Virus record (IMG/VR): IMGVR_UViG_3300038439_000001
Span: 1 to 46,039 of that record
DNA: 46,039 nucleotides
DNA from: a virus
Reading direction: 5' to 3' (one strand)
Made by a program: the position numbers and the translations under genes. Below the pieces are notes generated by a model. The model did not search any database. It was not told the DNA's origin and saw nothing but the letters and a program-made list of their open reading frames with translations. Below, piece after piece: positions 1 to 46,039 of this stretch; positions within the stretch are counted from its first letter, which is position 1; the number at the start of each line of letters is the position of its first letter.

Positions 1-2745
1 GTTGGCGCTATACAGAATTGCCACTGCATCATCAGCCACCTGTTGCAGAGCTATGTTTTCGTAACCCCATCTGTTTGTCCCACTGTTGGTTAAATCTCTG
101 GTTACTAAAGTTGGAAAGGCACTTTCTATTAACATGCTTTTTAAAAGTGGTAGATTATTTACCGTAGTACCTGGGGCATTACCTATCCATACCTGACCTA
201 TATTCGACCCTAAATCATATACATCGTAGTTTGGAAGTGCTGTCGCAGGGAAATGGTTATTTGTCATAACCAGATTACGGATATAGTTGTAAGCAAATAC
301 ACCAGTTGCCGCCGCCCCGCCTGTTGTTATAGTGCAATTATTTAAAGTAAGATTATAGACATATCCAGCCGCCGACCCTTGAATATCAATCTGCTTGCCA
401 GCAATATCGGTATTATTGTTCTCCATGTAGATACCGTCTAAGGTAATACCAATAGGGGCTCCTGTCCCTGCCGTATACTGAAAACCACTTGCACCATTAC
501 TTTCTAACACTGTCCTATTATTTAAGGTTAAGCCAATAACTCCGCTTCCTTCTATGTAAAACCCTTGTCTTATATTACCTCTGGATGATAGACTTGAAAA
601 AGTAGCTGTGGTTAAACTTGCTGTTTGAGGTATATATACACCCCACCAGTTGCCTTCGCAATAGAGACGATTGGCAGTGAATTCTACATTCGGCCCCGTA
701 CCAAAACTTAATCCATAACAGGATGACCCCGTAAAGCCAGTTATATGTAGACCATCATCTTCTAAGTGTCCACCACTATCAACAAGCAATCCACCTGCAC
801 TTGCTCCGCTAACATACTTTATGGTGAAGTCTTTTAGAGTTCCCCCTCGTCTATGCGTTTCCCCTCCATAAGAAGTTTGTGTCCTTTTTATACAAGGCCC
901 CGAAGCTACAGTACTTAAGATTTTAGAATTCCAACCCTTACCCTTCATACTGATATTATTAGGCAATACAAAAGTAGTACCATTCACGTAGGATGTTTCA
1001 TCTTCGAGTAAAATGGTACCTCTTCTAAACCCTGCTAATGTATCAGGGAAACAGGCTTTTGCCAGATTAAGCGCTATATTATCATCGGTAACACCATCGC
1101 CCTTAGCTCCAAACCATTCAGGGTAGGCATATTTAAGACCTGTTACCGCACCGGAACCAGTGAATATTTGATAACGTCCAGCGTCAGGAGTGTCTGGAAG
1201 AACCAAAGTAAAAGCCCCATGACTGATAATAGTATCATTCATAAACTTAAATATAATATTGGTGTAAGATGAATAGTCGACATTAGAGGAAAATACCCAG
1301 GTTCCTCTTGAAAAATTAAGATCTACTTTGTTAGTGGTGCCAAGTGATGTTAGAGCAGAAGTAACTGTTGCTTGTAGAAAAGATGCCCCAAACCAGTCGG
1401 CATAAGCCTTGTTTAACCCCGCTACAAGTCCACTTCCTGTAAATACTTGATATGTCCCTGCTATATCTGGTTGTGATCCAAAAGTAACAGCGAATGTCTC
1501 GTGACTGATTAAACAACCAGGAGGAAGTTTAAAAGTAATATTAGTATAAGCACTCCAATCTGCCGCAGCCCCTATTACCCAGATTCCAGGACGGAGAAGA
1601 AGGGTAACTTTGTTTACTGTGCCTATTGCGGTAAGGGCGGCTTCGATGGTAGCTTGGGTGAAGGAAGTGCCAGAACCATAAGTGTGCAGAGCATCAACTT
1701 CATAGTTAATATACTTAGAAAGAGCTAATTGATCGGGAGCGATAACTTTATATGCTTCAGTACCTATGGTAATCTCTGCTGCAGACGCAAATCCACCAAC
1801 AAAGAAAGAATTTAACACTGCCGCTGTTAGTGTAGTTGCAGGTGTATAGGTAAGACCTCCAGTAATTGCAACACTTCCAGTGCCAGTAAAAGGATCAAAG
1901 AAATAAGGGCCTATGTCTATCTGCTTTGCATTGTTAATGGTTAAAGTAATACCTGGTGCTATAGATAAATCTCCACCTTTAACTATCTTAATTTGGATAT
2001 TAGAAGGAATAGAATCTGAGTAATCAACTGGAGATGATTTATTAACAGCTAAGGTTACCTTATTAGTAGATATCCAAGTAAGTGCTGTGCGAAGATAAGG
2101 AAACCAAGTAAGGTTAAGTTCTGCTCCATCTCTAAAGCGAAAGTTTCCAGCTCCAGCAAAGAGTTGATAGTTGCCTGCTTCAACTTGGCCAATGTTAGAT
2201 ACAGTAACTCCAGCATTTGCTGTGAGAATATTACTAGCAGCTTCCCACTTAAGAGTTACATTATTTCCAGGTGAGTAACTTGCAGTAACATTTGCTGCCT
2301 TAGACACTATAAGTGTTACAGTGTCATTTACAGTCAAGGCAAAAGCTGACTCAATACTATTAAACCATCCAGTCTTTAATACAGTCCCTGAAGCAAAGTC
2401 TATATTTCCAACACCTGTAAATATCTGTCTGTTGTCAGCTGAGATATTCTTTGTGTTGATAGTGAGTTGGCCAGAGTTAGTGATTGAACCGTTGCGAATG
2501 AACTTGAGACGGACATTAGCTGGCACAGTTAGACTAGTTACTACCTGAGGGCTGACAATCACTATCTCACGATCATTAGCTCCGATGGCAGTAACTGCTG
2601 CATTGAGTGAACTGTATGAACGAGCATCAACCCAGATACCTTGTGTGCCAGTTAGAATTACATCCGAGAAGTATTCAGCCTTAACTCCTATAGAGATAGA
2701 AAGGACTAAGCATAAAGAGACAAGTAGTAAGTATAGTTTTTTCAT
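1..2745 (-). CDS. Tailspike/tail fibre with signal peptide and pectate-lyase-like domain (3' end missing)
   Basis: An open frame of 915 codons begins at ATG 2745 and stays open to base 1, so the C-terminus lies outside this end. The N-terminus is a signal-peptide-like segment (MKKLYLLLVSLCLVLSISIG, then VKAEYF). Residues about 100-540 carry repeated modules with a [QY].FTGxG motif near residues 106, 194, 285, 431 and 525, often followed by W-F-G-A. The last copy reads WFGAKGDGVTDD near residues 543-554, the usual entry into a right-handed beta-helix (pectate-lyase/tailspike) fold. The rest is rich in N, G, T and V, as beta-helices are. Inferred role: receptor-binding or glycan-degrading spike. 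A signal peptide is unusual for a virion protein. The C-terminal part appears to be the partial frame at 45766-46039. It is the last gene of the block running left from 6984 before the window edge. Confidence 0.8.
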   Translation of the reverse strand, partial: MKKLYLLLVSLCLVLSISIGVKAEYFSDVILTGTQGIWVDARSYSSLNAAVTAIGANDREIVIVSPQVVTSLTVPANVRLKFIRNGSITNSGQLTINTKNISADNRQIFTGVGNIDFASGTVLKTGWFNSIESAFALTVNDTVTLIVSKAANVTASYSPGNNVTLKWEAASNILTANAGVTVSNIGQVEAGNYQLFAGAGNFRFRDGAELNLTWFPYLRTALTWISTNKVTLAVNKSSPVDYSDSIPSNIQIKIVKGGDLSIAPGITLTINNAKQIDIGPYFFDPFTGTGSVAITGGLTYTPATTLTAAVLNSFFVGGFASAAEITIGTEAYKVIAPDQLALSKYINYEVDALHTYGSGTSFTQATIEAALTAIGTVNKVTLLLRPGIWVIGAAADWSAYTNITFKLPPGCLISHETFAVTFGSQPDIAGTYQVFTGSGLVAGLNKAYADWFGASFLQATVTSALTSLGTTNKVDLNFSRGTWVFSSNVDYSSYTNIIFKFMNDTIISHGAFTLVLPDTPDAGRYQIFTGSGAVTGLKYAYPEWFGAKGDGVTDDNIALNLAKACFPDTLAGFRRGTILLEDETSYVNGTTFVLPNNISMKGKGWNSKILSTVASGPCIKRTQTSYGGETHRRGGTLKDFTIKYVSGASAGGLLVDSGGHLEDDGLHITGFTGSSCYGLSFGTGPNVEFTANRLYCEGNWWGVYIPQTASLTTATFSSLSSRGNIRQGFYIEGSGVIGLTLNNRTVLESNGASGFQYTAGTGAPIGITLDGIYMENNNTDIAGKQIDIQGSAAGYVYNLTLNNCTITTGGAAATGVFAYNYIRNLVMTNNHFPATALPNYDVYDLGSNIGQVWIGNAPGTTVNNLPLLKSMLIESAFPTLVTRDLTNSGTNRWGYENIALQQVADDAVAILYSAN

Positions 2746-2756
2746 ATTTGGACTCC

Positions 2757-2781
2757 AGTTTATTCAATTTTTAAACGAGAT
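2757..2781. repeat. 25-bp palindrome, degenerate copy
   Basis: Arms AGTTTATTCAA and TTAAACGAGAT with centre TTT. It overlaps the last codons and the TAA stop (2760-2762) of the radical SAM-glycosyltransferase gene. Confidence 0.6.
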
Positions 2782-4862
2782 TGTTTAATCTTATCACGCC
2801 AAGAAAGACCACGAGCGTGAGAAGAACCCTTTTCAAGCTTAATTTGGGTACGGTAGTTGATTATTCCAAGTCCCCATTTCTTGTCCATGTAAGCACGATT
2901 TTTCTTCAATAATGCATCTATATCAAAGCCTTCTTTTTCTTGGATTAAGTTAAAAGTCGAACGACCTTTGTGATAGATGCAAGTGTCAATGGCAAATTCT
3001 GTTTTATATCCAAGCTCACGAGCTGCTATGTTGTAGTCGTTATCGTCCCACATTCCCATATCATAGTTAACATCAAGTAAACCGACTTTATCAATTACTT
3101 CCCTTTTAATTACTGCACAGAGAAAGGCTACGAATGGAGTGGCACAGGTTCGACCAGAATAGTGGGTCTCTAGGTATTGATTAACCTCAGACATAGACAT
3201 AGAAAGTTGATTTGGAACTATAGTATTGTGTAGAGATAGACTATGATGAGAGTCCATCTGTCCATGACCTTGAGGATCAGGCATGGTTAGCGAACCTATA
3301 ATGCCAAGCTTAGGATCACGCTTAAGGATATTAATCATCTTTTCAAGCCATCTATCTGAAACAACTGTGTCGTTGTTGAGGAGGCAGACAAAAGGTGCAG
3401 TTGATGATTGAAGACCTTTGTTTACTGCATTTACGAAACCTTCATTTTTAGACATCTTAATGCTCAAATGAGGCATGTCAGAGATAGTTCGTTCAATATT
3501 TGAACGATCTTTAGATGCATTGTCTACCCAGATTACTTGATAGTCAGTAGTGCAGCGTTTGATACTTTCAAGGCAAGCTATTGTATATTGTTCGTTTTCG
3601 TAAGTAGGAATGATTATGTCGCATTGGGCAGATACTTTGATATTGCCGTCTCCTCTAAGGCCTCTGAGAACAGCATTTATGTAAGTATAGTCTACATCTT
3701 TGACTTTCTGACCATAAGGACAGCGATCGTAGTGGTTACGATCAAGCAATGATAGCCCCTCTTTAATACACTCTTCACCAAGGGAGTTCCCTGGATAAGG
3801 AGTGAAGAAGGCCCAGGAAGGCATTTCAGCTTTGATTGTATCTGCCATTCTTGCAGTTGCTTGAATATCTTCTTTGGTTTCCCAAGGAAGACCAATCATG
3901 TAGTTGGCGTAGATCTTAGCTCCAGCACTGCGAATAATCTTTGCTGACTCAAGATTTTGCTCGACAGTAGTTCCTTTCTTCATCTTATCAAGGATTCGTT
4001 GCGAGCCAGACTCAAAGCCGACTGAGACTAAATCCCACCCAACTTTGACAAGTTTTTGAACTAGGTCTGGATATTTACAGATTCCATCTGCTCTTCCAGC
4101 AGCCCAGAAAGGTAATCCGATTTGAGGGTATTTTTCTATAAATTCTTCAATCCAAGAGGGCTGGATAAGGAAAGTATCATCGTGAATCATGACGCACTCA
4201 GGATGGAGAGTTTCTTTGAGCCACTTTAATTCATTGATCAGTGAATCAACAGAACGCCTTCGTAACTTCTTACCAAAGTGATTGTCTTCAAGGGGTTGAC
4301 AAAAGCCACATTGGTAAGGACATCCTCGTGCAGATGCAACAGAGATCATTTTGGTTAGCTTCCCACCATACCACCAGCCAGCACAGTTTTCAAGACAGTC
4401 TCGATAGATAGTTCGATCAAAGAAAGGAAGCACATCTATATTAAGTGGCTTCTCACCAATGATAGATCGTTCAAATTTTGAACAATCTTGAAGAAACTGA
4501 GGAAAGGTAATTTCACTTTCACCATGGAAGATATAGTCAATATCTGAGTTTTCAATTAACTCATTTGGCGCTGCTGTAACATGATAGCCTCCGACAAGGA
4601 CTTTAGAACCCTGTTCCTTAGCCATATTAACAATCTTCATTCCAATAGGATAGTAGGAACTTTTAAGACCAAAAGCTATTAAATCATATCCTTTGATAGA
4701 TTCTTTCAACTGCTCATCATTGAATAAGATCTTCATATCAAGAAAATCAATATCACAACCTGCATTCTTAGCAACTGTATATGTCATCCCTGCTCCATGA
4801 TCATGCCAGGAATCAAGACCTTGTCCGTTGTAAGGATAGAGTGCGATTAAGAGGGTTTTCAT
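2760..4862 (-). CDS. B12-type radical SAM enzyme fused to GT2 glycosyltransferase
   Basis: A 700-residue two-enzyme fusion. Residues 1-150 resemble a cobalamin-binding-type Rossmann domain (VLVGGYHVTAAP at 88-99). Residues about 170-370 are a radical SAM core with the 4Fe-4S motif C181-x3-C185-x2-C188 and a VGFESGS strand typical of B12-dependent radical SAM proteins. From about residue 411 there is a family 2 GT-A glycosyltransferase (DIIIPTYEN, WVDNAS at 445-450, a metal-binding NND at 496-498). No transmembrane segment is evident. It overlaps the upstream methyltransferase-kinase gene by ATGA, so the two are translationally coupled. Inferred role: making and transferring a modified sugar, on the virion or host surface. 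The substrate is unknown. Two 25-bp palindromes lie inside this gene and a third at its end. Confidence 0.85.
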   Translation of the reverse strand: MKTLLIALYPYNGQGLDSWHDHGAGMTYTVAKNAGCDIDFLDMKILFNDEQLKESIKGYDLIAFGLKSSYYPIGMKIVNMAKEQGSKVLVGGYHVTAAPNELIENSDIDYIFHGESEITFPQFLQDCSKFERSIIGEKPLNIDVLPFFDRTIYRDCLENCAGWWYGGKLTKMISVASARGCPYQCGFCQPLEDNHFGKKLRRRSVDSLINELKWLKETLHPECVMIHDDTFLIQPSWIEEFIEKYPQIGLPFWAAGRADGICKYPDLVQKLVKVGWDLVSVGFESGSQRILDKMKKGTTVEQNLESAKIIRSAGAKIYANYMIGLPWETKEDIQATARMADTIKAEMPSWAFFTPYPGNSLGEECIKEGLSLLDRNHYDRCPYGQKVKDVDYTYINAVLRGLRGDGNIKVSAQCDIIIPTYENEQYTIACLESIKRCTTDYQVIWVDNASKDRSNIERTISDMPHLSIKMSKNEGFVNAVNKGLQSSTAPFVCLLNNDTVVSDRWLEKMINILKRDPKLGIIGSLTMPDPQGHGQMDSHHSLSLHNTIVPNQLSMSMSEVNQYLETHYSGRTCATPFVAFLCAVIKREVIDKVGLLDVNYDMGMWDDNDYNIAARELGYKTEFAIDTCIYHKGRSTFNLIQEKEGFDIDALLKKNRAYMDKKWGLGIINYRTQIKLEKGSSHARGLSWRDKIKQSRLKIE
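3486..3510. repeat. 25-bp palindrome inside a coding sequence
   Basis: Arms AGTTCGTTCAA and TTGAACGATCT, centre TAT. It lies inside the GT2 domain of the radical SAM fusion, where it encodes D-R-S-N-I-E-R-T. The inner six pairs are perfect, with a C-G pair in place of the usual T-A. Confidence 0.85.
4464..4488. repeat. 25-bp palindrome inside a coding sequence
   Basis: Arms AGATCGTTCAA and TTGAACAATCT, centre ATT. It lies between the cobalamin-type and radical SAM domains of the fusion protein, encoding D-C-S-K-F-E-R-S in the same reading frame as the copy at 3486. Confidence 0.85.
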
Positions 4863-5791
4863 AAAGATTCCTTGTTAATCTCTTTAATGTTAGTCCAGCC
4901 ACAATCTCTAAGAAGATCAGCAGCTTTAAGTTTAAAGTCATAGAAACTTAACTCATAACCTTCTATTACTATATCTCTGTTTACATAGCCAGTTAACCAT
5001 GTGTGAAGAGTGTTGATGAAGAAGTCAAGGTATTCATCAAGATAGTGGCCACGTACCAGATTAGCATAGTAAGCAGCTGAAAAAGTTTTATTTGCATCTC
5101 TTGTCAATTCGTTTCTCCAAGCCGCCGCTATATTGTCAGTCATTAGATGTTTGTGATTGAAGTAAGTCTGAGCCAGAGTTGTCTTACCAGTTCCTCCAGG
5201 GCCATAGATGAGAATGGCCTCAGGTAGTGTAGACTTAGGGCCTGAGAGGTGAAAGACATGACGAAGGGAACTGTCAGGACTTATTGTTATACCTTTGTCT
5301 TGGATGCAGGAGAAGTACCTTCCAGCTATGGAGCAGAAAGCTGAGATGGAAGGGATAAAGATGTTTCGGTAAGTGCTAGTGAAGATTGCATCTGGAGATT
5401 CACAGATCCAGAGGTCGCAGATGACTTGTTTGGAACAACGAGCAAAGAGATCAAAGAGATGATTTAGATCTTTGATGTAATGAAGCATGCCTGAAGCCAT
5501 AATAATGTCATAGCATCCATAAATGTCTTCGGCATCTTCACAGCGAAAAGTGAGTTCAGGAAAGATAGAGCTTGCCTGCTTTATAACATCTCGATCTATG
5601 TCAATTCCAGTTACTTGCTTAGCTCCTTGTTGGAGAGCAAGGTAACCTAACATTCCAGTGTTACAGCCACAGTCGAGAACTGTCTTGTCTGTGAAGTCAA
5701 TACCTTGAGTTAGCTGAGCAAACTTAGCAGAAGTATCCATGTCACCTTCTTGGACTACTACACCATCCTTAACTATTCTCTGATAAGGCAC
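4859..5791 (-). CDS. SAM methyltransferase fused to P-loop kinase
   Basis: Class I methyltransferase at the N-terminus: motif I VLDCGCNTG about residues 38-46, a GIDID acidic loop about 62-66, and an MASGMLHY post-motif. A P-loop kinase-like domain follows: Walker A GPGGTGKTT about residues 197-205, then DIVIEGYELS, which resembles small-molecule kinases. I chose the GTG start at 5791 because GGAGG lies 5 bases upstream; a TTG at 5803 would add four residues. It overlaps the radical SAM-glycosyltransferase gene by ATGA. Inferred role: modifies (methylates and phosphorylates) a sugar or similar small substrate together with that neighbour. Neither substrate can be read from the sequence. Confidence 0.75.
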   Translation of the reverse strand: MPYQRIVKDGVVVQEGDMDTSAKFAQLTQGIDFTDKTVLDCGCNTGMLGYLALQQGAKQVTGIDIDRDVIKQASSIFPELTFRCEDAEDIYGCYDIIMASGMLHYIKDLNHLFDLFARCSKQVICDLWICESPDAIFTSTYRNIFIPSISAFCSIAGRYFSCIQDKGITISPDSSLRHVFHLSGPKSTLPEAILIYGPGGTGKTTLAQTYFNHKHLMTDNIAAAWRNELTRDANKTFSAAYYANLVRGHYLDEYLDFFINTLHTWLTGYVNRDIVIEGYELSFYDFKLKAADLLRDCGWTNIKEINKESL

Positions 5792-5804
5792 TATAGCCTC
5801 CAAA

Positions 5805-5829
5805 AGTCCGTTTAATGATTAAATGAACT
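5805..5829. repeat. 25-bp palindrome
   Basis: Arms AGTCCGTTTAA and TTAAATGAACT, centre TGA. It fills the spacer between the holin-like gene and the methyltransferase-kinase gene. Confidence 0.7.
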
Positions 5830-5831
5830 CA

Positions 5832-6005
5832 TTATATCGTATTAGTTTTAGCAATTCCCTGACGGAGGAAGATACCAATCAAACCAGTTAAGGCTATCTG
5901 AATTGCATCTGTTAGAATTATTTCGCCAGATAGAAAACCTCCAATAGCACCGATTACAGCTATGATACCAGTCCAAGTTGTCTTTTGTTTTAGAGTCTCA
6001 TTCAT
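5832..6005 (-). CDS. Small holin-like membrane protein
   Basis: A 57-residue protein with two hydrophobic segments, about residues 12-26 (GIIAVIGAIGGFL) and 33-47 (AIQIALTGLIGIFL), separated by a short SGEIILTD turn. It has a charged N-terminus (MNETLKQK) and a short polar tail. Its start overlaps the stop of the endolysin gene by ATGA. Size, topology and position beside a lytic enzyme suggest a holin that lets the endolysin cross the inner membrane. No family was recognised, so this rests on topology and context. Confidence 0.6.
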   Translation of the reverse strand: MNETLKQKTTWTGIIAVIGAIGGFLSGEIILTDAIQIALTGLIGIFLRQGIAKTNTI

Positions 6006-6385
6006 TTTTTAACCTCCTTAAAAATATTCATATAGTTAAATACTTTATCAATATAGAAGTCTCGATCTGAAGGATCACAGAAATGTGCAGTTGCTTCTTT
6101 GGCAGTCTTCCACCTTTTAAGAAGAAGTCTGAGAAAGAGTAAACCACAGCAGATATCGATTAAGTCATCATCAACCTTTTCCATTGCTTGAAGAAGATCT
6201 TTCATGGCAATAGAAGACATTTGAAAAACTCCCTTACATCCAGTCGGTGATAGTTGTTTGATACCAAGAGAGCTTTCAGTCATAGCAATGGCTGCAGCCC
6301 AAATAGGATCGACTTCTAATAAGGGTGCAAAGAGCTTGATCTTATCTAAAATTTCAATCTGCTTTGTTAGCAATTTCATTGTCAT
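6002..6385 (-). CDS. Lytic transglycosylase-like endolysin
   Basis: A 127-residue protein with the goose-lysozyme/SLT pattern: the catalytic Glu in A-M-T-E-S-S-L-G (about residue 37), then SPTGCKGVFQM, the usual 'G-x-x-Q' strand after the catalytic helix. It is predicted to cleave peptidoglycan for host lysis. There is no signal peptide, so export would depend on the neighbouring holin-like protein. A GAGG site lies six bases before the ATG. The protein is little more than the catalytic domain, with no cell-wall-binding module. It sits between the small terminase and the holin-like gene. Confidence 0.75.
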   Translation of the reverse strand: MTMKLLTKQIEILDKIKLFAPLLEVDPIWAAAIAMTESSLGIKQLSPTGCKGVFQMSSIAMKDLLQAMEKVDDDLIDICCGLLFLRLLLKRWKTAKEATAHFCDPSDRDFYIDKVFNYMNIFKEVKK

Positions 6386-6415
6386 TATCTACCTCATCAT
6401 TAATGGAAGAGACAG

Positions 6416-6984
6416 CTACAAGGACTCTACATTTGACTCTTCTGCTATGTCTATCACCACTCCACTCTCTCTTGCAGCCGCAATTCCTCGATTTTTGAAA
6501 CCCTCAATTTCATCTTTTGTTAATATTGTAGAAATATGAGAACTTTGAATCTTTGTTGGAGATTTAAGCCCAGACAACTCAAGCACAACTGTATCAGCTA
6601 CATCTTTACGATCTTTTAAAGTAGCTTCACCTAACTCATTATCAAAAATCTCATGATAAACTTGAAAGGCCTTGGCTGTAAGGACACGAATTTTCTCATA
6701 ATTTTTTTCGCTTCGTCATCTCTTTCTTGACGAATTTCTGAAAGTTTAGCTTTTCCAAGATCTGAATTAACAGTTTGAGATACACAGGCTGGAGTAACGC
6801 CTACAATTTCAGCTACTAAATTATGATTAAGGCCTTGAGAGACTAAATTAAGTATCTCATGGTTGCGTTGCCAGAGTTGTTTAATATTATAGCATTTACG
6901 ATCTTCGCTTCTACGATTATCTACATCTCTAAATTCAAGACCGTAAAGACCGTCTCTTCTTTGAACATCTACTTGTCCGTCCAT
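6416..6984 (-). CDS. Small terminase subunit-like protein, interrupted by a -1 frameshift
   Basis: The frame from ATG 6984 reads an HTH region (LWQRNHEILNLV... VAEIVGVTPACVSQTVNS, about residues 37-74) and then a helix, and stops early at 6631 in an unrelated tail. A -1 shift at a run of seven A residues (6702-6708 on the complement) restores a coherent continuation (NYEKIRVLTAKAFQVYHEIF...) to a TAG at 6416-6418, about 189 residues in all. The combination of an N-terminal HTH, an oligomerisation helix and a C-terminal 'TKDEIE' segment resembles phage small terminase subunits, which recognise packaging sites and hand DNA to the large subunit. The shift could be a sequencing or assembly indel, slippage on A7, or a real mutation. 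It is the first gene of the leftward unit, with a promoter at 7011-7039. Confidence 0.65.
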
Positions 6985-7010
6985 TTAATTTACCTTCCTA
7001 AATAATGTAG

Positions 7011-7039
7011 AATTTACCATATTGATAGGAAAATGTCAA
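7011..7039 (-). promoter_or_regulatory. Sigma70-like promoter for the leftward (late) unit
   Basis: Minus strand: TTGACA (7039-7034), 17-base spacer, TAAATT (7016-7011), followed by an AAGG ribosome site and the ATG at 6984. The AATATGGT motif that also occurs near the rightward promoter overlaps the spacer/-10 boundary, suggesting shared regulation. Confidence 0.6.
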
Positions 7040-7064
7040 TGTAAATCTTTGTGTAATGGATAAT

Positions 7065-7089
7065 AGATTGTTTATGGTTTAAACGATCT
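7065..7089. repeat. 25-bp palindrome in the divergent control region
   Basis: Arms AGATTGTTTAT and TTAAACGATCT, centre GGT. It lies between the leftward promoter (7011-7039) and the rightward promoter (7194-7221). Confidence 0.75.
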
Positions 7090-7095
7090 ATTGTT

Positions 7096-7239
7096 AATCA
7101 TACAATATGGTACATTGTTAGATTTTTTAGATAAAATGTGGAGAGACTAACCCGCCGCTCTATGGGAATAATCTTCCCCATCGAAAATATACCTTGACAT
7201 AATATTTAGGTATGATATTATGTAATCATACAATATGGT
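7096..7239. repeat. 16-bp direct repeats AATCATACAATATGGT
   Basis: Two perfect copies at 7096-7111 and 7224-7239. The second lies just downstream of the -10 box of the rightward promoter. The core AATATGGT recurs inverted at the leftward promoter (about 7013-7020) and again at about 7814-7821. The placement suggests operators for a phage regulator; the protein is unknown. Confidence 0.6.
7194..7221 (+). promoter_or_regulatory. Sigma70-like promoter for the rightward unit
   Basis: TTGACA at 7194-7199, 16-base spacer, TATTAT at 7216-7221. It lies about 85 bases before the ATG at 7305 and is followed at once by an AATCATACAATATGGT repeat that could block or aid initiation. Confidence 0.65.
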
Positions 7240-7304
7240 TATGTATAGTTTGACAATTAAATAAAGTTTGCATGGTCTAATTCCAATATGAAAGGAAAAA
7301 GATC

Positions 7305-7685
7305 ATGGCAAAATTGACCAAGGCAAACTTGATAGATGTTATTGAAGGGATTAGCTATAGTGAATACCGGAAGCTTAGCCCAGATGAGGAAAGTAAAAAG
7401 GACGGTATAGCTAAAACTATAATGCTTGAGATTGATTACTCAGGACTGACCTTAAATGATCTACTAACTAAGGCTTATAAAAGCGACTGTGTATCATGGC
7501 AGAATGGTTCTGGTGGTAGAAAGGCCTTCGACAAACTGGTTGACAAGCAAACTGTTAAAATCAGCGCTAAAAGTCCAGGCGGAGCGCCTCAGATTGACCC
7601 TGTAGATGCAATCATTGCAGGAGCTAAAGCGGCAGGTATGAATGCTGAAGACTATATTAGAATGCTAATTGCAAAAAGAGTATAA
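7305..7685 (+). CDS. Unknown protein, first gene of the rightward unit, monocistronic
   Basis: A 126-residue, mainly helical protein with no recognised family. It has a conserved-looking centre (SDCVSWQNGSGGRKAFDKLVDKQ) and a C-terminal helix (DPVDAIIAGAKAAGMNAEDYIRMLIAKR) that could be an oligomerisation or ribbon-helix-like end. It has its own promoter with two 16-bp repeats (7096-7239) and its own terminator (7751-7783). It is therefore expressed alone and probably strongly, as immediate-early regulators or abundant DNA-binding proteins often are. That role is inferred from position only. An AAAGGA ribosome site lies upstream. Confidence 0.75.
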   Translation: MAKLTKANLIDVIEGISYSEYRKLSPDEESKKDGIAKTIMLEIDYSGLTLNDLLTKAYKSDCVSWQNGSGGRKAFDKLVDKQTVKISAKSPGGAPQIDPVDAIIAGAKAAGMNAEDYIRMLIAKRV

Positions 7686-7750
7686 ACCATAAACCTTGAC
7701 CATGCAAACTTTATAAATCAAACACTAAAATGAATCTAAAAACTAAAACA

Positions 7751-7783
7751 AAGCCCTGAGATAATATCAAAGGGGCTTTTTTT
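7751..7783 (+). terminator. Rho-independent terminator after the 7305 gene
   Basis: AAGCCC (7751-7756) pairs with GGGCTT (7772-7777) around an AT-rich loop and is followed by an uninterrupted run of T. Confidence 0.8.
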
Positions 7784-7827
7784 ATTACCTATTGACCAAC
7801 TACTATGTTGGGTAATATGGTTTAAAT

Positions 7828-7852
7828 AGATCGTTTAACCATTAAACGGTCT
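7828..7852. repeat. 25-bp palindrome in the origin-like region
   Basis: Arms AGATCGTTTAA and TTAAACGGTCT, centre CCA. It lies about 40 bases before the 7-bp iterons. Confidence 0.85.
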
Positions 7853-7891
7853 GCTTAACCTATGTCTATTTATACTAGTTTACAACTAACC

Positions 7892-7933
7892 GTTAATAGT
7901 TAATAGTTAGTTGTTAGTTGTTAGTTGTTAACT
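7892..7933 (+). repeat. Six tandem 7-bp iterons
   Basis: Heptamers GTTAATA x2, GTTAGTT x3 and GTTAACT x1 in an unbroken row. An inverted partial unit (ACAACTAAC, about 7882-7890) precedes them. A 19-bp stretch of this array recurs inverted at 14473-14491. Confidence 0.75.
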
Positions 7934-8020
7934 AGGGTTAACGAACAGGTGCTACAAATACACCGTGTTGTTCATTGACTGTGTGTTTGTAGGTATGTTA
8001 TGTTGTTTGTATGTTTGATT

Positions 8021-8202
8021 GTTTCAAAATGTTTGTTTGAACAAAAAGGGCACGTTTTGACCATTTGTAGTGGAGTAGGTAGTAGAGGGGTAGTATAAAA
8101 TATATATAAGATATATATATAGGTAATATATATATTAGATAGAAGGATAAACTAACAAACCAATAATTAATGATCTTTTTGTTCAAACAAACAAAATGAA
8201 AC
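8021..8202. repeat. 28-bp inverted repeat flanking TATA-rich DNA
   Basis: The arm at 8021-8048 and the reverse complement of 8175-8202 match at 25 of 28 positions and share GTTTGTTTGAACAAAAAG. The 126-base spacer contains several runs of alternating T and A, likely easily unwound DNA. Confidence 0.75.
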
Positions 8203-8242
8203 TTTATAACAACATAACAATCAAACAAACAAACAATTAAAT

Positions 8243-8267
8243 AGATCGTTTAAAATTTGAACGATCT
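8243..8267. repeat. 25-bp palindrome in the origin-like region
   Basis: Arms AGATCGTTTAA and TTGAACGATCT, centre AAT. It lies between the inverted repeat and the gene at 8335, with a GATC in each arm. Confidence 0.9.
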
Positions 8268-8334
8268 ATTAGATAGTCAGTGTAATAAAGAGTTAGAATA
8301 ATAAAGTAAAGTAAAGGTAAAGGAGAACCTGGGC

Positions 8335-8529
8335 ATGAATAGTTTGTGGAAAGTAGAGGATGTAATAAGTTACTTTGGTGAGTATTTAGATAAAAGTAGT
8401 GCTAGTGATATTATGGATAGGGTAAATGGAAATAGTTATTTTGAGCTTATGAATAAGGTTAGAGATAAACTGATTGAGGAGGGGTATAGTGTACCATTTA
8501 GAAGTGTTTATAGGAGGGTAAAGATATGA
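8335..8529 (+). CDS. Small unknown protein
   Basis: 64 residues, charged and helical (MNSLWKVEDVISYFGEYLD...), ending in a basic stretch FRSVYRRVKI. A GGAGAA ribosome site precedes the ATG. It overlaps the next gene by ATGA, so the pair is probably translationally coupled and may form a complex. Its place just after the origin-like region fits a replication or regulatory role, but no family was recognised. Confidence 0.7.
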   Translation: MNSLWKVEDVISYFGEYLDKSSASDIMDRVNGNSYFELMNKVRDKLIEEGYSVPFRSVYRRVKI

Positions 8530-9098
8530 AAGGTGAAATAAGACAGGAGGCTAGCATACCTGTACAGACAAGGGCTAATATTACCTGCATAGCTGAACTA
8601 GACATATACTGGATGAGTGAAGGAAAGAATATTAAAAGTATGAGTCAGTTGATAGGTTGGAGTTTGGAGTTACTGTGTGAGATATTAAAAGTTAATGAGC
8701 GGTTACCTAAGATAGTTGAATCAGTAGCTGAAGCACATAGATATATAGACAAAAGAGGATTATATCAGCCTAGTTTAAAGAAAAGATCATTTGATAAGAT
8801 TAGTACAGCTATTAGATTTGAGGGGATGAGAGAAGAAGGAACTGACCCTGGATGTAAAATAGGTGAGGAAAATGCTAATGTTGTAAGGAGTTATAATATA
8901 ATACATAATAAAAATAGTATTCAACCTTTTAATGGGCAGGTTGTTAGTGATAAGGTGACAAAGGCTATAGAGATATATAATAAACTATCAGATAAAGTTA
9001 GTTTAATACCTAAAACCATTGCAGATGTTGAAGGGTTTAGTGAGAGTAGTATTGAACAGAGACTAGAGGAGTATCAGAGGAAGATAGATGAGTATTGA
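8526..9098 (+). CDS. Unknown protein coupled to the 8335 gene
   Basis: 190 residues, no recognised domain. The N-terminal third (VQTRANITCIAELDIYWMSEGKNIKSMSQLIGWSL) looks like a compact fold resembling ribbon-helix-helix proteins (a beta strand, then helices around S-x-S-x-L-I). The C-terminal third is charged and helical (EQRLEEYQRKIDEY). Together with the overlapping gene upstream it could be a DNA-binding pair acting at the adjacent repeats. This is a guess from position and a weak motif. Confidence 0.7.
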   Translation: MKGEIRQEASIPVQTRANITCIAELDIYWMSEGKNIKSMSQLIGWSLELLCEILKVNERLPKIVESVAEAHRYIDKRGLYQPSLKKRSFDKISTAIRFEGMREEGTDPGCKIGEENANVVRSYNIIHNKNSIQPFNGQVVSDKVTKAIEIYNKLSDKVSLIPKTIADVEGFSESSIEQRLEEYQRKIDEY

Positions 9099-9144
9099 GA
9101 AGGCTGATAGAGATTTTTAGATAGTCAAAGAGAGGAGAAATAAA

Positions 9145-9219
9145 ATGGAAGGTTTAGTTTTAGTCTTAATGTTAGTACTTGCAGTTATTTGGACTTTGTG
9201 TGAATATAAGAATGATTAA
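9145..9219 (+). CDS. 24-residue membrane microprotein
   Basis: MEGLVLVLMLVLAVIWTLCEYKND: one transmembrane helix with a short charged tail. A good GAGGAG ribosome site lies about 8 bases upstream. The TAA stop overlaps the 25-bp palindrome at 9218. Function unknown. Confidence 0.5.
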   Translation: MEGLVLVLMLVLAVIWTLCEYKND

Positions 9220-9242
9220 TTCGTTTAATGTTTGAACGATCT
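9218..9242. repeat. 25-bp palindrome
   Basis: Arms AATTCGTTTAA and TTGAACGATCT, centre TGT. It begins within the stop codon of the microprotein gene. Confidence 0.8.
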
Positions 9243-9281
9243 GATAATGAATAACTTATTCGATTATAAGGTTAAAAGTTA

Positions 9282-9310
9282 TTGATTAGGGTTGTTAGGT
9301 ATGTTATAAT
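9282..9310 (+). promoter_or_regulatory. Sigma70-like promoter
   Basis: TTGATT (9282-9287), 17-base spacer, perfect TATAAT (9305-9310). It precedes the gene at 9374 by about 64 bases. Confidence 0.7.
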
Positions 9311-9373
9311 ATATTTAATGATAAAAGGTGAATAAATGATGTGGTGGTTAATCTATAATTGAAGGGAGGCAGT

Positions 9374-9745
9374 ATGAAAAACATGAGTATGAGTTTGAGG
9401 ATTACACAACATTCTGATGCAGAGTTAGATGAAAAAGAAATAGATAGTTTAATAACTATAGATTCATTGAGTAAGGAAATAAGTAAGGCAAGAAGTCTAG
9501 CAAAGACCTTTTATGACGAGTTCAAATCTTTAGAGTCTCAAGCCAATAATGCTAAGGGTGTGTGGGAAGTGTGGAAAAACAAGGCAGAGGCCCTTGATTA
9601 TCAGCTTGCTTTGTTAGATGGTAGGCTTCAAGTTATTAAACCTAATGTTAAAACCAAGGTAAGGACAAAACCTATTAAATTAACCATGGCACAGATTCTA
9701 CACGTTGCAGAAGTACTGGGGATAACCTTAGATGAAGGTAAATAG
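9374..9745 (+). CDS. Unknown coiled-coil protein
   Basis: 123 residues. I chose ATG 9374 because GGGAGG lies five bases upstream; the open frame extends back to a TTG at 9359 without support. Residues about 20-85 are a long amphipathic helix (SKEISKARSLAKTFYDEFKSLESQ...KNKAEALDYQLALLDGRLQ), probably a coiled coil. A basic linker (TKVRTKPIKL) and a short helix follow. No family was recognised. It is expressed from the promoter at 9282-9310. Confidence 0.7.
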   Translation: MKNMSMSLRITQHSDAELDEKEIDSLITIDSLSKEISKARSLAKTFYDEFKSLESQANNAKGVWEVWKNKAEALDYQLALLDGRLQVIKPNVKTKVRTKPIKLTMAQILHVAEVLGITLDEGK

Positions 9746-9802
9746 AAGATGCCGACTAAAGTGTTTGTTAATAAAGAAGAAAGAATGAGGAGGTTGGAAA
9801 AT

Positions 9803-9827
9803 AGATCGTTTAATTGTTAAACAAACT
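9803..9827. repeat. 25-bp palindrome
   Basis: Arms AGATCGTTTAA and TTAAACAAACT, centre TTG. It lies in the spacer before the gene at 9845. Confidence 0.85.
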
Positions 9828-9844
9828 AAATAGGAATAAAGAAG

Positions 9845-10141
9845 ATGAAAGAGGGTATTATAAAGTTAGAGCCACAACTTGATAAAGAAGTAGAAATAAA
9901 TTCTTTTGAAGGTAATATAGAGTTTACGTCTACCAGTATTACTGAATTTGAGTTTAACAAAGTAGAAGAAGTCAAGAGAACTATTTATAAACATTCCTTT
10001 TCAATGAGAATTAAGCATAGAGCAAAAAGACCTGGGCCTGTAGTCTGGTTGATAAAAGATGGAAAAATAGTAACTGATATAAAAGGAGAAAACAATGAGA
10101 GGGATAAAAGCAAAAAGATTAAGAAAACTGGCTGCAAGTAA
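9845..10141 (+). CDS. Unknown phage protein
   Basis: 98 residues. An acidic N-terminal half is followed by a beta-rich core (KRTIYKHSFSMRIKHRAKRPGPVVWLIKDGKIVTDI) and a basic tail. It overlaps the next gene by 47 bases in another frame, where the downstream ATG has its own AAGGAG site. Nothing in the sequence gives a function. Confidence 0.65.
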   Translation: MKEGIIKLEPQLDKEVEINSFEGNIEFTSTSITEFEFNKVEEVKRTIYKHSFSMRIKHRAKRPGPVVWLIKDGKIVTDIKGENNERDKSKKIKKTGCK

Positions 10142-10313
10142 AGGTATGATAACAAAGACTCTAATGATACCACATGAAAAATGGATACCTGGCAAAGATG
10201 ATCAAGATGGAAAGCCTACTGAGATAAAGGTTATAGTAGGAACATTAATCTATCATGGGTATAGAAGACTATACCAAGATTTGAAGAAAGTAAAAAATGC
10301 TATACAAGGGTAG
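10095..10313 (+). CDS. Small basic phage protein
   Basis: 72 residues. A strongly basic N-terminus (MRGIKAKRLRKLAASKG) is followed by a beta-strand core and a C-terminal YRRLYQDLKKVKNA helix, a pattern I associate with a common unknown phage family. It may bind nucleic acid. It overlaps the genes on both sides (47 and 17 bases), which is typical of compact early phage operons. Confidence 0.7.
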   Translation: MRGIKAKRLRKLAASKGMITKTLMIPHEKWIPGKDDQDGKPTEIKVIVGTLIYHGYRRLYQDLKKVKNAIQG

Positions 10314-10485
10314 TTTTAATATCTCTGGAGAGATTCATAAACTATATACTCAAGCTAATAACAAAGAAGATGCGTTTCATAACTTTATGCATCAGCTTGC
10401 AAAGAAACTTAAGATAAGAGTATGCGCTATTAGACAGATATTTAATGGAGATAAAGATAATTATAAAATTGAGAAGGTAGATTGA
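10297..10485 (+). CDS. Small unknown phage protein
   Basis: 62 residues: FNISGEIHKLYTQANNKEDAFHNFMHQLAKKLK, then a basic C-terminal half. The pattern (beta strand, 'A-N-N-x-E-D-A-F' loop, amphipathic helix) resembles small unknown proteins of environmental phages. It overlaps the gene before it by 17 bases and abuts the next. Confidence 0.65.
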   Translation: MLYKGSFNISGEIHKLYTQANNKEDAFHNFMHQLAKKLKIRVCAIRQIFNGDKDNYKIEKVD

Positions 10486-10700
10486 TTGAATTGTTATACG
10501 AGGAGGCATTATGTCAATTAAAGTTGTTGTACAATGGTGGGACGGATACAAAGAGGGTTTTGATTGTTCCCGAAGTCCGCTTCGGTTGTGATCTTCTTTG
10601 GATGAGATTGAGCGACGGTCATAATCGGCACATTCCGCTTAGGGCAGTACGTTGGTTCTCAACTACACCTGAAAGTCATGAAGGCATTAAGGGCGTATAA
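10482..10700 (+). CDS. Small unknown phage protein with doubtful start (possible 5' indel)
   Basis: The coherent part reads LKLLYNGGTDTKRVLIVPEVRFGCDLLWMRLSDGHNRHIPLRAV, a compact beta protein. In this frame the only early starts are TTG codons (10482 overlaps the previous stop). A strong GAGGAGG site precedes an ATG at 10511 in another frame. Removing one A from the AAA run just after that ATG joins M-S-I-K directly to LLYNGG, so a one-base indel in a homopolymer is a good alternative. The segment from about 10560 is visibly richer in G and C than its neighbours, a sign of recent acquisition. Confidence 0.6.
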   Translation: MIELLYEEALCQLKLLYNGGTDTKRVLIVPEVRFGCDLLWMRLSDGHNRHIPLRAVRWFSTTPESHEGIKGV

Positions 10701-10725
10701 CACTAAATTGAGCGGCTGGGAGAAA

Positions 10726-10992
10726 ATGAAGGAAATTAAACATATTGTCCTTTCCCAAATATTTACCATTGCTGTTTTTTCAGGAATAGTACTTGGTTCA
10801 TTAACTAGTAAGCCTGTTTATATTACCAAGATAATTAAAGTAATGCCGGAGCAAGTATATCCAGAATATATTATGAGACATGCTTTAATCCATCATGGAG
10901 TTTATGCGACTAAGAAAGAAGAGAACGGAGATTGGATAGGTATTGATAAGAAGAAAAGACCGTTTAAACTTTTTAAAGGGGTAAAACAATGA
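10726..10992 (+). CDS. Small single-pass membrane protein
   Basis: 88 residues from ATG 10726 (GGGAG six bases upstream); the frame is open back to 10678, inside the previous gene. A hydrophobic segment (IVLSQIFTIAVFSGIVLGSLTS, residues about 6-27) is a single membrane anchor, followed by a polar part (residues 28-88) with no recognised domain. It could be a superinfection-exclusion or envelope-associated early protein; nothing in the sequence decides this. Confidence 0.65.
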   Translation: MKEIKHIVLSQIFTIAVFSGIVLGSLTSKPVYITKIIKVMPEQVYPEYIMRHALIHHGVYATKKEENGDWIGIDKKKRPFKLFKGVKQ

Positions 10993-11339
10993 AAACTACT
11001 GTTGATATTAAAACAATACCAGACGAGGAGCTTGAACAAGATTTAGCTGATAGCTATAAAGATGTCGTGGATTGCACAAATGCATTAAATGCAGGAATAA
11101 CTCGATATTCAGGAGGTTTGGTTCAAGAACGCCTCAACAAGAATAAACAGTTTATAGCAATTATTACATCTGAGATTAAACGCAGATCATCCATCATCGA
11201 GGTAAAACCAGAACTCACAGTGGATGAGTTAGAAAGCTTACTATCGGATGCTATTAATCCTAGAATTCCACTGAATTATCCAGACTATGTATTTGTAGCA
11301 AAAGAACTTCTTGAAAAACTCTACATAATAAGGAGATAA
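10989..11339 (+). CDS. Unknown helical protein
   Basis: 116 residues, acidic, largely helical (DEELEQDLADSYKDVVDCTNAL... VQERLNKNKQFIAIITSEIKRRSS), probably a helical hairpin. It overlaps the membrane-protein gene by ATGA and is followed after one base by the zinc-finger gene. No family recognised. Confidence 0.65.
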   Translation: MKTTVDIKTIPDEELEQDLADSYKDVVDCTNALNAGITRYSGGLVQERLNKNKQFIAIITSEIKRRSSIIEVKPELTVDELESLLSDAINPRIPLNYPDYVFVAKELLEKLYIIRR

Positions 11340-11340
11340 A

Positions 11341-11631
11341 ATGTCAGACACTAAAAAATGTCCACTATGTAATACAGAGAAGCCTATCGAGAAATTCATA
11401 GATAACAAACTCTACCACAAGCACGCTGTATGTATTAGTTGTTGTGGAAAAGCATCTAAACGATTAACTGCATTAACAAAGTTTGATATTAAACTCTGTA
11501 ATAACTTAAATCTTGACTATGATTTACTTAATAGTTATAAAGGTCTATTGTTTGATAAGCAGTTTGGGACAGATACAAACAGAGTTATTGATGAACTTGA
11601 AAGTGAACCACTTGATGAAAATGTACAATGA
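11341..11631 (+). CDS. Small zinc-finger protein
   Basis: 96 residues. An N-terminal treble-clef-like finger has paired cysteines C7-P-L-C10 and C31-I-S-C34, separated by a loop with KFIDNKLYHKH, as in phage HNH-like or recombination endonuclease VII-like fingers. The rest lacks catalytic histidines, so it is probably a DNA- or RNA-binding finger rather than a nuclease. An AAGGAG site precedes the ATG. Confidence 0.65.
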   Translation: MSDTKKCPLCNTEKPIEKFIDNKLYHKHAVCISCCGKASKRLTALTKFDIKLCNNLNLDYDLLNSYKGLLFDKQFGTDTNRVIDELESEPLDENVQ

Positions 11632-11637
11632 TATACA

Positions 11638-11667
11638 TTGACTGCCACCACTTAGATGTGATATATT
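11638..11667 (+). promoter_or_regulatory. Sigma70-like promoter
   Basis: TTGACT (11638-11643), 18-base spacer, TATATT (11662-11667). It lies before the monocistronic gene at 11747, with a perfect 25-bp palindrome between promoter and gene. Confidence 0.5.
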
Positions 11668-11685
11668 ATATCATATTTAAGACCG

Positions 11686-11710
11686 AGATCGTTTAATCGT
11701 TAAACGATCT
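11686..11710. repeat. 25-bp palindrome, perfect copy
   Basis: Arms AGATCGTTTAA and TTAAACGATCT, centre TCG: a perfect 11-bp dyad with a GATC in each arm. It lies just downstream of a predicted promoter, where an operator would be. Confidence 0.95.
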
Positions 11711-11746
11711 TATTTATTAACAACCTTAATAGAAGGAGAAAGAAAA

Positions 11747-12139
11747 ATGCCAGAGAAATTAGTAATAACTGCCAATGTTCCAGAAAAGAAAGACAAAGAC
11801 GGAAACATAGTTCAAAAAGCCATAGGCCCTTTTAACCTCACCGTTTCAACAGGTGCTACAGCAGCCGAATCTATCGCCTTATTTGGAGACGCTGCGGTGA
11901 AGAGCAACGCTGACGATTCCTGGGTTGTAACTCTCCAGTCAAATATGAGATCTGGAATGAAAAGAGGAGAATCTCAGGAACAACTTCAAGCTCGCCTTGG
12001 AGTAGCCAAGATGGGGATATCTAATAAGGGTGGTAAGATTGATCCTGAGCAGGCTTACCTGGCAATGTTTGCATCTGCTACGCCTCAGAAACAGGCCGAG
12101 ATGCTTGCCGAATTGAAGAAGAAGGCATCTAGTAAGTAG
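11747..12139 (+). CDS. Unknown protein, monocistronic and probably abundant
   Basis: 130 residues with no recognised family. The middle (STGATAAESIALFGDAAVKSNADDSWVVTLQSNMRSGMKRG) looks like an alpha/beta domain; the C-terminal half is helical and Ala/Lys rich. It has a strong AGAAGGAGA ribosome site, its own predicted promoter (11638-11667) and a strong terminator (12148-12180). Codons are noticeably richer in GC than in its neighbours. Small, highly expressed, separately transcribed genes in this position are often DNA-binding or histone-like proteins; that is inference. Confidence 0.75.
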   Translation: MPEKLVITANVPEKKDKDGNIVQKAIGPFNLTVSTGATAAESIALFGDAAVKSNADDSWVVTLQSNMRSGMKRGESQEQLQARLGVAKMGISNKGGKIDPEQAYLAMFASATPQKQAEMLAELKKKASSK

Positions 12140-12147
12140 TCATTAAG

Positions 12148-12180
12148 CCCTCTGGATGTAATGTCCAGAGGGTTCTTTTA
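12148..12180 (+). terminator. Rho-independent terminator
   Basis: CCCTCTGGA (12148-12156) pairs perfectly with TCCAGAGGG (12164-12172) across a 7-base loop, followed by TTCTTTT. Confidence 0.9.
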
Positions 12181-12188
12181 ATACTTTA

Positions 12189-12213
12189 AGATTGTTCAAT
12201 GATTCACTTAGTT
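12189..12213. repeat. 25-bp palindrome, degenerate copy
   Basis: Left arm AGATTGTTCAA fits; right arm TTCACTTAGTT is eroded. It lies between the terminator and the ligase gene. Confidence 0.4.
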
Positions 12214-12241
12214 GATAAACAAACGAAAGGAGCAAAAGTAG

Positions 12242-13075
12242 ATGGAAGGTCAAAGATGGAGAAATATAATGAAGTGCTATCCATTTGAAGAGAAACGTCT
12301 TGTCAAGTGGAACCCGCCTTACATAGTCCAACTTAAATTAAATGGTGTCCGCTGTCGTGTAATCCCTATCACTTCAGGTCATCTTTTAGTATCCAGTGAA
12401 GAGAATATTATCTATTCAGTGCCTCATCTTAATGAAGTATTTGATAAGTTAAAGACTAAAGATGAGCTTGATGGTGAACTCTATTGCCATGGAATGAGTT
12501 TTGAAGATATAGTATCTATAACCTCTCGAACTGTCAACATTCATCCAGATCATAAAAAGATTAAATTTCATATGTTTGACATAGTTAATGAACAGCCTCA
12601 AATAAGCAGGTTATTAGCTGTAGAAAGGTATAGGGATCTTAGTGAACATATCCAAGTAACTCCTTTCTGGATATGTGAAAACCTAGATGACATAATGAGG
12701 TCTTATGATCTAATAATTAATCTTGGATATGAAGGTATTATTGTTAGACATTCTTATGGTTTTTATGAAAGAAAAAGATCAACATGGGTTATGAAGTTTA
12801 AGCCTAAGAAGGAGGATAACTATGAGATAGTTGGTGTTCAAGAAGAGCTTGATAAGCGTGGAAAGCCTAAAGGTTCACTTGGTGCTCTGATTTGTAAGTC
12901 AGGAGATGATAACTGGTTTCATGTAGGTACTGGATTTACTGCAGATGATAGACAAAAGCTATGGAAATTAAAGGATACTTTAGTAGGTAATATAGCTACA
13001 ATAAAGTATCAACAATTAACTTCTGGAAGACAGGTTCCAAGGTTTCCTGTCTTTATTAGTGTAATGGAGAAATAA
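12242..13075 (+). CDS. ATP-dependent DNA ligase
   Basis: 277 residues, a minimal nucleotidyltransferase ligase. Motif I is K32-L-N-G-V-R (the usual KxDGxR with Asp replaced by Asn; Lys32 is the predicted AMP-accepting residue). Motif III is ELDGELY, motif IV EGIIVRH and motif V WVMKFKPKK. A short OB-fold follows, ending at PRFPVFISVMEK. It seals nicks using ATP during phage replication and repair. Its small size, with no N-terminal DNA-binding domain, is typical of phage ligases. An AAAGGAG site lies nine bases before the ATG. Confidence 0.9.
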   Translation: MEGQRWRNIMKCYPFEEKRLVKWNPPYIVQLKLNGVRCRVIPITSGHLLVSSEENIIYSVPHLNEVFDKLKTKDELDGELYCHGMSFEDIVSITSRTVNIHPDHKKIKFHMFDIVNEQPQISRLLAVERYRDLSEHIQVTPFWICENLDDIMRSYDLIINLGYEGIIVRHSYGFYERKRSTWVMKFKPKKEDNYEIVGVQEELDKRGKPKGSLGALICKSGDDNWFHVGTGFTADDRQKLWKLKDTLVGNIATIKYQQLTSGRQVPRFPVFISVMEK

Positions 13076-13095
13076 TAAACTAGGGAGGGCCTTAT

Positions 13096-13539
13096 ATGGG
13101 AGATATAGCTGATGATTTAATTCAGGACGGTATTGACTATATGATAGAAGAAAGAGCGTCACTTAAAGAGATATGTAATGTATTAGAAGATAAAAAAACT
13201 AAAGGAGGAAAATCCATGAACAGAACTTTTTACATAGCCGGAGTACAGTTTAGACCAAAAGAGGATATTAACAAGAATATGAAGTGTATTGAGGTAGGTG
13301 ATATATTAGAATTAATTCCAGAACCTGAAAACAAATTTGACCCTAACGCTGTTAAGATATGTTATGAAGATCTTGAAAACCCAGATATCATTCATCTAGG
13401 TTATGTACCTAAAAAGTTTAGTGCTGAGGTAGCTGCATTACTTGAAGCTGATATTTACCTTGAATGTATTGTAGAGGAGATTAATCCAGCTGCAAAACCC
13501 TGGGAAGTCTGCAAAGTAATCATTAGAGATACTCAATAG
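13096..13539 (+). CDS. HIRAN-domain protein
   Basis: 147 residues. The C-terminal part (from residue 41) is a HIRAN domain: FYIAGVQFRP, LELIPEPENKFDPNAVKI and LGYVPKKFSAEVA. HIRAN domains bind DNA 3' ends or stalled forks in repair enzymes; stand-alone forms occur in phages and bacteria. Residues 1-40 (MGDIADDLIQDGIDYMIEE) look like the start of another small family. A very strong AAAGGAGG site precedes the in-frame ATG at 13216, so a 107-residue HIRAN-only product is probable, as well as or instead of the long form. Confidence 0.8.
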   Translation: MGDIADDLIQDGIDYMIEERASLKEICNVLEDKKTKGGKSMNRTFYIAGVQFRPKEDINKNMKCIEVGDILELIPEPENKFDPNAVKICYEDLENPDIIHLGYVPKKFSAEVAALLEADIYLECIVEEINPAAKPWEVCKVIIRDTQ

Positions 13540-13575
13540 CAGGTATGCCTATAATATTAATAAGGGAGAAAGAAG

Positions 13576-13998
13576 ATGAGTAGAAGATTTTATTGTGCAG
13601 AATGTGGTAAAGTACTTATAGTTTCAAGAAAGGCATTGCCTAAGTATGCAACTATTATTGATGTAGTAGAAGTTCACAAGTGTTCTAAGGAACCTATAGA
13701 GTTTGATCTTGAGCCAGTTATTGACTATTCTCAGTTAGCTAGGAAAGACGGAAAGTTCGTTAAAAAATTAAACGATCTTAACCCACCTGCAGCTAAGGGA
13801 ATATTTGGAGGGGTTAGTACCGAAGATCTTCGAGATCGTAGGTTTGATTCAGGGCCTGCGCTAACTAAGATAAATAAAGAGTCTCCCAAATCTACTGCAC
13901 CTAAATCTATCCTCAACATAATTGAGCAGATGGAACTAACCAATACTCCAGAGAATTCTATAAACGACTCAGAAAGTGAGGAGCTAAATAATGGCTAA
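13576..13998 (+). CDS. Zinc-ribbon-like phage protein
   Basis: 140 residues. The N-terminus has C7-A-E-C10 and a later HKC (C36), like a zinc ribbon with one cysteine missing. The rest is low-complexity and polar, probably disordered (PKSTAPKS..., ENSINDSESEE). A 25-bp palindrome is embedded at 13754-13778 and encodes K-F-V-K-K-L-N-D-L. The stop overlaps the next gene's start by 8 bases. Similar small finger proteins are common in environmental phages; function unknown. Confidence 0.65.
   Translation: MSRRFYCAECGKVLIVSRKALPKYATIIDVVEVHKCSKEPIEFDLEPVIDYSQLARKDGKFVKKLNDLNPPAAKGIFGGVSTEDLRDRRFDSGPALTKINKESPKSTAPKSILNIIEQMELTNTPENSINDSESEELNNG
13754..13778. repeat. 25-bp palindrome inside a coding sequence
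   Basis: Arms AGTTCGTTAAA and TTAAACGATCT, centre AAA. It is read as K-F-V-K-K-L-N-D-L, the same frame as the copy inside thyX (K-F-V-Q-Q-L-N-N-L). Confidence 0.85.
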
Positions 13999-14296
13999 CA
14001 AGGTAAGGAAGAAAGTATTCATAGTTAATCGCTCTTCGCATGACTTTGAACCTGCTAATATGTACGGAAAGATTATATTTTTGTCAGAAGGCTCGATGAA
14101 TAGATATGCTACTAATTCTATGATTAGGCAGTTTGGAGAAGCGATGAGAGATTCAACTGAGGATGATTATATAGTTCCTTGTTCACTAAGTGTTATGAAT
14201 TCTATAGCCTGTGCTATATTTGCCCATAAGCACGGAAAGCTTAATTTGTTACTATTTAAAGACGGTAATTATATTGAAAGGAATCATATACTATGA
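13991..14296 (+). CDS. Unknown phage protein of a recurrent family
   Basis: 101 residues: KVFIVNRSSHDFEPANMYGKIIFLSEGSMNRYATNSMIRQF, then PCSLSVMNSIACAIFAHKHGKLNLLLFKDGNY. It is compact alpha/beta with a conserved-looking H-D-F and an AHKHG loop. I recognise the pattern from uncultured tailed phages but know of no function. It overlaps its neighbours at both ends (8 and 4 bases). Confidence 0.7.
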   Translation: MANKVRKKVFIVNRSSHDFEPANMYGKIIFLSEGSMNRYATNSMIRQFGEAMRDSTEDDYIVPCSLSVMNSIACAIFAHKHGKLNLLLFKDGNYIERNHIL

Positions 14297-14415
14297 AAAC
14301 TAAACGAGTAATAGATAGAAAGAATATCCCAGCGTATTTTCCAATAAATATCACAGCTCTATCTTTTCTAAATATCCTTTTCTTTGAAGATAGTGTAGAT
14401 ATACTGAAACCTTAA
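14293..14415 (+). CDS. 40-residue small protein
   Basis: Starts by ATGA overlap with the previous gene: MKTKRVIDRKNIPAYFPINI, then a hydrophobic stretch ALSFLNILFF and an acidic tail. It may be a shortened version of a one-helix membrane protein often found in this position in related phages. Confidence 0.5.
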   Translation: MKTKRVIDRKNIPAYFPINITALSFLNILFFEDSVDILKP

Positions 14416-14429
14416 AATTTACATCCTTC

Positions 14430-14457
14430 TTGACATTATCTCGAAGGTGTGTAATAA
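14430..14457 (+). promoter_or_regulatory. Sigma70-like promoter
   Basis: TTGACA (14430-14435), 16-base spacer, TAATAA (14452-14457). It sits in the spacer before the gene at 14506 and just before the inverted iteron copy at 14473-14491. Confidence 0.55.
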
Positions 14458-14472
14458 TAACAATGATGGACA

Positions 14473-14491
14473 TTAACAACTAACAACTAAC
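14473..14491 (-). repeat. Inverted copy of the origin-region iterons
   Basis: On the minus strand this reads GTTAGTTGTTAGTTGTTAA, identical over 19 bases to 7913-7931. It lies between a predicted promoter and the ribosome site of the gene at 14506. Confidence 0.7.
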
Positions 14492-14505
14492 AAAAGGAGG
14501 ATAAG

Positions 14506-14721
14506 ATGTCATCAAAAAAAGAAGAAAAAGCAGCTTTTAAAAGACTGAAGAAAGCATTTCCAGGAGAGAGTCTTTCCCTTACTTGTTTCTATGCTTCATG
14601 GATTAAGCGTCAGAGCTATTATGTAACAGTAAATGATATAGGATCTACCGTTGGAGATATATCAAACACAGCTGATGAAGCTGTAGACTTAATGATTAAG
14701 ATGAAGGAGGGAAAAATATGA
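14506..14721 (+). CDS. Small unknown phage protein
   Basis: 71 residues: a basic helix (SSKKEEKAAFKRLKKAFPGES) followed by a small beta-sheet (SYYVTVNDIGSTVGDISNTADEAVDLMIKM). It has a strong AAAGGAGG site and overlaps the next gene by ATGA. It is first in the run of recombination genes and could be an accessory DNA-binding protein; no family recognised. Confidence 0.65.
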   Translation: MSSKKEEKAAFKRLKKAFPGESLSLTCFYASWIKRQSYYVTVNDIGSTVGDISNTADEAVDLMIKMKEGKI

Positions 14722-14903
14722 TCTCAGAACGAGCACTTAAACAATGGAGAAGAGATGCGCTTAAGGATATGATAAACCCTAAAGTGCTAGCTACTAACGA
14801 CGGAGTAGACCATGGCTTTCACATAGACGAAGTGAGAACTCTGTCTGAGCGTATCCTTCGTCTTACACAAGAACTTATGGACTTACATTTAATAAGAAAA
14901 TGA
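14718..14903 (+). CDS. Small unknown helical protein
   Basis: 61 residues, two amphipathic helices around a central GFHIDEVRTL. Coupled to the previous gene by ATGA overlap and followed 12 bases later by the nuclease gene, so it is probably co-expressed with the recombination set. Function unknown. Confidence 0.6.
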   Translation: MISERALKQWRRDALKDMINPKVLATNDGVDHGFHIDEVRTLSERILRLTQELMDLHLIRK

Positions 14904-14915
14904 AAGGAGAATAAG

Positions 14916-15914
14916 ATGTTTCCTATACAAGAACAACCTACTTGGTCTATCAAAGACTCATCCAAATTAGACGATTACCAACGCTGTCATCGTTACTACT
15001 TCTTTCGTCACATACTAGGATGGAATCTTGATATGCCTGCACACGATCTCCATTTTGGAGAGTCTTATCACAAAGCACGTGAGTATCAACTTGCTAATAG
15101 CTATGCTGATATTCTTAATGCCTATCAGGCATTTTTAGACTGCTATCGTAGAGAGTTTGGACCTGAAACTGATGCACTCTATAACCCTAAAACACCTACT
15201 GCTGTTCTCAATGCCTTATTAAAGTTTCAGAGTGAAAGATCTAATGATCTGATTGAAAATGAGGTAGTTGTATTAGATGGAAAAAAGATGCTTGAAATCT
15301 CAGGAACAGTCCCTGTTGATGAAAATCGTATCCTCCACTATCGAATGGACTCTATCATGAGGCGGGTTGAAGATGGTATGATTTTTAGTTGGGATCATAA
15401 GACTACAAGTGAAAAATATATAGTTGGTAGACAGTGGGCTGACCAGTTTTTTCTCAGTATTCAGAATGGAACTTATACACATTGCCTATATTGTATGTTC
15501 CCTATTGAAACAGTTCTTGGCATAGAATTCTGCGGCACAGGTTTTGCATACTTATCACGTGGTTCAGCTAATCGTCCTGCTGGTTATCATGCTACACTTC
15601 GTCGAGTTCCTGCATTTAAATCTCCAGATCAGATGAATGTCTGGCTATGGACAGTTAATCAACTTTTAGATGATATTGACAGGGATATGGATAGACTCTA
15701 CCATTGCACAGATAATGATGAAGTGTTAATGGCATTTTCTATGAATGGGACAAGTTGTACTGACTACCGAGGTTGTCAATATCATGACTATTGCTGTTGT
15801 TGGAGTAACCCACTTCGTTCATGTGAAAAACCTCCACTCGGGTTTATACAGGAGTTTTGGAATCCAGCGGAGAAGGAATTGAAGGTGAAGAAAGATTTAG
15901 AGTGGAGGAGATAA
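14916..15914 (+). CDS. PD-(D/E)XK nuclease, Cas4/RecB-like, with Fe-S cysteines
   Basis: 332 residues. The N-terminal signature DSSKLDDYQRCHRYYFFRHILGW and the helix HFGESYHKAREYQL are characteristic of the PDDEXK_1 (Cas4/AddB/RecB nuclease) group. The catalytic D-x-K is seen in FSWDHKTTS. The C-terminus has a cysteine cluster (SCTDYRGCQYHDYCCCW) that, with Cys20, can hold a 4Fe-4S cluster. Predicted 5'-3' or ssDNA exonuclease for recombination and end processing, working with the Sak4-like ATPase and ssDNA-binding candidate downstream. AAAGGAG precedes the ATG. Confidence 0.85.
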   Translation: MFPIQEQPTWSIKDSSKLDDYQRCHRYYFFRHILGWNLDMPAHDLHFGESYHKAREYQLANSYADILNAYQAFLDCYRREFGPETDALYNPKTPTAVLNALLKFQSERSNDLIENEVVVLDGKKMLEISGTVPVDENRILHYRMDSIMRRVEDGMIFSWDHKTTSEKYIVGRQWADQFFLSIQNGTYTHCLYCMFPIETVLGIEFCGTGFAYLSRGSANRPAGYHATLRRVPAFKSPDQMNVWLWTVNQLLDDIDRDMDRLYHCTDNDEVLMAFSMNGTSCTDYRGCQYHDYCCCWSNPLRSCEKPPLGFIQEFWNPAEKELKVKKDLEWRR

Positions 15915-15917
15915 TTT

Positions 15918-16112
15918 ATGAAGGTACATTTGAAAGGTTCTATATACAATAAAAGATTTATAAAAATCATAGTCTTCATGAATGAATCTAAATGTGGACA
16001 ACTAATTATGTCAGAATTAGAAGCAAGTTTTTTCTGTGATACTCTTATGCACTCGAAGTATAAAATTCCAGGAGATGAATATACATCTTCTGGTAAGTGG
16101 ATAATAAAATAA
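15918..16112 (+). CDS. Small unknown phage protein
   Basis: 64 residues: MKVHLKGSIYNKRFIKIIVFMNESKCGQLIMSELEA, then a beta-rich end (GDEYTSSGKW). Compact beta-strand pattern; I recognise it as a recurrent small protein of metagenomic phages without known function. It starts four bases after the nuclease stop. Confidence 0.65.
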   Translation: MKVHLKGSIYNKRFIKIIVFMNESKCGQLIMSELEASFFCDTLMHSKYKIPGDEYTSSGKWIIK

Positions 16113-16129
16113 ATGAAAGGAGAAAAGTT

Positions 16130-16630
16130 ATGGGTTTTAAAATCGAAAAAGAATGGAAGCATAATGAAAATATTTGTGTAGTTATTATGACAGGCCTGGG
16201 ACATAGGTGTGGATATGTAGGAGTTACATCTACTCATCCATTTTATAAGTTGTCATATTCTGACATACTTCCAGAAAGTCTTATGTCAAAATTTGAAGAT
16301 GTAAAGAATGGTCCTGTAGGAAAAAGAGGGATTATAGATCTTATCTGTTGTGATGTAGAAAATCCTAGAATAGTTACCCTCTTTGATGTTCATGGAGGAA
16401 TTACCTATTCTAATGGAACTGGTAAATATCCTATAGAGAAAGAGGGTATCTGGTGGTTTGGTTATGACTGTGCTCATAATGGAGATGCAAAAGATCTATC
16501 AATTGTATCTCAGAATATAAGAGAAAAAGAAGAGAGATATCCAACTGGAGGTATTGTAAGAAGTTTAGAATATTGTATCTCCGAATGTGAATCACTATCT
16601 AAACAACTAAATGACATAAGAGGAGAATAA
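16130..16630 (+). CDS. Unknown phage protein of a recurrent family
   Basis: 166 residues from ATG 16130, chosen for the AAAGGAGA site; the frame extends upstream through the previous gene without support. Features: GLGHRCGYVGVTSTHPFY near the start, FDVHGGITYS in the middle, and WWFGYDCAHNGDAKD. His, Asp and Cys are concentrated in these loops, suggesting a metal or active site, but no catalytic activity is known to me. It ends in a helix with paired Cys (YCISECESL). It lies two bases before the Sak4-like gene. Confidence 0.7.
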   Translation: MGFKIEKEWKHNENICVVIMTGLGHRCGYVGVTSTHPFYKLSYSDILPESLMSKFEDVKNGPVGKRGIIDLICCDVENPRIVTLFDVHGGITYSNGTGKYPIEKEGIWWFGYDCAHNGDAKDLSIVSQNIREKEERYPTGGIVRSLEYCISECESLSKQLNDIRGE

Positions 16631-16631
16631 A

Positions 16632-17453
16632 ATGCCCTACGACGCTCAAGCCGAATTAAACAAAGTTCGTGATTATTACAATGGAGACCCTTTACAAAAA
16701 CGCTTTAGTGCGCTAGTTACAGGAGAAACTAATGCAGGCAAAACTTACTTACTACGAACAGCCCGCAAACCTATCCATGTTGACAGCTTTGACCCTGGAG
16801 GAACCAAATGCCTCCGAGACTTGATAGCCTCAGGAGATATTATAGCAGATACACACTGGGAAAATGAAGATCCTTATGAACCTAAAGTATTTGCTGAGTG
16901 GAAAAAGTCAGTCGATATAAGGCTTCATACTGGGTACTATAATCAGTTTGGTACTTACTCTATCGATTCAGCTACTATGTTTGGAATAGCTATAATGAAT
17001 AGTGTTTTAGTTGGGAAGGGTAGAGCTGGCGAGGCTCCCTTGCGAAATAAAGACTACATGCCACAGAAAGTAGAAATGGCTAATTACATTAGAAAATTGA
17101 TGTCCTTACCATGTGACTTTATAATGACTGGTCATTTAAGAGAGATTAAAAAACTTATCTCTATTGACTCAGCTACTGGTATTACAAGAGAGGATATAAA
17201 GTATCGATTCTATGTAACTGGGGATGCAGTAGTTACTATTCCACTTTTATTTGATGAGATTTATGTTATTGTAGGAAAGGAGGGTAGAGAAGGACCTAAG
17301 CGTGAGATGTTAATAGATTCATTAGGAACTTATATTGCACGTTCAAGATTAAAAGGAAAAGGTTTACTTAATTCTATCGAAGAACCTGATATTAAAGCTA
17401 TACTTAAAAAGACTGGATTTAGTAATGAAGATAAACCAAAACTAACTTTATAG
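16632..17453 (+). CDS. Sak4-like P-loop ATPase (AAA_24 type)
   Basis: 273 residues. Walker A is G31-E-T-N-A-G-K-T38 and a Walker B-like strand is TYSIDSATMFG (about residues 105-115). LPCDFIMTGHLREIKKL follows, a sensor-type strand seen in RecA-related phage ATPases. This group (Sak4 / phage nucleotide-binding protein) carries out single-strand annealing or exchange, usually with an SSB. The neighbouring nuclease (14916) and OB-like candidate (17769) fit a three-part recombination module. Confidence 0.8.
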   Translation: MPYDAQAELNKVRDYYNGDPLQKRFSALVTGETNAGKTYLLRTARKPIHVDSFDPGGTKCLRDLIASGDIIADTHWENEDPYEPKVFAEWKKSVDIRLHTGYYNQFGTYSIDSATMFGIAIMNSVLVGKGRAGEAPLRNKDYMPQKVEMANYIRKLMSLPCDFIMTGHLREIKKLISIDSATGITREDIKYRFYVTGDAVVTIPLLFDEIYVIVGKEGREGPKREMLIDSLGTYIARSRLKGKGLLNSIEEPDIKAILKKTGFSNEDKPKLTL

Positions 17454-17465
17454 AGGATGTTCTAA

Positions 17466-17708
17466 ATGCCACAGACAAAATTAGTTCTTAAGATATTCTA
17501 TAAAGGTGAATGTGCTGTATGTAGTTTAGATGAAGTAAGTAGATTTATAAGAGATATTCAGACATTGGCTAGAGAGATATATCACTTAGACATTCAGACA
17601 TATAGTATAGATACTCCAGAAGGTCTCGCAGAAGCTGCATTTGAAAGAGTAGCAACTGCATCTATGCCTATACTTTTAATAAGAGATGAAGGAAAGGAGG
17701 AGGATTAA
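17466..17708 (+). CDS. Thioredoxin/glutaredoxin-like protein
   Basis: 80 residues with a C16-A-V-C19 redox motif right after the first strand (KIFYKGECAVC), a helix, a second strand (DIQTYSID) and a 'T-P-E-G-L-A-E-A-A-F' helix followed by PILLI, the thioredoxin fold order. The cis-Pro is seen in SMPILLI. Possible electron donor for a nucleotide-metabolism enzyme or a sensor; no ribonucleotide reductase is present in the window. An upstream spacer of 12 bases links it to the Sak4-like gene. Confidence 0.65.
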   Translation: MPQTKLVLKIFYKGECAVCSLDEVSRFIRDIQTLAREIYHLDIQTYSIDTPEGLAEAAFERVATASMPILLIRDEGKEED

Positions 17709-17768
17709 AATAAACTAAGTTTTTACTAGGTCAAGCAATAACAACTAAATCAAAAAAGGAGAATTATT

Positions 17769-18191
17769 ATGAGTCTTACTGACTACAGTAGTTTGGAGAA
17801 AGAAATAAGTAATGCACCAGAACCAAAGATATTACCTAAAGGTACTGAAGTAAAAGCTCGTATTATCGCTGTCCGTTCAGGTATCAGTGATAAGAATGAT
17901 GCACAGTGGTATCAGCCAGTCTTTGATATTCCTAGTGAATCTTTAGCAAAAGAGTTCAACGATTTCTTCTGGGACTTAGCAGATTGTGATAAGCTGGAGG
18001 AGAAATCAACTCTTAGTGCAATGAGAAAGTTTAGGAACTTTGCCCAGGCATTTGACCTTGACTACTCAAAGCCTTTCGATTGGGAAGATGATCTAATTGG
18101 ATTAGAAGGATGGGTTATTCTGGGTGTAAAGAAGTCAGATGAGTATGGAGATCAGAATACTGTCTCCAAGTATCTTGGGCCTAAGAAGTAG
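17769..18191 (+). CDS. Probable ssDNA-binding protein next to Sak4
   Basis: 140 residues. A short N-terminal helix leads into a beta-rich core (LPKGTEVKARIIAVRSGISDKNDAQWYQPVFDIP), then LEGWVILGVKKSDEYGDQNTVSKYLGPKK, which looks like an OB-fold or DUF669-type recombination partner. Acidic and aromatic residues cluster in FNDFFWDLAD. Such proteins coat ssDNA and are commonly encoded next to Sak4-like ATPases, as here. The assignment rests on fold pattern and neighbours. Confidence 0.6.
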   Translation: MSLTDYSSLEKEISNAPEPKILPKGTEVKARIIAVRSGISDKNDAQWYQPVFDIPSESLAKEFNDFFWDLADCDKLEEKSTLSAMRKFRNFAQAFDLDYSKPFDWEDDLIGLEGWVILGVKKSDEYGDQNTVSKYLGPKK

Positions 18192-18204
18192 TAACATTAA
18201 CATT

Positions 18205-18310
18205 GGATAAGTGGCGGAAGCGTAGTGTACATCCTATGATAAGTAGACGCTGAAGTATCCTCCGGAATGAGGACAAAACTATTGCAGGTATCGAATCCTG
18301 CCTTATCCAC
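18205..18310 (+). tRNA. tRNA-like element with unresolved anticodon arm
   Basis: A 7-bp acceptor stem (GGATAAG 18205-18211 with CTTATCC 18302-18308), a T-arm (GCAGG/CCTGC around TATCGAAT) and Leu/Ser-like D-arm sequence (TGGCGGAA ... GTAGACGC) are clear. The D-loop carries about 23 extra bases, and downstream there is a TCCTC/GAGGA hairpin, but I cannot fold a normal 7-base anticodon loop. The T-loop has eight bases, one more than usual. No CCA is encoded. It may be a degenerate type II tRNA or a tRNA-mimicking RNA. Confidence 0.5.
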
Positions 18311-18335
18311 AAACTAAACAAAAAGGAGATCTAAA

Positions 18336-18647
18336 ATGACTAATGAAGAGTTTGAAGTAGTAGTAGAAGAAGCTATTCAAAGAACTAAAGATACTTTAAA
18401 TGCAAAAGGTATAGAGTATTCAGGAACTACAGATAGACTTGAGCAGTTTAAAATAGCTGGAGAACTTCAAGACATAAATCCAGCTCAGGCTCTCTTTGGT
18501 ATGATGGCAAAGCATATTATATCTGTAGCCAAGATGGTAAATAATCCTATGCAGTATACTAAAGCTGAGTGGTTAGAAAAAAATGGAGACCTTCGCAACT
18601 ATACAATCTTACTTGAGGCTGTATTAGTAGATATAGGAGTGGAGTAA
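18336..18647 (+). CDS. Unknown protein, DUF1599-like (nucleotide-modification-associated type)
   Basis: 103 residues, all helical: KGIEYSGTTDRLEQFKIAGELQ, then MMAKHIISVAKMV and KNGDLRNYTILLEAVL. The spaced K-G-x-E-Y, K-H and D-x-x-N-Y positions resemble the DUF1599 family of phage proteins linked to nucleotide pools or base modification. It overlaps the dCMP deaminase start by one base, consistent with a dNTP-related role. No activity is proven for this family. Confidence 0.6.
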   Translation: MTNEEFEVVVEEAIQRTKDTLNAKGIEYSGTTDRLEQFKIAGELQDINPAQALFGMMAKHIISVAKMVNNPMQYTKAEWLEKNGDLRNYTILLEAVLVDIGVE

Positions 18648-19156
18648 TGAACTGGGACAATTACTTCCATTCTATATGTACTGCAGTCTCATCAAAGTCT
18701 CCTTGTCTATCTCGTAAGATAGGTGCTATTCTTGTAAAAGATCATTCAATAGTTTCAACAGGATACAATGGGCCTTCAAGAGGTATTCCACACTGTGGAC
18801 ATGAGAGAATGATGAAAGATACTACCTTTGATTTAGTACCAGCAAGTATAAGAAAACCTAGATTTAAGACTGAATGTCCTCGCAAAGTTCTTGGCTATCC
18901 ATCTGGCACTCACATGGAACTTTGCCCTGCCCAACACGCAGAATCAAATGCTATCACCAACGCTGCCCGTCTTGGTGTATCAGTGCTTAACTCAACATTA
19001 TACTTAAACTGTGTAATTCCTTGTAAAAACTGTTTCGGTATGTTAATCAATGCTGGGGTTAAAGAAATAGTAGTTAATGATTATACTGTCTATGATAAAC
19101 ATACACAGTTTTTAATTGAAAATTCTGACATTACAATAAGATCGTTTAATTTATAA
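18647..19156 (+). CDS. dCMP/deoxycytidylate deaminase
   Basis: 169 residues with the zinc cytidine-deaminase fold. The catalytic H-A-E lies in CPAQHAESNAI and the second zinc site in VIPCKNCFGML. N-terminal SRKIGAILVKDHSIVSTGYNGPSRG is typical of dCMP deaminases. A cysteine-containing insertion lies between (CGHERMM...TECPRK). It makes dUMP from dCMP, feeding thymidylate synthesis by the ThyX encoded at 23892. The last residues RSFNL and the stop are supplied by the palindrome at 19139. Confidence 0.9.
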   Translation: MNWDNYFHSICTAVSSKSPCLSRKIGAILVKDHSIVSTGYNGPSRGIPHCGHERMMKDTTFDLVPASIRKPRFKTECPRKVLGYPSGTHMELCPAQHAESNAITNAARLGVSVLNSTLYLNCVIPCKNCFGMLINAGVKEIVVNDYTVYDKHTQFLIENSDITIRSFNL

Positions 19157-19163
19157 ACGAACT
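19139..19163. repeat. 25-bp palindrome at a gene 3' end
   Basis: Arms AGATCGTTTAA and ATAAACGAACT, centre TTT. It encodes the last residues and TAA stop of the dCMP deaminase. Confidence 0.85.
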
Positions 19164-19174
19164 GGAGGTTACTT

Positions 19175-19354
19175 ATGGAACTTATGGATGATTATAGAGG
19201 ATGGGAATTTATATTAGTAACTGAAGAGCATCAAAAGAAACTAAATCAGTGGAGACATAAGTATTATATTAGAATATTTAATATAATTCAAGCTGAATCT
19301 GGATTAAGTATTTTATTAGCTAGAAAGGAGATAAGAAATGAATGTGGAATATAA
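19175..19354 (+). CDS. 59-residue unknown protein
   Basis: MELMDDYRGWEFILVTEEHQ, then KKLNQWRHKYYIRIFNIIQAE and ILLARKEIRNECGI. Pattern: beta strand, linker, 'LNQWRHKYY' helix, hydrophobic strand. It resembles a short family in environmental phages. ACTGGAGG precedes the ATG. It overlaps the next gene by 17 bases. Confidence 0.6.
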   Translation: MELMDDYRGWEFILVTEEHQKKLNQWRHKYYIRIFNIIQAESGLSILLARKEIRNECGI

Positions 19355-19586
19355 GCCTCGTTTTAGTTTTGAAATAACTGAGGAGCAACGCCTTCGTGCT
19401 AATAAGTGTTTCCCCACCTATGGTTTACGCAAAGCCGTATTTGGTAGAGTCTTAGATGAAGTATGTGAACTTATCGAAGCTCATGGTGGGATGGCTATAG
19501 GAATAATGATGAGTGGAAAAGTTAAACTTAAAGAGATTATCCCTGTAATGCAAGAGGTTGAGTCTTATACAAAGGATGGAGGTTAA
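19338..19586 (+). CDS. Small unknown phage protein
   Basis: 82 residues: FSFEITEEQRLRANKCFPTYGLRKAVFGRVLDEVCELIEAHGGMAIGIMMSGKVKLKEIIPVM. The N-terminal helix and 'YGLRKAVF' look like a short DNA-associated helix-turn-helix or ribbon-type protein; this pattern recurs in phages but has no known function. AAGGAG lies eight bases before the ATG. Two bases separate it from the next gene. Confidence 0.7.
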   Translation: MNVEYKPRFSFEITEEQRLRANKCFPTYGLRKAVFGRVLDEVCELIEAHGGMAIGIMMSGKVKLKEIIPVMQEVESYTKDGG

Positions 19587-19588
19587 CT

Positions 19589-19804
19589 ATGGCCGACCTA
19601 AACGACTTTGACTATACATCTATTCTCGATATGAGTAATGATGAGGCTATTGATACACTTCGACAGATTCGTTTATCAAGACGAATCCCTGAGAAGAAAA
19701 CAACTACACGAATATCCACTAAACAAATACACACAAAAACAATAGCTACTATCGATGCTAATATGGCAGCTAATTTATTAAAAATCCTGGAGGGAAACAA
19801 ATGA
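19589..19804 (+). CDS. Small unknown phage protein
   Basis: 71 residues. An acidic N-terminus (DLNDFDYTSILDMSNDEAIDTLRQIRLSRRIPEKK), a basic Thr/Lys-rich linker and a final helix (MAANLLKILEGNK). The two-helix-plus-linker layout recurs before ParB-methyltransferase genes in related phages, as far as I recall. It overlaps the ParB-methyltransferase start by ATGA, so the two are coupled. Confidence 0.65.
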   Translation: MADLNDFDYTSILDMSNDEAIDTLRQIRLSRRIPEKKTTTRISTKQIHTKTIATIDANMAANLLKILEGNK

Positions 19805-21132
19805 TCTCAGTTGGTAAAGTAGGCATGATAGATACTAATAGTATTATAGTTGCCAATGATAGGGCTAGAGAGATAATGGGAGACTTAGATGGAACTGAAG
19901 CTAATATGAAAGAGATAGGTTTAACAACTCCATTAACAGTTAGGGATAATGGAGATGGAACATTTACACTCCTAGCTGGTGAGAGAAGATATAGAATTCT
20001 TCAACGAAATGAAGTTCCTAAAATTCCTGTACGTATATACGAACATGATCTTACTGAACTTGAAATGAAGATCATTGAAAAGTCTGAGAACTTCTTTCGT
20101 AAAGATATGGAGTTCTGGGAGTTAGATAAACTAACCCTTGAAATTCATAGAATGCAACAATCTATTCATGGAACAAAGGCACCAGGGCCTGGACATTCTG
20201 GATGGTCTACAGAAGATACAGGTAATATGTTAGGTGGGGTTTCAAAAGCTACTATATCCCTTGCCATCAAACGTGCTGAGTTGAGAGAACAACTACCAGA
20301 AGTATTTGAAGGATGTAAGACAGCATCTGATGCTTCTAATATCATTAAGAAGATGGACGAAGCGTTGGTAAAGCAAGTGATTGCCAAACAACTTGAGTCA
20401 AAGACAGATAATAAACTATTAAGTCAATTATCAAAGTGTTTTATTATCAAGGATTTTTTTGAAGGTGTAAAGGAAATACCTGCTGGAGCATTTCACTTAG
20501 TTGAAATAGACCCTCCGTATGGAATAAATTTAGATGGTTCAAATGTAGGTAGTTCTGCTAAGAAAAACTATACTTATTCAAGTTCTTATAACGAAGTAAG
20601 TGTTACTGAATATCAAGAATTTATTTCAAATGTTTTAAAAGAGTGTTATCGAGTAATGGCTGATCACTCCTGGTTGTTATGCTGGTTTGCACCAGAACCT
20701 TGGTTTGCAACTTTATACAATGAGCTTATTCAAGCAGGGTTTGAAACAACTCGTATGTGTCCTATATGGACTAAGCACTTTGGACAATCCAAAAGACCAG
20801 AAATGCACTTGGCAAATAGTTATGAGATATTCTTCTATGCATGGAAAGGAAGACCAGCTATGAGTAAACCAGGTAGAGCAAATGAGTTTAACTTTCCACC
20901 TGTCCCACCTCAGCAGAAGTCTCATCCTACAGAACGCCCTGTAGAATTGATGAAAGAAATATATGAGACGTTTGCCTTTCCAGGTTCTCGCATCTTAATT
21001 CCATTTCTTGGTTCAGGTAGTGGACTTATAGCTGCACATCAGGCTGGAATGTCAGCCATAGGATTTGAACTATCACAGTCTTATAAGAATAGTTTTCTTG
21101 TAAAAGTTCATGGGATGTCTGGAGGTAAATAA
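19801..21132 (+). CDS. ParB-like domain + HTH fused to DNA methyltransferase
   Basis: 443 residues. Residues 10-90 are a ParB/Srx-type domain with A-G-E-R-R-Y-R at 59-65, the box that binds CTP in ParB. Residues about 138-160 (TGNMLGGVSKATISLAIKRAE) are a ParB-type helix-turn-helix. From 215 on is an amino-methyltransferase: E-I-D-P-P-Y-G around 235-241, and a C-terminal FLGSGSGL SAM loop, i.e. motif IV before motif I (beta class, N6-adenine or N4-cytosine). Predicted to methylate phage DNA, with site choice through the ParB/HTH part. Its target is unknown; the 25-bp palindromes, most of which carry GATC, are candidates. Confidence 0.85.
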   Translation: MISVGKVGMIDTNSIIVANDRAREIMGDLDGTEANMKEIGLTTPLTVRDNGDGTFTLLAGERRYRILQRNEVPKIPVRIYEHDLTELEMKIIEKSENFFRKDMEFWELDKLTLEIHRMQQSIHGTKAPGPGHSGWSTEDTGNMLGGVSKATISLAIKRAELREQLPEVFEGCKTASDASNIIKKMDEALVKQVIAKQLESKTDNKLLSQLSKCFIIKDFFEGVKEIPAGAFHLVEIDPPYGINLDGSNVGSSAKKNYTYSSSYNEVSVTEYQEFISNVLKECYRVMADHSWLLCWFAPEPWFATLYNELIQAGFETTRMCPIWTKHFGQSKRPEMHLANSYEIFFYAWKGRPAMSKPGRANEFNFPPVPPQQKSHPTERPVELMKEIYETFAFPGSRILIPFLGSGSGLIAAHQAGMSAIGFELSQSYKNSFLVKVHGMSGGK

Positions 21133-21165
21133 TAAATTTTAATGAAGAAGTTATATTATAAATTG

Positions 21166-21190
21166 AGTTCGTTCAATTTATAAACGATCT
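21166..21190. repeat. 25-bp palindrome
   Basis: Arms AGTTCGTTCAA and ATAAACGATCT, centre TTT. It lies in the spacer just after the ParB-methyltransferase gene. Confidence 0.85.
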
Positions 21191-21212
21191 TAAAAAAGAA
21201 AGGAGTAAAACT

Positions 21213-21404
21213 ATGAGACGTATAGATTCTACATTCTTTGGAAATGTAAGTTTTTTACATTTAGGTGAAGACGCTGAATTGTATGGTAAACTTCAAGCAA
21301 TGGTGGAAGAGTATCCAGCAAATGCCTTTGAAATTCTTAATAAGCTAATAAATAAAAAAGGAATGAAAATTCTAATAGATATAAATGATAAAGGAGTAAA
21401 ATAA
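21213..21404 (+). CDS. Small unknown protein before the polymerase
   Basis: 63 residues: RRIDSTFFGNVSFLHLGEDAELYGKLQAMVEEYPANAFEILNKLINKKG. Beta strand, then two helices. AAAGGAG precedes the ATG, and the stop is two bases before the polymerase gene, so it is co-translated with it. No family recognised. Confidence 0.65.
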   Translation: MRRIDSTFFGNVSFLHLGEDAELYGKLQAMVEEYPANAFEILNKLINKKGMKILIDINDKGVK

Positions 21405-21406
21405 AA

Positions 21407-23917
21407 ATGAGACGAACTTCCGTCCCACCTTCTGGAGACATCAATGCTAAACTAGCTGGATGTGGTGAGCAGCCTGGATTTGAAGAAATTCGTGCTCGTC
21501 CTCCTAAACCTTTCGTAGGCTCTGCTGGTCGAGGTCTTGATGAATGTCTAATTATGACTAAGATTCCACGCAGTTCTATATATCTAACTAATGTAATCAA
21601 AGATCTAGACGCTCCACTCAAACATTATATAGACATAGACACTCGTGGTAAGTGGACTATACACCCAGAAGGATATGAATATATAAAGGAGCTTGGTGAA
21701 GAGCTTAAGCAACTTAATCTTAATTGTATCATAGCTTTTGGTAATATAGCTTTGCTTGCTCTAACTAATCGTGTAGGGATTACAAAGTGGAGGGGTTCAG
21801 TTCTTGAATCCACCTTGGTTCCTGGACTTAAAGTCCTTCCTACATTTCACCCTGCTACATTTATCCCACCTAAATTCAACTTTCTCAACAAACCTATAAT
21901 ATGCGAAGATTTAATGAGGGCTAAATATGAATCTACATTCAAGGCAATCAACCGAACTGCTCGCAATGTCACTATTCTACCAACTTTTAACGAGACCATC
22001 TCAACCCTTAACCATTGTATCAGCATCGGAAGATCAGGTCAAATCATTGCTATTGACATTGAAGTCATTAATGGAGAAGTGGACTGCATATCCTTTGGGT
22101 GGTCTCCAAGTGAAGCAATCTCAATTCCCTTCAGGTATCAAAACGGAGATTACTTTAATCTAGACGAAGAACTTGCGATTATGTATCTGGTTGCGAAAAT
22201 TATTCAAGATGATAACATTGCAAAGGTAGGTGCTAACTTCATATTTGATACTCAGTTTCTATTCCATAAGTATGGAATCATTCCTCGTGGTGAACTACAC
22301 TGTACTCAAATTGCACAGAAGATTGCTTATCCAGATTTTCCTGCTGGCCTTGATGCAGTTACTACAATGCACACTGATATTCCATACTATAAACAAGACG
22401 GTAAACAATGGATGAAGATGCAGGGAGGCTCATGGGAGAGTTGGTGGAACTATAATGGTATGGATGCTATTGTTCCAGTTGAGGCTCACCATAAACAAAT
22501 GGAGGTGCTTCGTAAGCAAGGTAATGAGGAAACTTATGAGCGACAAAGAAAACTAATTAAGCCTTTAATCTATATGTCAGAACGTGGGATTAAGATTGAT
22601 GTTCAAGGCATGATGGAATATAATGATGAACAGCAGAATACTTTGGATATACTATCTGAAGAATTAAACTCAGAAGTAGGTTATGAAATTAACTATAATT
22701 CACCAAAACAACTAATGGAATATTTCTATAAAAAACTTGGTTTCAAACCTTATAAAAAGAAGAATACTCAAGGTCAGTATAATGAAAGCATAGACGTTGA
22801 TGCTCTTAAACGACTTGCAAGACAAGGTGTAAAAGCTGCTAGAATTATGTTAGATATTCGTGGATTAAGTAAACGTATTTCAACTTATTTAAATATAGGA
22901 AAGGTGGATAAAGATGGGAGATATAGAAGTTCATATAATCCCGTTGGTGCTGAGACAGGTCGTCTCAGTTCTGGAGAGACTATCTTTGGAACTGGAGGTA
23001 ATCAACAAAACTGGCCTCACGACCTACTTAGATTTTTCTTATTTGATGAAGGTTATATTGGATACTCATTCGACCTCAGCCAAATTGAGAATAGAATTGT
23101 TGCCTACGTGGGAGGAGTCATCTCTCAAATCCAAGCCTTTGAACAAGGAATAGACCTTCACCGTCTAACAGCCTCAATCATCTTTGGCAAACCATATGAC
23201 CAGATATCAGATGAAGCGGGTTCATCAACTTTAGGTGATGGTCGTCAGAGTGAGAGGTACTGGGGTAAGAAGGGAAATCATGCTGTTAACTATGATGTTG
23301 GATATAAAAAATTTGCATTAGTTAACGAACTGACTGAAGTAGATGCTAAACATACTCTTGAGAATATTCACCAAGGCTATCCACAAATCAGAGGAGGTTA
23401 TCATATTCTCATTCAAAATATGCTTAAGACGAATAGAACTGTAACCAATCTATTTGGTCGGACTAGATTATTCCTAGGCCCTGTATTTCCATCTTATCCC
23501 AACGTATCTCAATATGCTTGTGACGATACTTATCGACAAGCCTATGCACACCTTCCACAGAGTACTTGTGCTGATAAGATCAATGAACAGGGAATTGAGT
23601 ATGTCTATTACAATCAAGATCTTTTCAAACCAATAGAATTACTTGCACAGATACATGACTCGAAAGTTTTTCAAATTCCTCTGACAATACCTTGGGAGCA
23701 TCACGCTGAGATGATATTAAAGATTAAACAATCTCTTGAGACACCTTTGATCTGGCATGGAAATGAGATTAAAACTCCAGTTGATCTATCAATAGGGTTT
23801 AGTATGTGTAAGAAAGATATGAAAGAAATTAAAAGTAAAGATATTCCAACTAATCCTGCTATCTTAGCAGAGAAGCTAAAGGAGACATACGATGAAATTA
23901 GTAAAGCCAAGTTTTGA
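21407..23917 (+). CDS. Uracil-DNA-glycosylase domain fused to family A DNA polymerase
   Basis: 836 residues. Residues 1-170 are a family 4/5-like UDG domain: G-E-Q-P-G (20-24), PFVGSAGRGL (35-44), an IIAFGN strand and PTFHPATF (about 147-154). Next is a 3'-5' exonuclease (IIAIDIEV, VGANFIFDTQFL, WWNYNGMDAIV), then the polymerase: TGRLSSGE, motif A DLSQIENRI (about 555), motif B RYWGKKGNHAVNYDVG and motif C IHDSK (about 750). It replicates the phage genome with proofreading. The UDG part may recognise uracil or excise it near the fork. A similar fusion is, to my knowledge, known from phage SPO1-type polymerases. Confidence 0.88.
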   Translation: MRRTSVPPSGDINAKLAGCGEQPGFEEIRARPPKPFVGSAGRGLDECLIMTKIPRSSIYLTNVIKDLDAPLKHYIDIDTRGKWTIHPEGYEYIKELGEELKQLNLNCIIAFGNIALLALTNRVGITKWRGSVLESTLVPGLKVLPTFHPATFIPPKFNFLNKPIICEDLMRAKYESTFKAINRTARNVTILPTFNETISTLNHCISIGRSGQIIAIDIEVINGEVDCISFGWSPSEAISIPFRYQNGDYFNLDEELAIMYLVAKIIQDDNIAKVGANFIFDTQFLFHKYGIIPRGELHCTQIAQKIAYPDFPAGLDAVTTMHTDIPYYKQDGKQWMKMQGGSWESWWNYNGMDAIVPVEAHHKQMEVLRKQGNEETYERQRKLIKPLIYMSERGIKIDVQGMMEYNDEQQNTLDILSEELNSEVGYEINYNSPKQLMEYFYKKLGFKPYKKKNTQGQYNESIDVDALKRLARQGVKAARIMLDIRGLSKRISTYLNIGKVDKDGRYRSSYNPVGAETGRLSSGETIFGTGGNQQNWPHDLLRFFLFDEGYIGYSFDLSQIENRIVAYVGGVISQIQAFEQGIDLHRLTASIIFGKPYDQISDEAGSSTLGDGRQSERYWGKKGNHAVNYDVGYKKFALVNELTEVDAKHTLENIHQGYPQIRGGYHILIQNMLKTNRTVTNLFGRTRLFLGPVFPSYPNVSQYACDDTYRQAYAHLPQSTCADKINEQGIEYVYYNQDLFKPIELLAQIHDSKVFQIPLTIPWEHHAEMILKIKQSLETPLIWHGNEIKTPVDLSIGFSMCKKDMKEIKSKDIPTNPAILAEKLKETYDEISKAKF

Positions 23918-24596
23918 AATCATGGAGATTATGGGAATGTCTAAAAATGTAGATGAAGCTGATGGACGAGATGCACTTGAGTTAATTGAGCGAGCTGGAA
24001 GAACTTGCTATAAATCTGAGGATAAGATAAATCCACTTCAATATACCTGTATTAAATTTGTTCAACAATTAAACAATCTTGGACATGAATCAGTTATTGA
24101 ACATTCAGCTATGACTGTTAAATTTATCTGTGATCGTGGAGTTTCACATGAACTGGTGAGACATAGACTATGTGCCTTTAGTCAGGAGTCAACAAGATAT
24201 TGCAACTATAAAGGTGGAGTAACTTTTGTAATTCCTCCTTGGATATCTATTCCAGAGGGAGAATATAGCTACAGGTTTGTAGAGGGATTATGTTTCTTTG
24301 AGCCACCTTCAATAATTGATATAGGAGATGAATGGGCATCTAGTATGGCATATAGTGAGCAGGCATATACTACCCTTGTTTTAGAAGACGGCTGGACTCC
24401 TCAACAAGCTCGTTCTGTTCTACCTAATTCACTCAAAACTGAGATCGTAGTTACGGCAAACTTTCGTGAGTGGAGACATATATTCAAGCTTCGTTGCGCT
24501 CCACCTGCTCACCCTCAGATGCGTGAGATAATGACTCCCCTTCATAAAAAATGTAAGGAACTTGTTCCTATAATCTTTGATGACATTATCTACTAA
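23892..24596 (+). CDS. thyX: Flavin-dependent thymidylate synthase ThyX
   Basis: 234 residues with the ThyX motif R90-H-R-L-C-A-F-S-Q-E-S-T-R-Y (RHRxxSx7S class), preceded by ESVIEHSAMTVKF and followed near the end by ANFREWRHIFKLR. It makes dTMP from dUMP using FAD, NADPH and methylene-tetrahydrofolate. Together with dCMP deaminase (18647) it gives the phage its own thymidylate route. It overlaps the polymerase end by 26 bases. A 25-bp palindrome is embedded at 24055-24079 (K-F-V-Q-Q-L-N-N-L). Confidence 0.92.
   Translation: MKLVKPSFEIMEIMGMSKNVDEADGRDALELIERAGRTCYKSEDKINPLQYTCIKFVQQLNNLGHESVIEHSAMTVKFICDRGVSHELVRHRLCAFSQESTRYCNYKGGVTFVIPPWISIPEGEYSYRFVEGLCFFEPPSIIDIGDEWASSMAYSEQAYTTLVLEDGWTPQQARSVLPNSLKTEIVVTANFREWRHIFKLRCAPPAHPQMREIMTPLHKKCKELVPIIFDDIIY
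24055..24079. repeat. 25-bp palindrome inside thyX
   Basis: Arms AATTTGTTCAA and TTAAACAATCT, centre CAA. It falls in the conserved N-terminal helix of ThyX, before the ESVIEH segment. No GATC is present in either arm. Confidence 0.7.
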
Positions 24597-24605
24597 GGAG
24601 CTCAA

Positions 24606-25793
24606 ATGTCTCGTAATCTTCCAGACTGGCTTGATGGATTTATGCAACTTACTGAAAACTCAGAACCTCCTATACTATTTAGAAAGTGGGCGGGCATATC
24701 AACTATTGCCTCAGCTCTTCAACGAAAGGTTAGGGTTGATCTTGGACTCTCACTTACATTTTACCCTAATCTTTATGTGGTGTTAGTTGGACCTTCTGCT
24801 ACCGGCAAAGGGACAGTGATGAAGTTTGCCTCTGATATAATTGAACAGGTTCCATCAATTAGATTAAGTGCCCAAGCTACATCTCTCCAGGCTTTAATCC
24901 GCAGGATGAAAGAAACTAATTTAACAGATATAGATTTAGCAACTGGTGAACAACAGTATCACTCATCCCTAACAATATTTAGTACTGAGTTTACTGTATT
25001 CTTAGGTTATCATAACAAAGAACTAATAGCTGCTCTATGTGAATGGTATGACTGTCACTCACGCTGGAGTTATGAAACAATAGCTAGGAAAAAAGAAGAG
25101 GTAATCGGAGTATGGGTTAACATCTTTGCTGGAACAACCCCTGACTCAATACAAGCATCACTTCCTATTGAATCAATAGGAGGTGGTCTCACTTCACGTA
25201 TTATCTTTGTTGTTGAAGAAAGGCGTGGAAAACTTGTTATTATCCCTACAAAAACTGAAGAAGAAATAATACTTCAACAGGCACTAGTCAATGACTTAGA
25301 AATGATATCTATGCTTAGTGGAAGGCTACAGTATACAAAAGACTTTATAGACTTCTACACTAAATGGTGTCAAGATGCAGCTAGCAATCCTCCCTTTTAC
25401 GATAAAAAGTTTGATGGATACTGTGGACGAAGACGTAAACATTTACTAACCTTATCAATGGTATGTAGTGCTAGTCGTTCAGATGATATGATAATGTCTG
25501 TAGATGATATAAAAAGAGCTGCTTATTTACTAACTGAAGTAGAGATGAAAATGGGAACTGTGTTTAAAGGTATGGGACGTTCAGACATATCAGCTTTAAT
25601 AAACGACGCTATTGTATTTGTAACTAATAGTCGAACACCAGATATTCCACTTTGGCAGTTTGCTAAGCACTTTGAGGGAGATATGGATAAATTTGTAATG
25701 GACAGGGTCTTGGTTACATTGGAGACTATGGGATTAGTACAGTTAATTAAAAGACCTGGGATGGATACTGTTATTCATATAAAGAATATATAA
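24606..25793 (+). CDS. DUF3987-type helicase/primase-associated ATPase
   Basis: 395 residues. N-terminal PDWLDGFMQLTENSEPPILFRKWAGISTIASALQRKVRV is typical of DUF3987 phage ATPases. Walker A is G62-P-S-A-T-G-K-G-T70, followed by LTIFSTEFTVFLG (Walker B-like), WVNIFAGTTPDSIQASLP and GGGLTSRIIFV (sensor and arginine region). Predicted replicative helicase or DNA-dependent ATPase acting with the polymerase. No separate primase domain is visible here. It begins nine bases after thyX. Confidence 0.75.
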   Translation: MSRNLPDWLDGFMQLTENSEPPILFRKWAGISTIASALQRKVRVDLGLSLTFYPNLYVVLVGPSATGKGTVMKFASDIIEQVPSIRLSAQATSLQALIRRMKETNLTDIDLATGEQQYHSSLTIFSTEFTVFLGYHNKELIAALCEWYDCHSRWSYETIARKKEEVIGVWVNIFAGTTPDSIQASLPIESIGGGLTSRIIFVVEERRGKLVIIPTKTEEEIILQQALVNDLEMISMLSGRLQYTKDFIDFYTKWCQDAASNPPFYDKKFDGYCGRRRKHLLTLSMVCSASRSDDMIMSVDDIKRAAYLLTEVEMKMGTVFKGMGRSDISALINDAIVFVTNSRTPDIPLWQFAKHFEGDMDKFVMDRVLVTLETMGLVQLIKRPGMDTVIHIKNI

Positions 25794-25796
25794 GCT

Positions 25797-25946
25797 ATGA
25801 CTAAAAAAGAAAAGATGAAATACCAAGTTAGAGAAAAAGAATGCTATAGTAGAGAATGCTTTATGCCATTCTCTGGTAATGGAATTAAAATCTGTAGATT
25901 GTATGAATTAGGGAGGTGTCCTAAGAAGTATAGATCGTTTAATTAA
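25797..25946 (+). CDS. 49-residue four-cysteine zinc-binding protein
   Basis: MTKKEKMKYQ VREKECYSRE, then a finger with cysteines at 16, 21, 33 and 41 (ECYSREC ... KICRLYELGRCP). A short zinc knuckle, possibly nucleic-acid binding. The end R-S-F-N and the stop codon come from the 25-bp palindrome at 25932. It is the last gene of the rightward unit. Confidence 0.6.
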   Translation: MTKKEKMKYQVREKECYSRECFMPFSGNGIKICRLYELGRCPKKYRSFN

Positions 25947-25956
25947 TAAACAATCT
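25932..25956. repeat. 25-bp palindrome at the convergence point
   Basis: Arms AGATCGTTTAA and ATAAACAATCT, centre TTA. It lies where the rightward and leftward units meet. It contains the stop of the + strand gene and two bases of the stop of the - strand gene, so it is placed as a bidirectional end element. Confidence 0.9.
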
Positions 25957-28900
25957 ATTGTCCACTTCTTACTCTTGCAACTTCATCATTAAACTCTTTA
26001 GAAAATATCCCACCAGCTCTAGTAACAATAGTTACCTCATCCATAAGCTGTTGAAATTCCTTTTCATTTGAGGCATCTAATCGCTTAACATATACCTCAG
26101 CCCTTCTTCTAATATCAGGTATTCGTTTTAAACCTGTCCAAAAGTAGCGATTAGATAAATCCTTCGTATATTCCTGAAACTTAAAATCTTTCATCAACTT
26201 ATCTTCAATATCCTTGTTTTTAAATTCTCTAATATAATTAACTACATCAACCCTATCCATAGTATTATCAATTAAATAAGCATCCACCCTTATATCTAAT
26301 CCTCTAGTCTCGATAAAGTTATCAATTTCAGCCTTATCCTTAGCCTGTTGTAGAGTATCAGCAAACTTTGAATAAGGATTAGTTATACCAAAGAAAGCCT
26401 TGATAACTGGGACTTTAGATAATGACTCTGCTAAGGTAGCCTCTCTATCTTTTTGAGGTAGGTCTCCAAAAGCTCCTTCATAAGCTTTACCTAATAACTG
26501 AGCATACATATTATCGTTAGTAATCAACTGACCCATTAAGTACTTTAATCTTTCAGGACTCATACTAGTTACTTTTCCAATATCCTTAGCGACTTGAGGA
26601 GTATCCTTATCCCATTCCTCTTCACTACTTCCAGTCTCCTCCCCAGTTAATATTTTAGGAAGTCTATAGTCATGAGCCTTAGGCACTATATCTTTGCCTA
26701 ACCAAAAGTCTTTATTTGTAGCATACCCAAGAGCACCGCTAACTGTGGGGGGTAAAGTTGTGACTTCTACAGGAGATAGATCTCTCCATGCCTGGCCTAT
26801 TCTTTCTGTATCTACTTCCTCCCCAGTCATCCAGTCAACTCCACCTTCAAACAAGGTTTTAAAGAATCTCATATCTTGGTTAATAGGGATCATTATAAAA
26901 GGGTATCTAGTATCATTCATAGAATCTTTAAACCCAAACATATCACCTAAAGGAAACACCAGATTTCCCTGTGTTCTTCTATCTCCTTTCAGATCCTTCA
27001 TAGTATCAGGATGTAGTTCTTGATTACCTAAATATAATCCTGTTACAAGTGCAGCAAATTGTGTAAGCTTATATGCAGATACTACCGGCTGATCTTTCCA
27101 TGCTCTAATAAATCCTCTCATAGCCACTAATTTTGCATTAAGAAAAGGAATAGCATTATCTAATGCTTTAACAATATCTCCACCCTGACTAAAGTCCATA
27201 TAGTCACGAGCTGCAAAGGTGGCTTCTTTTCTAATCTTTTTATCTTTATAAGCCTCCTCAAAAGATATACCTTTTTCTTTGGCTCTAGTCTCAATTACTT
27301 TATTCTTTATAGACATTCTACCTAATATCTCAGATGTAGTTCCAAGGTATCCAGCAAACTTATAAAATGCCTCTGAAGCAGGCTCAAGATGCTTTCCATG
27401 AAACAATAATCTTCCTTGTGGAGTTAGCAGCTCCATCCCTCCACCATCATCTATATAGTCATCAAAAGTTCCTCTGCGAAGTGCTGCATCTTTAAATATC
27501 TTTGAGTAGTGCTTTCCTAATTGATATGCAGCTATAGGCAATGTAGGACTATATACTGATTGAAATCTACCAAACACTTTAGACTTCTCTGGTCTAAGAA
27601 CTCTAGATGTAAACCAAGCCTGCATAGCATCTCTAGGTAAGTTTCTTAGAGCAAATGCTTGATTAATACCAGTAGCAAAGGTTTTTACTAATGGACTAAA
27701 AGAAGCATAGCGCATAAACTGTGCATATTTATAAGTAACCTGTGCATTGCTCATTATCCATTCAGGGCCTATGTCATCTGAAAGAAATATAGTTTTCTTT
27801 TTTCCATCTATAAATACATCAGTAGTGTAGTGTCTAAAATTCTCAGGAATTTTATCTCCCTTTGATTGTTTGACTCTAGCAAAAGAATTTTCTTTTTCTT
27901 CTATAGCTAAATCATAAATGTCTCTATTTGCTCTGTTTTTAAATATCCTACTATACAATGTATTAAAAGTCTCAAGCGCTACAACATTTGAATCTAGTTC
28001 ATATATATCTGTTGTCTTACCTTTAGCTAGCCGTTCAATTCCAGAGTCATAGACAGATAGTTTTTTTCCTCCTACTTTTATTTCATTCTTCCTATCAAAT
28101 ATATCTTCAACTACAAGTCTAGTCTTTTTATAGTTATGTGAAGTTAAGTCTTTCATTTCCTGTTCTGAAAGTAGACCTTCCTCGTAAGCATCCTTGACTG
28201 CCTTTCTCATCCAATCGAAGTAAGCTCCAACTCTTCCACCGACTGTACCGTCTTCTCTAACATGATATAGTCTATGTGCTTCCTCTGGTGTTAGGTCTCT
28301 TATCTTATTGATTTCTTTAGATCTAAACATAGTAGTATACATAGCTGCCATTTGAGGAGTTGCATCTGCTGGAGGGGTGAATTGTTTAGGTGTTTTATAT
28401 TTAACTATATCTAAAATTCTTAAGTCTCTAATGAGTCCATTCTTAATAAACTTTTCATCGGCACTTAAGCCACCATCGACTTCCTTTCTCATCTGCTCAA
28501 ATACTCTAAATGCCTTAGGGTGACCACCTCTAGCCATATACATACTGCTCATAGCTTCATATCCTCTATCGTCTTTGGCTAGAAGGCGTCTAGTAGTTCC
28601 AGAACGCTCAGCGAAGGAGGCTGTGAATTTCCTTCTAAGTAGCTTAGTTGCTTCTTTAATATTAAACTCCTTCATTTCTACAGCTTTTTTCATTCCCTTA
28701 TTGTGGGCATCTGCAAGCTTAATAATAGATGCTTGAGTATAAGGCTCTCTAGCTTTAAGATCTGCAATAGCTTGAGTAGTAGCATCGTCAGAGGCTTCAG
28801 ATAGTTTCTTGGACTCTAGAGTATATTCTTCTTGTTCAGCTATTAGTTCTTTATGTCTATTGTATAGTTCTGTCAATTCTACTGTGTGTTCTTTAGTTGC

Positions 28901-31822
28901 TTTTTTAGTTTTCTTAAGCTTCTTTAATTCATTTATCCTCTTTACAATATTAACAAGGTCAGTCTTTGTCTTCTTCACTAACCTTGCAATCTCTATAGGG
29001 TCTATTCCTGTATAGAGTTTAGTTCCTTCAGTAGACTGCATAAAATTAGAATCACCTCTTAGACCCTTAGGATAATTTATTATACCTTCATCACCTAACA
29101 TATACTCAAGCGTCTCCCAAGGAGGTTCAGTCTTCCTCTGCTCAGGGGTCATCTTCATCCTTTTCTCACTCAACCTAGCTTCCAGCTCACCAGGATCTTT
29201 CATGTAAGATTCGAATGGAGTATCTTCACCAAAGAATATCTCAGATATTTTTTCGTACTCACTTACACTTATTCTTTCAGCTTTTTCAAATATAGGATCA
29301 ACAAGAGTTCTAAGGGATACAGTCTTATTAGATCCTTGCCATATATTTATAGCTGCGTCAATCTCCTTTATTATTTTTGAGTCTTTAGCTACTTTTTTCA
29401 TCTTGGATAAGATTGTAGAAGTTCTGATTATTTCTTGTGCCTCAGGACTACTCCCTCTAAACTTTGACTCCATTATATCATTTACAGCATGTTGAACTTC
29501 ATGAACTATAATATCTTTTTCAGGGTATTTTACAGTTATTATTTTGCCTCCAGCACTATATTGTCCTAAATTTTCTTTCATCTCCTTAACTATTATCTTA
29601 AGATTTCTAAGTTCAGGGACTGCATCAAACAGAGTAGGATGGCTTACAACTTCAGTTAGGTCATGCACTTCCCGATCTAGTAGTTCAGGCTTAACCTTAA
29701 GTCCTTCATCTCCTATCTCATACCTCCACTTTCTATCCCTCCCTAACCAATAGCCAGTTGCGTCAAATACTTCTTTATTCCTATACAACACATTTCCAAC
29801 TGTAGTTTTAATCCCCTTTAAAACATCTTTAACCATACTAGGGATTTGATCTACAGGGATCATCATGTTGAGTTGGACACCACCAGTTTGTTTAACAATT
29901 AAACGATCTGCTTCTCTCGCCCACTTTGCCGCCTCACTAACTGTATCTTTCCAAATGTTAAAGTCATTAGTCTCAGCAAAGTGTCTGCTTAGTTCATCTG
30001 CCCTTGTAGACATATCACTTAATCTATCTTTAATCTCATTAATAGAAACCTTCTCACCATTTAGCCATCTATTAACTTCATTAATTAAATAACGAGTATA
30101 GGTCTCAGGTGAGCTCTCTACACTTTTAATCTTTTCAGTAAACAACTTATTCATTGTATCAGTATGCTTTATATTCTTATCACGAAATGGGCTGGATTCA
30201 GTATCTAATTCCTTAGGTCGTAGAGTTCCAGTTAATTCATCTAGTTTAGTAATCTCTAATATTTCCTTAGCAGCTTCTTCAATATCCATCTTTCTCTGAA
30301 TTCTTTTCTTCTCTTTAATATAATCTCCAGGTTTTATTTCTTTGTTGTCAAGCTTAGTTTTTAATGTAGATAGTTCGTCTGCTTTGTTAGGAATAGTTAC
30401 AGTATCTTTAGGTTTAACTATACTCTCCTCAATAAACTCAAGGCCTGTTTTTGTAACAGGCTCAACTGCTTCAGGTTCAGGTTCAACTAATTCCTTAGCC
30501 TTAGCTACCTTAGCCTTCTTAACCTTCTCCCCTTTAATCTTTAGATCTTCCTTGACAACTTCCTCTATATCAACTTTATCAACTATCTCTTTCTTTGCTG
30601 CTAGCTCAGCTTGTATATCTTCTATCTCAGTAATTCTTGTCTTAGCTTTCTCAATCATGTTAGGCTCAATAGATGGAATATCTTTATCTTCCACAACTTT
30701 AGTCTCAACCTTGCCAGATGTAGTAGGCATAACTGGAGTTAGCTTAAAATCTGTTCCTGTATATGGAGTAGGTGGAGGTTTTGATGATGGAGTATAGTTA
30801 AAGGCTGATTCTAGACCTTTGGCTTCTATAGATTTAGTAATAGATTCAACAGCAGCCTTAGCAGCACCTCTTGTACCCTTAACACCTATATGCAGTCCTT
30901 TAGCTCCAATAAAGAATGTTATGAGTTCTTCATAAGGCATTCCGACAAGCTCAGGTCTTCCACCTGCCCATTTGATAAATTCATGTGCCATAGACTGCTC
31001 AAATAATTTTCTTGCAGGAGAAGCTACATATGTATGAGCTAACTCGAAAGGTATCCCTAATATATAGCCTCCTGCTTTTGCTAAGAAAGCTCCTTCTTCA
31101 GTATAAGGCTGATAGGTTGTAAGTGATGCTCCTCGCTCAGATAGTTCACGTGCCTCATCTTCAGACATTCCTTGAGCCATATAGGTGTATTTGGTAGCTA
31201 AGGCTGCCATAGTACTCATTATTCCTGAACCTAACGACATTGCTGCTTCAGGTATAGCAACTGCATTTTTACCTATCTTAGTCCATATAGGGTGTTCTTT
31301 AGTTACTTTAGTAAAAGCTTCATACAGATCACCACCAACCTCTGCAGCCTTAACACCTAAACTATCTGCTATAGCTGTAGTTCTAGTATATACCCTATTA
31401 GATATATCTGAAACTGCTTTACGTAACTCAGTTGATAATGAAGGAGTTTTATAAGGCACTCCTCCTTCATCTAAAGGTTCACCCTTCTTACCAAACCCCC
31501 CAGGAGGTTTAGGAGCCTCTAAAGTATCTAATGACTGCCCAGGAATCAAAGGAACAAGCCAAGGAGATTGACCTAGTTCAAAGTAGTTCCTAAGTGCATT
31601 AAGTCTCTGCTGTTCAATCTTAGCAGATTCAGGATCTATATTAGATGCACTAATATCAATCATATGTCTAGGAGGTTTAGGTTGAACTTGAGGATCTTCA
31701 TTTAAAAACTCAAGTCCAGTTATAGCCTCTGGAGATACTATAGATGGAGGCTGAGGCTGAGATTGACTCCTATCCTGAATATTATTTTGTTTATCATCTA
31801 AAAACTCAAGCCCTGTAGACAT
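25955..31822 (-). CDS. Giant internal virion protein with HExxH metallopeptidase motif
   Basis: 1955 residues. The N-terminus has a short repeated motif T-G-L-E-F-[LI] (residues about 3, 35 and again near 460) spaced by disordered P/Q/E-rich sequence. A zinc-peptidase motif H-E-V-Q-H occurs near residue 773. Downstream is a long helical region; FATGINQAFALRNLPRDAMQAWF resembles LPD38-like parts of large polyvalent phage proteins. Such proteins are packaged and injected with DNA to open the envelope or protect the genome. It is the last and largest late gene. A 25-bp palindrome is embedded at 29885-29909. I see no lytic domain. Confidence 0.75.
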   Translation of the reverse strand: MSTGLEFLDDKQNNIQDRSQSQPQPPSIVSPEAITGLEFLNEDPQVQPKPPRHMIDISASNIDPESAKIEQQRLNALRNYFELGQSPWLVPLIPGQSLDTLEAPKPPGGFGKKGEPLDEGGVPYKTPSLSTELRKAVSDISNRVYTRTTAIADSLGVKAAEVGGDLYEAFTKVTKEHPIWTKIGKNAVAIPEAAMSLGSGIMSTMAALATKYTYMAQGMSEDEARELSERGASLTTYQPYTEEGAFLAKAGGYILGIPFELAHTYVASPARKLFEQSMAHEFIKWAGGRPELVGMPYEELITFFIGAKGLHIGVKGTRGAAKAAVESITKSIEAKGLESAFNYTPSSKPPPTPYTGTDFKLTPVMPTTSGKVETKVVEDKDIPSIEPNMIEKAKTRITEIEDIQAELAAKKEIVDKVDIEEVVKEDLKIKGEKVKKAKVAKAKELVEPEPEAVEPVTKTGLEFIEESIVKPKDTVTIPNKADELSTLKTKLDNKEIKPGDYIKEKKRIQRKMDIEEAAKEILEITKLDELTGTLRPKELDTESSPFRDKNIKHTDTMNKLFTEKIKSVESSPETYTRYLINEVNRWLNGEKVSINEIKDRLSDMSTRADELSRHFAETNDFNIWKDTVSEAAKWAREADRLIVKQTGGVQLNMMIPVDQIPSMVKDVLKGIKTTVGNVLYRNKEVFDATGYWLGRDRKWRYEIGDEGLKVKPELLDREVHDLTEVVSHPTLFDAVPELRNLKIIVKEMKENLGQYSAGGKIITVKYPEKDIIVHEVQHAVNDIMESKFRGSSPEAQEIIRTSTILSKMKKVAKDSKIIKEIDAAINIWQGSNKTVSLRTLVDPIFEKAERISVSEYEKISEIFFGEDTPFESYMKDPGELEARLSEKRMKMTPEQRKTEPPWETLEYMLGDEGIINYPKGLRGDSNFMQSTEGTKLYTGIDPIEIARLVKKTKTDLVNIVKRINELKKLKKTKKATKEHTVELTELYNRHKELIAEQEEYTLESKKLSEASDDATTQAIADLKAREPYTQASIIKLADAHNKGMKKAVEMKEFNIKEATKLLRRKFTASFAERSGTTRRLLAKDDRGYEAMSSMYMARGGHPKAFRVFEQMRKEVDGGLSADEKFIKNGLIRDLRILDIVKYKTPKQFTPPADATPQMAAMYTTMFRSKEINKIRDLTPEEAHRLYHVREDGTVGGRVGAYFDWMRKAVKDAYEEGLLSEQEMKDLTSHNYKKTRLVVEDIFDRKNEIKVGGKKLSVYDSGIERLAKGKTTDIYELDSNVVALETFNTLYSRIFKNRANRDIYDLAIEEKENSFARVKQSKGDKIPENFRHYTTDVFIDGKKKTIFLSDDIGPEWIMSNAQVTYKYAQFMRYASFSPLVKTFATGINQAFALRNLPRDAMQAWFTSRVLRPEKSKVFGRFQSVYSPTLPIAAYQLGKHYSKIFKDAALRRGTFDDYIDDGGGMELLTPQGRLLFHGKHLEPASEAFYKFAGYLGTTSEILGRMSIKNKVIETRAKEKGISFEEAYKDKKIRKEATFAARDYMDFSQGGDIVKALDNAIPFLNAKLVAMRGFIRAWKDQPVVSAYKLTQFAALVTGLYLGNQELHPDTMKDLKGDRRTQGNLVFPLGDMFGFKDSMNDTRYPFIMIPINQDMRFFKTLFEGGVDWMTGEEVDTERIGQAWRDLSPVEVTTLPPTVSGALGYATNKDFWLGKDIVPKAHDYRLPKILTGEETGSSEEEWDKDTPQVAKDIGKVTSMSPERLKYLMGQLITNDNMYAQLLGKAYEGAFGDLPQKDREATLAESLSKVPVIKAFFGITNPYSKFADTLQQAKDKAEIDNFIETRGLDIRVDAYLIDNTMDRVDVVNYIREFKNKDIEDKLMKDFKFQEYTKDLSNRYFWTGLKRIPDIRRRAEVYVKRLDASNEKEFQQLMDEVTIVTRAGGIFSKEFNDEVARVRSGQ
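29885..29909. repeat. 25-bp palindrome inside the giant virion gene
   Basis: Arms AGTTTGTTTAA and TTAAACGATCT, centre CAA. On the coding (minus) strand it reads D-R-L-I-V-K-Q-T, the same frame as the copies at 3486 and 4464. It is identical to the intergenic copies at 36029 and 39906. Confidence 0.9.
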
Positions 31823-31831
31823 ATACCACCT

Positions 31832-33097
31832 CTACTTAAGTCTAGCTTTAACTTCTTCAGTCTTACCATCAGACCATTGAACTTTCCAAACAGCTGTAAC
31901 TTTGTCCTTATCCCATCTAGAACTTAAAATAGTGCCTCCTCTACTGGTTATAGACTCTACAGCAAACTTGGCCTTTATATTTACAAGTTCCCTTGATCGG
32001 CCTTGTTTATATTCTTCAGACCCAGCCTTACCTCTCACTGCATTAAGAGTCCTTTGAACCTCATCTCCCTCCAAGTATTTATTCAAGTCTTTGTTCATTT
32101 CACCACTTTTAAAATACTGTCTAGATTTAAGTTGATCAAGAGCTTCTTGTTTTTTTACAGCCTCTCCTATATTAATCTGAGTTGCCCCAGCCTGTTTATA
32201 TTCCTTTGCAAGTTTATATGTTTTAGGATGAGTTTTAAAATACTCAAAAAGTTTTATCTGTTCTGGTGGATCAAGATTCTTAAACTCCTGTCTAGTCAAT
32301 GGTTCTCCTTCATCAAGCGCTTTTTTAGACCCATAAAGATATAGTTGATAATTCTTCTCAGATTCAGTTAAAGAATTCCATTCACGAAGAGAAGTACCCC
32401 CTTTTTTATTTAAAGCATTTATTGCAAAAGGTTGATCGAGAGGATCTAGTTTCGGAGTTTCTCTATGTTTAATCTGAGATTCTATATCCTCTATCTGCTT
32501 ACCCTTATACATCCTATCAAAAGATGCTTGAACCCTCTTATCCTTTAGATCTTCCTCATACTGTTTCCCCTGAGTCACCATACCTTGAATGTTTAGAGCT
32601 CCACTAAGTGCACTAGATAAATCTTGAGGTGTCAGGCCAGCTAGATCCGAGGGAGAGAAATCAATCTGGCCAGAGTCGAAAGGGTTTGTCGTTGTTGCAC
32701 CTCCTGGTGCCTTACCTATCTTACTATCCATACTAAGTGAAGGAATTCCTTCAAGGGAATATTCTTCTCCCCCTAAAAATGACTTTGCCATTTCTGAATC
32801 ACCAGGATAGATAGCAGTCACTCCTTTCTTGCTGAGATTTAGTGATGCATCACTTCCTGGATTAAGAGCTTCCTTTATCATCTGCAAAAACTTTGGCATT
32901 GCTTTAGCTGCATTTTGAGTTTGTATATTTTGCTGAGTAATAGCGTTAACATTAGTAGGCTGAAAACCTTTGCTTGTATCAGCTCCAGCAGCACTAAGAT
33001 CTGCACCAAACCCAGCAAGGTACTGTAAGAATAATTTATTTTGAAAAAGACTACTCAATCCTCCACTTGGAGAATCAGCTGTGTTAATCTCGCCCAT
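31832..33097 (-). CDS. Probable internal virion protein
   Basis: 421 residues, no recognised family. The N-terminus (SSLFQNKLFLQYLAGFGADLSAAGADTSKGFQPTNVNAITQQNIQTQNAAK) is a Gly/Ala helix-forming region typical of internal virion proteins of podoviruses. The middle is charged and helical, and the C-terminus has a small beta domain (TAVWKVQWSDGKTEEVKARLK). It lies between two other virion-type genes, with a purine-rich GGGGGG site before the ATG. It probably contributes to the ejection apparatus. Confidence 0.65.
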   Translation of the reverse strand: MGEINTADSPSGGLSSLFQNKLFLQYLAGFGADLSAAGADTSKGFQPTNVNAITQQNIQTQNAAKAMPKFLQMIKEALNPGSDASLNLSKKGVTAIYPGDSEMAKSFLGGEEYSLEGIPSLSMDSKIGKAPGGATTTNPFDSGQIDFSPSDLAGLTPQDLSSALSGALNIQGMVTQGKQYEEDLKDKRVQASFDRMYKGKQIEDIESQIKHRETPKLDPLDQPFAINALNKKGGTSLREWNSLTESEKNYQLYLYGSKKALDEGEPLTRQEFKNLDPPEQIKLFEYFKTHPKTYKLAKEYKQAGATQINIGEAVKKQEALDQLKSRQYFKSGEMNKDLNKYLEGDEVQRTLNAVRGKAGSEEYKQGRSRELVNIKAKFAVESITSRGGTILSSRWDKDKVTAVWKVQWSDGKTEEVKARLK

Positions 33098-33112
33098 TTT
33101 AATACCCCCCTA

Positions 33113-34036
33113 TTAACTACTAAAGTATGCAGCTGCTGCACCAACAACCGCTCCAATGATAGCTCCGTAAGGTGTAGCCATTGACCCTGCCTGTCCACCA
33201 GCTATTGCACCACCTATCACACCCCCAGCACTCGCCCCTGCCATACCACCACCTAAAGCTGACATAGCTTTATTCTTCCCAGCCATATTCGGGATAGCAG
33301 TACCACCACCTATAGCACCCAATAAGTTTCCACCGTATTGAAATACTTCCAAATCCCACTTAGCATCTGACTCATCTATTGCAGCATCTGATTCAGTCTG
33401 TTCTTTCTTTGCAACTATTTTAATTCTCTTAGCTTCAACAGATGTTCTCACATAACCCTCTTCCCATCCAACTCTCCAGGCCATCATCTGCATCATCTGA
33501 GCGGTAGCAGTTATTTTTTTATTATTAGAATTCATATAAAGTTCTGAACTATACTTAGCCACATCCCTTGCTTGGAATGCCTCTATAACAGCTTCTCCAA
33601 TTACAAAAGCTGACGAAACTACTGCATTAATATCCTGCATCCCACGTCTAAACCTAGGCAATACTCTTGTAGCAATATTATCATCCATCTGGGACTGATA
33701 CGCAGCTATGTCAGCAGCTATAAGTACATTTCCAGGCCCATTAATAGATAACTCAGCTTGTGCATATAGATTTGCCCAGTCAACTGTATCTGACATTCCT
33801 GCAAGCATTGCTTTAAATGCAGTCATAGTAGCTTCATAAGATGCTATATCAGCATCTGGATTATATGCACTTAGAGTTGTCCAAGGAGAGGTCGCAAGAG
33901 CTGAGTTCATAACATCTGTTATAGAACTACTTATAGTATCAACACCTGTCTGACTAAGCCAATCATAATGTAGTCCTTCTAAATACGGTGAATGACTAAC
34001 GTGTCCAGAACCTCCTCCTCCACCAGAACTTCCCAT
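33113..34036 (-). CDS. Probable virion protein with glycine-rich ends
   Basis: 307 residues from ATG 34036 (GGAGG five bases upstream; a start at 34048 adds four residues). The N-terminus is G-S-S-G5 rich. The middle is helical (SYEATMTAFKAMLAGMSDTVDWANLYAQAELSI; VSSAFVIGEAVIEAFQARDVAKY). The C-terminus is a hydrophobic Gly/Ala stretch (ASAGGVIGGAIAGGQAGSMATPYGAIIGAVVGAAAAYF), which could span a membrane. This fits an injected, membrane-inserting internal virion protein. Confidence 0.7.
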   Translation of the reverse strand: MGSSGGGGGSGHVSHSPYLEGLHYDWLSQTGVDTISSSITDVMNSALATSPWTTLSAYNPDADIASYEATMTAFKAMLAGMSDTVDWANLYAQAELSINGPGNVLIAADIAAYQSQMDDNIATRVLPRFRRGMQDINAVVSSAFVIGEAVIEAFQARDVAKYSSELYMNSNNKKITATAQMMQMMAWRVGWEEGYVRTSVEAKRIKIVAKKEQTESDAAIDESDAKWDLEVFQYGGNLLGAIGGGTAIPNMAGKNKAMSALGGGMAGASAGGVIGGAIAGGQAGSMATPYGAIIGAVVGAAAAYFSS

Positions 34037-34052
34037 AGTATCCTCCATTACA

Positions 34053-34077
34053 AGATCGTTTAATGATTAAACAATCT
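34053..34077. repeat. 25-bp palindrome at a gene 3' end
   Basis: Arms AGATCGTTTAA and TTAAACAATCT, centre TGA. It supplies the last codons (K-I-V) and stop of the acetyltransferase-like gene and leaves a short gap before the next ribosome site. Confidence 0.9.
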
Positions 34078-34513
34078 TATTCAATTCAAAAGATATGAAT
34101 GTATAAGCTGTATTAGCTCCTAAAGATTTCACAATCTTAATTAAGTCCTGATTAGCTGAGTATGCTACTAAACTATGACATCCATTAGCCTTCGCATATT
34201 TAGATATAAACTCTAAGCTATCATTCCAACTGCTTAAATTAATTATAGTATATCCATATAGACAATATAATAACAAGTTCTTTGTATTACTAGCCTCATC
34301 ATATAAAAATTGTGTAACTAATATAGCCTCAAATTTATTATCTTCTTTAGTATAAACAGCCCAAACCTCTAACTTCCCACTTAACATAGCAGATAACATT
34401 CTATTCATTTTATCTAAATGCTCACCAGTAATTGGGGGCAGGGATTCCTCAACTGCATATTTAATAATAGGCCAAAAGATTGATATTTGTTCAGGTAGTA
34501 ATTTAGTTATCAT
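34067..34513 (-). CDS. GNAT-like acetyltransferase in the structural module
   Basis: 148 residues. An N-terminal helix (EQISIFWPIIKYAVEESLPPI), beta strands (VWAVYTKEDNKFEAILVTQFLYDEAS, LLLYCLYGY) and a C-terminal helix-strand (FISKYAKANGCHSLVAYSANQDLIKIVKSLGA) follow the GNAT fold order. The acetyl-CoA loop is weakly conserved. Small acetyltransferase-like proteins recur between connector and internal virion genes of podovirus-like phages. It may modify a virion or host protein, or be a repurposed structural part. It overlaps the previous gene by ATGA. Confidence 0.65.
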   Translation of the reverse strand: MITKLLPEQISIFWPIIKYAVEESLPPITGEHLDKMNRMLSAMLSGKLEVWAVYTKEDNKFEAILVTQFLYDEASNTKNLLLYCLYGYTIINLSSWNDSLEFISKYAKANGCHSLVAYSANQDLIKIVKSLGANTAYTFISFELNKIV

Positions 34514-35937
34514 TTAGATTGCCCCCTTAAAGGTGGTGCATATACACCCTTGATTCCACGTAAGTCCGTCATTTTATATCTAGTCTTTAAATAACTAATT
34601 CTTGTATCTTCAAATACAGTTGTAAATTTTAATTTAAATCTAAATGCATTTCCAGATATAACAATAGATGCTATACCTTGATTGTTTATAGGTTTATAAA
34701 AATCTAAGTTCCAGTTTGTAAGATCATGAGCCCAATCAATCCCAGCTTCAGCACCTACTATATGCATAGCATCTGTTTCTATACTGAACACTGTCTTCTG
34801 TCCTTTATAGGCCATATCAAAGGACTCAGTACAAAGGTATGATTCGTCTCCATCTACTACATCTGGTATCATATAAGATTCATTATCACTTCTCCATACA
34901 GCTGAAGGATGTTGTTTGACTTCGGTTAAACCATTAGGAGTTAATAAGAATGTCTTTGTACTATTACCGATATAGAAATCTCCCTTAGATGGATCATAAC
35001 TAACAATAATATCTTCTCCTATAAGCTGTTGCATATATTGTCTATAACCTAACATCTTTGGATTTATAGTAGCTATATTCAAACCACCTACATCAACACC
35101 TATTCCTATCTTCCAAACATTATAGTTATTATCAACAAATACTTGTTCACGAAGATTTCCATTCATAGCTCCACGATTTATAAGTCCTACATCATGAAGT
35201 TCTTTAAATCTAAAAGTTGTTGTAGGGTCTGCTACAGGATCTAACTGAACAATACCTTTTGAGGAATATCCTATTATACTATCCCCAAGTCTTCTTACAT
35301 GATAAACTACTCCACCGAAAGGACATCGTCTATAACCAGCTTCATTATCTTGATCAGGTGTAAAATCTATAGAACCAATCTTAGACCATACATAGAATGT
35401 TTCATCACAGTCATGCCAAGCACTTACAACATTACCACCTACAGCTTGACCTTTGAAGTTACACATAGTTCTCATTAATGGAATTGTAGCACTGACTACC
35501 ATCTGAGACCATACATTAAGAACAACATTCCAATAGATTATAATAACTCCATTAGTCATAATTACATACTCACCAAAGTCAGCAACCTCCATCAGTGTAC
35601 CTTTACCAAAGGTAAGTTCATCTATATCAAAGATATGAGTTATAGTTGTATGATCAGAGCTTACTAAATAAACAGAGTCCCATTGATTAGTTACTAAATC
35701 TCTAACGATTAAGAAGTTATACTTCTCACCAGTAATAAATTGTGGAAAAGGCCAGTTATAGTACATATCAACAGTTACAGGAATTGGGTTGGTCAGTTCC
35801 TTATGAACCTCTAATCCACCCTTTCCACACCTAAATCCCAGACATTCTAATAGCAACTGAGAGTTAGTTGGAACAATAGCCTCGGGACTTAGACCATTTT
35901 TAAATGCTTCATCTATGACTAATTCAAACTCTCTCAT
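34510..35937 (-). CDS. Tail/connector structural protein (beta-propeller-like)
   Basis: 475 residues from ATG 35937 (GAGGGG upstream); a TTG at 35943 would add two. It is made of repeating beta segments with W/Y/F every 20-40 residues (NFLIVRDLVTNQWDSVYLVS, YVIMTNGVIIIYWN, GQAVGGNVVSAWHDCDETFYVWSKIGSIDF, QVFVDNNYNVWKIG), consistent with a propeller-like tail tubular or stabilisation protein. Its position downstream of the capsid and connector genes agrees. Probably a tail tube or nozzle component. Confidence 0.65.
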   Translation of the reverse strand: MREFELVIDEAFKNGLSPEAIVPTNSQLLLECLGFRCGKGGLEVHKELTNPIPVTVDMYYNWPFPQFITGEKYNFLIVRDLVTNQWDSVYLVSSDHTTITHIFDIDELTFGKGTLMEVADFGEYVIMTNGVIIIYWNVVLNVWSQMVVSATIPLMRTMCNFKGQAVGGNVVSAWHDCDETFYVWSKIGSIDFTPDQDNEAGYRRCPFGGVVYHVRRLGDSIIGYSSKGIVQLDPVADPTTTFRFKELHDVGLINRGAMNGNLREQVFVDNNYNVWKIGIGVDVGGLNIATINPKMLGYRQYMQQLIGEDIIVSYDPSKGDFYIGNSTKTFLLTPNGLTEVKQHPSAVWRSDNESYMIPDVVDGDESYLCTESFDMAYKGQKTVFSIETDAMHIVGAEAGIDWAHDLTNWNLDFYKPINNQGIASIVISGNAFRFKLKFTTVFEDTRISYLKTRYKMTDLRGIKGVYAPPLRGQSK

Positions 35938-36013
35938 CCTCAAACCCCTCTTTCTTCATGGCCTTTCTCTCTTTAGAATTATATAGTATTTCCTTAGACA
36001 TAGTTCTCTTCAT
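35924..36013 (-). CDS. 29-residue small protein
   Basis: MKRTMSKEILYNSKERKAMK, then KEGFEDERV: very charged, no hydrophobic core. A GGTGGAG site precedes the ATG. It overlaps the next gene's start. Similar tiny charged peptides precede tail genes in related phages as I recall; function unknown. Confidence 0.4.
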   Translation of the reverse strand: MKRTMSKEILYNSKERKAMKKEGFEDERV

Positions 36014-36028
36014 ACTTGCTTCTCCACC

Positions 36029-36053
36029 AGTTTGTTTAACAATTAAACGATCT
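36029..36053. repeat. 25-bp palindrome
   Basis: Arms AGTTTGTTTAA and TTAAACGATCT, centre CAA. It lies in the spacer between the structural genes at 36072 and 34510, just before the 29-residue frame. Confidence 0.9.
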
Positions 36054-36071
36054 CCAACCGTCTCCTGACAG

Positions 36072-36557
36072 TTAACGGTTCTTCACTTTCTTCTTTTTAA
36101 ATATATCACTATCTTCAAGCTCCGTAATTAAAAAACTCTTTGCCTCTATTTCTCTTATAGAAGGTTTCCATAGAAGTGAAATCCAAACCTCAGTTACAAC
36201 ATCTTCTACATTAGGAACTACTGATACTTCTATACAATCTCCAGCTGTTACATCTAAAGCAGGCTCAATAGACAGAGATTTCTTCTCCAGCATAAATCCT
36301 TTTATAGAAGAAGTCGAATCATTAAATAGCTTAATATTTATAGACACCCACTTCTTAGGCTTATCACCAAGTTTGATCATTCCCTTAGTAATCTTTCCTT
36401 CACAAGGAAACATATAACGAAGAATTACACCTTCTACTTTATCACCTATGGCAGCACTAGATATTGGATATGGGGTTACTATTCCAGTAATCTTCTTATG
36501 TGCTCGGCGCATAAGGCGGTTAGTGATTAACTCCAACTGTGCAATTCGTTCTTCCAT
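36072..36557 (-). CDS. Unknown structural-module protein
   Basis: 161 residues. A short N-terminal helix (MEERIAQLELITNRLMRRAHK), then a beta-sandwich-like body (GVILRYMFPCEGKITKGMIKLGDKPKKWVSINIKLFN ... GDCIEVSVVPN ... EVWISLLWKP) and a basic tail. Resembles a head-tail or decoration beta-domain protein. It starts directly after the connector gene, with GGAGGGG upstream. Confidence 0.6.
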   Translation of the reverse strand: MEERIAQLELITNRLMRRAHKKITGIVTPYPISSAAIGDKVEGVILRYMFPCEGKITKGMIKLGDKPKKWVSINIKLFNDSTSSIKGFMLEKKSLSIEPALDVTAGDCIEVSVVPNVEDVVTEVWISLLWKPSIREIEAKSFLITELEDSDIFKKKKVKNR

Positions 36558-37280
36558 CTACCCCTCCATTTCACTTGTTTCAGCTATTAGTTCCTCAACA
36601 AGATCAAATCCAAGATGTTGCGTATCTATCTTTATTACATTATCCCAGTCATTAAGACCCTGGGTATTTCTATTAACAGCTTCAGTTTGTCTTATAGCTG
36701 CATTGATTAGTAACATTGGATGAACTGCAGACCAGTAGTTTTCATCAGTGTCATTAATCAACTCTGCAGAATAAAACAGACCATCGATAATGATAGTTAG
36801 TTTTTCACTCGTAGGAACATTGACTAAGATAGCATTAAACTCATGAGCATTCCCGATTGGTATATCTACCCAGCCAAGAAAAGACTCAAACGAGTTAACT
36901 GTAATATTTTCTGGGATGTATCTGGTAATACAAGGTGCAAAGTACTCAGGTGTCCCAACTGTACGAGAACTAGGAAGACCAGTTAAATAACCTTCTACTA
37001 AATCCTGAGCCCTTTTCTTAGTAAGTTGCCACCTTGCACTTGATGAAGCTGCCCAGACTTCTTTGATAGCACGGCAGTATGGAAACTGGACAGACCAAAA
37101 TCCAGTTTCCATAAACTTAAAGCAGGTTCCCCAAGATTTCTGTGTTTCGTCTAGACGATCAAGGTATTTCCTACCCTCATTGATAAAGAAGTCAGCACCA
37201 GTATCATTACCTACATCGGAGACCAAGTCAAACCTTCCAGATAGTTCACGAAACTTTTGACGAATTTGAAGTAGGTTCAT
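36558..37280 (-). CDS. Head-tail connector/adaptor-like protein
   Basis: 240 residues. The beginning LLQIRQKFRELSGRFDLVSD and ADFFINEGRKYLDRLDETQKS matches the helical pattern of podovirus gatekeeper/adaptor proteins (Phi29/T7 gp11-like group), followed by a beta domain (LTIIIDGLFYSAELINDTDENYWS) and a helix (LINAAIRQTEAV). It attaches the tail to the portal. Located next to the major capsid gene, separated from it by a hairpin at 37304-37344. Confidence 0.65.
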   Translation of the reverse strand: MNLLQIRQKFRELSGRFDLVSDVGNDTGADFFINEGRKYLDRLDETQKSWGTCFKFMETGFWSVQFPYCRAIKEVWAASSSARWQLTKKRAQDLVEGYLTGLPSSRTVGTPEYFAPCITRYIPENITVNSFESFLGWVDIPIGNAHEFNAILVNVPTSEKLTIIIDGLFYSAELINDTDENYWSAVHPMLLINAAIRQTEAVNRNTQGLNDWDNVIKIDTQHLGFDLVEELIAETSEMEG

Positions 37281-37303
37281 ATATCAAACCTCCAATTAAA
37301 GTA

Positions 37304-37344
37304 AGTTATGAGGGAGGTAAAGGAGCAAACCCTCCCTCATAACT
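37304..37344 (-). terminator. Strong hairpin downstream of the capsid gene
   Basis: 14-bp perfect stem (AGTTATGAGGGAGG at 37304-37317 with CCTCCCTCATAACT at 37331-37344) and a 13-base loop, between the major capsid and connector genes. On the transcribed strand the run of T after it is weak (TACTTTAATT), so it may be a leaky terminator or an mRNA 3' stabiliser that raises capsid yield. Confidence 0.65.
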
Positions 37345-37359
37345 ATTGCTTAGTCTAGT

Positions 37360-38658
37360 TTAAGGATTGTCTAGACCGACTCCATTAAGCACTGCACATT
37401 TCTGCGGGAGTCCAAATTCAAGACCACACTCAGTAAGAAACTCCTCATGGGTACCATCAACTCGTCGCTGACCATAACCGAAGGAATGATCTTTTTTGTC
37501 ACTCTCTCCGTAGAAGGTAGTATCGTCGATGTATCTGTAACCAAGTTCCTTAGGCTCCAGAAGGATTCCCATATTACGAGTTGTAGCATCATAACTGAAC
37601 AATGGATGAGTCTTCATCATGATAGACCCAAATGGAGTTATCCACTCACGAATCTGCATACCGTAGACTTTAGCAGCTGGTAAAAGTTGAACTGTTCCAA
37701 ATGCCTGGGCAAGAGCATCTATACCGAGCAAGAAACCACTACCACAAAGGCAGAGTTTCTCAGCAGCCCCAAAACGGAATACTTGCTCAAGCATATTCTT
37801 TAGCCACACCTGTCCACCTAATACATTTGTCCAAGCTAATCCAGCATAGGCTGCATTGAGTGTATAGTCATCACAGTTAGCTGCTGCATACTGTCTAACG
37901 AAGTTAATCACACCCCTGGTAGTTCTCTCAGGTTTACCATTGTCTCCGATGTTCTCAGTAAGAATACCCCAGAGAAATGCAAGCTCCATTTCCCAGGAGT
38001 GCATTTCAAGTGCCTCAGCCTTGGCCTTTTGACGCTGCTCAGGAGTTCTGAGTTTTGTCTTTAAAGCTGTTCGAGTCAATGACAAAGGTGTACGAAAAAT
38101 CTGAGTTACGTTGTAGACCTGAACAGGATTAAGAGCTATAGCATCGGGCATCTCGCCACCCTCAGGATTGATATTACCTATGATCTTAAAGGTATCACAA
38201 TCAGAGAGGTCATGAGCTGGTGAGTTATCATCATTTTCAAGTAATCGAATTGCAAGAACAGAATTAGTGGTGCCTCTAGTAACCCCAATTACCTTACCTA
38301 CTACATCAACTCGATAATCAGAAGCATCACGGAGAAGGATCTGATGTCCTTCTCGAATACGATTAGCGAGGATAGTTGTTATTTGAGCATACAGTACATC
38401 CCCTGCTACACCGCCAGATGCATAAGCAGCTGACAAGTCAGGAAGTGTATAGATATCAGCTACCGCACCACCTACAGCTGACTGCTCTTGTGTCCACCAG
38501 TGAAATCGTGGATCATTAACACTTTCAGATCCCATCATGGACAATATAGCTGTCAGTGGAGCAGAACCATTAGGATACCAATATAAGATTTGTTCCCTCC
38601 AATTTTTAGGACGCTGGCCATCTACCCAGTCATCCGTACCTCTCATTCCAAGAAACAT
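37360..38658 (-). CDS. Major capsid protein
   Basis: 432 residues. It has a run typical of a HK97-fold capsid of the DUF5309/SU10 kind: FRTPLSLTRTALKTKLRTPEQRQKAKAEALEMHSWEMELAFLWGI, then GKPERTTRGVINFVR. The C-terminal half (LCLCGSGFLLGIDALAQAF; GIQIREW-type strands) fits the E-loop and P-domain. The best ribosome site in the late unit (AGGAGGTAACTATT) precedes the ATG, as expected for the most abundant virion protein. It follows scaffold and decoration candidates. Confidence 0.85.
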   Translation of the reverse strand: MFLGMRGTDDWVDGQRPKNWREQILYWYPNGSAPLTAILSMMGSESVNDPRFHWWTQEQSAVGGAVADIYTLPDLSAAYASGGVAGDVLYAQITTILANRIREGHQILLRDASDYRVDVVGKVIGVTRGTTNSVLAIRLLENDDNSPAHDLSDCDTFKIIGNINPEGGEMPDAIALNPVQVYNVTQIFRTPLSLTRTALKTKLRTPEQRQKAKAEALEMHSWEMELAFLWGILTENIGDNGKPERTTRGVINFVRQYAAANCDDYTLNAAYAGLAWTNVLGGQVWLKNMLEQVFRFGAAEKLCLCGSGFLLGIDALAQAFGTVQLLPAAKVYGMQIREWITPFGSIMMKTHPLFSYDATTRNMGILLEPKELGYRYIDDTTFYGESDKKDHSFGYGQRRVDGTHEEFLTECGLEFGLPQKCAVLNGVGLDNP

Positions 38659-38681
38659 AATAGTTACCTCCTATATAATCA

Positions 38682-38706
38682 AGATTGTTTAATTGTTAAA
38701 CGAACT
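38682..38706. repeat. 25-bp palindrome before the capsid gene
   Basis: Arms AGATTGTTTAA and TTAAACGAACT, centre TTG. It lies just upstream (on the minus strand) of the capsid ribosome site. Confidence 0.85.
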
Positions 38707-38711
38707 GTCTA

Positions 38712-39080
38712 TCAAGGATAGTCATATCCACTAGGGAATGTAGTTGTGATAGCTGCAAGTGGATGCCAGAAAAGACCATCACTGTACATTAGCAACCTAT
38801 CACATTTACTATTCAAAACAATATCAGCCCAGCATTCTGAATCATCTCTGTCAGTAATAGTGATAGTATTAACTACATCGGCATCCCTAACTACAATGGA
38901 GTAGAATCTACCCTTTGTATCAGCGACAGGGGGTAGAGCAAGAACTATAGGCCCAGATACTCCATTTGCCTCTGGACGTACTACATAGTCACGGGTAGTC
39001 ATTGCAATACTGACTGCAGGGTCAATATACTTATCAACAACTTCCCCATGATGTTGAGAACCTTTGTCTTCTAAAGCCAT
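38712..39080 (-). CDS. Probable capsid decoration protein
   Basis: 122 residues, beta-rich. It has regular strands (MTTRDYVVRPEANGVSGPIVLALPPVADTKGRFYSIVVRDADVVNTITITDRDD), as in small head-decoration proteins that coat capsids. It lies between the scaffold and the major capsid genes, with AGGAGG upstream. No definite family. Confidence 0.6.
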   Translation of the reverse strand: MALEDKGSQHHGEVVDKYIDPAVSIAMTTRDYVVRPEANGVSGPIVLALPPVADTKGRFYSIVVRDADVVNTITITDRDDSECWADIVLNSKCDRLLMYSDGLFWHPLAAITTTFPSGYDYP

Positions 39081-39085
39081 AATAT

Positions 39086-39886
39086 TTACCTCCTGATAAA
39101 TTTATTCATCTCATCAATCTCATTTTGAAGAGATGATGTTTCTGGTTGGATAGGAGACTGTCTTTGACCACTTTTCTTAACTGGTAATATAGGTGGTTTT
39201 TTGTCTTTTTTATCTCCTACAGCTTGCTCATGTAACTCCAGTCTTTTACGTACCTCAGGAGCTACAAGTTTCATTATCTCATTATACTTTTTATCTGGGT
39301 TTTCAGATGCAACTTCCTCAAATACAGTTGCCACTACCTTCTTAAATGGAGTAAGATCTTTATTATCGTCATAAAACTGCTCACTCATTCTTTTCAGGTT
39401 TGTTACAATCTCTATATTATTCTTTACAATACCAGGAATTGAAAGAAGAACCTTTTCACTAGCTAACTTCTTCGCATCTGCAACCCCCTTCGTATAAACA
39501 GAATTGAGAAGCTTATTAAACATATCCTTGTCTCTAATAGCATCATCAAGGTCTATGTCTCCAATAAAGTCTTGTTCTTCAAACTTATCTGGTTCTTCAA
39601 TAATTGGTTCGTCTTTCTTAGGGACTACTATATTCTCTTCGAGTTTTCTACGAAGATCTTCAATGATCTTGTCCTTGTCATCTATCTCTACCACAGACTC
39701 AGATTCAGATTCAGATTCAGACTCAGATTCTGACTCAACTATAGGCTCAACTACTGATTCAACTACCGACTCAATCACAGGTTCTATCACAAGGTCAGTA
39801 ACAGACCCAACCACAAGGTTATCCTCGACCAAGTGCCCTGAACCAAGAGCATTCGACATATCATTTAACTCTTCCCTTAATCCCAT
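39086..39886 (-). CDS. Scaffold protein candidate with Ser-Glu repeat
   Basis: 266 residues, very acidic and helical. Residues about 30-64 contain tandem V-x-E-P-V/V-V-E-S units and a pure SESESESESES stretch from a (TCAGAT)n-like DNA repeat (about 39700-39740). The rest is helical (DKDKIIEDLRRKLEENI; KYNEIMKLVAPEVRKRLELHEQAV) with a basic proline tail (KPPILPVKKSGQ). A scaffold guides capsid assembly and leaves; acidity, helices and location directly before decoration and capsid genes agree. Confidence 0.7.
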   Translation of the reverse strand: MGLREELNDMSNALGSGHLVEDNLVVGSVTDLVIEPVIESVVESVVEPIVESESESESESESESVVEIDDKDKIIEDLRRKLEENIVVPKKDEPIIEEPDKFEEQDFIGDIDLDDAIRDKDMFNKLLNSVYTKGVADAKKLASEKVLLSIPGIVKNNIEIVTNLKRMSEQFYDDNKDLTPFKKVVATVFEEVASENPDKKYNEIMKLVAPEVRKRLELHEQAVGDKKDKKPPILPVKKSGQRQSPIQPETSSLQNEIDEMNKFIRR

Positions 39887-39905
39887 TTTACTACTCCTTT
39901 TTTAA

Positions 39906-39930
39906 AGTTTGTTTAACAATTAAACGATCT
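39906..39930. repeat. 25-bp palindrome at a gene 3' end
   Basis: Arms AGTTTGTTTAA and TTAAACGATCT, centre CAA. Its end provides two bases of the TAG stop (39929-39931) of the gene at 39929. Confidence 0.9.
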
Positions 39931-40390
39931 ATTTAATTGCTACTTGTCTAAATATTTCCTTCCAATATCCCTGAACAGTAGCACCATCACCACCTATATT
40001 GGTTAATGCTAATACATCATTTATATGAGCAGCAAATGAAGAGAGTGCAGGAAGCTGATTCAGATAAATAGCACCTGCAAGTGCTAATCCATCAACAATA
40101 GATATATTATTATCTTGAAATATAAAGATCTTTGTTTGTCCTTGAGTACCTCCTAAGATATTTGCAATATTAACAGCTGCACCAGCATCAACTATTATAA
40201 CCTCAAGACCAAACAAACCTATATCAGTGCCTACAGTTAAAGATACTGTCCCAGGAGGGATTGTAAGGTCTGTTACACCTACATCTCCACCTCCTGAGAG
40301 TGCATTAATAGCTGCACGTGCTTCTCTTATGTAAAGAGGTAAGGAACTAATTACCTCTACATCAGTCGGTTTCGTTGCGTCTAAAGTCAT
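39929..40390 (-). CDS. Unknown beta-rich virion-type protein
   Basis: 153 residues: a short helix (YIREARAAINALSGGGD), then beta strands (TLDIPPGTVSLTVG-type, VIIVDAGAAVNIANILGG, KIFIFQDNNISIVDG) with Gly/Asn turns; looks like a tail-fibre or spike tip piece with a beta-helix. Starts on GGAGGACAAAGAAG and overlaps the previous gene by 29 bases. Confidence 0.55.
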   Translation of the reverse strand: MTLDATKPTDVEVISSLPLYIREARAAINALSGGGDVGVTDLTIPPGTVSLTVGTDIGLFGLEVIIVDAGAAVNIANILGGTQGQTKIFIFQDNNISIVDGLALAGAIYLNQLPALSSFAAHINDVLALTNIGGDGATVQGYWKEIFRQVAIK

Positions 40391-40670
40391 CTTCTTTGTC
40401 CTCCGGTTCTATGTTTAATATACTTAAAAATACATCTAACATACTCAATATATAATCAACAGCTTTAATTCTACCATTGAGATCTCCCATATGTAATAAG
40501 ACAGATGCCGTTGAAGGATTATTGTCTGTAGCTAAGTCAACAATAGATCTCATTTCAGACTCAAATCCTTCTTTCCATAAATTAAGTTCCATAACCATAT
40601 CTGCCCATAGGATCGATTCTTTAAACTCTTCTATCTGACTCTTAGTTGTACGTAGTTCCGGTAGTTCCAT
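40362..40670 (-). CDS. Small helical protein after the portal
   Basis: 102 residues, charged, coiled-coil-like (KSQIEEFKESILWADMVMELNLWKEGFESEMRSIVDL), with a hydrophobic helix (ILSMLDVFLSIL) near the C-terminus and an acidic end. It follows the portal gene with a GGAGTTTG site. It could be a small head-vertex or assembly protein; no family recognised. Confidence 0.55.
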   Translation of the reverse strand: MELPELRTTKSQIEEFKESILWADMVMELNLWKEGFESEMRSIVDLATDNNPSTASVLLHMGDLNGRIKAVDYILSMLDVFLSILNIEPEDKEDDFRRNETD

Positions 40671-40673
40671 TAG

Positions 40674-42623
40674 TCAAACTCCTGTAGGGACTAGATTACC
40701 TGCCTGTACTTGCTGTCTTACTTGCTCATCAGGCATTGTCTGTCCTTGAACTCGATTGATATTACGTTTAAAGTCCTCTACATTCTTTGCACCTAACTGC
40801 TTAGCTATATACATAAATATCCTAGGTACATCAAATTGTTGTGCAAGCTCAGGAGATGTTCCTATGGTCTTAAACAAATCAATCCATGAGCCAGAGAAGT
40901 TCCCACCAGGAATTGAACCATCCCTTACAATTAAATCATAGTTAACTGCCATATCTATTGGACTTACACGAGCACGGTCTTTACCCCCAAATATTGCAGA
41001 TAGCTTCTCAGCATTCTGTCCAACTATTTTAACATAAGTCTCCTGAGTCATATACTGTTGAGCATGAACAGCAAACATAGTACCAATATCCTGCATGAAC
41101 TGCATACCTATAATCATAGCCATCCGCTGCAGACGGCTGACAGCTGAGCCACGTGTACCTTGAAATTCAGCAGAGGTTAATCGCTCAGGACCTCCTTGAC
41201 GTAGGGCACCCTGCATAGACTGATCAGCACCAGATATTCTATCCATCCACTGAGTTATATATGCAGAGTCACTAATGTTTAGTCGTGTAATATCAGTAAC
41301 TGATAGTTGCTGAACAACTTTATCAACTCCACGTCCCCAAGCAGGTCTACGAAGACGAATTAATTTACCTGGTTGAGGATCTTTTAAATCTTCTATATTA
41401 ACTAAATAAGGATCAACTATGAACATATCATTGATAGCTTTTTTTACATTAGATATATGTGAGTTAAAGAGAAAATCTAATGTATGCTGTAAGCCATATA
41501 ATACTTCCATTCTTCCTATTGGTGTAATTGAGTATCCATCATACTCAGGAGAGGCTACTGATATAGGATACATTCCATGATTATGATCAGCTCTCTCACA
41601 TGCTATAATTACATCATCTGCAGCAAGTTCAAAGTACCACTTTTCAGGATACTCACTATCAGATAACTCCCATTCTTTAGGAATTAAGTTAATGTACATT
41701 CTTATTCTATCAACTGGAGAGACAGTATCTGATATAGCTCTATGTATATCAGTAGACCCACCATGCCGAGTCTGACGTTCACTTTGATCAAGTGCTAAGG
41801 TTGAGCGTTTGTTATTCTTCCCTTTCAGATACTTAACATTAAAGTACTTAGAATCAGGTTGGTTTTCTTCACTTAGTAAATTAACATAGCTATCACGATC
41901 TACCCAGCCAATAAATTCACCTTTCTGAATATTATCAGAAGAAACAGATGGGTCTGGAAGCCACATATAAGGATCAATGTTGCTAAGTGCATTGCCTTCA
42001 AAAAGTAAAGAGTCAATAAACTGAGTATGATTTTGTGTTTCTTCGCCAAGCTCAGATTGAAGAATAACAGATGCTTTTATAGCCTTACGCCCATATAGTC
42101 TACGCCACTCAGGAATTGCAATACCTACTCCATAACTAAGAGAGTCACGAAGAGCCGTATGGACTGATAAAGGTACTTTGGTTTTAATACAGTGAAGTTT
42201 GATTACCAACTCCATCAGCATTGCACCAGTTGTATCATCATCTTCGACACCTTCATATTGAAACATAGGATCTTGGAAGAATGCCATTGATAGATAAGTT
42301 AACAATGCTTCAAGCATTGAATAGGTATAAGGAAATACTATTGAGACAGGCTTGGAAGAGTCCTTATTCTTTAATATTTCTTCTTTATCCTTCAAGGGCA
42401 TATAAGTAGTCAATGTTCTATCTATCTCACGCCATGAGTTGAATCTCTTCTGAATTTCATTCCTAGACATTCTAGCACGTTCCCAGATTTTGTTCCGAAG
42501 CTTTTTATGAAGATCACTATTAGGACGTAAATCAAGACCTTCAGGATAGGTATAGTCATAGCTATCTTTTGTGTAGATGTCTTCTTTCCAAGATGTAGGG
42601 TCGCCAGTTATAATATAGGGCAT
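40674..42623 (-). CDS. Portal protein
   Basis: 649 residues from ATG 42623 (GGAGATAAGTTG upstream; the preceding TTG would add one Met). The portal-like parts are: an N-terminal helix (RARMSRNEIQKRFNSWREIDRTLTTYMP), a clip/wing region with YPISVASPEYDGYSITPIGRMEVLYGLQHTLDFLFNSHISNVKKAIN, and a C-terminal helical crown (MQGALRQGGPERLTSAEFQGTRGSAVSRLQRMAMIIGMQF). It forms the dodecameric ring through which DNA is packaged and ejected. Location one gene cluster after the large terminase fits. Confidence 0.85.
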   Translation of the reverse strand: MPYIITGDPTSWKEDIYTKDSYDYTYPEGLDLRPNSDLHKKLRNKIWERARMSRNEIQKRFNSWREIDRTLTTYMPLKDKEEILKNKDSSKPVSIVFPYTYSMLEALLTYLSMAFFQDPMFQYEGVEDDDTTGAMLMELVIKLHCIKTKVPLSVHTALRDSLSYGVGIAIPEWRRLYGRKAIKASVILQSELGEETQNHTQFIDSLLFEGNALSNIDPYMWLPDPSVSSDNIQKGEFIGWVDRDSYVNLLSEENQPDSKYFNVKYLKGKNNKRSTLALDQSERQTRHGGSTDIHRAISDTVSPVDRIRMYINLIPKEWELSDSEYPEKWYFELAADDVIIACERADHNHGMYPISVASPEYDGYSITPIGRMEVLYGLQHTLDFLFNSHISNVKKAINDMFIVDPYLVNIEDLKDPQPGKLIRLRRPAWGRGVDKVVQQLSVTDITRLNISDSAYITQWMDRISGADQSMQGALRQGGPERLTSAEFQGTRGSAVSRLQRMAMIIGMQFMQDIGTMFAVHAQQYMTQETYVKIVGQNAEKLSAIFGGKDRARVSPIDMAVNYDLIVRDGSIPGGNFSGSWIDLFKTIGTSPELAQQFDVPRIFMYIAKQLGAKNVEDFKRNINRVQGQTMPDEQVRQQVQAGNLVPTGV

Positions 42624-42641
42624 CAACTTATCTCCAGTTTC

Positions 42642-43007
42642 TCAACTTCTCAATTTACCTTCTTTGATTAGTGCATTAATCGCCAGTTCTCTAATCTTTG
42701 TTTGGATTAAGACTTCCTTTTTTCTTTCTGCTATTTGTTCAAGTGTGGGCTTATTGAGTTCTCTTTCAATCACAGCCCATTCTTCATCAGTAACAAACTT
42801 GGTTTCAATATCTTTTTCCTTATACCCGATGTTGATAGCATTTTGTGTCAGAGTATTCAATCTCATGTTCTCAAGATCATCACACTTTTCAAGATATTCT
42901 TCATACAATTCATCGGTTGAAAAATCTTCTTTGCTCAAGCGTTCAATCCTTCCCCCGCTCTGCATTTCGATAAATTTACCATCTTTGGTTTGACATACTC
43001 GATACAT
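42642..43007 (-). CDS. Tail-fibre-associated small protein
   Basis: 121 residues, start at ATG 43007 chosen because AAGGAGG lies five bases upstream and starts right after the fibre gene's stop; the longer frame to 43253 overlaps the fibre gene and lacks support. Sequence: MYRVCQTKDGKFIEMQSGGR, then a long charged coil (STDELYEEYLEKCDDLENMR) and a basic tail. Position after the fibre suggests an assembly chaperone, but this is inference. Confidence 0.6.
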   Translation of the reverse strand: MYRVCQTKDGKFIEMQSGGRIERLSKEDFSTDELYEEYLEKCDDLENMRLNTLTQNAINIGYKEKDIETKFVTDEEWAVIERELNKPTLEQIAERKKEVLIQTKIRELAINALIKEGKLRS

Positions 43008-43017
43008 ATCATCCTCC

Positions 43018-43959
43018 TTAGCGCAAAGCCAGGTAAAAAACATATAGATCGCCGGTTGGATTGCCAGCCTTGGTATAAGTGATTGTAAAACCGTCAGCAT
43101 CCATGCTGGCGATAAATCCCCTAACATTAGTGGTGCCCCAGTTATCACTGCCCCAAATGCTTTTAGTAGTTTGAGCAGTAAAATCCGATGCAGCTCCGAG
43201 ACCAACCACAACGCCGCAGTAATGATTTGTCCCATCGTCAAATCCCACTCCATGCCCCTGGACAGAGCCTGAAATAAAAATTACTACACTCGGTCTGAAC
43301 CCAATGCCTGTATAAGCTACATCACCAGCTACGGCTGCTAAGTCTCTTGTGAATGTCCCTATCTTTATTCCAGATGCCCATTCCCCTAGAGTACCAGCAG
43401 CATTGACGAATAGTTTTAGGTTAGCTGCCCCAAGCGGCCCGATACCTCCTTGAGCAAGTGTGAGCAGAGTAGTAAGGCCAGATAGACTTGTAATATCTGC
43501 GTTTGCGCCTTTGGCAGCATAAAGTGTATCCCAATAATTTTTTAAGAATGCCTTTATCTGTGTCCAGGTAGAAGTTACCAGAGCATCAGAAGCTGCGCTA
43601 TCTCGATATAAGGCCAAATCAGCATCAATAGGAGGGTTTTTAGTCCCCACTGTACCTAGTGCAGTATCTGTATTCTGTGCATGCTTCTTAGTTACTGCAT
43701 CAGCTACGTTTGCATGAGTAAGCCCACCATCCTTTATTTTCTTACCTGTAGTCCCATCAAACTCAGCTATGTTAGAATCCACTGCACTGGCAGGGCCAAA
43801 AATATAAGTGCCAAGATCAGATAAACGAACTACATCATCTGAAGCTACTGGCGTTCCAGCCTTCATAGGTTGATCAGTTTCAATAGCAGAATCATAGTCA
43901 TTACCTTCATACTGAATTACATTTTCTGCAGAACCAATTCTAATTTGTTTAAGTGCCAT
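43018..43959 (-). CDS. Tail fibre/receptor-binding-type protein
   Basis: 313 residues. N-terminal attachment-like strand (MALKQIRIGSAENVIQYEGNDYD, then MKAGTPVASDDVVRLSDLGTYIFGPASAVDSNIAEFDGTTGKKIKDGG) common to phage fibres, a coiled middle (HAQNTDTALGTVGTKNPPIDADLALYR) and a C-terminal beta domain (VAYTGIGFRPSVVIFISG... FITYT-type, ending YVFYLALR) that looks like a receptor-binding knob. It probably acts together with the large tailspike. GC content is higher than its neighbours. It sits between the XhlA-like gene and a small fibre-associated gene. Confidence 0.7.
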   Translation of the reverse strand: MALKQIRIGSAENVIQYEGNDYDSAIETDQPMKAGTPVASDDVVRLSDLGTYIFGPASAVDSNIAEFDGTTGKKIKDGGLTHANVADAVTKKHAQNTDTALGTVGTKNPPIDADLALYRDSAASDALVTSTWTQIKAFLKNYWDTLYAAKGANADITSLSGLTTLLTLAQGGIGPLGAANLKLFVNAAGTLGEWASGIKIGTFTRDLAAVAGDVAYTGIGFRPSVVIFISGSVQGHGVGFDDGTNHYCGVVVGLGAASDFTAQTTKSIWGSDNWGTTNVRGFIASMDADGFTITYTKAGNPTGDLYVFYLALR

Positions 43960-43968
43960 TGCTTATCC

Positions 43969-43993
43969 AGTTTGTTTAATGTTTAAACGATCT
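43969..43993. repeat. 25-bp palindrome at a gene 3' end
   Basis: Arms AGTTTGTTTAA and TTAAACGATCT, centre TGT. It supplies the last codons (K-I-V) and stop of the XhlA-like gene, exactly as the copy at 34053 does for its gene. Confidence 0.9.
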
Positions 43994-44183
43994 TAAAAAC
44001 AATATTGACTAAAAGCATTACTATTGCCACTACTATACCACCGAGAATAAAGTTTAACCTTGTCATTATATTGTCCATTCTTTCCCTTCCTTTATCTAAT
44101 TCTTCCCACTGTTTAGAAGTATTTGATTCAAGAGTTAATATAGCCTTACAAATCCCACTATGCTCAGAACAAGAATTATCCAT
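43983..44183 (-). CDS. XhlA-like small membrane protein
   Basis: 66 residues from ATG 44183 (one base shared with the large terminase stop, TAATG); a further start at 44198 is inside the terminase. N-terminal Cys-His segment (MDNSCSEHSGIC), a coiled coil (LTLESNTSKQWEELDKGRERMDNIMTRL) and one transmembrane helix (FILGGIVVAIVMLLVNIVF) ending K-I-V. This topology matches XhlA/haemolysin-type holin accessories. Together with the 5832 protein it gives two lysis candidates. Confidence 0.6.
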   Translation of the reverse strand: MDNSCSEHSGICKAILTLESNTSKQWEELDKGRERMDNIMTRLNFILGGIVVAIVMLLVNIVFKIV

Positions 44184-45724
44184 TAGACACATCTCCAATC
44201 TTCAATGGGCTTTTCATAATCTAACTCTTTATACTCAATCTCTATATCGTTAATGTCTTCTTTAGGTGAAAAGTATCTCTCACCAAGTTCAAGCATCTCA
44301 ATGAGATAAGCTTCAGCATCCATCAGATCCCATAAAGCAGATCGAGGAAACATAAGTAATTGTTGTTCAAGCTTTTTGATACCTGCACAAGACGCATTGT
44401 GATAGATGTAGCCACCACGATAGTAAGGTACAAGCTCCTTTATACGATGCTCTTTTTTCATCCCACCACGAGCTTTAAGCCAAATAAGTTCATAGAAACT
44501 TCCCCGCCTAAACATCTCATTTTTAATAGGTTGTTTGATGAACTCATTGAGCGAGGTTTCTTCAATACCTAATACTTTCGCTCCTAACATCTGAGCCATT
44601 CCAAACATAGCATCATAGATTTCATCTGGATACATTTTTTCAGATACTATATCCCTAATAAAGACCTTTGCACTATTAAGATCAATACCTATACCAATGA
44701 TAGCACTTTCAGCAGAGTGAATCTTGACTGTTTTAGCAGGATCAAGAATGACAACTGTTTCAATATTCTGATTTTGTTGAACTTCAACATCAAGTAACTT
44801 AAGGTCATTCTCATCTCCATGACGATCTAGAGGCAGATTATAATAATGAAAATATTCAGTTCTAAATGCAGAGTCCTTTGTTGATATAGGAAGATTACGA
44901 AGCTCACGAAAAAACACATCTGTTTGACCTGCTTCTACATGCTGATTCCATTCCTTCATAACATCTTCATCAGACATAAAGTCAGGGGCTGTAGATTTGA
45001 AGCTGTCATCGCAAGCTTCAAGTCGAACAGATGCCCAATCTGAAGAATCAAGTAACTTTTGTAATACAGAGTCTTCATGTTTAAGAGTGTCAATGTATAC
45101 TATTTTCCAATTCTTTACATTAGACCCTATCCGTGGAACAGATTTGATTACGTCTGCATAAAGCCACTCATACCATCCTTTGCGAATCTCATCATTGTTA
45201 ATGCTGTCAGGGTCTTCAAGATCATCTATAACAATTAGACCTGGCCGATCATTCTTGAACAAAACACCTCGAACCTGCTGGCCAGCTCCACGAGGCCAGA
45301 CTAATGTATCATAAGCAACCCAAGCTTTTTTGCTAAACACTTCGTCAAAGTCTTTGTTATCTGCATCTCGATGTTTGAAAGGGCCGAAGAATGCTTTGAT
45401 ATCTCGATTCGTTACAAGCTCACGGCGTAAGTTTTCAGTTTGAAGCGATGCAGCATCGTGAGACTTGTTTATGTAGACAATGAACCCTGTATGCCTAAAC
45501 AAAATCCATCTTGCCATCAGTGCAAGTGCAACTATACTTGTCTTTCCCCATCCACGAGGAGCTGCAATAGCTACTTTCTGAGCATCACTATCAATGAGAT
45601 CAAATATCTTCCCATGAACTCCTTCAGCAAAAGGTAAACTAAAACGATCAGGGAAGAACGTCGAAGCAGTCATTCGAGTTGAGATGCTACATTGAGATAG
45701 AATTTGTTTAATGTCTTGATCCAT
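44183..45724 (-). CDS. Terminase large subunit
   Basis: 513 residues. ATPase domain: Walker A A55-P-R-G-W-G-K-T62, Walker B G-L-I-V-I-D-D-L-E at 162-170, with a following motif-III-like VYIDTLKHED. Nuclease domain: D328 in VVILDPAKT, then IIGIGIDLNSAKVFIRDIV and LGIEETSLNEF (second acidic residue), with GGMKKEHRIKELVPYY near the end. It drives DNA into the procapsid and cuts concatemers; partners are the small subunit at 6416-6984 and the portal at 40674. The two terminase genes are far apart on the linear window but both lie in the late unit if the ends join. Confidence 0.92.
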   Translation of the reverse strand: MDQDIKQILSQCSISTRMTASTFFPDRFSLPFAEGVHGKIFDLIDSDAQKVAIAAPRGWGKTSIVALALMARWILFRHTGFIVYINKSHDAASLQTENLRRELVTNRDIKAFFGPFKHRDADNKDFDEVFSKKAWVAYDTLVWPRGAGQQVRGVLFKNDRPGLIVIDDLEDPDSINNDEIRKGWYEWLYADVIKSVPRIGSNVKNWKIVYIDTLKHEDSVLQKLLDSSDWASVRLEACDDSFKSTAPDFMSDEDVMKEWNQHVEAGQTDVFFRELRNLPISTKDSAFRTEYFHYYNLPLDRHGDENDLKLLDVEVQQNQNIETVVILDPAKTVKIHSAESAIIGIGIDLNSAKVFIRDIVSEKMYPDEIYDAMFGMAQMLGAKVLGIEETSLNEFIKQPIKNEMFRRGSFYELIWLKARGGMKKEHRIKELVPYYRGGYIYHNASCAGIKKLEQQLLMFPRSALWDLMDAEAYLIEMLELGERYFSPKEDINDIEIEYKELDYEKPIEDWRCV

Positions 45725-45735
45725 TAAAATTCCTT

Positions 45736-45760
45736 AGTTCGTTTAATAATTAAACAATCT
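45736..45760. repeat. 25-bp palindrome before the terminase
   Basis: Arms AGTTCGTTTAA and TTAAACAATCT, centre TAA. Located between the tailspike C-terminal frame and the large terminase gene. Neither arm contains GATC. Confidence 0.85.
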
Positions 45761-45765
45761 TTTTA

Positions 45766-46039
45766 TTAATATGGCGATGTCCCACTAAATTTCATTCCTA
45801 CCGTTTTTGTACCACCTCCCCTGTTTAGGAGGTCTATTCTCAGTGCGTATCCACTTTTATAGATACCGATACCCAAATTCCCATCAACTATTGTTCCAGT
45901 TGTAGGAGCGGCAGCTACAATTTCCGCCTTTGTGCCAGTTGCAACTGCTTCATATGATGCTGTAACCCCATCCCAATAGACAAAAATGATAGCCCACGCC
46001 TGAGCGAACTCGCCCCAACACTGAATTATACCAAGAAGA
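45766..46039 (-). CDS. C-terminal piece of a tailspike (5' end missing)
   Basis: A minus-strand frame enters at base 46039 and ends in TAA at 45766-45768 (90 residues). It reads LLGIIQCWGEFAQAWAIIFV, then YWDGVTASYEAVATGT and YKSGYALRIDLLNRGGGTKTVGMKFSGTSPY, a beta-sandwich tip as on phage tailspikes. It is very likely the end of the protein that leaves the window at position 1. Joined end to end, the two frames differ: two bases are missing or one is extra. The alternative is a separate gene at the edge of a longer genome. Confidence 0.65.
   Translation of the reverse strand, partial: LLGIIQCWGEFAQAWAIIFVYWDGVTASYEAVATGTKAEIVAAAPTTGTIVDGNLGIGIYKSGYALRIDLLNRGGGTKTVGMKFSGTSPY

Follow-up and report, generated by a model that had tools for sequence, protein, structure and literature searches.

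The window analysed here, i.e. the whole 46,039-nucleotide stretch of the phage record IMGVR_UViG_3300038439_000001, carries 22 copies of a 25-bp palindrome made of two 11-bp arms and three central bases, at about one copy per 2-3 kb. The fixed length and the layout of the arms claimed in an earlier note on this DNA are correct, while the central bases, described there as variable, are constrained, being mostly T.A or A/T-rich. From left to right, the series opens with a degenerate yet genuine copy (2757-2781; position weight matrix (PWM) score 20.4) overlapping the stop codon of a leftward 700-aa ORF. Two copies lie within this ORF (3486-3510 and 4464-4488) and five are intergenic (5805-5829, 7828-7852, 8243-8267, 9218-9242 and 9803-9827), all seven being assigned by PWM and position, and the intergenic copy at 11686-11710 has perfect arms and the top score (PWM 36.5). 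The copy at 7065-7089, in the divergent early intergenic region, is flanked by two promoter-like sequences, and its junction holds sites in 20 instances. Also assigned by PWM and position are the copies overlapping the stop of the deaminase gene (19139-19163), inside a thyX-like gene (24055-24079), between genes (36029-36053), upstream of terL (45736-45760), and overlapping stops at gene boundaries (34053-34077, 43969-43993 and 39906-39930, the last one with a junction comparison in addition). PWM and comparison of junctions or gene families support the copies between the ParB-methyltransferase gene and polA (21166-21190; 29 instances of this junction among relatives carry a site), at the convergence of both transcription units (25932-25956; occupied in 22 instances), upstream of the major capsid gene (38682-38706), inside the ORF 13576-13998 (13754-13778), whose family has 27 intragenic sites across relatives, mostly ~180 nt from the start, and inside a 1955-aa ORF (29885-29909), whose family has 52 across the records.

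The reality of this family was assessed in several ways. A symmetric PWM scan of the 46,039 bases, as the earlier note had advised, gave scores of 20.4-36.5 to 22 of the 23 windows listed in that note, against 3.7 for the best non-listed window. The remaining one, at 12189, scores 10.0 and has no right arm, and was dropped as a chance half-site. The comparison with shuffled sequence, named beforehand as a means to refute the family, left it standing, since the PWM maximum never exceeded 12.4 in 50 dinucleotide shuffles of the genome, far below the true sites. Besides, a pattern search allowing up to 3 mismatches recovered the same 22 palindromes (none in the reversed control), and a de novo palindrome discovery run independently of the earlier list also returned 22 copies.

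The second ground for refutation, absence from relatives, met with the opposite outcome: in a sample of ~45 related phage contigs, nearly every one has a private 25-bp palindrome, with 13-24 copies in each of the long contigs and far fewer palindromes in shuffled relatives than in the real ones. The palindrome word differs from one phage to another and is kept alike genome-wide within a phage. Conservation of position, which the earlier note had proposed to test, was confirmed too, as shared gene junctions are occupied in different phages, although by different words. Across the records, 507 of 664 sites lie outside genes, compared to 11% of random positions, and stop codons are overlapped by 35% of the sites against 3% of random positions. 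The spacing is also more even than random (coefficient of variation 0.57 versus 0.92, combined p about 5e-33). The outer half-site bases 1-2 follow the clade rather than any single residue of a protein. Gene-less contigs comprise one long relative, G040 (32 kb), which has neither the ParB-methyltransferase gene nor the sites, and L093 (5.7 kb), which makes a second but weak case. Conversely, L372 possesses the gene (43% identity), yet no palindrome was found in its 17.9 kb. G033 (R149) seemed site-less in the first discovery run and has 15 copies with G7 by a relaxed search. Further away, an outgroup Desulfofustis phage, MD01 (OP947158), whose protein is 40% identical, carries nine 29-bp palindromes following the residue-base rule described below, with K149 and a G equally far from the dyad. 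The full-length fusions of Vibrio phage VS-ABTNL-3, Microcystis phage Mel-JY34 and ctMlz233 (22-24% identity) came with no clear palindrome family, and their helix-turn-helix (HTH) could not be aligned.

The protein linked to these sites is encoded at 19801-21132 on the plus strand, in a gene adjoining polA and primase. Its 443 residues comprise a ParB N-terminal (CTPase-fold) domain, an HTH and a beta-class N6/N4 DNA methyltransferase, as indicated by Pfam (ParB_N, 2.8e-08; N6_N4_Mtase, 1.3e-21) and by an AlphaFold model (pLDDT 82) which matches structures of Noc, ParB, CcrM, M.RsrI and MboIIA. The fold of the ParB part matches 7NFU, 7OL9 and 7BM8, and Noc is among its best PDB matches by both profile and fold. 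In terms of CTPase boxes (GERR; ENxxR), G60, R62 and R63 are nearly invariant in the family and E96, N97 and R100 invariant, a fold and box combination typical of the ParB/Noc family. In the same way, the order of the nearly invariant DPPY (D237PPY240) and FxGxG (F402LGSG406) is that of beta-class N6/N4 methyltransferases. In G049/L092, the catalytic DPPY is replaced by DIDY, and methylation is therefore not essential in every lineage. The HTH (residues 137-164; 20209-20292, plus strand), with a recognition helix starting at residue 149, was placed from the model secondary structure and a weakly scoring alignment with the P1 ParB HTH (2NTZ); this alignment alone was retained, the HTH-only profile search yielding mostly chance PDB matches.

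The link between protein and sites arises from covariation. Residue 149, a lysine here (codon 20245-20247, plus strand), varies with half-site bases 6-7: K goes with G6T7, D/N/G with A6, Q with A7, and R/H mostly with G7. It aligns with residue 173, known to set specificity in ParB/Noc, where the arginine of ParB goes with G and the glutamine of Noc reads A (PMC7383237). Among 7,300 columns of conserved proteins, it ranks second for positions 6 and 7 together, outranked only by the residue that an intragenic site itself encodes, and residue 148 of the same protein ranks first for half-site position 9. Within the ParB-methyltransferase, column 149 is by far the best (AMI 0.49), the next being residue 148 (0.26). 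About 15 coordinated changes of residue and base are independent; on the methyltransferase-domain tree, joint origins number 4 for Q149 with A7, 6 for R/H149 with G7 and 5 for D/N/G149 with A6. The rule fits 19 of 21 members of the Q, R/H and D/N/G classes; counting against it are the H149 phages L255 and L256, scored T7, and the non-Q phages L084 and L261, scored A7. The tree test was run without L262, L263, L272, L275 and L276, whose motifs are no better than shuffles or are of low complexity, and the motif quality filter and the representatives are the analyst's choices. In an initial ranking of the columns by partial correlation, outgroups prevailed, and the comparison of whole-protein with motif distances put replication genes highest without singling out a binder, which the residue-level test did. 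Of the four products proposed earlier as candidate binders, covariation thus points to that of 19801, those of 7305, 8526 and 11747 displaying little or none with the site. An HTH protein encoded at 6631-6984 was also considered and rejected, since its recognition helix (HPQTVSNTLNS) is the same in phages with very different words. Judged from these sequence data, binding of the palindromes by the ParB-methyltransferase is very probable, and its HTH is predicted in silico to read them through the first recognition-helix residue, as in the ParB/Noc family.

The earlier note had left the choice between a protein dimer site and a functional hairpin. Arms of 11 bp, 3-base loops and a location mostly between genes would suit RNA hairpins acting in processing, pausing or termination. 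Still, deviations occur in both arms 240 times for 362 expected from independent arms, and where paired arm bases fail to match on the transcript strand, A.C (477) prevails over G.U (276). With neither compensatory changes nor a wobble preference, the arms do not covary, and the palindromes are therefore protein-dimer DNA sites. A single word per phage genome-wide would be needless for a hairpin, and this word follows a DNA-binding residue, which makes the hairpin exceedingly improbable. No more credible is a mobile palindromic repeat multiplied independently in each phage: it would account for the many near-identical copies per genome, but the same junctions hold different words in different phages, the word is coupled to the ParB residue, and gene and sites are absent together in G040; conservation of position thus refutes it.

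Among the known systems, the phage protein shares with ParB of chromosomes and ParABS phages or plasmids the CTPase-fold boxes and the HTH. The canonical parS core is GTTTCACGTGAAAC, and the inner half-site GTTTAA...TTAAAC resembles it. In place of the 16-bp parS TGTTNCACGTGNAACA, the phage has a 25-bp site with a 3-bp centre, of which only the inner GTTT...AAAC is parS-like. In addition, parS occurs in small numbers grouped close to origins, no recognisable ParA ATPase partner, as in ParABS, turned up in the set of window proteins that was scanned, and the methyltransferase stands where ParB has its C-terminal dimer domain. The Noc-NBS system of Bacillus subtilis likewise associates a ParB-family dimer with palindromes scattered over a whole replicon (~70 NBS; PMC4331003) and shares the specificity residue, Q173 reading A (PMC7383237). 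It differs in that NBS are 16 bp long and far less dense, and Noc has a membrane-binding N-terminus instead of an attached DNA methyltransferase. KorB of plasmid RK2 is also a ParB-family sliding clamp with several operators on one replicon (PMC11790492), but has a 16-bp OB, a regulatory partner, KorA, and no methyltransferase. The same domain combination, ParB CTPase fold plus N6_N4 methyltransferase, is phage-enriched according to a 2025 survey (PMC12704722), in the consulted passages of which no DNA target sites or genome-wide arrays are given; the function is left open there.

The resemblance to stoperators suggested earlier is partial. Those of cluster A mycobacteriophages, up to ~30 per genome, are dispersed as well, with a per-phage motif drift that tracks the binding protein (PMC6550527), and the ~20 sites per genome, their dispersal and their co-diversification with a DNA-binding protein recall them. 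Stoperators are nevertheless asymmetric 13-bp sites mostly in one orientation, bound by the immunity repressor of temperate phages, whereas the sites here are symmetric and go with a ParB-methyltransferase; neither an integrase nor an immunity repressor was seen among the scanned proteins, and full-length matches in genome contigs lie on free-standing contigs of ~45-50 kb or on short fragments, with no host-flanked copy. A reading of the sites as stoperators that serve an overlooked repressor and have nothing to do with the ParB protein is accordingly very improbable and already largely refuted, as ParB residue 149 beats every protein column but the site-encoded one and the 6631-6984 protein keeps its recognition helix whatever the word. 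If the sites do belong to the ParB-methyltransferase, they might act in transcription, as dispersed KorB-like operators or silencers at gene boundaries, the methyltransferase being incidental. Most sites are indeed at gene junctions and dense near the early divergent region, and KorB silences promoters up to 1.5 kb from its operators (PMC11790492). But avoidance of coding sequence would give the same placement, internal sites in long genes (52 in the family of the 1955-aa ORF, 27 in that of ORF 13576-13998) are needless for a promoter operator, and the site of the early region lies clear of the best promoter-like sequences, so that this role is rather unlikely. Organisation, condensation or segregation of phage DNA, centromere- or nucleoid-like as for NBS with Noc or parS in ParABS, appears distinctly unlikely: it fits the even spacing and the NBS layout, the nearest known for a ParB relative (PMC4331003), but not the lack of a recognised ParA among the scanned proteins, of an integrase or of a host-flanked copy, nor the catalytic motifs kept in nearly all lineages.

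Taking mechanism and sites as a whole, the probable explanation is that the ParB-methyltransferase encoded by the phage itself recognises the 22 palindromes as parS-like sites distributed over the genome. A dimer would bind each palindrome through its HTH domains, nucleotide binding would close the clamp as in ParB, Noc and KorB, and the clamp would leave the site and slide, sites every ~2-3 kb thereby loading clamps across the entire genome. That the palindromes are such loading sites for a spreading clamp is somewhat more likely than not. According to the PNAS 2025 survey (PMC12704722), the nucleotide bound by ParB-fold fusions may be ATP or GTP, and many of those tested showed no NTP binding; clamp behaviour should therefore not be assumed. 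The attached methyltransferase would favour phage over host DNA as its substrate, or the protein would coat phage DNA preferentially, and this probably at about the time of replication, as the gene adjoins polA and primase. The likeliest benefit would be that replicating phage DNA is self-marked and thereby shielded from restriction by the host; genome-wide methylation as the purpose of the sites is a possibility of slightly less than even standing. Equally tentative is the picture of a hitherto undescribed self-recognition system in a virulent lineage, in which private parS-like sites every 2-3 kb would let a clamp carry the methyltransferase over the phage's own genome and not the host's, sites and recognition residue co-diversifying into phage-specific pairs.

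In the literature, this fusion class is known, and a description of its DNA sites was not found. The palindromes would thus be the first DNA target, predicted from sequence, for a common and unexplained class of phage ParB-methyltransferases. With them come a recognition code that can be read for this class and natural pairs of protein and site by the dozen. They also offer a natural series in which a DNA-binding protein and ~20 sites per genome shift specificity together. Finally, the idea of a sliding clamp confining a modifying enzyme to one replicon becomes testable and, if true, would amount to anti-restriction or self-marking of a new kind.

Among the 23 palindromes of 25 bp listed in the earlier note, 22 are real, scoring 20.4-36.5 bits with a symmetric weight matrix and being recovered by de novo discovery, while the copy at 12189 was rejected as a half-site. 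The best-scoring position of the window outside these 22 sites reaches 3.7 bits, and the suggested comparison with shuffled genomes, which attain at most 12.4 bits, sustains the family. Each half-site is numbered A1 G2 A/T3 T4 C/T5 G6 T7 T8 T/C9 A10 A11, followed by three central bases and the mirror image. Relatives gathered via terminase, DNA polymerase, and ParB-methyltransferase form one clade of phage contigs, many of 42-52 kb, whose complete records were compared. These relatives, a scan of which the note had proposed, were searched for palindromes blind to the window's word, and nearly every record holds a private family, with 13-24 copies in the long ones; in shuffled sequence, seed families had a size of 1-5. 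The words include AGATAATTAAATaATTTAATTATCT (G024), CCTTCGTTTAATaATTAAACGAAGG (G026), ACTCAGTGTAATcATTACACTGAGT (G038), AGTTCGATCCAAaTTGGATCGAACT (G030), AGATCGTTTTGGaCCAAAACGATCT (G031), and AGACCCATTAAaaaTTAATGGGTCT (G009), and a sister clade whose proteins are 38-44% identical carries palindromes that are shorter or similar, such as CCTATGTTCAAtaaTTGAACATAGG. A single word per genome, words unlike between genomes, and a constant geometry imply a trans-acting factor that keeps the sites alike.

From the fixed length and preserved dyad, either a protein dimer site or a functional hairpin had been envisaged. Departures from a genome's word affect one arm in 1657 cases and both arms in 240, fewer than the 362 expected for independent arms, and arm mismatches oriented by transcription are more often A.C (477) than G.U (276), which argues for a DNA-binding dimer and against the hairpin. 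Regarding placement, 507 of 664 sites from 44 records lie outside genes, compared to 11% of random positions, and 35% overlap a stop codon (3% at random). Recurrent locations across relatives are the ParB-methyltransferase/polA junction (29 instances), the convergence of the primase and 1955-aa genes (22), the divergent early region (20), and, within genes, f24, the family of window ORF 13576-13998 (27). The junction preference may partly be due to avoidance of coding sequence, but internal sites are present in long genes as well. Spacing is more even than with random placement (median CV 0.57 vs 0.92), the largest gap being 0.65 of expectation. In three loci (L075, L076, L083), the match to polA exceeds that of relatives by about 900 bases, suggestive of an intein or intron.

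As for the binder, whole-protein distances between gene families built across 47 records singled out no candidate. A ranking of 7,300 protein columns by their association with the dominant bases of half-site positions 6 and 7 placed residue 149 of the ParB-methyltransferase (19801-21132, +) second. Only f24 residue 66 ranked higher; the palindrome within f24 encodes this residue, which thereby provides an internal positive control. With respect to position 9, ParB-methyltransferase residue 148 ranked first. The other conserved HTH protein is an unlikely binder, its helix being invariant. Across 63 quality-filtered representatives and the window, K149 occurs with G6T7 (28/28), D/N/G149 with A6T7 (9/9), Q149 with A7 (4/4), R/H149 with G7 (6/8), and P149 with G6T7 (9/10). 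On a tree of the methyltransferase domain only, parsimony gives 5 origins of the joint residue-base state for D/N/G, 4 for Q, and 6 for R/H, hence an estimated ~15 independent coordinated events, a figure that depends on parsimony and on our own filters. A relaxed search in the R149 phage G033 found 15 site copies with G7, fitting the same rule. The distantly related Desulfofustis phage MD01 (OP947158), predicted strictly lytic by its authors (PMC10370329), has a ParB-methyltransferase of 40% identity with K149, and its word TTGCTATGTCCCAANTTGGGACATAGCAA, present in 9 copies, has G and T equally far from the dyad as in the window's clade. In the structure model, residue 149 starts the recognition helix within a G-x-S-[K/R/Q] motif, whose equivalent in Caulobacter ParB is G170-K171-S172-R173. 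ParB R173 pairs with G1 and Noc Q173 reads A1 (PMC7383237), the same rule (R with G, Q with A) as in this phage clade. The sites and the ParB-methyltransferase are shown in silico to belong together.

Natural absences were also encountered. The 32-kb G040 has the clade's genes with the ParB-methyltransferase gene missing upstream of polA, which that gene's neighbour f13 abuts instead, and no convincing site was found in it with the weight matrix of any relative; L093 is a second, weaker case. The clearest exception in the opposite direction is L372, where the gene is present and no palindrome was found in 17.9 kb. Besides, the G049/L092 protein has DIDY for the catalytic DPPY while keeping the ParB boxes and HTH, and the search of 43 kb there recovered no more than six palindromes. 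Across relatives, hardly any variation is seen in the clamp boxes or in the catalytic motifs DPPY and FLGSG. Pfam assigns ParB_N and N6_N4_Mtase domains, and the model (pLDDT 82; pTM 0.56, making relative domain placement uncertain) matches N6-adenine/N4-cytosine methyltransferases and Noc/ParB. In L195, L196, L197, and L198, which come from ctMlz233 and from phages with Desulfofustis, Vibrio, or Microcystis as annotated host, the genes for ParB-methyltransferase, DNA polymerase, and, where annotated, primase/DUF3987 are likewise closely grouped.

The window has further features. ORFs at 1-2745 and 45766-46039 (both -) run off the contig ends on the same strand, and the contig could represent an almost complete genome, circularly permuted and cut within one gene. 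The conserved HTH gene, possibly terminase-small-like (6416-6984, -), is divided over two reading frames, its frameshift near 6630-6700 being real or an assembly error; the G037 homologue reads through. The ORF at 39086-39886 (-) encodes a scaffold-like protein in which a Ser-Glu dipeptide is repeated, and a second methyltransferase-like protein (Methyltransf_25; 4859-5803, -), unrelated to the ParB-methyltransferase, lies in the late unit beside a glycosyltransferase-like ORF.

The fusion of a ParB fold with an N6_N4 methyltransferase is already known (PMC12704722), and the literature searched, whose coverage is incomplete, yielded no account of site arrays belonging to proteins of this type. 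A rival, less likely reading is that the sites act as dispersed silencers, KorB being able to act on promoters up to 1.5 kb distant (PMC11790492), and such a role could coexist with one for the methyltransferase. By analogy with ParB, Noc, and KorB, the ParB-methyltransferase would load as a clamp at the sites and then slide. Noc amounts would suffice for ~1-2 kb of protein at each site (PMC4331003), about half of the site spacing in the window's phage; with a KorB- or Noc-like reach, one load per 2-3 kb would cover the 46-kb genome, and the methyltransferase would thereby be retained on phage DNA.

Follow-up and report, generated by a model that had tools for sequence, protein, structure and literature searches.

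B12 radical SAM enzymes carry out chemistry beyond that of ordinary sugar-modifying enzymes, and their substrates are hard to predict. GenK, GenD1 and MoeK5 are B12-radical SAM methylases of gentamicin and moenomycin biosynthesis (PMC8992657). Their likeness to the phage protein presented here is one of description, and they differ from it in that their sugar-containing products belong to antibiotic biosynthesis. We know of no glycosyltransferase (GT) fused to any of the three. AprD4, a radical SAM 1,2-diol dehydratase, acts on the pseudodisaccharide paromamine, which is its substrate in the solved structure (PDB 6fd2), and to our knowledge does not use cobalamin. As for virion glycosylation in phages, mycobacteriophages are reported to bear glycans on their capsid and tail tube proteins (Freeman et al. 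2023, cited in PMC12619734); unlike the fusion examined here, such systems are not known from that account to involve a radical SAM partner. No description of a B12-radical SAM-GT2 fusion was found in openly licensed papers; both fold halves were already known, while the fusion architecture and its phage-restricted family appear to be new.

The window, i.e. the whole stretch of 46,039 nucleotides of viral DNA that was analysed, carries this fusion as one ORF with an ATG start, AAGGA 5' of the ATG and no internal stop. Its features are the following.

2760 to 4862, minus strand: fusion gene, B12-binding, radical SAM and GT2 domains, 700 aa (ORF, Pfam, AlphaFold2; same fusion in 15 other contigs)
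4494 to 4808, minus strand: B12-binding (Rossmann) domain, residues 19-123 (PF02310, 41.9 bits against a cut-off of 32.1)
3846 to 4331, minus strand: radical SAM core, residues 178-339 (PF04055, 68.9 bits against 29.5; Foldseek)
4299 to 4322, minus strand: CX3CX2C [4Fe-4S] motif, C181/C185/C188 (invariant in 21 of 21 radical SAM rows)
2856 to 3659, minus strand: GT2 domain of GT-A fold, residues about 402-669 (PF00535, motifs, GT-A matches in the PDB)
2787 to 2804, minus strand: short C-terminal motif SWRDKI after a disordered linker (pattern count, low pLDDT)

The initial annotation had read the ORF as a cobalamin-domain-like N-terminus and a radical SAM core (C181-x3-C185-x2-C188) joined to a GT-A transferase, and every part of this reading is borne out. 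Pfam gathering cut-offs were applied and all three domains exceed theirs, with PF00535 (Glycos_transf_2) covering residues 416-593 at 73.4 bits against 23.3, which keeps the C-terminus within GT2 in agreement with its fold matches. The Pfam score, the cysteines and the fold place the protein in the radical SAM superfamily, characterised by CX3CX2C in a radical SAM barrel, and the PF02310 score together with the fold place it in class B, which has an N-terminal B12-binding Rossmann domain; the DxD-like and acidic base motifs of family GT2 are present as well. Residues G92, H94, E115 and E117 of the B12-binding domain are invariant in 21 aligned rows, as are the NNDT, GM[WY]DDxDY and CIxHxGRxTF motifs of the GT2 half in 12. 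The AlphaFold2 model, built from 24 relatives, reached a mean pLDDT of 87 and a pTM of 0.78, with values below 50 confined to the C-terminal tail (residues 668-689), and no transmembrane segment was found in the protein (highest 19-residue Kyte-Doolittle mean 1.39). Judged from its sequence, the protein is a putative radical SAM and GT2 enzyme, both activities being predicted.

Among solved structures, the radical SAM half comes closest in fold to AprD4 (E 2.4e-18, TMt 0.67), although the two are only 18% identical, AprD4 has no GT domain and no AprD3-like reductase was recognised near the fusion. Further fold matches were obtained with cobalamin-dependent MgmA (9ccb), TsrM, OxsB, CysS and TokK. 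Because the fold is shared with AprD4-type proteins, of which AprD4 is cobalamin-free as far as we know, it does not by itself prove B12 use. With the cobalamin radical SAM enzymes of the HpnJ/BchE-type families, the fusion has in common an N-terminal Rossmann domain followed by a radical SAM barrel with CX3CX2C, whereas a GT2 domain sits in place of their usual C-terminal domain. The best NCBIfam match, HpnJ, scored 123.1 bits, far below the equivalog cut-off of 577.6, and BchE, MgmA (TIGR04014), HpnR and rSAM_AprD4 likewise stayed far below theirs (91.2 vs 481.35, 86.1 vs 360, 71.8 vs 650 and 46.2 vs 500 bits, respectively). S69 of the fusion, a position occupied by S or A in the family, appears to align with the lower axial Trp76 of TokK, and no His ligand below the cobalt is expected in the fusion; residues under the cobalt are known to vary between Arg, Asn/water, Trp and Leu (PMC8992657, PMC12846815). 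The GT half matches WrtF, AvpGT and ppGalNAc-T by fold and shares with them the GT-A fold and the metal and base motifs but, unlike them, makes up a separate subfamily that is apparently restricted to phages and occurs solely alongside this radical SAM family.

Taken together, the fold likeness, the known B12-radical SAM methylases with sugar products and the conserved GT motifs favour a tailoring-and-transfer enzyme working on a glycan. Building on the domains and invariant motifs, as well as on the recurrent linkage, the late-operon setting and the company of glycan genes observed below, it is proposed with moderate confidence that the fusion is a two-step enzyme made late in infection, which would alter a sugar and then transfer it to an acceptor. 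The N-terminal half would act on the sugar, or on a sugar-bearing acceptor, at an unactivated carbon, most likely through C-methylation by methylcobalamin and next through AprD4-like 1,2-diol dehydration/deoxygenation; the order of the two steps is part of what we infer here, along with the chemistry and the cobalamin. The C-terminal GT2 half would take the sugar from a nucleotide-sugar donor and attach it to an acceptor in the cytosol, which most likely would be a structural protein of the virion or else a glycan intermediate at the inner face of the membrane. A different division of labour is suggested by MgmA, a protein glutamine C-methylase that is the best sequence match among solved structures and the third by fold: since the target of MgmA is a residue of a protein, the fusion could likewise have a protein substrate, and its radical SAM half would then C-methylate or activate a residue of a phage structural protein, i.e. 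the acceptor instead of the donor sugar, before glycosylation by GT2. This would be consistent with the resemblance of the GT half to protein O-GalNAc transferases by fold, with the position of the gene near head or packaging genes in several backbones and with a C-terminal motif that could dock onto a protein. GT-A fold matches, however, do not discriminate acceptors, no candidate acceptor motif was found, and the sulfotransferase and APS kinase neighbours point to a larger glycan, and modification of the acceptor is accordingly considered rather unlikely.

IMG/VR was searched for carriers of the radical SAM gene, the fusion protein serving as the first query and an alignment of the radical SAM half as the second, and genome contigs added one match. 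This yielded 21 distinct carriers including the window, whose architecture was assigned by HMM searches of their ORFs. The C-terminal fusion (radical SAM-GT2) is present in 15 of them, the window among these; in contig L009 alone the order is reversed (GT2-radical SAM, a single protein of 797 aa), and three (L005, L006 and L019) have a separate GT2 gene just upstream of the radical SAM gene. In contig L007 the end of the cognate GT2 lies about 3.2 kb upstream, at the contig edge, and L010 is the only carrier without a cognate GT2, with other GT2 genes nearby. Six of the 15 C-terminal fusions, plus the near-copy L026, extend beyond GT2 to 931-965 aa, the extra C-terminal domain in L003 being PF11316 Rhamno_transf. 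The same fusion recurs as a single ORF in 15 further contigs, from 14 other IMG datasets and one MAG, and is therefore not a misassembly of two genes, an explanation that is thereby excluded.

In the radical SAM tree, the C-terminal fusions form one clade, on one side of a single branch (94/90), and the separate and reversed forms fall outside it. Resolution is lower in the GT tree, where this grouping shows less cleanly. The simplest history would be that adjacent genes fused once in each order, and the two domains are thus read from sequence as having fused at least twice in phages, in opposite orders. A reciprocal scan for the GT2 domain gave 20 loci, 19 of them on known radical SAM contigs and the twentieth just 28% identical. 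The pairwise distances of one half correlate with those of the other (r=0.54, a value reached in 0 of 2000 permutations), a correlation that common phage ancestry of both halves can produce alone. The coupling of both activities in one polypeptide, as the initial annotation had it, is thus strengthened by two fusion orders, adjacent genes and reciprocal co-occurrence. Since the partner is part of the same polypeptide, and this joining came about at least twice and in opposite orders, the class of substrate, a glycan, can be guessed. On contig L009, an IS1595-type transposase (1897-2814) lies about 1 kb upstream of the reversed fusion and may have helped the rearrangement. An N-terminal domain of about 95 residues was also noted in the separate GT2 of L006 (7689-8762) and at the N-terminus of the reversed fusion (L009:3729-6122); in L006 this extension shows a weak likeness to DnaJC11 C-terminal and rhamnose-binding lectin sequences.

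Outside the uncultivated viruses, 11 partial matches were found among INPHARED phages (best coverage 49%), none spanning both halves, and 285 among PLSDB plasmids, none at 80% coverage and again none spanning both halves. A scan of 84,980 species, which relied on two exact 7-mers and would therefore miss distant relatives, returned a single relative, on a MAG contig where the fusion neighbours terminase and portal genes. Among the matches listed for 287 genomes of that MAG's phylum, none but the same contig spans both halves, and a BFVD fold search gave no viral model covering both well. The fusion family would thus appear to be restricted to phages. A gene captured as such from a host was set aside, the one contig found by the species scan itself adjoining terminase and portal genes. 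That a host gene pair was captured and kept by chance, without function as a unit, could be imagined from the distant stand-alone radical SAM and GT2 homologues common in cellular genomes, but active-site residues are invariant among homologues at 55-78% identity, and there are two fusion orders, reciprocal co-occurrence and a retained C-terminal motif; chance retention is already disfavoured by this conservation and is held to be highly improbable.

Concerning that motif, 12 of 16 fusions (one near-duplicate contig included) carry the pattern [SDTN]W[RKQ]x[RK][ILMV], set after inspection of the fusion tails, among their final 32 residues, versus 1 of 647 other ORFs of at least 80 aa from the same loci. 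The SWRDKI-like peptide remains terminal even where an extra GT domain intervenes, and it is absent from the separate, non-fused forms. In the simplest reading, it probably serves for docking, as a tag that guides the enzyme onto its acceptor.

The surroundings of the fusion gene were then compared between the window and its sister phages, the relevant genes of the window being the following.

4859 to 5803, minus strand: class I SAM methyltransferase with a P-loop kinase-like domain, 314 aa, TTG start (upstream of the fusion)
1 to 2745, minus strand: late tailspike-like protein with a Sec-type signal peptide, cut by the window end (downstream of the fusion)
6002 to 6385, minus strand: possible lysozyme/transglycosylase, weak (SLT 17.2 bits, below the cut-off of 21.3; phrog_13449, E 0.0019)
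44183 to 45724, minus strand: terminase large subunit (phrog_38, E 9e-54)

In the main lineage, an HTH protein and lysis genes are followed by variable cargo, and then by the fusion, the tailspike-like protein, the terminase and the portal. The fusion overlaps the methyltransferase-kinase gene by 4 bp (4859-4862), as does its counterpart in L015 (7001-7004), and homologues of the methyltransferase-kinase gene lie beside the radical SAM gene in L015 and L007/L008. The matches listed in a fold search with the upstream protein were methyltransferases, none of them accounting for its kinase half. A terminase homologue follows the fusion in 13 other contigs. At the right end of the window (45725-46039), a C-terminus resembling that of a tail protein is encoded on the strand that also carries the ORF truncated at position 1, suggesting that the genome may be circular, in which case the terminase would be next in the late operon of the fusion; a frame difference was noted where the two ends (45725-46039 and 1-2745) would join. 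Portal and major capsid proteins of the window phage are SU10-like, and the phage also encodes a family A DNA polymerase, ThyX and dCMP deaminase. Among other backbones, that of L005 has a minor head protein near the gene, that of L007 a major head protein and that of L010 a head morphogenesis protein, and in L006 and L009 the gene shares the contig with a different terminase. Given these varied backbones, the gene pair appears to move between unrelated phages, yet it stays near late structural genes.

The late operon, in which the gene had been placed beside a tailspike and an endolysin, stands, whereas the endolysin is weak, with an SLT score below threshold, and the tailspike has become uncertain. 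In 10 other contigs, homologues of the protein encoded at 1-2745 come immediately, or almost immediately, downstream of the fusion. The protein has no Pfam or PHROG match and starts with a Sec-type signal peptide (MKKLYLLLVSLCLVLSISIGVKA), also found in 10 of 10 homologues checked (in one only from a later start codon). The tailspike label is doubtful because of this conserved signal peptide, which is odd for a tail protein assembled in the cytoplasm; the protein may reach the host surface by export. Near the fusion in sister phages, further small late proteins that are Fn3-like by eye have signal peptides too (L004:1474-1902, L020:2830-3255, L023:2485-2955 and L030:5313-5693). The conserved signal peptide, suggesting export of late products, together with the glycan genes of the neighbourhood and a weak PHROG match to GtrB-like O-antigen conversion (E 1.7e-5), would fit an enzyme that alters a host surface polysaccharide intermediate at the inner membrane face and so blocks re-adsorption of progeny or superinfection, as a late, soluble analogue of serotype conversion. 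On the other hand, the fusion has no transmembrane segment, no GtrA/Gtr partners were seen, and the setting is late and lytic instead of a prophage conversion module. Such a role is regarded as doubtful, to the same degree as modification of the acceptor.

DNA glycosylation is known from phages, and some hypermodification pathways include radical SAM enzymes. By this background, it is conceivable that GT2 glycosylates a DNA base altered by the radical SAM half, but there is nothing unusual about the replication genes of the window (ThyX, dCMP deaminase, family A polymerase, ligase, N4/N6 DNA methylase), and the gene sits in a late structural operon with glycan and sulfation genes as neighbours. 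No TET/JBP, base hydroxylase/hydroxymethylase or base kinase was recognised among the window proteins scanned, the genome being possibly incomplete. DNA hypermodification, with no supporting genes among those scanned, was set aside as very improbable.

The tailoring and transfer of a glycan is in agreement with the gene content of the sister phages, whose variable cargo beside the fusion includes GT2, GT92 and Rhamno_transf, and the decoration role foreseen in the initial annotation is backed by these neighbours. The methyltransferase-kinase homologue of L049 is surrounded by glycosyltransferase-like ORFs, and L010 has DegT aminotransferase, formyltransferase and methyltransferase genes around its radical SAM gene. 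A distant relative in L034 (35% identical) sits with SIS, GHMP kinase, HAD and GT2 genes, a set that would resemble a heptose-activation pathway. Against the scheme, the window shows no recognisable gene for the synthesis of nucleotide sugars. In L025, a Sulfotransfer_2-like protein is accompanied by an APS kinase (E 4.1e-20), and sulfotransferase-like proteins, called by Pfam (above cut-off for L025 only) and visible motifs, are encoded at L025:4007-5422, L003:7414-8004, L018:3252-4359 and L030:5930-7004, the Sulfotransfer_3-like ones being weak; these genes suggest that sister phages encode glycan sulfation. Profile searches with the small neighbour families A5 and A6 against solved structures gave nothing significant. 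The variable partners (methyltransferase-kinase, extra GTs and sulfotransferases with APS kinase) would further decorate or cap the glycan.

A more specific version of this scheme can be put forward tentatively, being a good deal less secure than the two-step reaction itself: a phage-restricted enzyme that alters and attaches, whose cobalamin-dependent radical chemistry would make a sugar foreign to the host, whose fused GT would put it on virion proteins at a site picked by the SWRDKI docking peptide, and whose product would be a sulfated or methylated glycan coat of distinctive chemistry. If true, radical chemistry would join the means already known for changes that phages make to their coat or to the surface of the host, and the fusion would offer compact enzymes for making unusual sugars.

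Other features were noted in passing. The window encodes a ParB N-terminal domain fused to an N4/N6 DNA methylase (19801-21132, plus strand) and a 1955-aa late protein with LPD38 and weak LPD23 domains (25955-31822, minus strand), which is probably an internal virion protein. Intein domains are found inside the B12-radical SAM protein of L034 (5711-7672) and, weakly, inside a Mu F-like head protein of L010 (30-2072).

Follow-up and report, generated by a model that had tools for sequence, protein, structure and literature searches.

Phage genomes can carry short sequences that recur at many dispersed places, and the locus described here raises the question of which protein recognizes such sequences and for what purpose. 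The DNA is a virus record of 46,039 bp (IMG/VR record IMGVR_UViG_3300038439_000001; "the window" below means this whole stretch). An initial annotation proposed that one of its genes, encoding a ParB-like protein with an attached methyltransferase, might be the partner of the many palindromes in the same DNA. Fusions of the ParB-CTPase fold with an N6_N4 methyltransferase are described as frequent in phages in a PNAS paper of 2025, where an anti-defence role is suggested and some of the fusions are stated to bind ATP (PMC12704722). A full-text search of the literature returned no described DNA sites for ParB-methyltransferase fusions.

The ParB-methyltransferase protein and its surroundings

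The annotated combination of a GERRYR box, a ParB-type helix-turn-helix (HTH) and a methyltransferase in one chain is borne out by profile matches and by structural modelling (Table 1). PF02195 (ParB_N) scores 34.1 bits (cut-off 26.3) over residues 27-93 and PF01555 (N6_N4_Mtase) 78 bits (cut-off 26.7) over residues 232-430 of the 443-aa protein, and an AlphaFold2 model (mean pLDDT 83.1) places the HTH, with helices 137-143 and 149-164, between the two domains. The GERRxR and ENxxR boxes of the ParB_N nucleotide-binding fold are present, as are the beta-class N6/N4 methyltransferase fold and its catalytic DPPY and FxGxG motifs, in the order IV...I. Among 55 aligned relatives, residues G60, R62, R63, E96 and N97 of ParB_N and D237, P239, Y240, G404, S405 and G406 of the methyltransferase are invariant; the homologue in the Desulfofustis phage, which stands outside the 55, has DFPY where the others have DPPY.

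Profile comparisons match the N-terminal half to Noc (E 9.2e-16), Spo0J and ParB, and weakly to KorB (8qa8, E 2e-5), and the C-terminal half to M1.HpyAVI (DpnA), CcrM and RsrI. Foldseek searches with the model returned Noc (7nfu, E 1.8e-9) and KorB (8qa9, E 3.1e-8). The methyltransferase half aligns with M.BceJIV (Z 24.5, 210 residues, rmsd 2.3), and the folds of M.BceJIV, CcrM and RsrI have Z of 24.5-21.6 among the matches listed; since this half filled the Z-score (VIA) list, the absence of ParB from it is meaningless. The canonical ParB model TIGR00180 reaches 33 bits in this protein, below its cut-off of 58.45. Furthermore, the C-terminal dimerisation domain of ParB and Noc is absent, residues 205-440 being methyltransferase fold, and 42 of 42 records have a single ParB_N match each. 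The protein is probably an orphan ParB-type DNA clamp in which an N6/N4-class DNA methyltransferase has replaced the C-terminal dimerisation domain.

Table 1. Coordinates of the ParB-methyltransferase gene, its coding segments and the palindromic sites in the window.
Feature	Position	Strand	Remark
ParB_N - HTH - N6/N4 DNA methyltransferase, one chain	19801..21132	+	443 aa
ParB_N nucleotide-binding domain, residues 27-93, with GERRYR box 60-65	19879..20079	+	PF02195
Helix-turn-helix, residues 137-164; recognition helix 149-164	20209..20292	+	AlphaFold2 model
Codon of K149, start of recognition helix, best palindrome tracker	20245..20247	+	covariation
N6_N4_Mtase domain, residues 232-430, DPPY 237-240	20494..21090	+	PF01555
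Palindromic site	2757..2781	.	3 mismatches, weakest of 22
Palindromic site	3486..3510	.	
Palindromic site	4464..4488	.	
Palindromic site	5805..5829	.	
Palindromic site	7065..7089	.	
Palindromic site	7828..7852	.	
Palindromic site	8243..8267	.	
Palindromic site	9218..9242	.	
Palindromic site	9803..9827	.	
Palindromic site	11686..11710	.	
Palindromic site	13754..13778	.	
Palindromic site	19139..19163	.	between stop codon and next Shine-Dalgarno
Palindromic site	21166..21190	.	directly 3' of ParB-methyltransferase gene
Palindromic site	24055..24079	.	within thyX
Palindromic site	25932..25956	.	convergent gap
Palindromic site	29885..29909	.	within 1955-aa ORF
Palindromic site	34053..34077	.	
Palindromic site	36029..36053	.	
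Palindromic site	38682..38706	.	upstream of major capsid gene
Palindromic site	39906..39930	.	
Palindromic site	43969..43993	.	
Palindromic site	45736..45760	.	upstream of large terminase gene

The neighbours of the gene are replication genes, encoding a Sak4-like ATPase, a UDG-PolA fusion, ThyX and a primase; in the product of 21407-23917 (+), a uracil-DNA-glycosylase domain precedes the DNA polymerase A part within a single chain. Two small genes lie directly upstream, at 19338-19586 (+) and 19589-19804 (+). The 82-aa product of the former looks ribbon-helix-helix (RHH)-like by eye; it occurs in 49 of the 51 sequences searched below and has no PHROG match and none above cut-off in NCBIfam. 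Elsewhere in the window, two ORFs at 6416-6984 (-) make up a TerS-like HTH protein that relatives encode in a single ORF, the split being due to either a frameshift or an assembly error. A HIRAN-domain protein at 13096-13539 (+) matches PADLOC PDC-M03B candidates. At 2760-5803 (-), a B12-binding/radical SAM/glycosyltransferase fusion (700 aa) adjoins a protein with methyltransferase and NTPase-like stretches, and these are likely modification or cargo genes.

Dispersed palindromes in the window and in related phages

The 25-bp palindrome AGWTYGTTYAANNNNTWAACRAWCT, with the half-site version AGATCGTTTAAT, has 43 strand matches at up to three mismatches, equivalent to 22 sites across the whole window (all of those listed in Table 1), compared with a mean of 0.19 and a largest value of 2 strand matches in 100 dinucleotide shuffles. 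One site starts 34 bp past the stop codon of the ParB-methyltransferase gene, so that the annotated abundance of palindromes and the position of one directly after the gene both stand. The sequence GATC, which had been noted in most of the palindromes, is indeed inside 17 of the 22 sites, but as a common element it had to be ruled out: the sites of 16 out of 48 related genomes all lack it, and over the whole window it is not enriched (158 occurrences against 208 expected under a Markov model).

Co-occurrence of the gene and the palindrome was surveyed in 50 records, picked as relatives of one or the other, of which 46 have the window-type palindrome and 27 the gene. Of the 20 records of at least 29 kb, 14 have at least 11 palindromes, and the gene is present in every one of these. 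Where two or more palindromes occur without the gene, the record is a fragment no longer than 28,115 bp, and two such fragments, inspected closely, end beside the expected position of the gene; two further records without it (G022 and G031) have a single, chance-level match each. Palindromes in phages lacking the gene, which would have spoken against a partnership, were thus not found. The opposite combination, the gene without the window-type palindrome, occurs in G003, G004, G005 and the Desulfofustis phage.

A de novo search for symmetric motifs covered 51 sequences, 49 with the gene and two fragments cut beside it. In 50 of them the motif scored above 92, the maximum among 51 Markov nulls, and the architecture of the window's palindrome was found directly in 48, with 8-24 sites each. 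G060, G066 and G077 needed a second, less uniform look; the first had given a simple repeat in G060, a doubtful motif in G077 and, in G066, a score of 90, under the null maximum of 92. On the second look, G060 (28 sites) and G077 (third-ranked, with just five sites) gave the odd 25-bp architecture, and G066 (16 sites) gave a variant with an even centre. All three are excluded from the counts of site positions; the covariation analysis excludes G066 and G077 and uses an earlier 17-site motif for G060. With these three included on the second look, every one of the 49 gene-bearing sequences has its own dispersed palindrome family.

The geometry of the palindrome is usually kept between families and the letters differ. 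Examples of the half-site versions are AGTTAATTAAAT (G057), AGACCCATTAAA (G050), AGTTCGATCCAA (G056), ACTATGTTCAAT (G075) and GCTATGTCCCAA (Desulfofustis phage). The outer AG (CT in a second group) and the spacing are constant, and positions -8 to -3 are variable. Phages with distant ParB-methyltransferases (22-24% identity), namely Mel-JY34, VS-ABTNL-3 and ctMlz233, have no palindrome family of this architecture. Other even-centred candidates score above a single null shuffle in Mel-JY34 and ctMlz233; that of ctMlz233 (L409) is GGTTTAC..GTAAACC, with 14 sites and a score of 160 (null 68).

The placement of 765 sites over 48 genomes was assessed with approximate gene calls and with some near-duplicate genomes kept in. 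Intergenic sites number 493, compared with 57.6 expected, and the other 272 were called inside genes, some of them probably falsely. In tandem gaps the site begins 1 bp (median) after the stop codon of the preceding gene, and its end lies 17 bp (median) ahead of the following start codon, as though wedged between stop codon and Shine-Dalgarno sequence. Sites are held by 438 of 993 tandem gaps (++ 226/525, -- 212/468), 69 of 146 convergent gaps and 37 of 143 divergent gaps. A site lies within 150 bp after the ParB-methyltransferase gene in 30 of 46 genomes, and the gap after Sak4 holds one in 20 of 47; individual positions turn over, so coverage is maintained while the places change. In the 30 genomes longer than 40 kb, the coefficient of variation (CV) of site spacing is 0.60 compared with 1.04 for random gene boundaries, being lower in 30/30 and under the 5% point in 25/30 (Wilcoxon p 1.9e-9), and the longest site-free gap averages 5.8 kb compared with 10.3 kb. 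Relative to uniform random positions, the CV is 0.60 against 0.92 (29 genomes).

Covariation of proteins with the palindrome sequence

Half-sites that vary phage by phage on a constant frame provide a natural test for the binder. Fifteen proteins common to these phages were aligned. For 42 dereplicated genomes out of 47, the distance between the motifs of each two genomes was then set against the difference between them in each of 4,672 nine-residue segments. Without correction the motif tracked every protein about equally (r 0.51-0.73), and this version was replaced by one in which a cubic fit to the composite distance of eight control proteins is removed to correct for relatedness. A ranking by single motif positions was left unused, since deep-branch columns from other proteins prevail in it at positions -11, -12, -5 and -2 of the motif.

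In the corrected comparison, the best of the 4,672 segments is ParB 147-155 (VSKATISLA), with r 0.392 against a background mean of -0.017 (sd 0.104), a value reached in 0 of 5,000 permutations. Ranks 2-5 are taken by the ParB segments starting at 143-146, and column 149 of ParB ranks first among 4,406 single columns. The ParB protein as a whole has r -0.110 after correction, so only its recognition helix tracks the motif. The next segment overall after those of ParB is MCP 307-316, in the capsid protein (r 0.364).

The result was followed through different subsets and controls. With AG-group genomes alone, r rises to 0.603 and the ParB helix is still first, as it is when neighbour genes serve as controls or when the set is limited to genomes with the capsid gene. 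Structural proteins as controls put ParB 126 on top and the helix sixth, after four ParB segments at 122-126 and one of Sak4; when genomes with Q149 or those with D/G149 are left out, it is second or third, behind capsid segments. Capsid segments rank first in two of five such tests, for no apparent reason other than chance. Because the recognition helix out-tracks any other segment of the 15 shared proteins, the ParB-methyltransferase is very probably the binder of the palindromes, and the partnership put forward as hypothetical in the initial annotation is well supported by the sequence covariation.

The consensus bases at positions -7 and -6 follow residue 149 closely: K occurs with GT in 21/21 genomes, P in 7/7 and I in 2/2; D occurs with AT in 4/4 and G in 1/1; H occurs with GG in 2/2; and Q149 accompanies A at -6 in 5/5. 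As residue 149 was chosen for its top rank, this table is a description and not a second test. On a tree built without ParB 120-165, there are five independent pairs for Q149, with A at -6 in all five, and three for D/G149, with A at -7 in all three; the sign tests per trait give p 0.0625 and 0.25, numbers for which 0.05 is out of reach. Held-out loci (15 rows) have GT with K149 in 7/9, the exceptions being L004 and L223, and the single D149 row is AT. Rows for which there was no prior rule have N (two rows) with AT and one unclear, T with GT, R with GG and S with CT. The misses all fall below the null maximum of 136 in motif score, as do 4/8 of the agreeing K/D rows.

The parS site is GTTTCAC-GTGAAAC, and the distances from the dyad of its base 1 and of position -7 here agree within half a base pair. 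Residue 149 corresponds by eye to the published ParB/Noc specificity residue 173, judging from the preceding Ser and the start of the helix. According to Jalal et al. 2020, Caulobacter ParB R173 versus Noc Q173 decides base 1, with Q173 reading adenine, and specificity in Noc/ParB likewise resides in the residue that opens the recognition helix, some 7 bp away from the dyad (PMC7383237). Here Q149 goes with A at -6, one step inward, so the register is not identical with that of ParB/Noc. From the covariation we strongly infer that residue 149 recognizes the bases at -7 and -6, counted from the dyad.

Possible functions and relation to known systems

We consider it most probable (roughly 60%) that a ParB-type clamp loads at about 20 parS-like sites and brings its methyltransferase over the phage's own genome. 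A dimer of the protein would read the 25-bp palindrome with both HTHs, positions -7 and -6 being recognized by residue 149. By homology with ParB, Noc and KorB, binding of NTP would then close the N-domains round the DNA, and the dimer would leave the site and slide. From some 20 loading sites, evenly placed ~2.7 kb apart in intergenic gaps, such clamps could reach the whole phage genome, and the tethered methyltransferase would modify the phage's own DNA along their path. Sites that are even, genome-wide and indifferent to promoters fit a whole-genome clamp better than an operator set. The even spacing is observed, and the purpose of whole-genome reach is something that we infer: most simply, the modification might protect the DNA from host restriction or tell phage from host DNA. 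Given the attached methyltransferase, self-marking of the phage genome would be the simplest purpose, and coating, clustering or silencing are possible. More tentative is the proposal that this would be self-marking of a new kind, in which the clamp delivers the methyltransferase and the loading sites, not the short motif of the methyltransferase, choose the DNA to be modified.

Other readings of the same sites have to be weighed. A regulator comparable to KorB or to a stoperator-binding repressor, with sites that block or silence phage transcription and a methyltransferase that is secondary or regulatory, appears unlikely. KorB of plasmid RK2 is a ParB-family CTPase clamp whose OB operators lie away from target promoters (PMC11790492), and its structure 8qa8 is a weak profile match of the phage protein. 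Cluster A mycobacteriophages have more than 20 dispersed stoperators, many in short intergenic gaps (PMC9283540), much as the sites here lie between stop and start. However, divergent, promoter-bearing gaps least often hold a site and convergent gaps do so about as often as tandem ones, and operators tied to target promoters were not found with these approximate gene calls and unmapped promoters; nor is even spacing expected of gene control. Stoperators are described as asymmetric, orientation-dependent sites of a monomeric repressor that serve temperate-phage immunity (PMC9283540), whereas the palindromes have dyad symmetry, a tyrosine integrase was found in 0/43 records, and a named relative is predicted to be strictly lytic (PMC10370329). 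Membership of the ParB family could also suggest a partition (centromere) system of a plasmid-like prophage, which we regard as very improbable. Phages such as P1 and N15 do use centromere sites; here, ParA over cut-off is present in 0/43 records (two weak matches), and the sites are even over the whole genome and not at one locus.

It is equally improbable that another DNA-binder, such as the RHH-like protein or TerS, binds the palindromes and that the ParB-methyltransferase is unrelated to them. The RHH-like gene occurs in the same 49 sequences as the ParB gene, so co-occurrence cannot separate the two. Covariation does speak against it: the best segment of the RHH-like protein ranks 77 of 4,672 (r 0.226), or 467 without the CT-type genomes, its N-terminal strand PRFSFEIT is nearly constant while the palindromes vary widely, and the best segment of TerS ranks 36. 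As inverted repeats at gene ends, the sites might instead be RNA or DNA hairpins (terminators, processing sites or cruciforms) and not protein sites. At variable half-site positions, the two halves agree in 1,303 of 3,224 cells, compared with 1,582 (sd 24) in shuffles, 0/500 of which were as low (48 genomes, 765 sites), and G-T and A-C mismatches are about equally common (514 and 529). Agreement below chance means that perfect hairpins are avoided, which speaks for selection against perfect symmetry and leaves the hairpin reading with hardly any credibility.

The whole-genome clamp that we favour has much in common with Noc/NBS of Bacillus and chromosomal ParB/parS, which likewise combine a ParB_N fold, an HTH and a dyad-symmetric site. 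The phage protein differs in ending with a methyltransferase where those proteins have a C-terminal dimerisation domain, and in having no ParA; the phage site differs in being longer (25 bp), with a conserved outer AG/CT and an even spread over the whole genome. The fused methyltransferase and the avoidance of divergent promoter gaps also set it apart from KorB. Like the protein here, the fusions of the PNAS paper unite both Pfam domains in a single phage chain, whereas the sites, the HTH code and the genome-wide spacing are described here and not in the available part of that text (PMC12704722).

Another parallel is offered by Corndog, a cluster O mycobacteriophage with 34 dispersed 17-bp palindromes (TGTTCGG-NNN-CCGAACA) and a ParB-like protein, gp90; it is described as lacking integrase and parAB (PMC4351075). 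As in the window's phage, its half-site reads G at position -7 and TT at -6/-5. A Corndog-like IMG/VR record (that behind L341, 72,658 bp) contains 42 copies at up to one mismatch, and the Corndog-like phage has one ParB-like ORF without methyltransferase (L394 289-1848, -); it differs in the C-terminal part of this protein and in uneven spacing (CV 0.97). Among seven IMG/VR records with several Corndog palindromes, only one has a ParB_N match and the others have 3-8 sites without a ParB homologue, so the parallel, and with it a link between the Corndog palindromes and gp90, stays a lead.

For ParB-methyltransferase fusions, these analyses propose a target set and a readable residue-to-base code from sequence alone. 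They also suggest ParB-like proteins as candidates where cultured phages, such as Corndog, have dispersed palindromes without an explanation. Should the clamp indeed carry the methyltransferase, DNA modification would be targeted in a new way, and ParB clamps would have a use beyond segregation. With a separate recognition code in each phage lineage, the marks of such a clamp would fall on the genome of its own phage and spare those of host and rivals.
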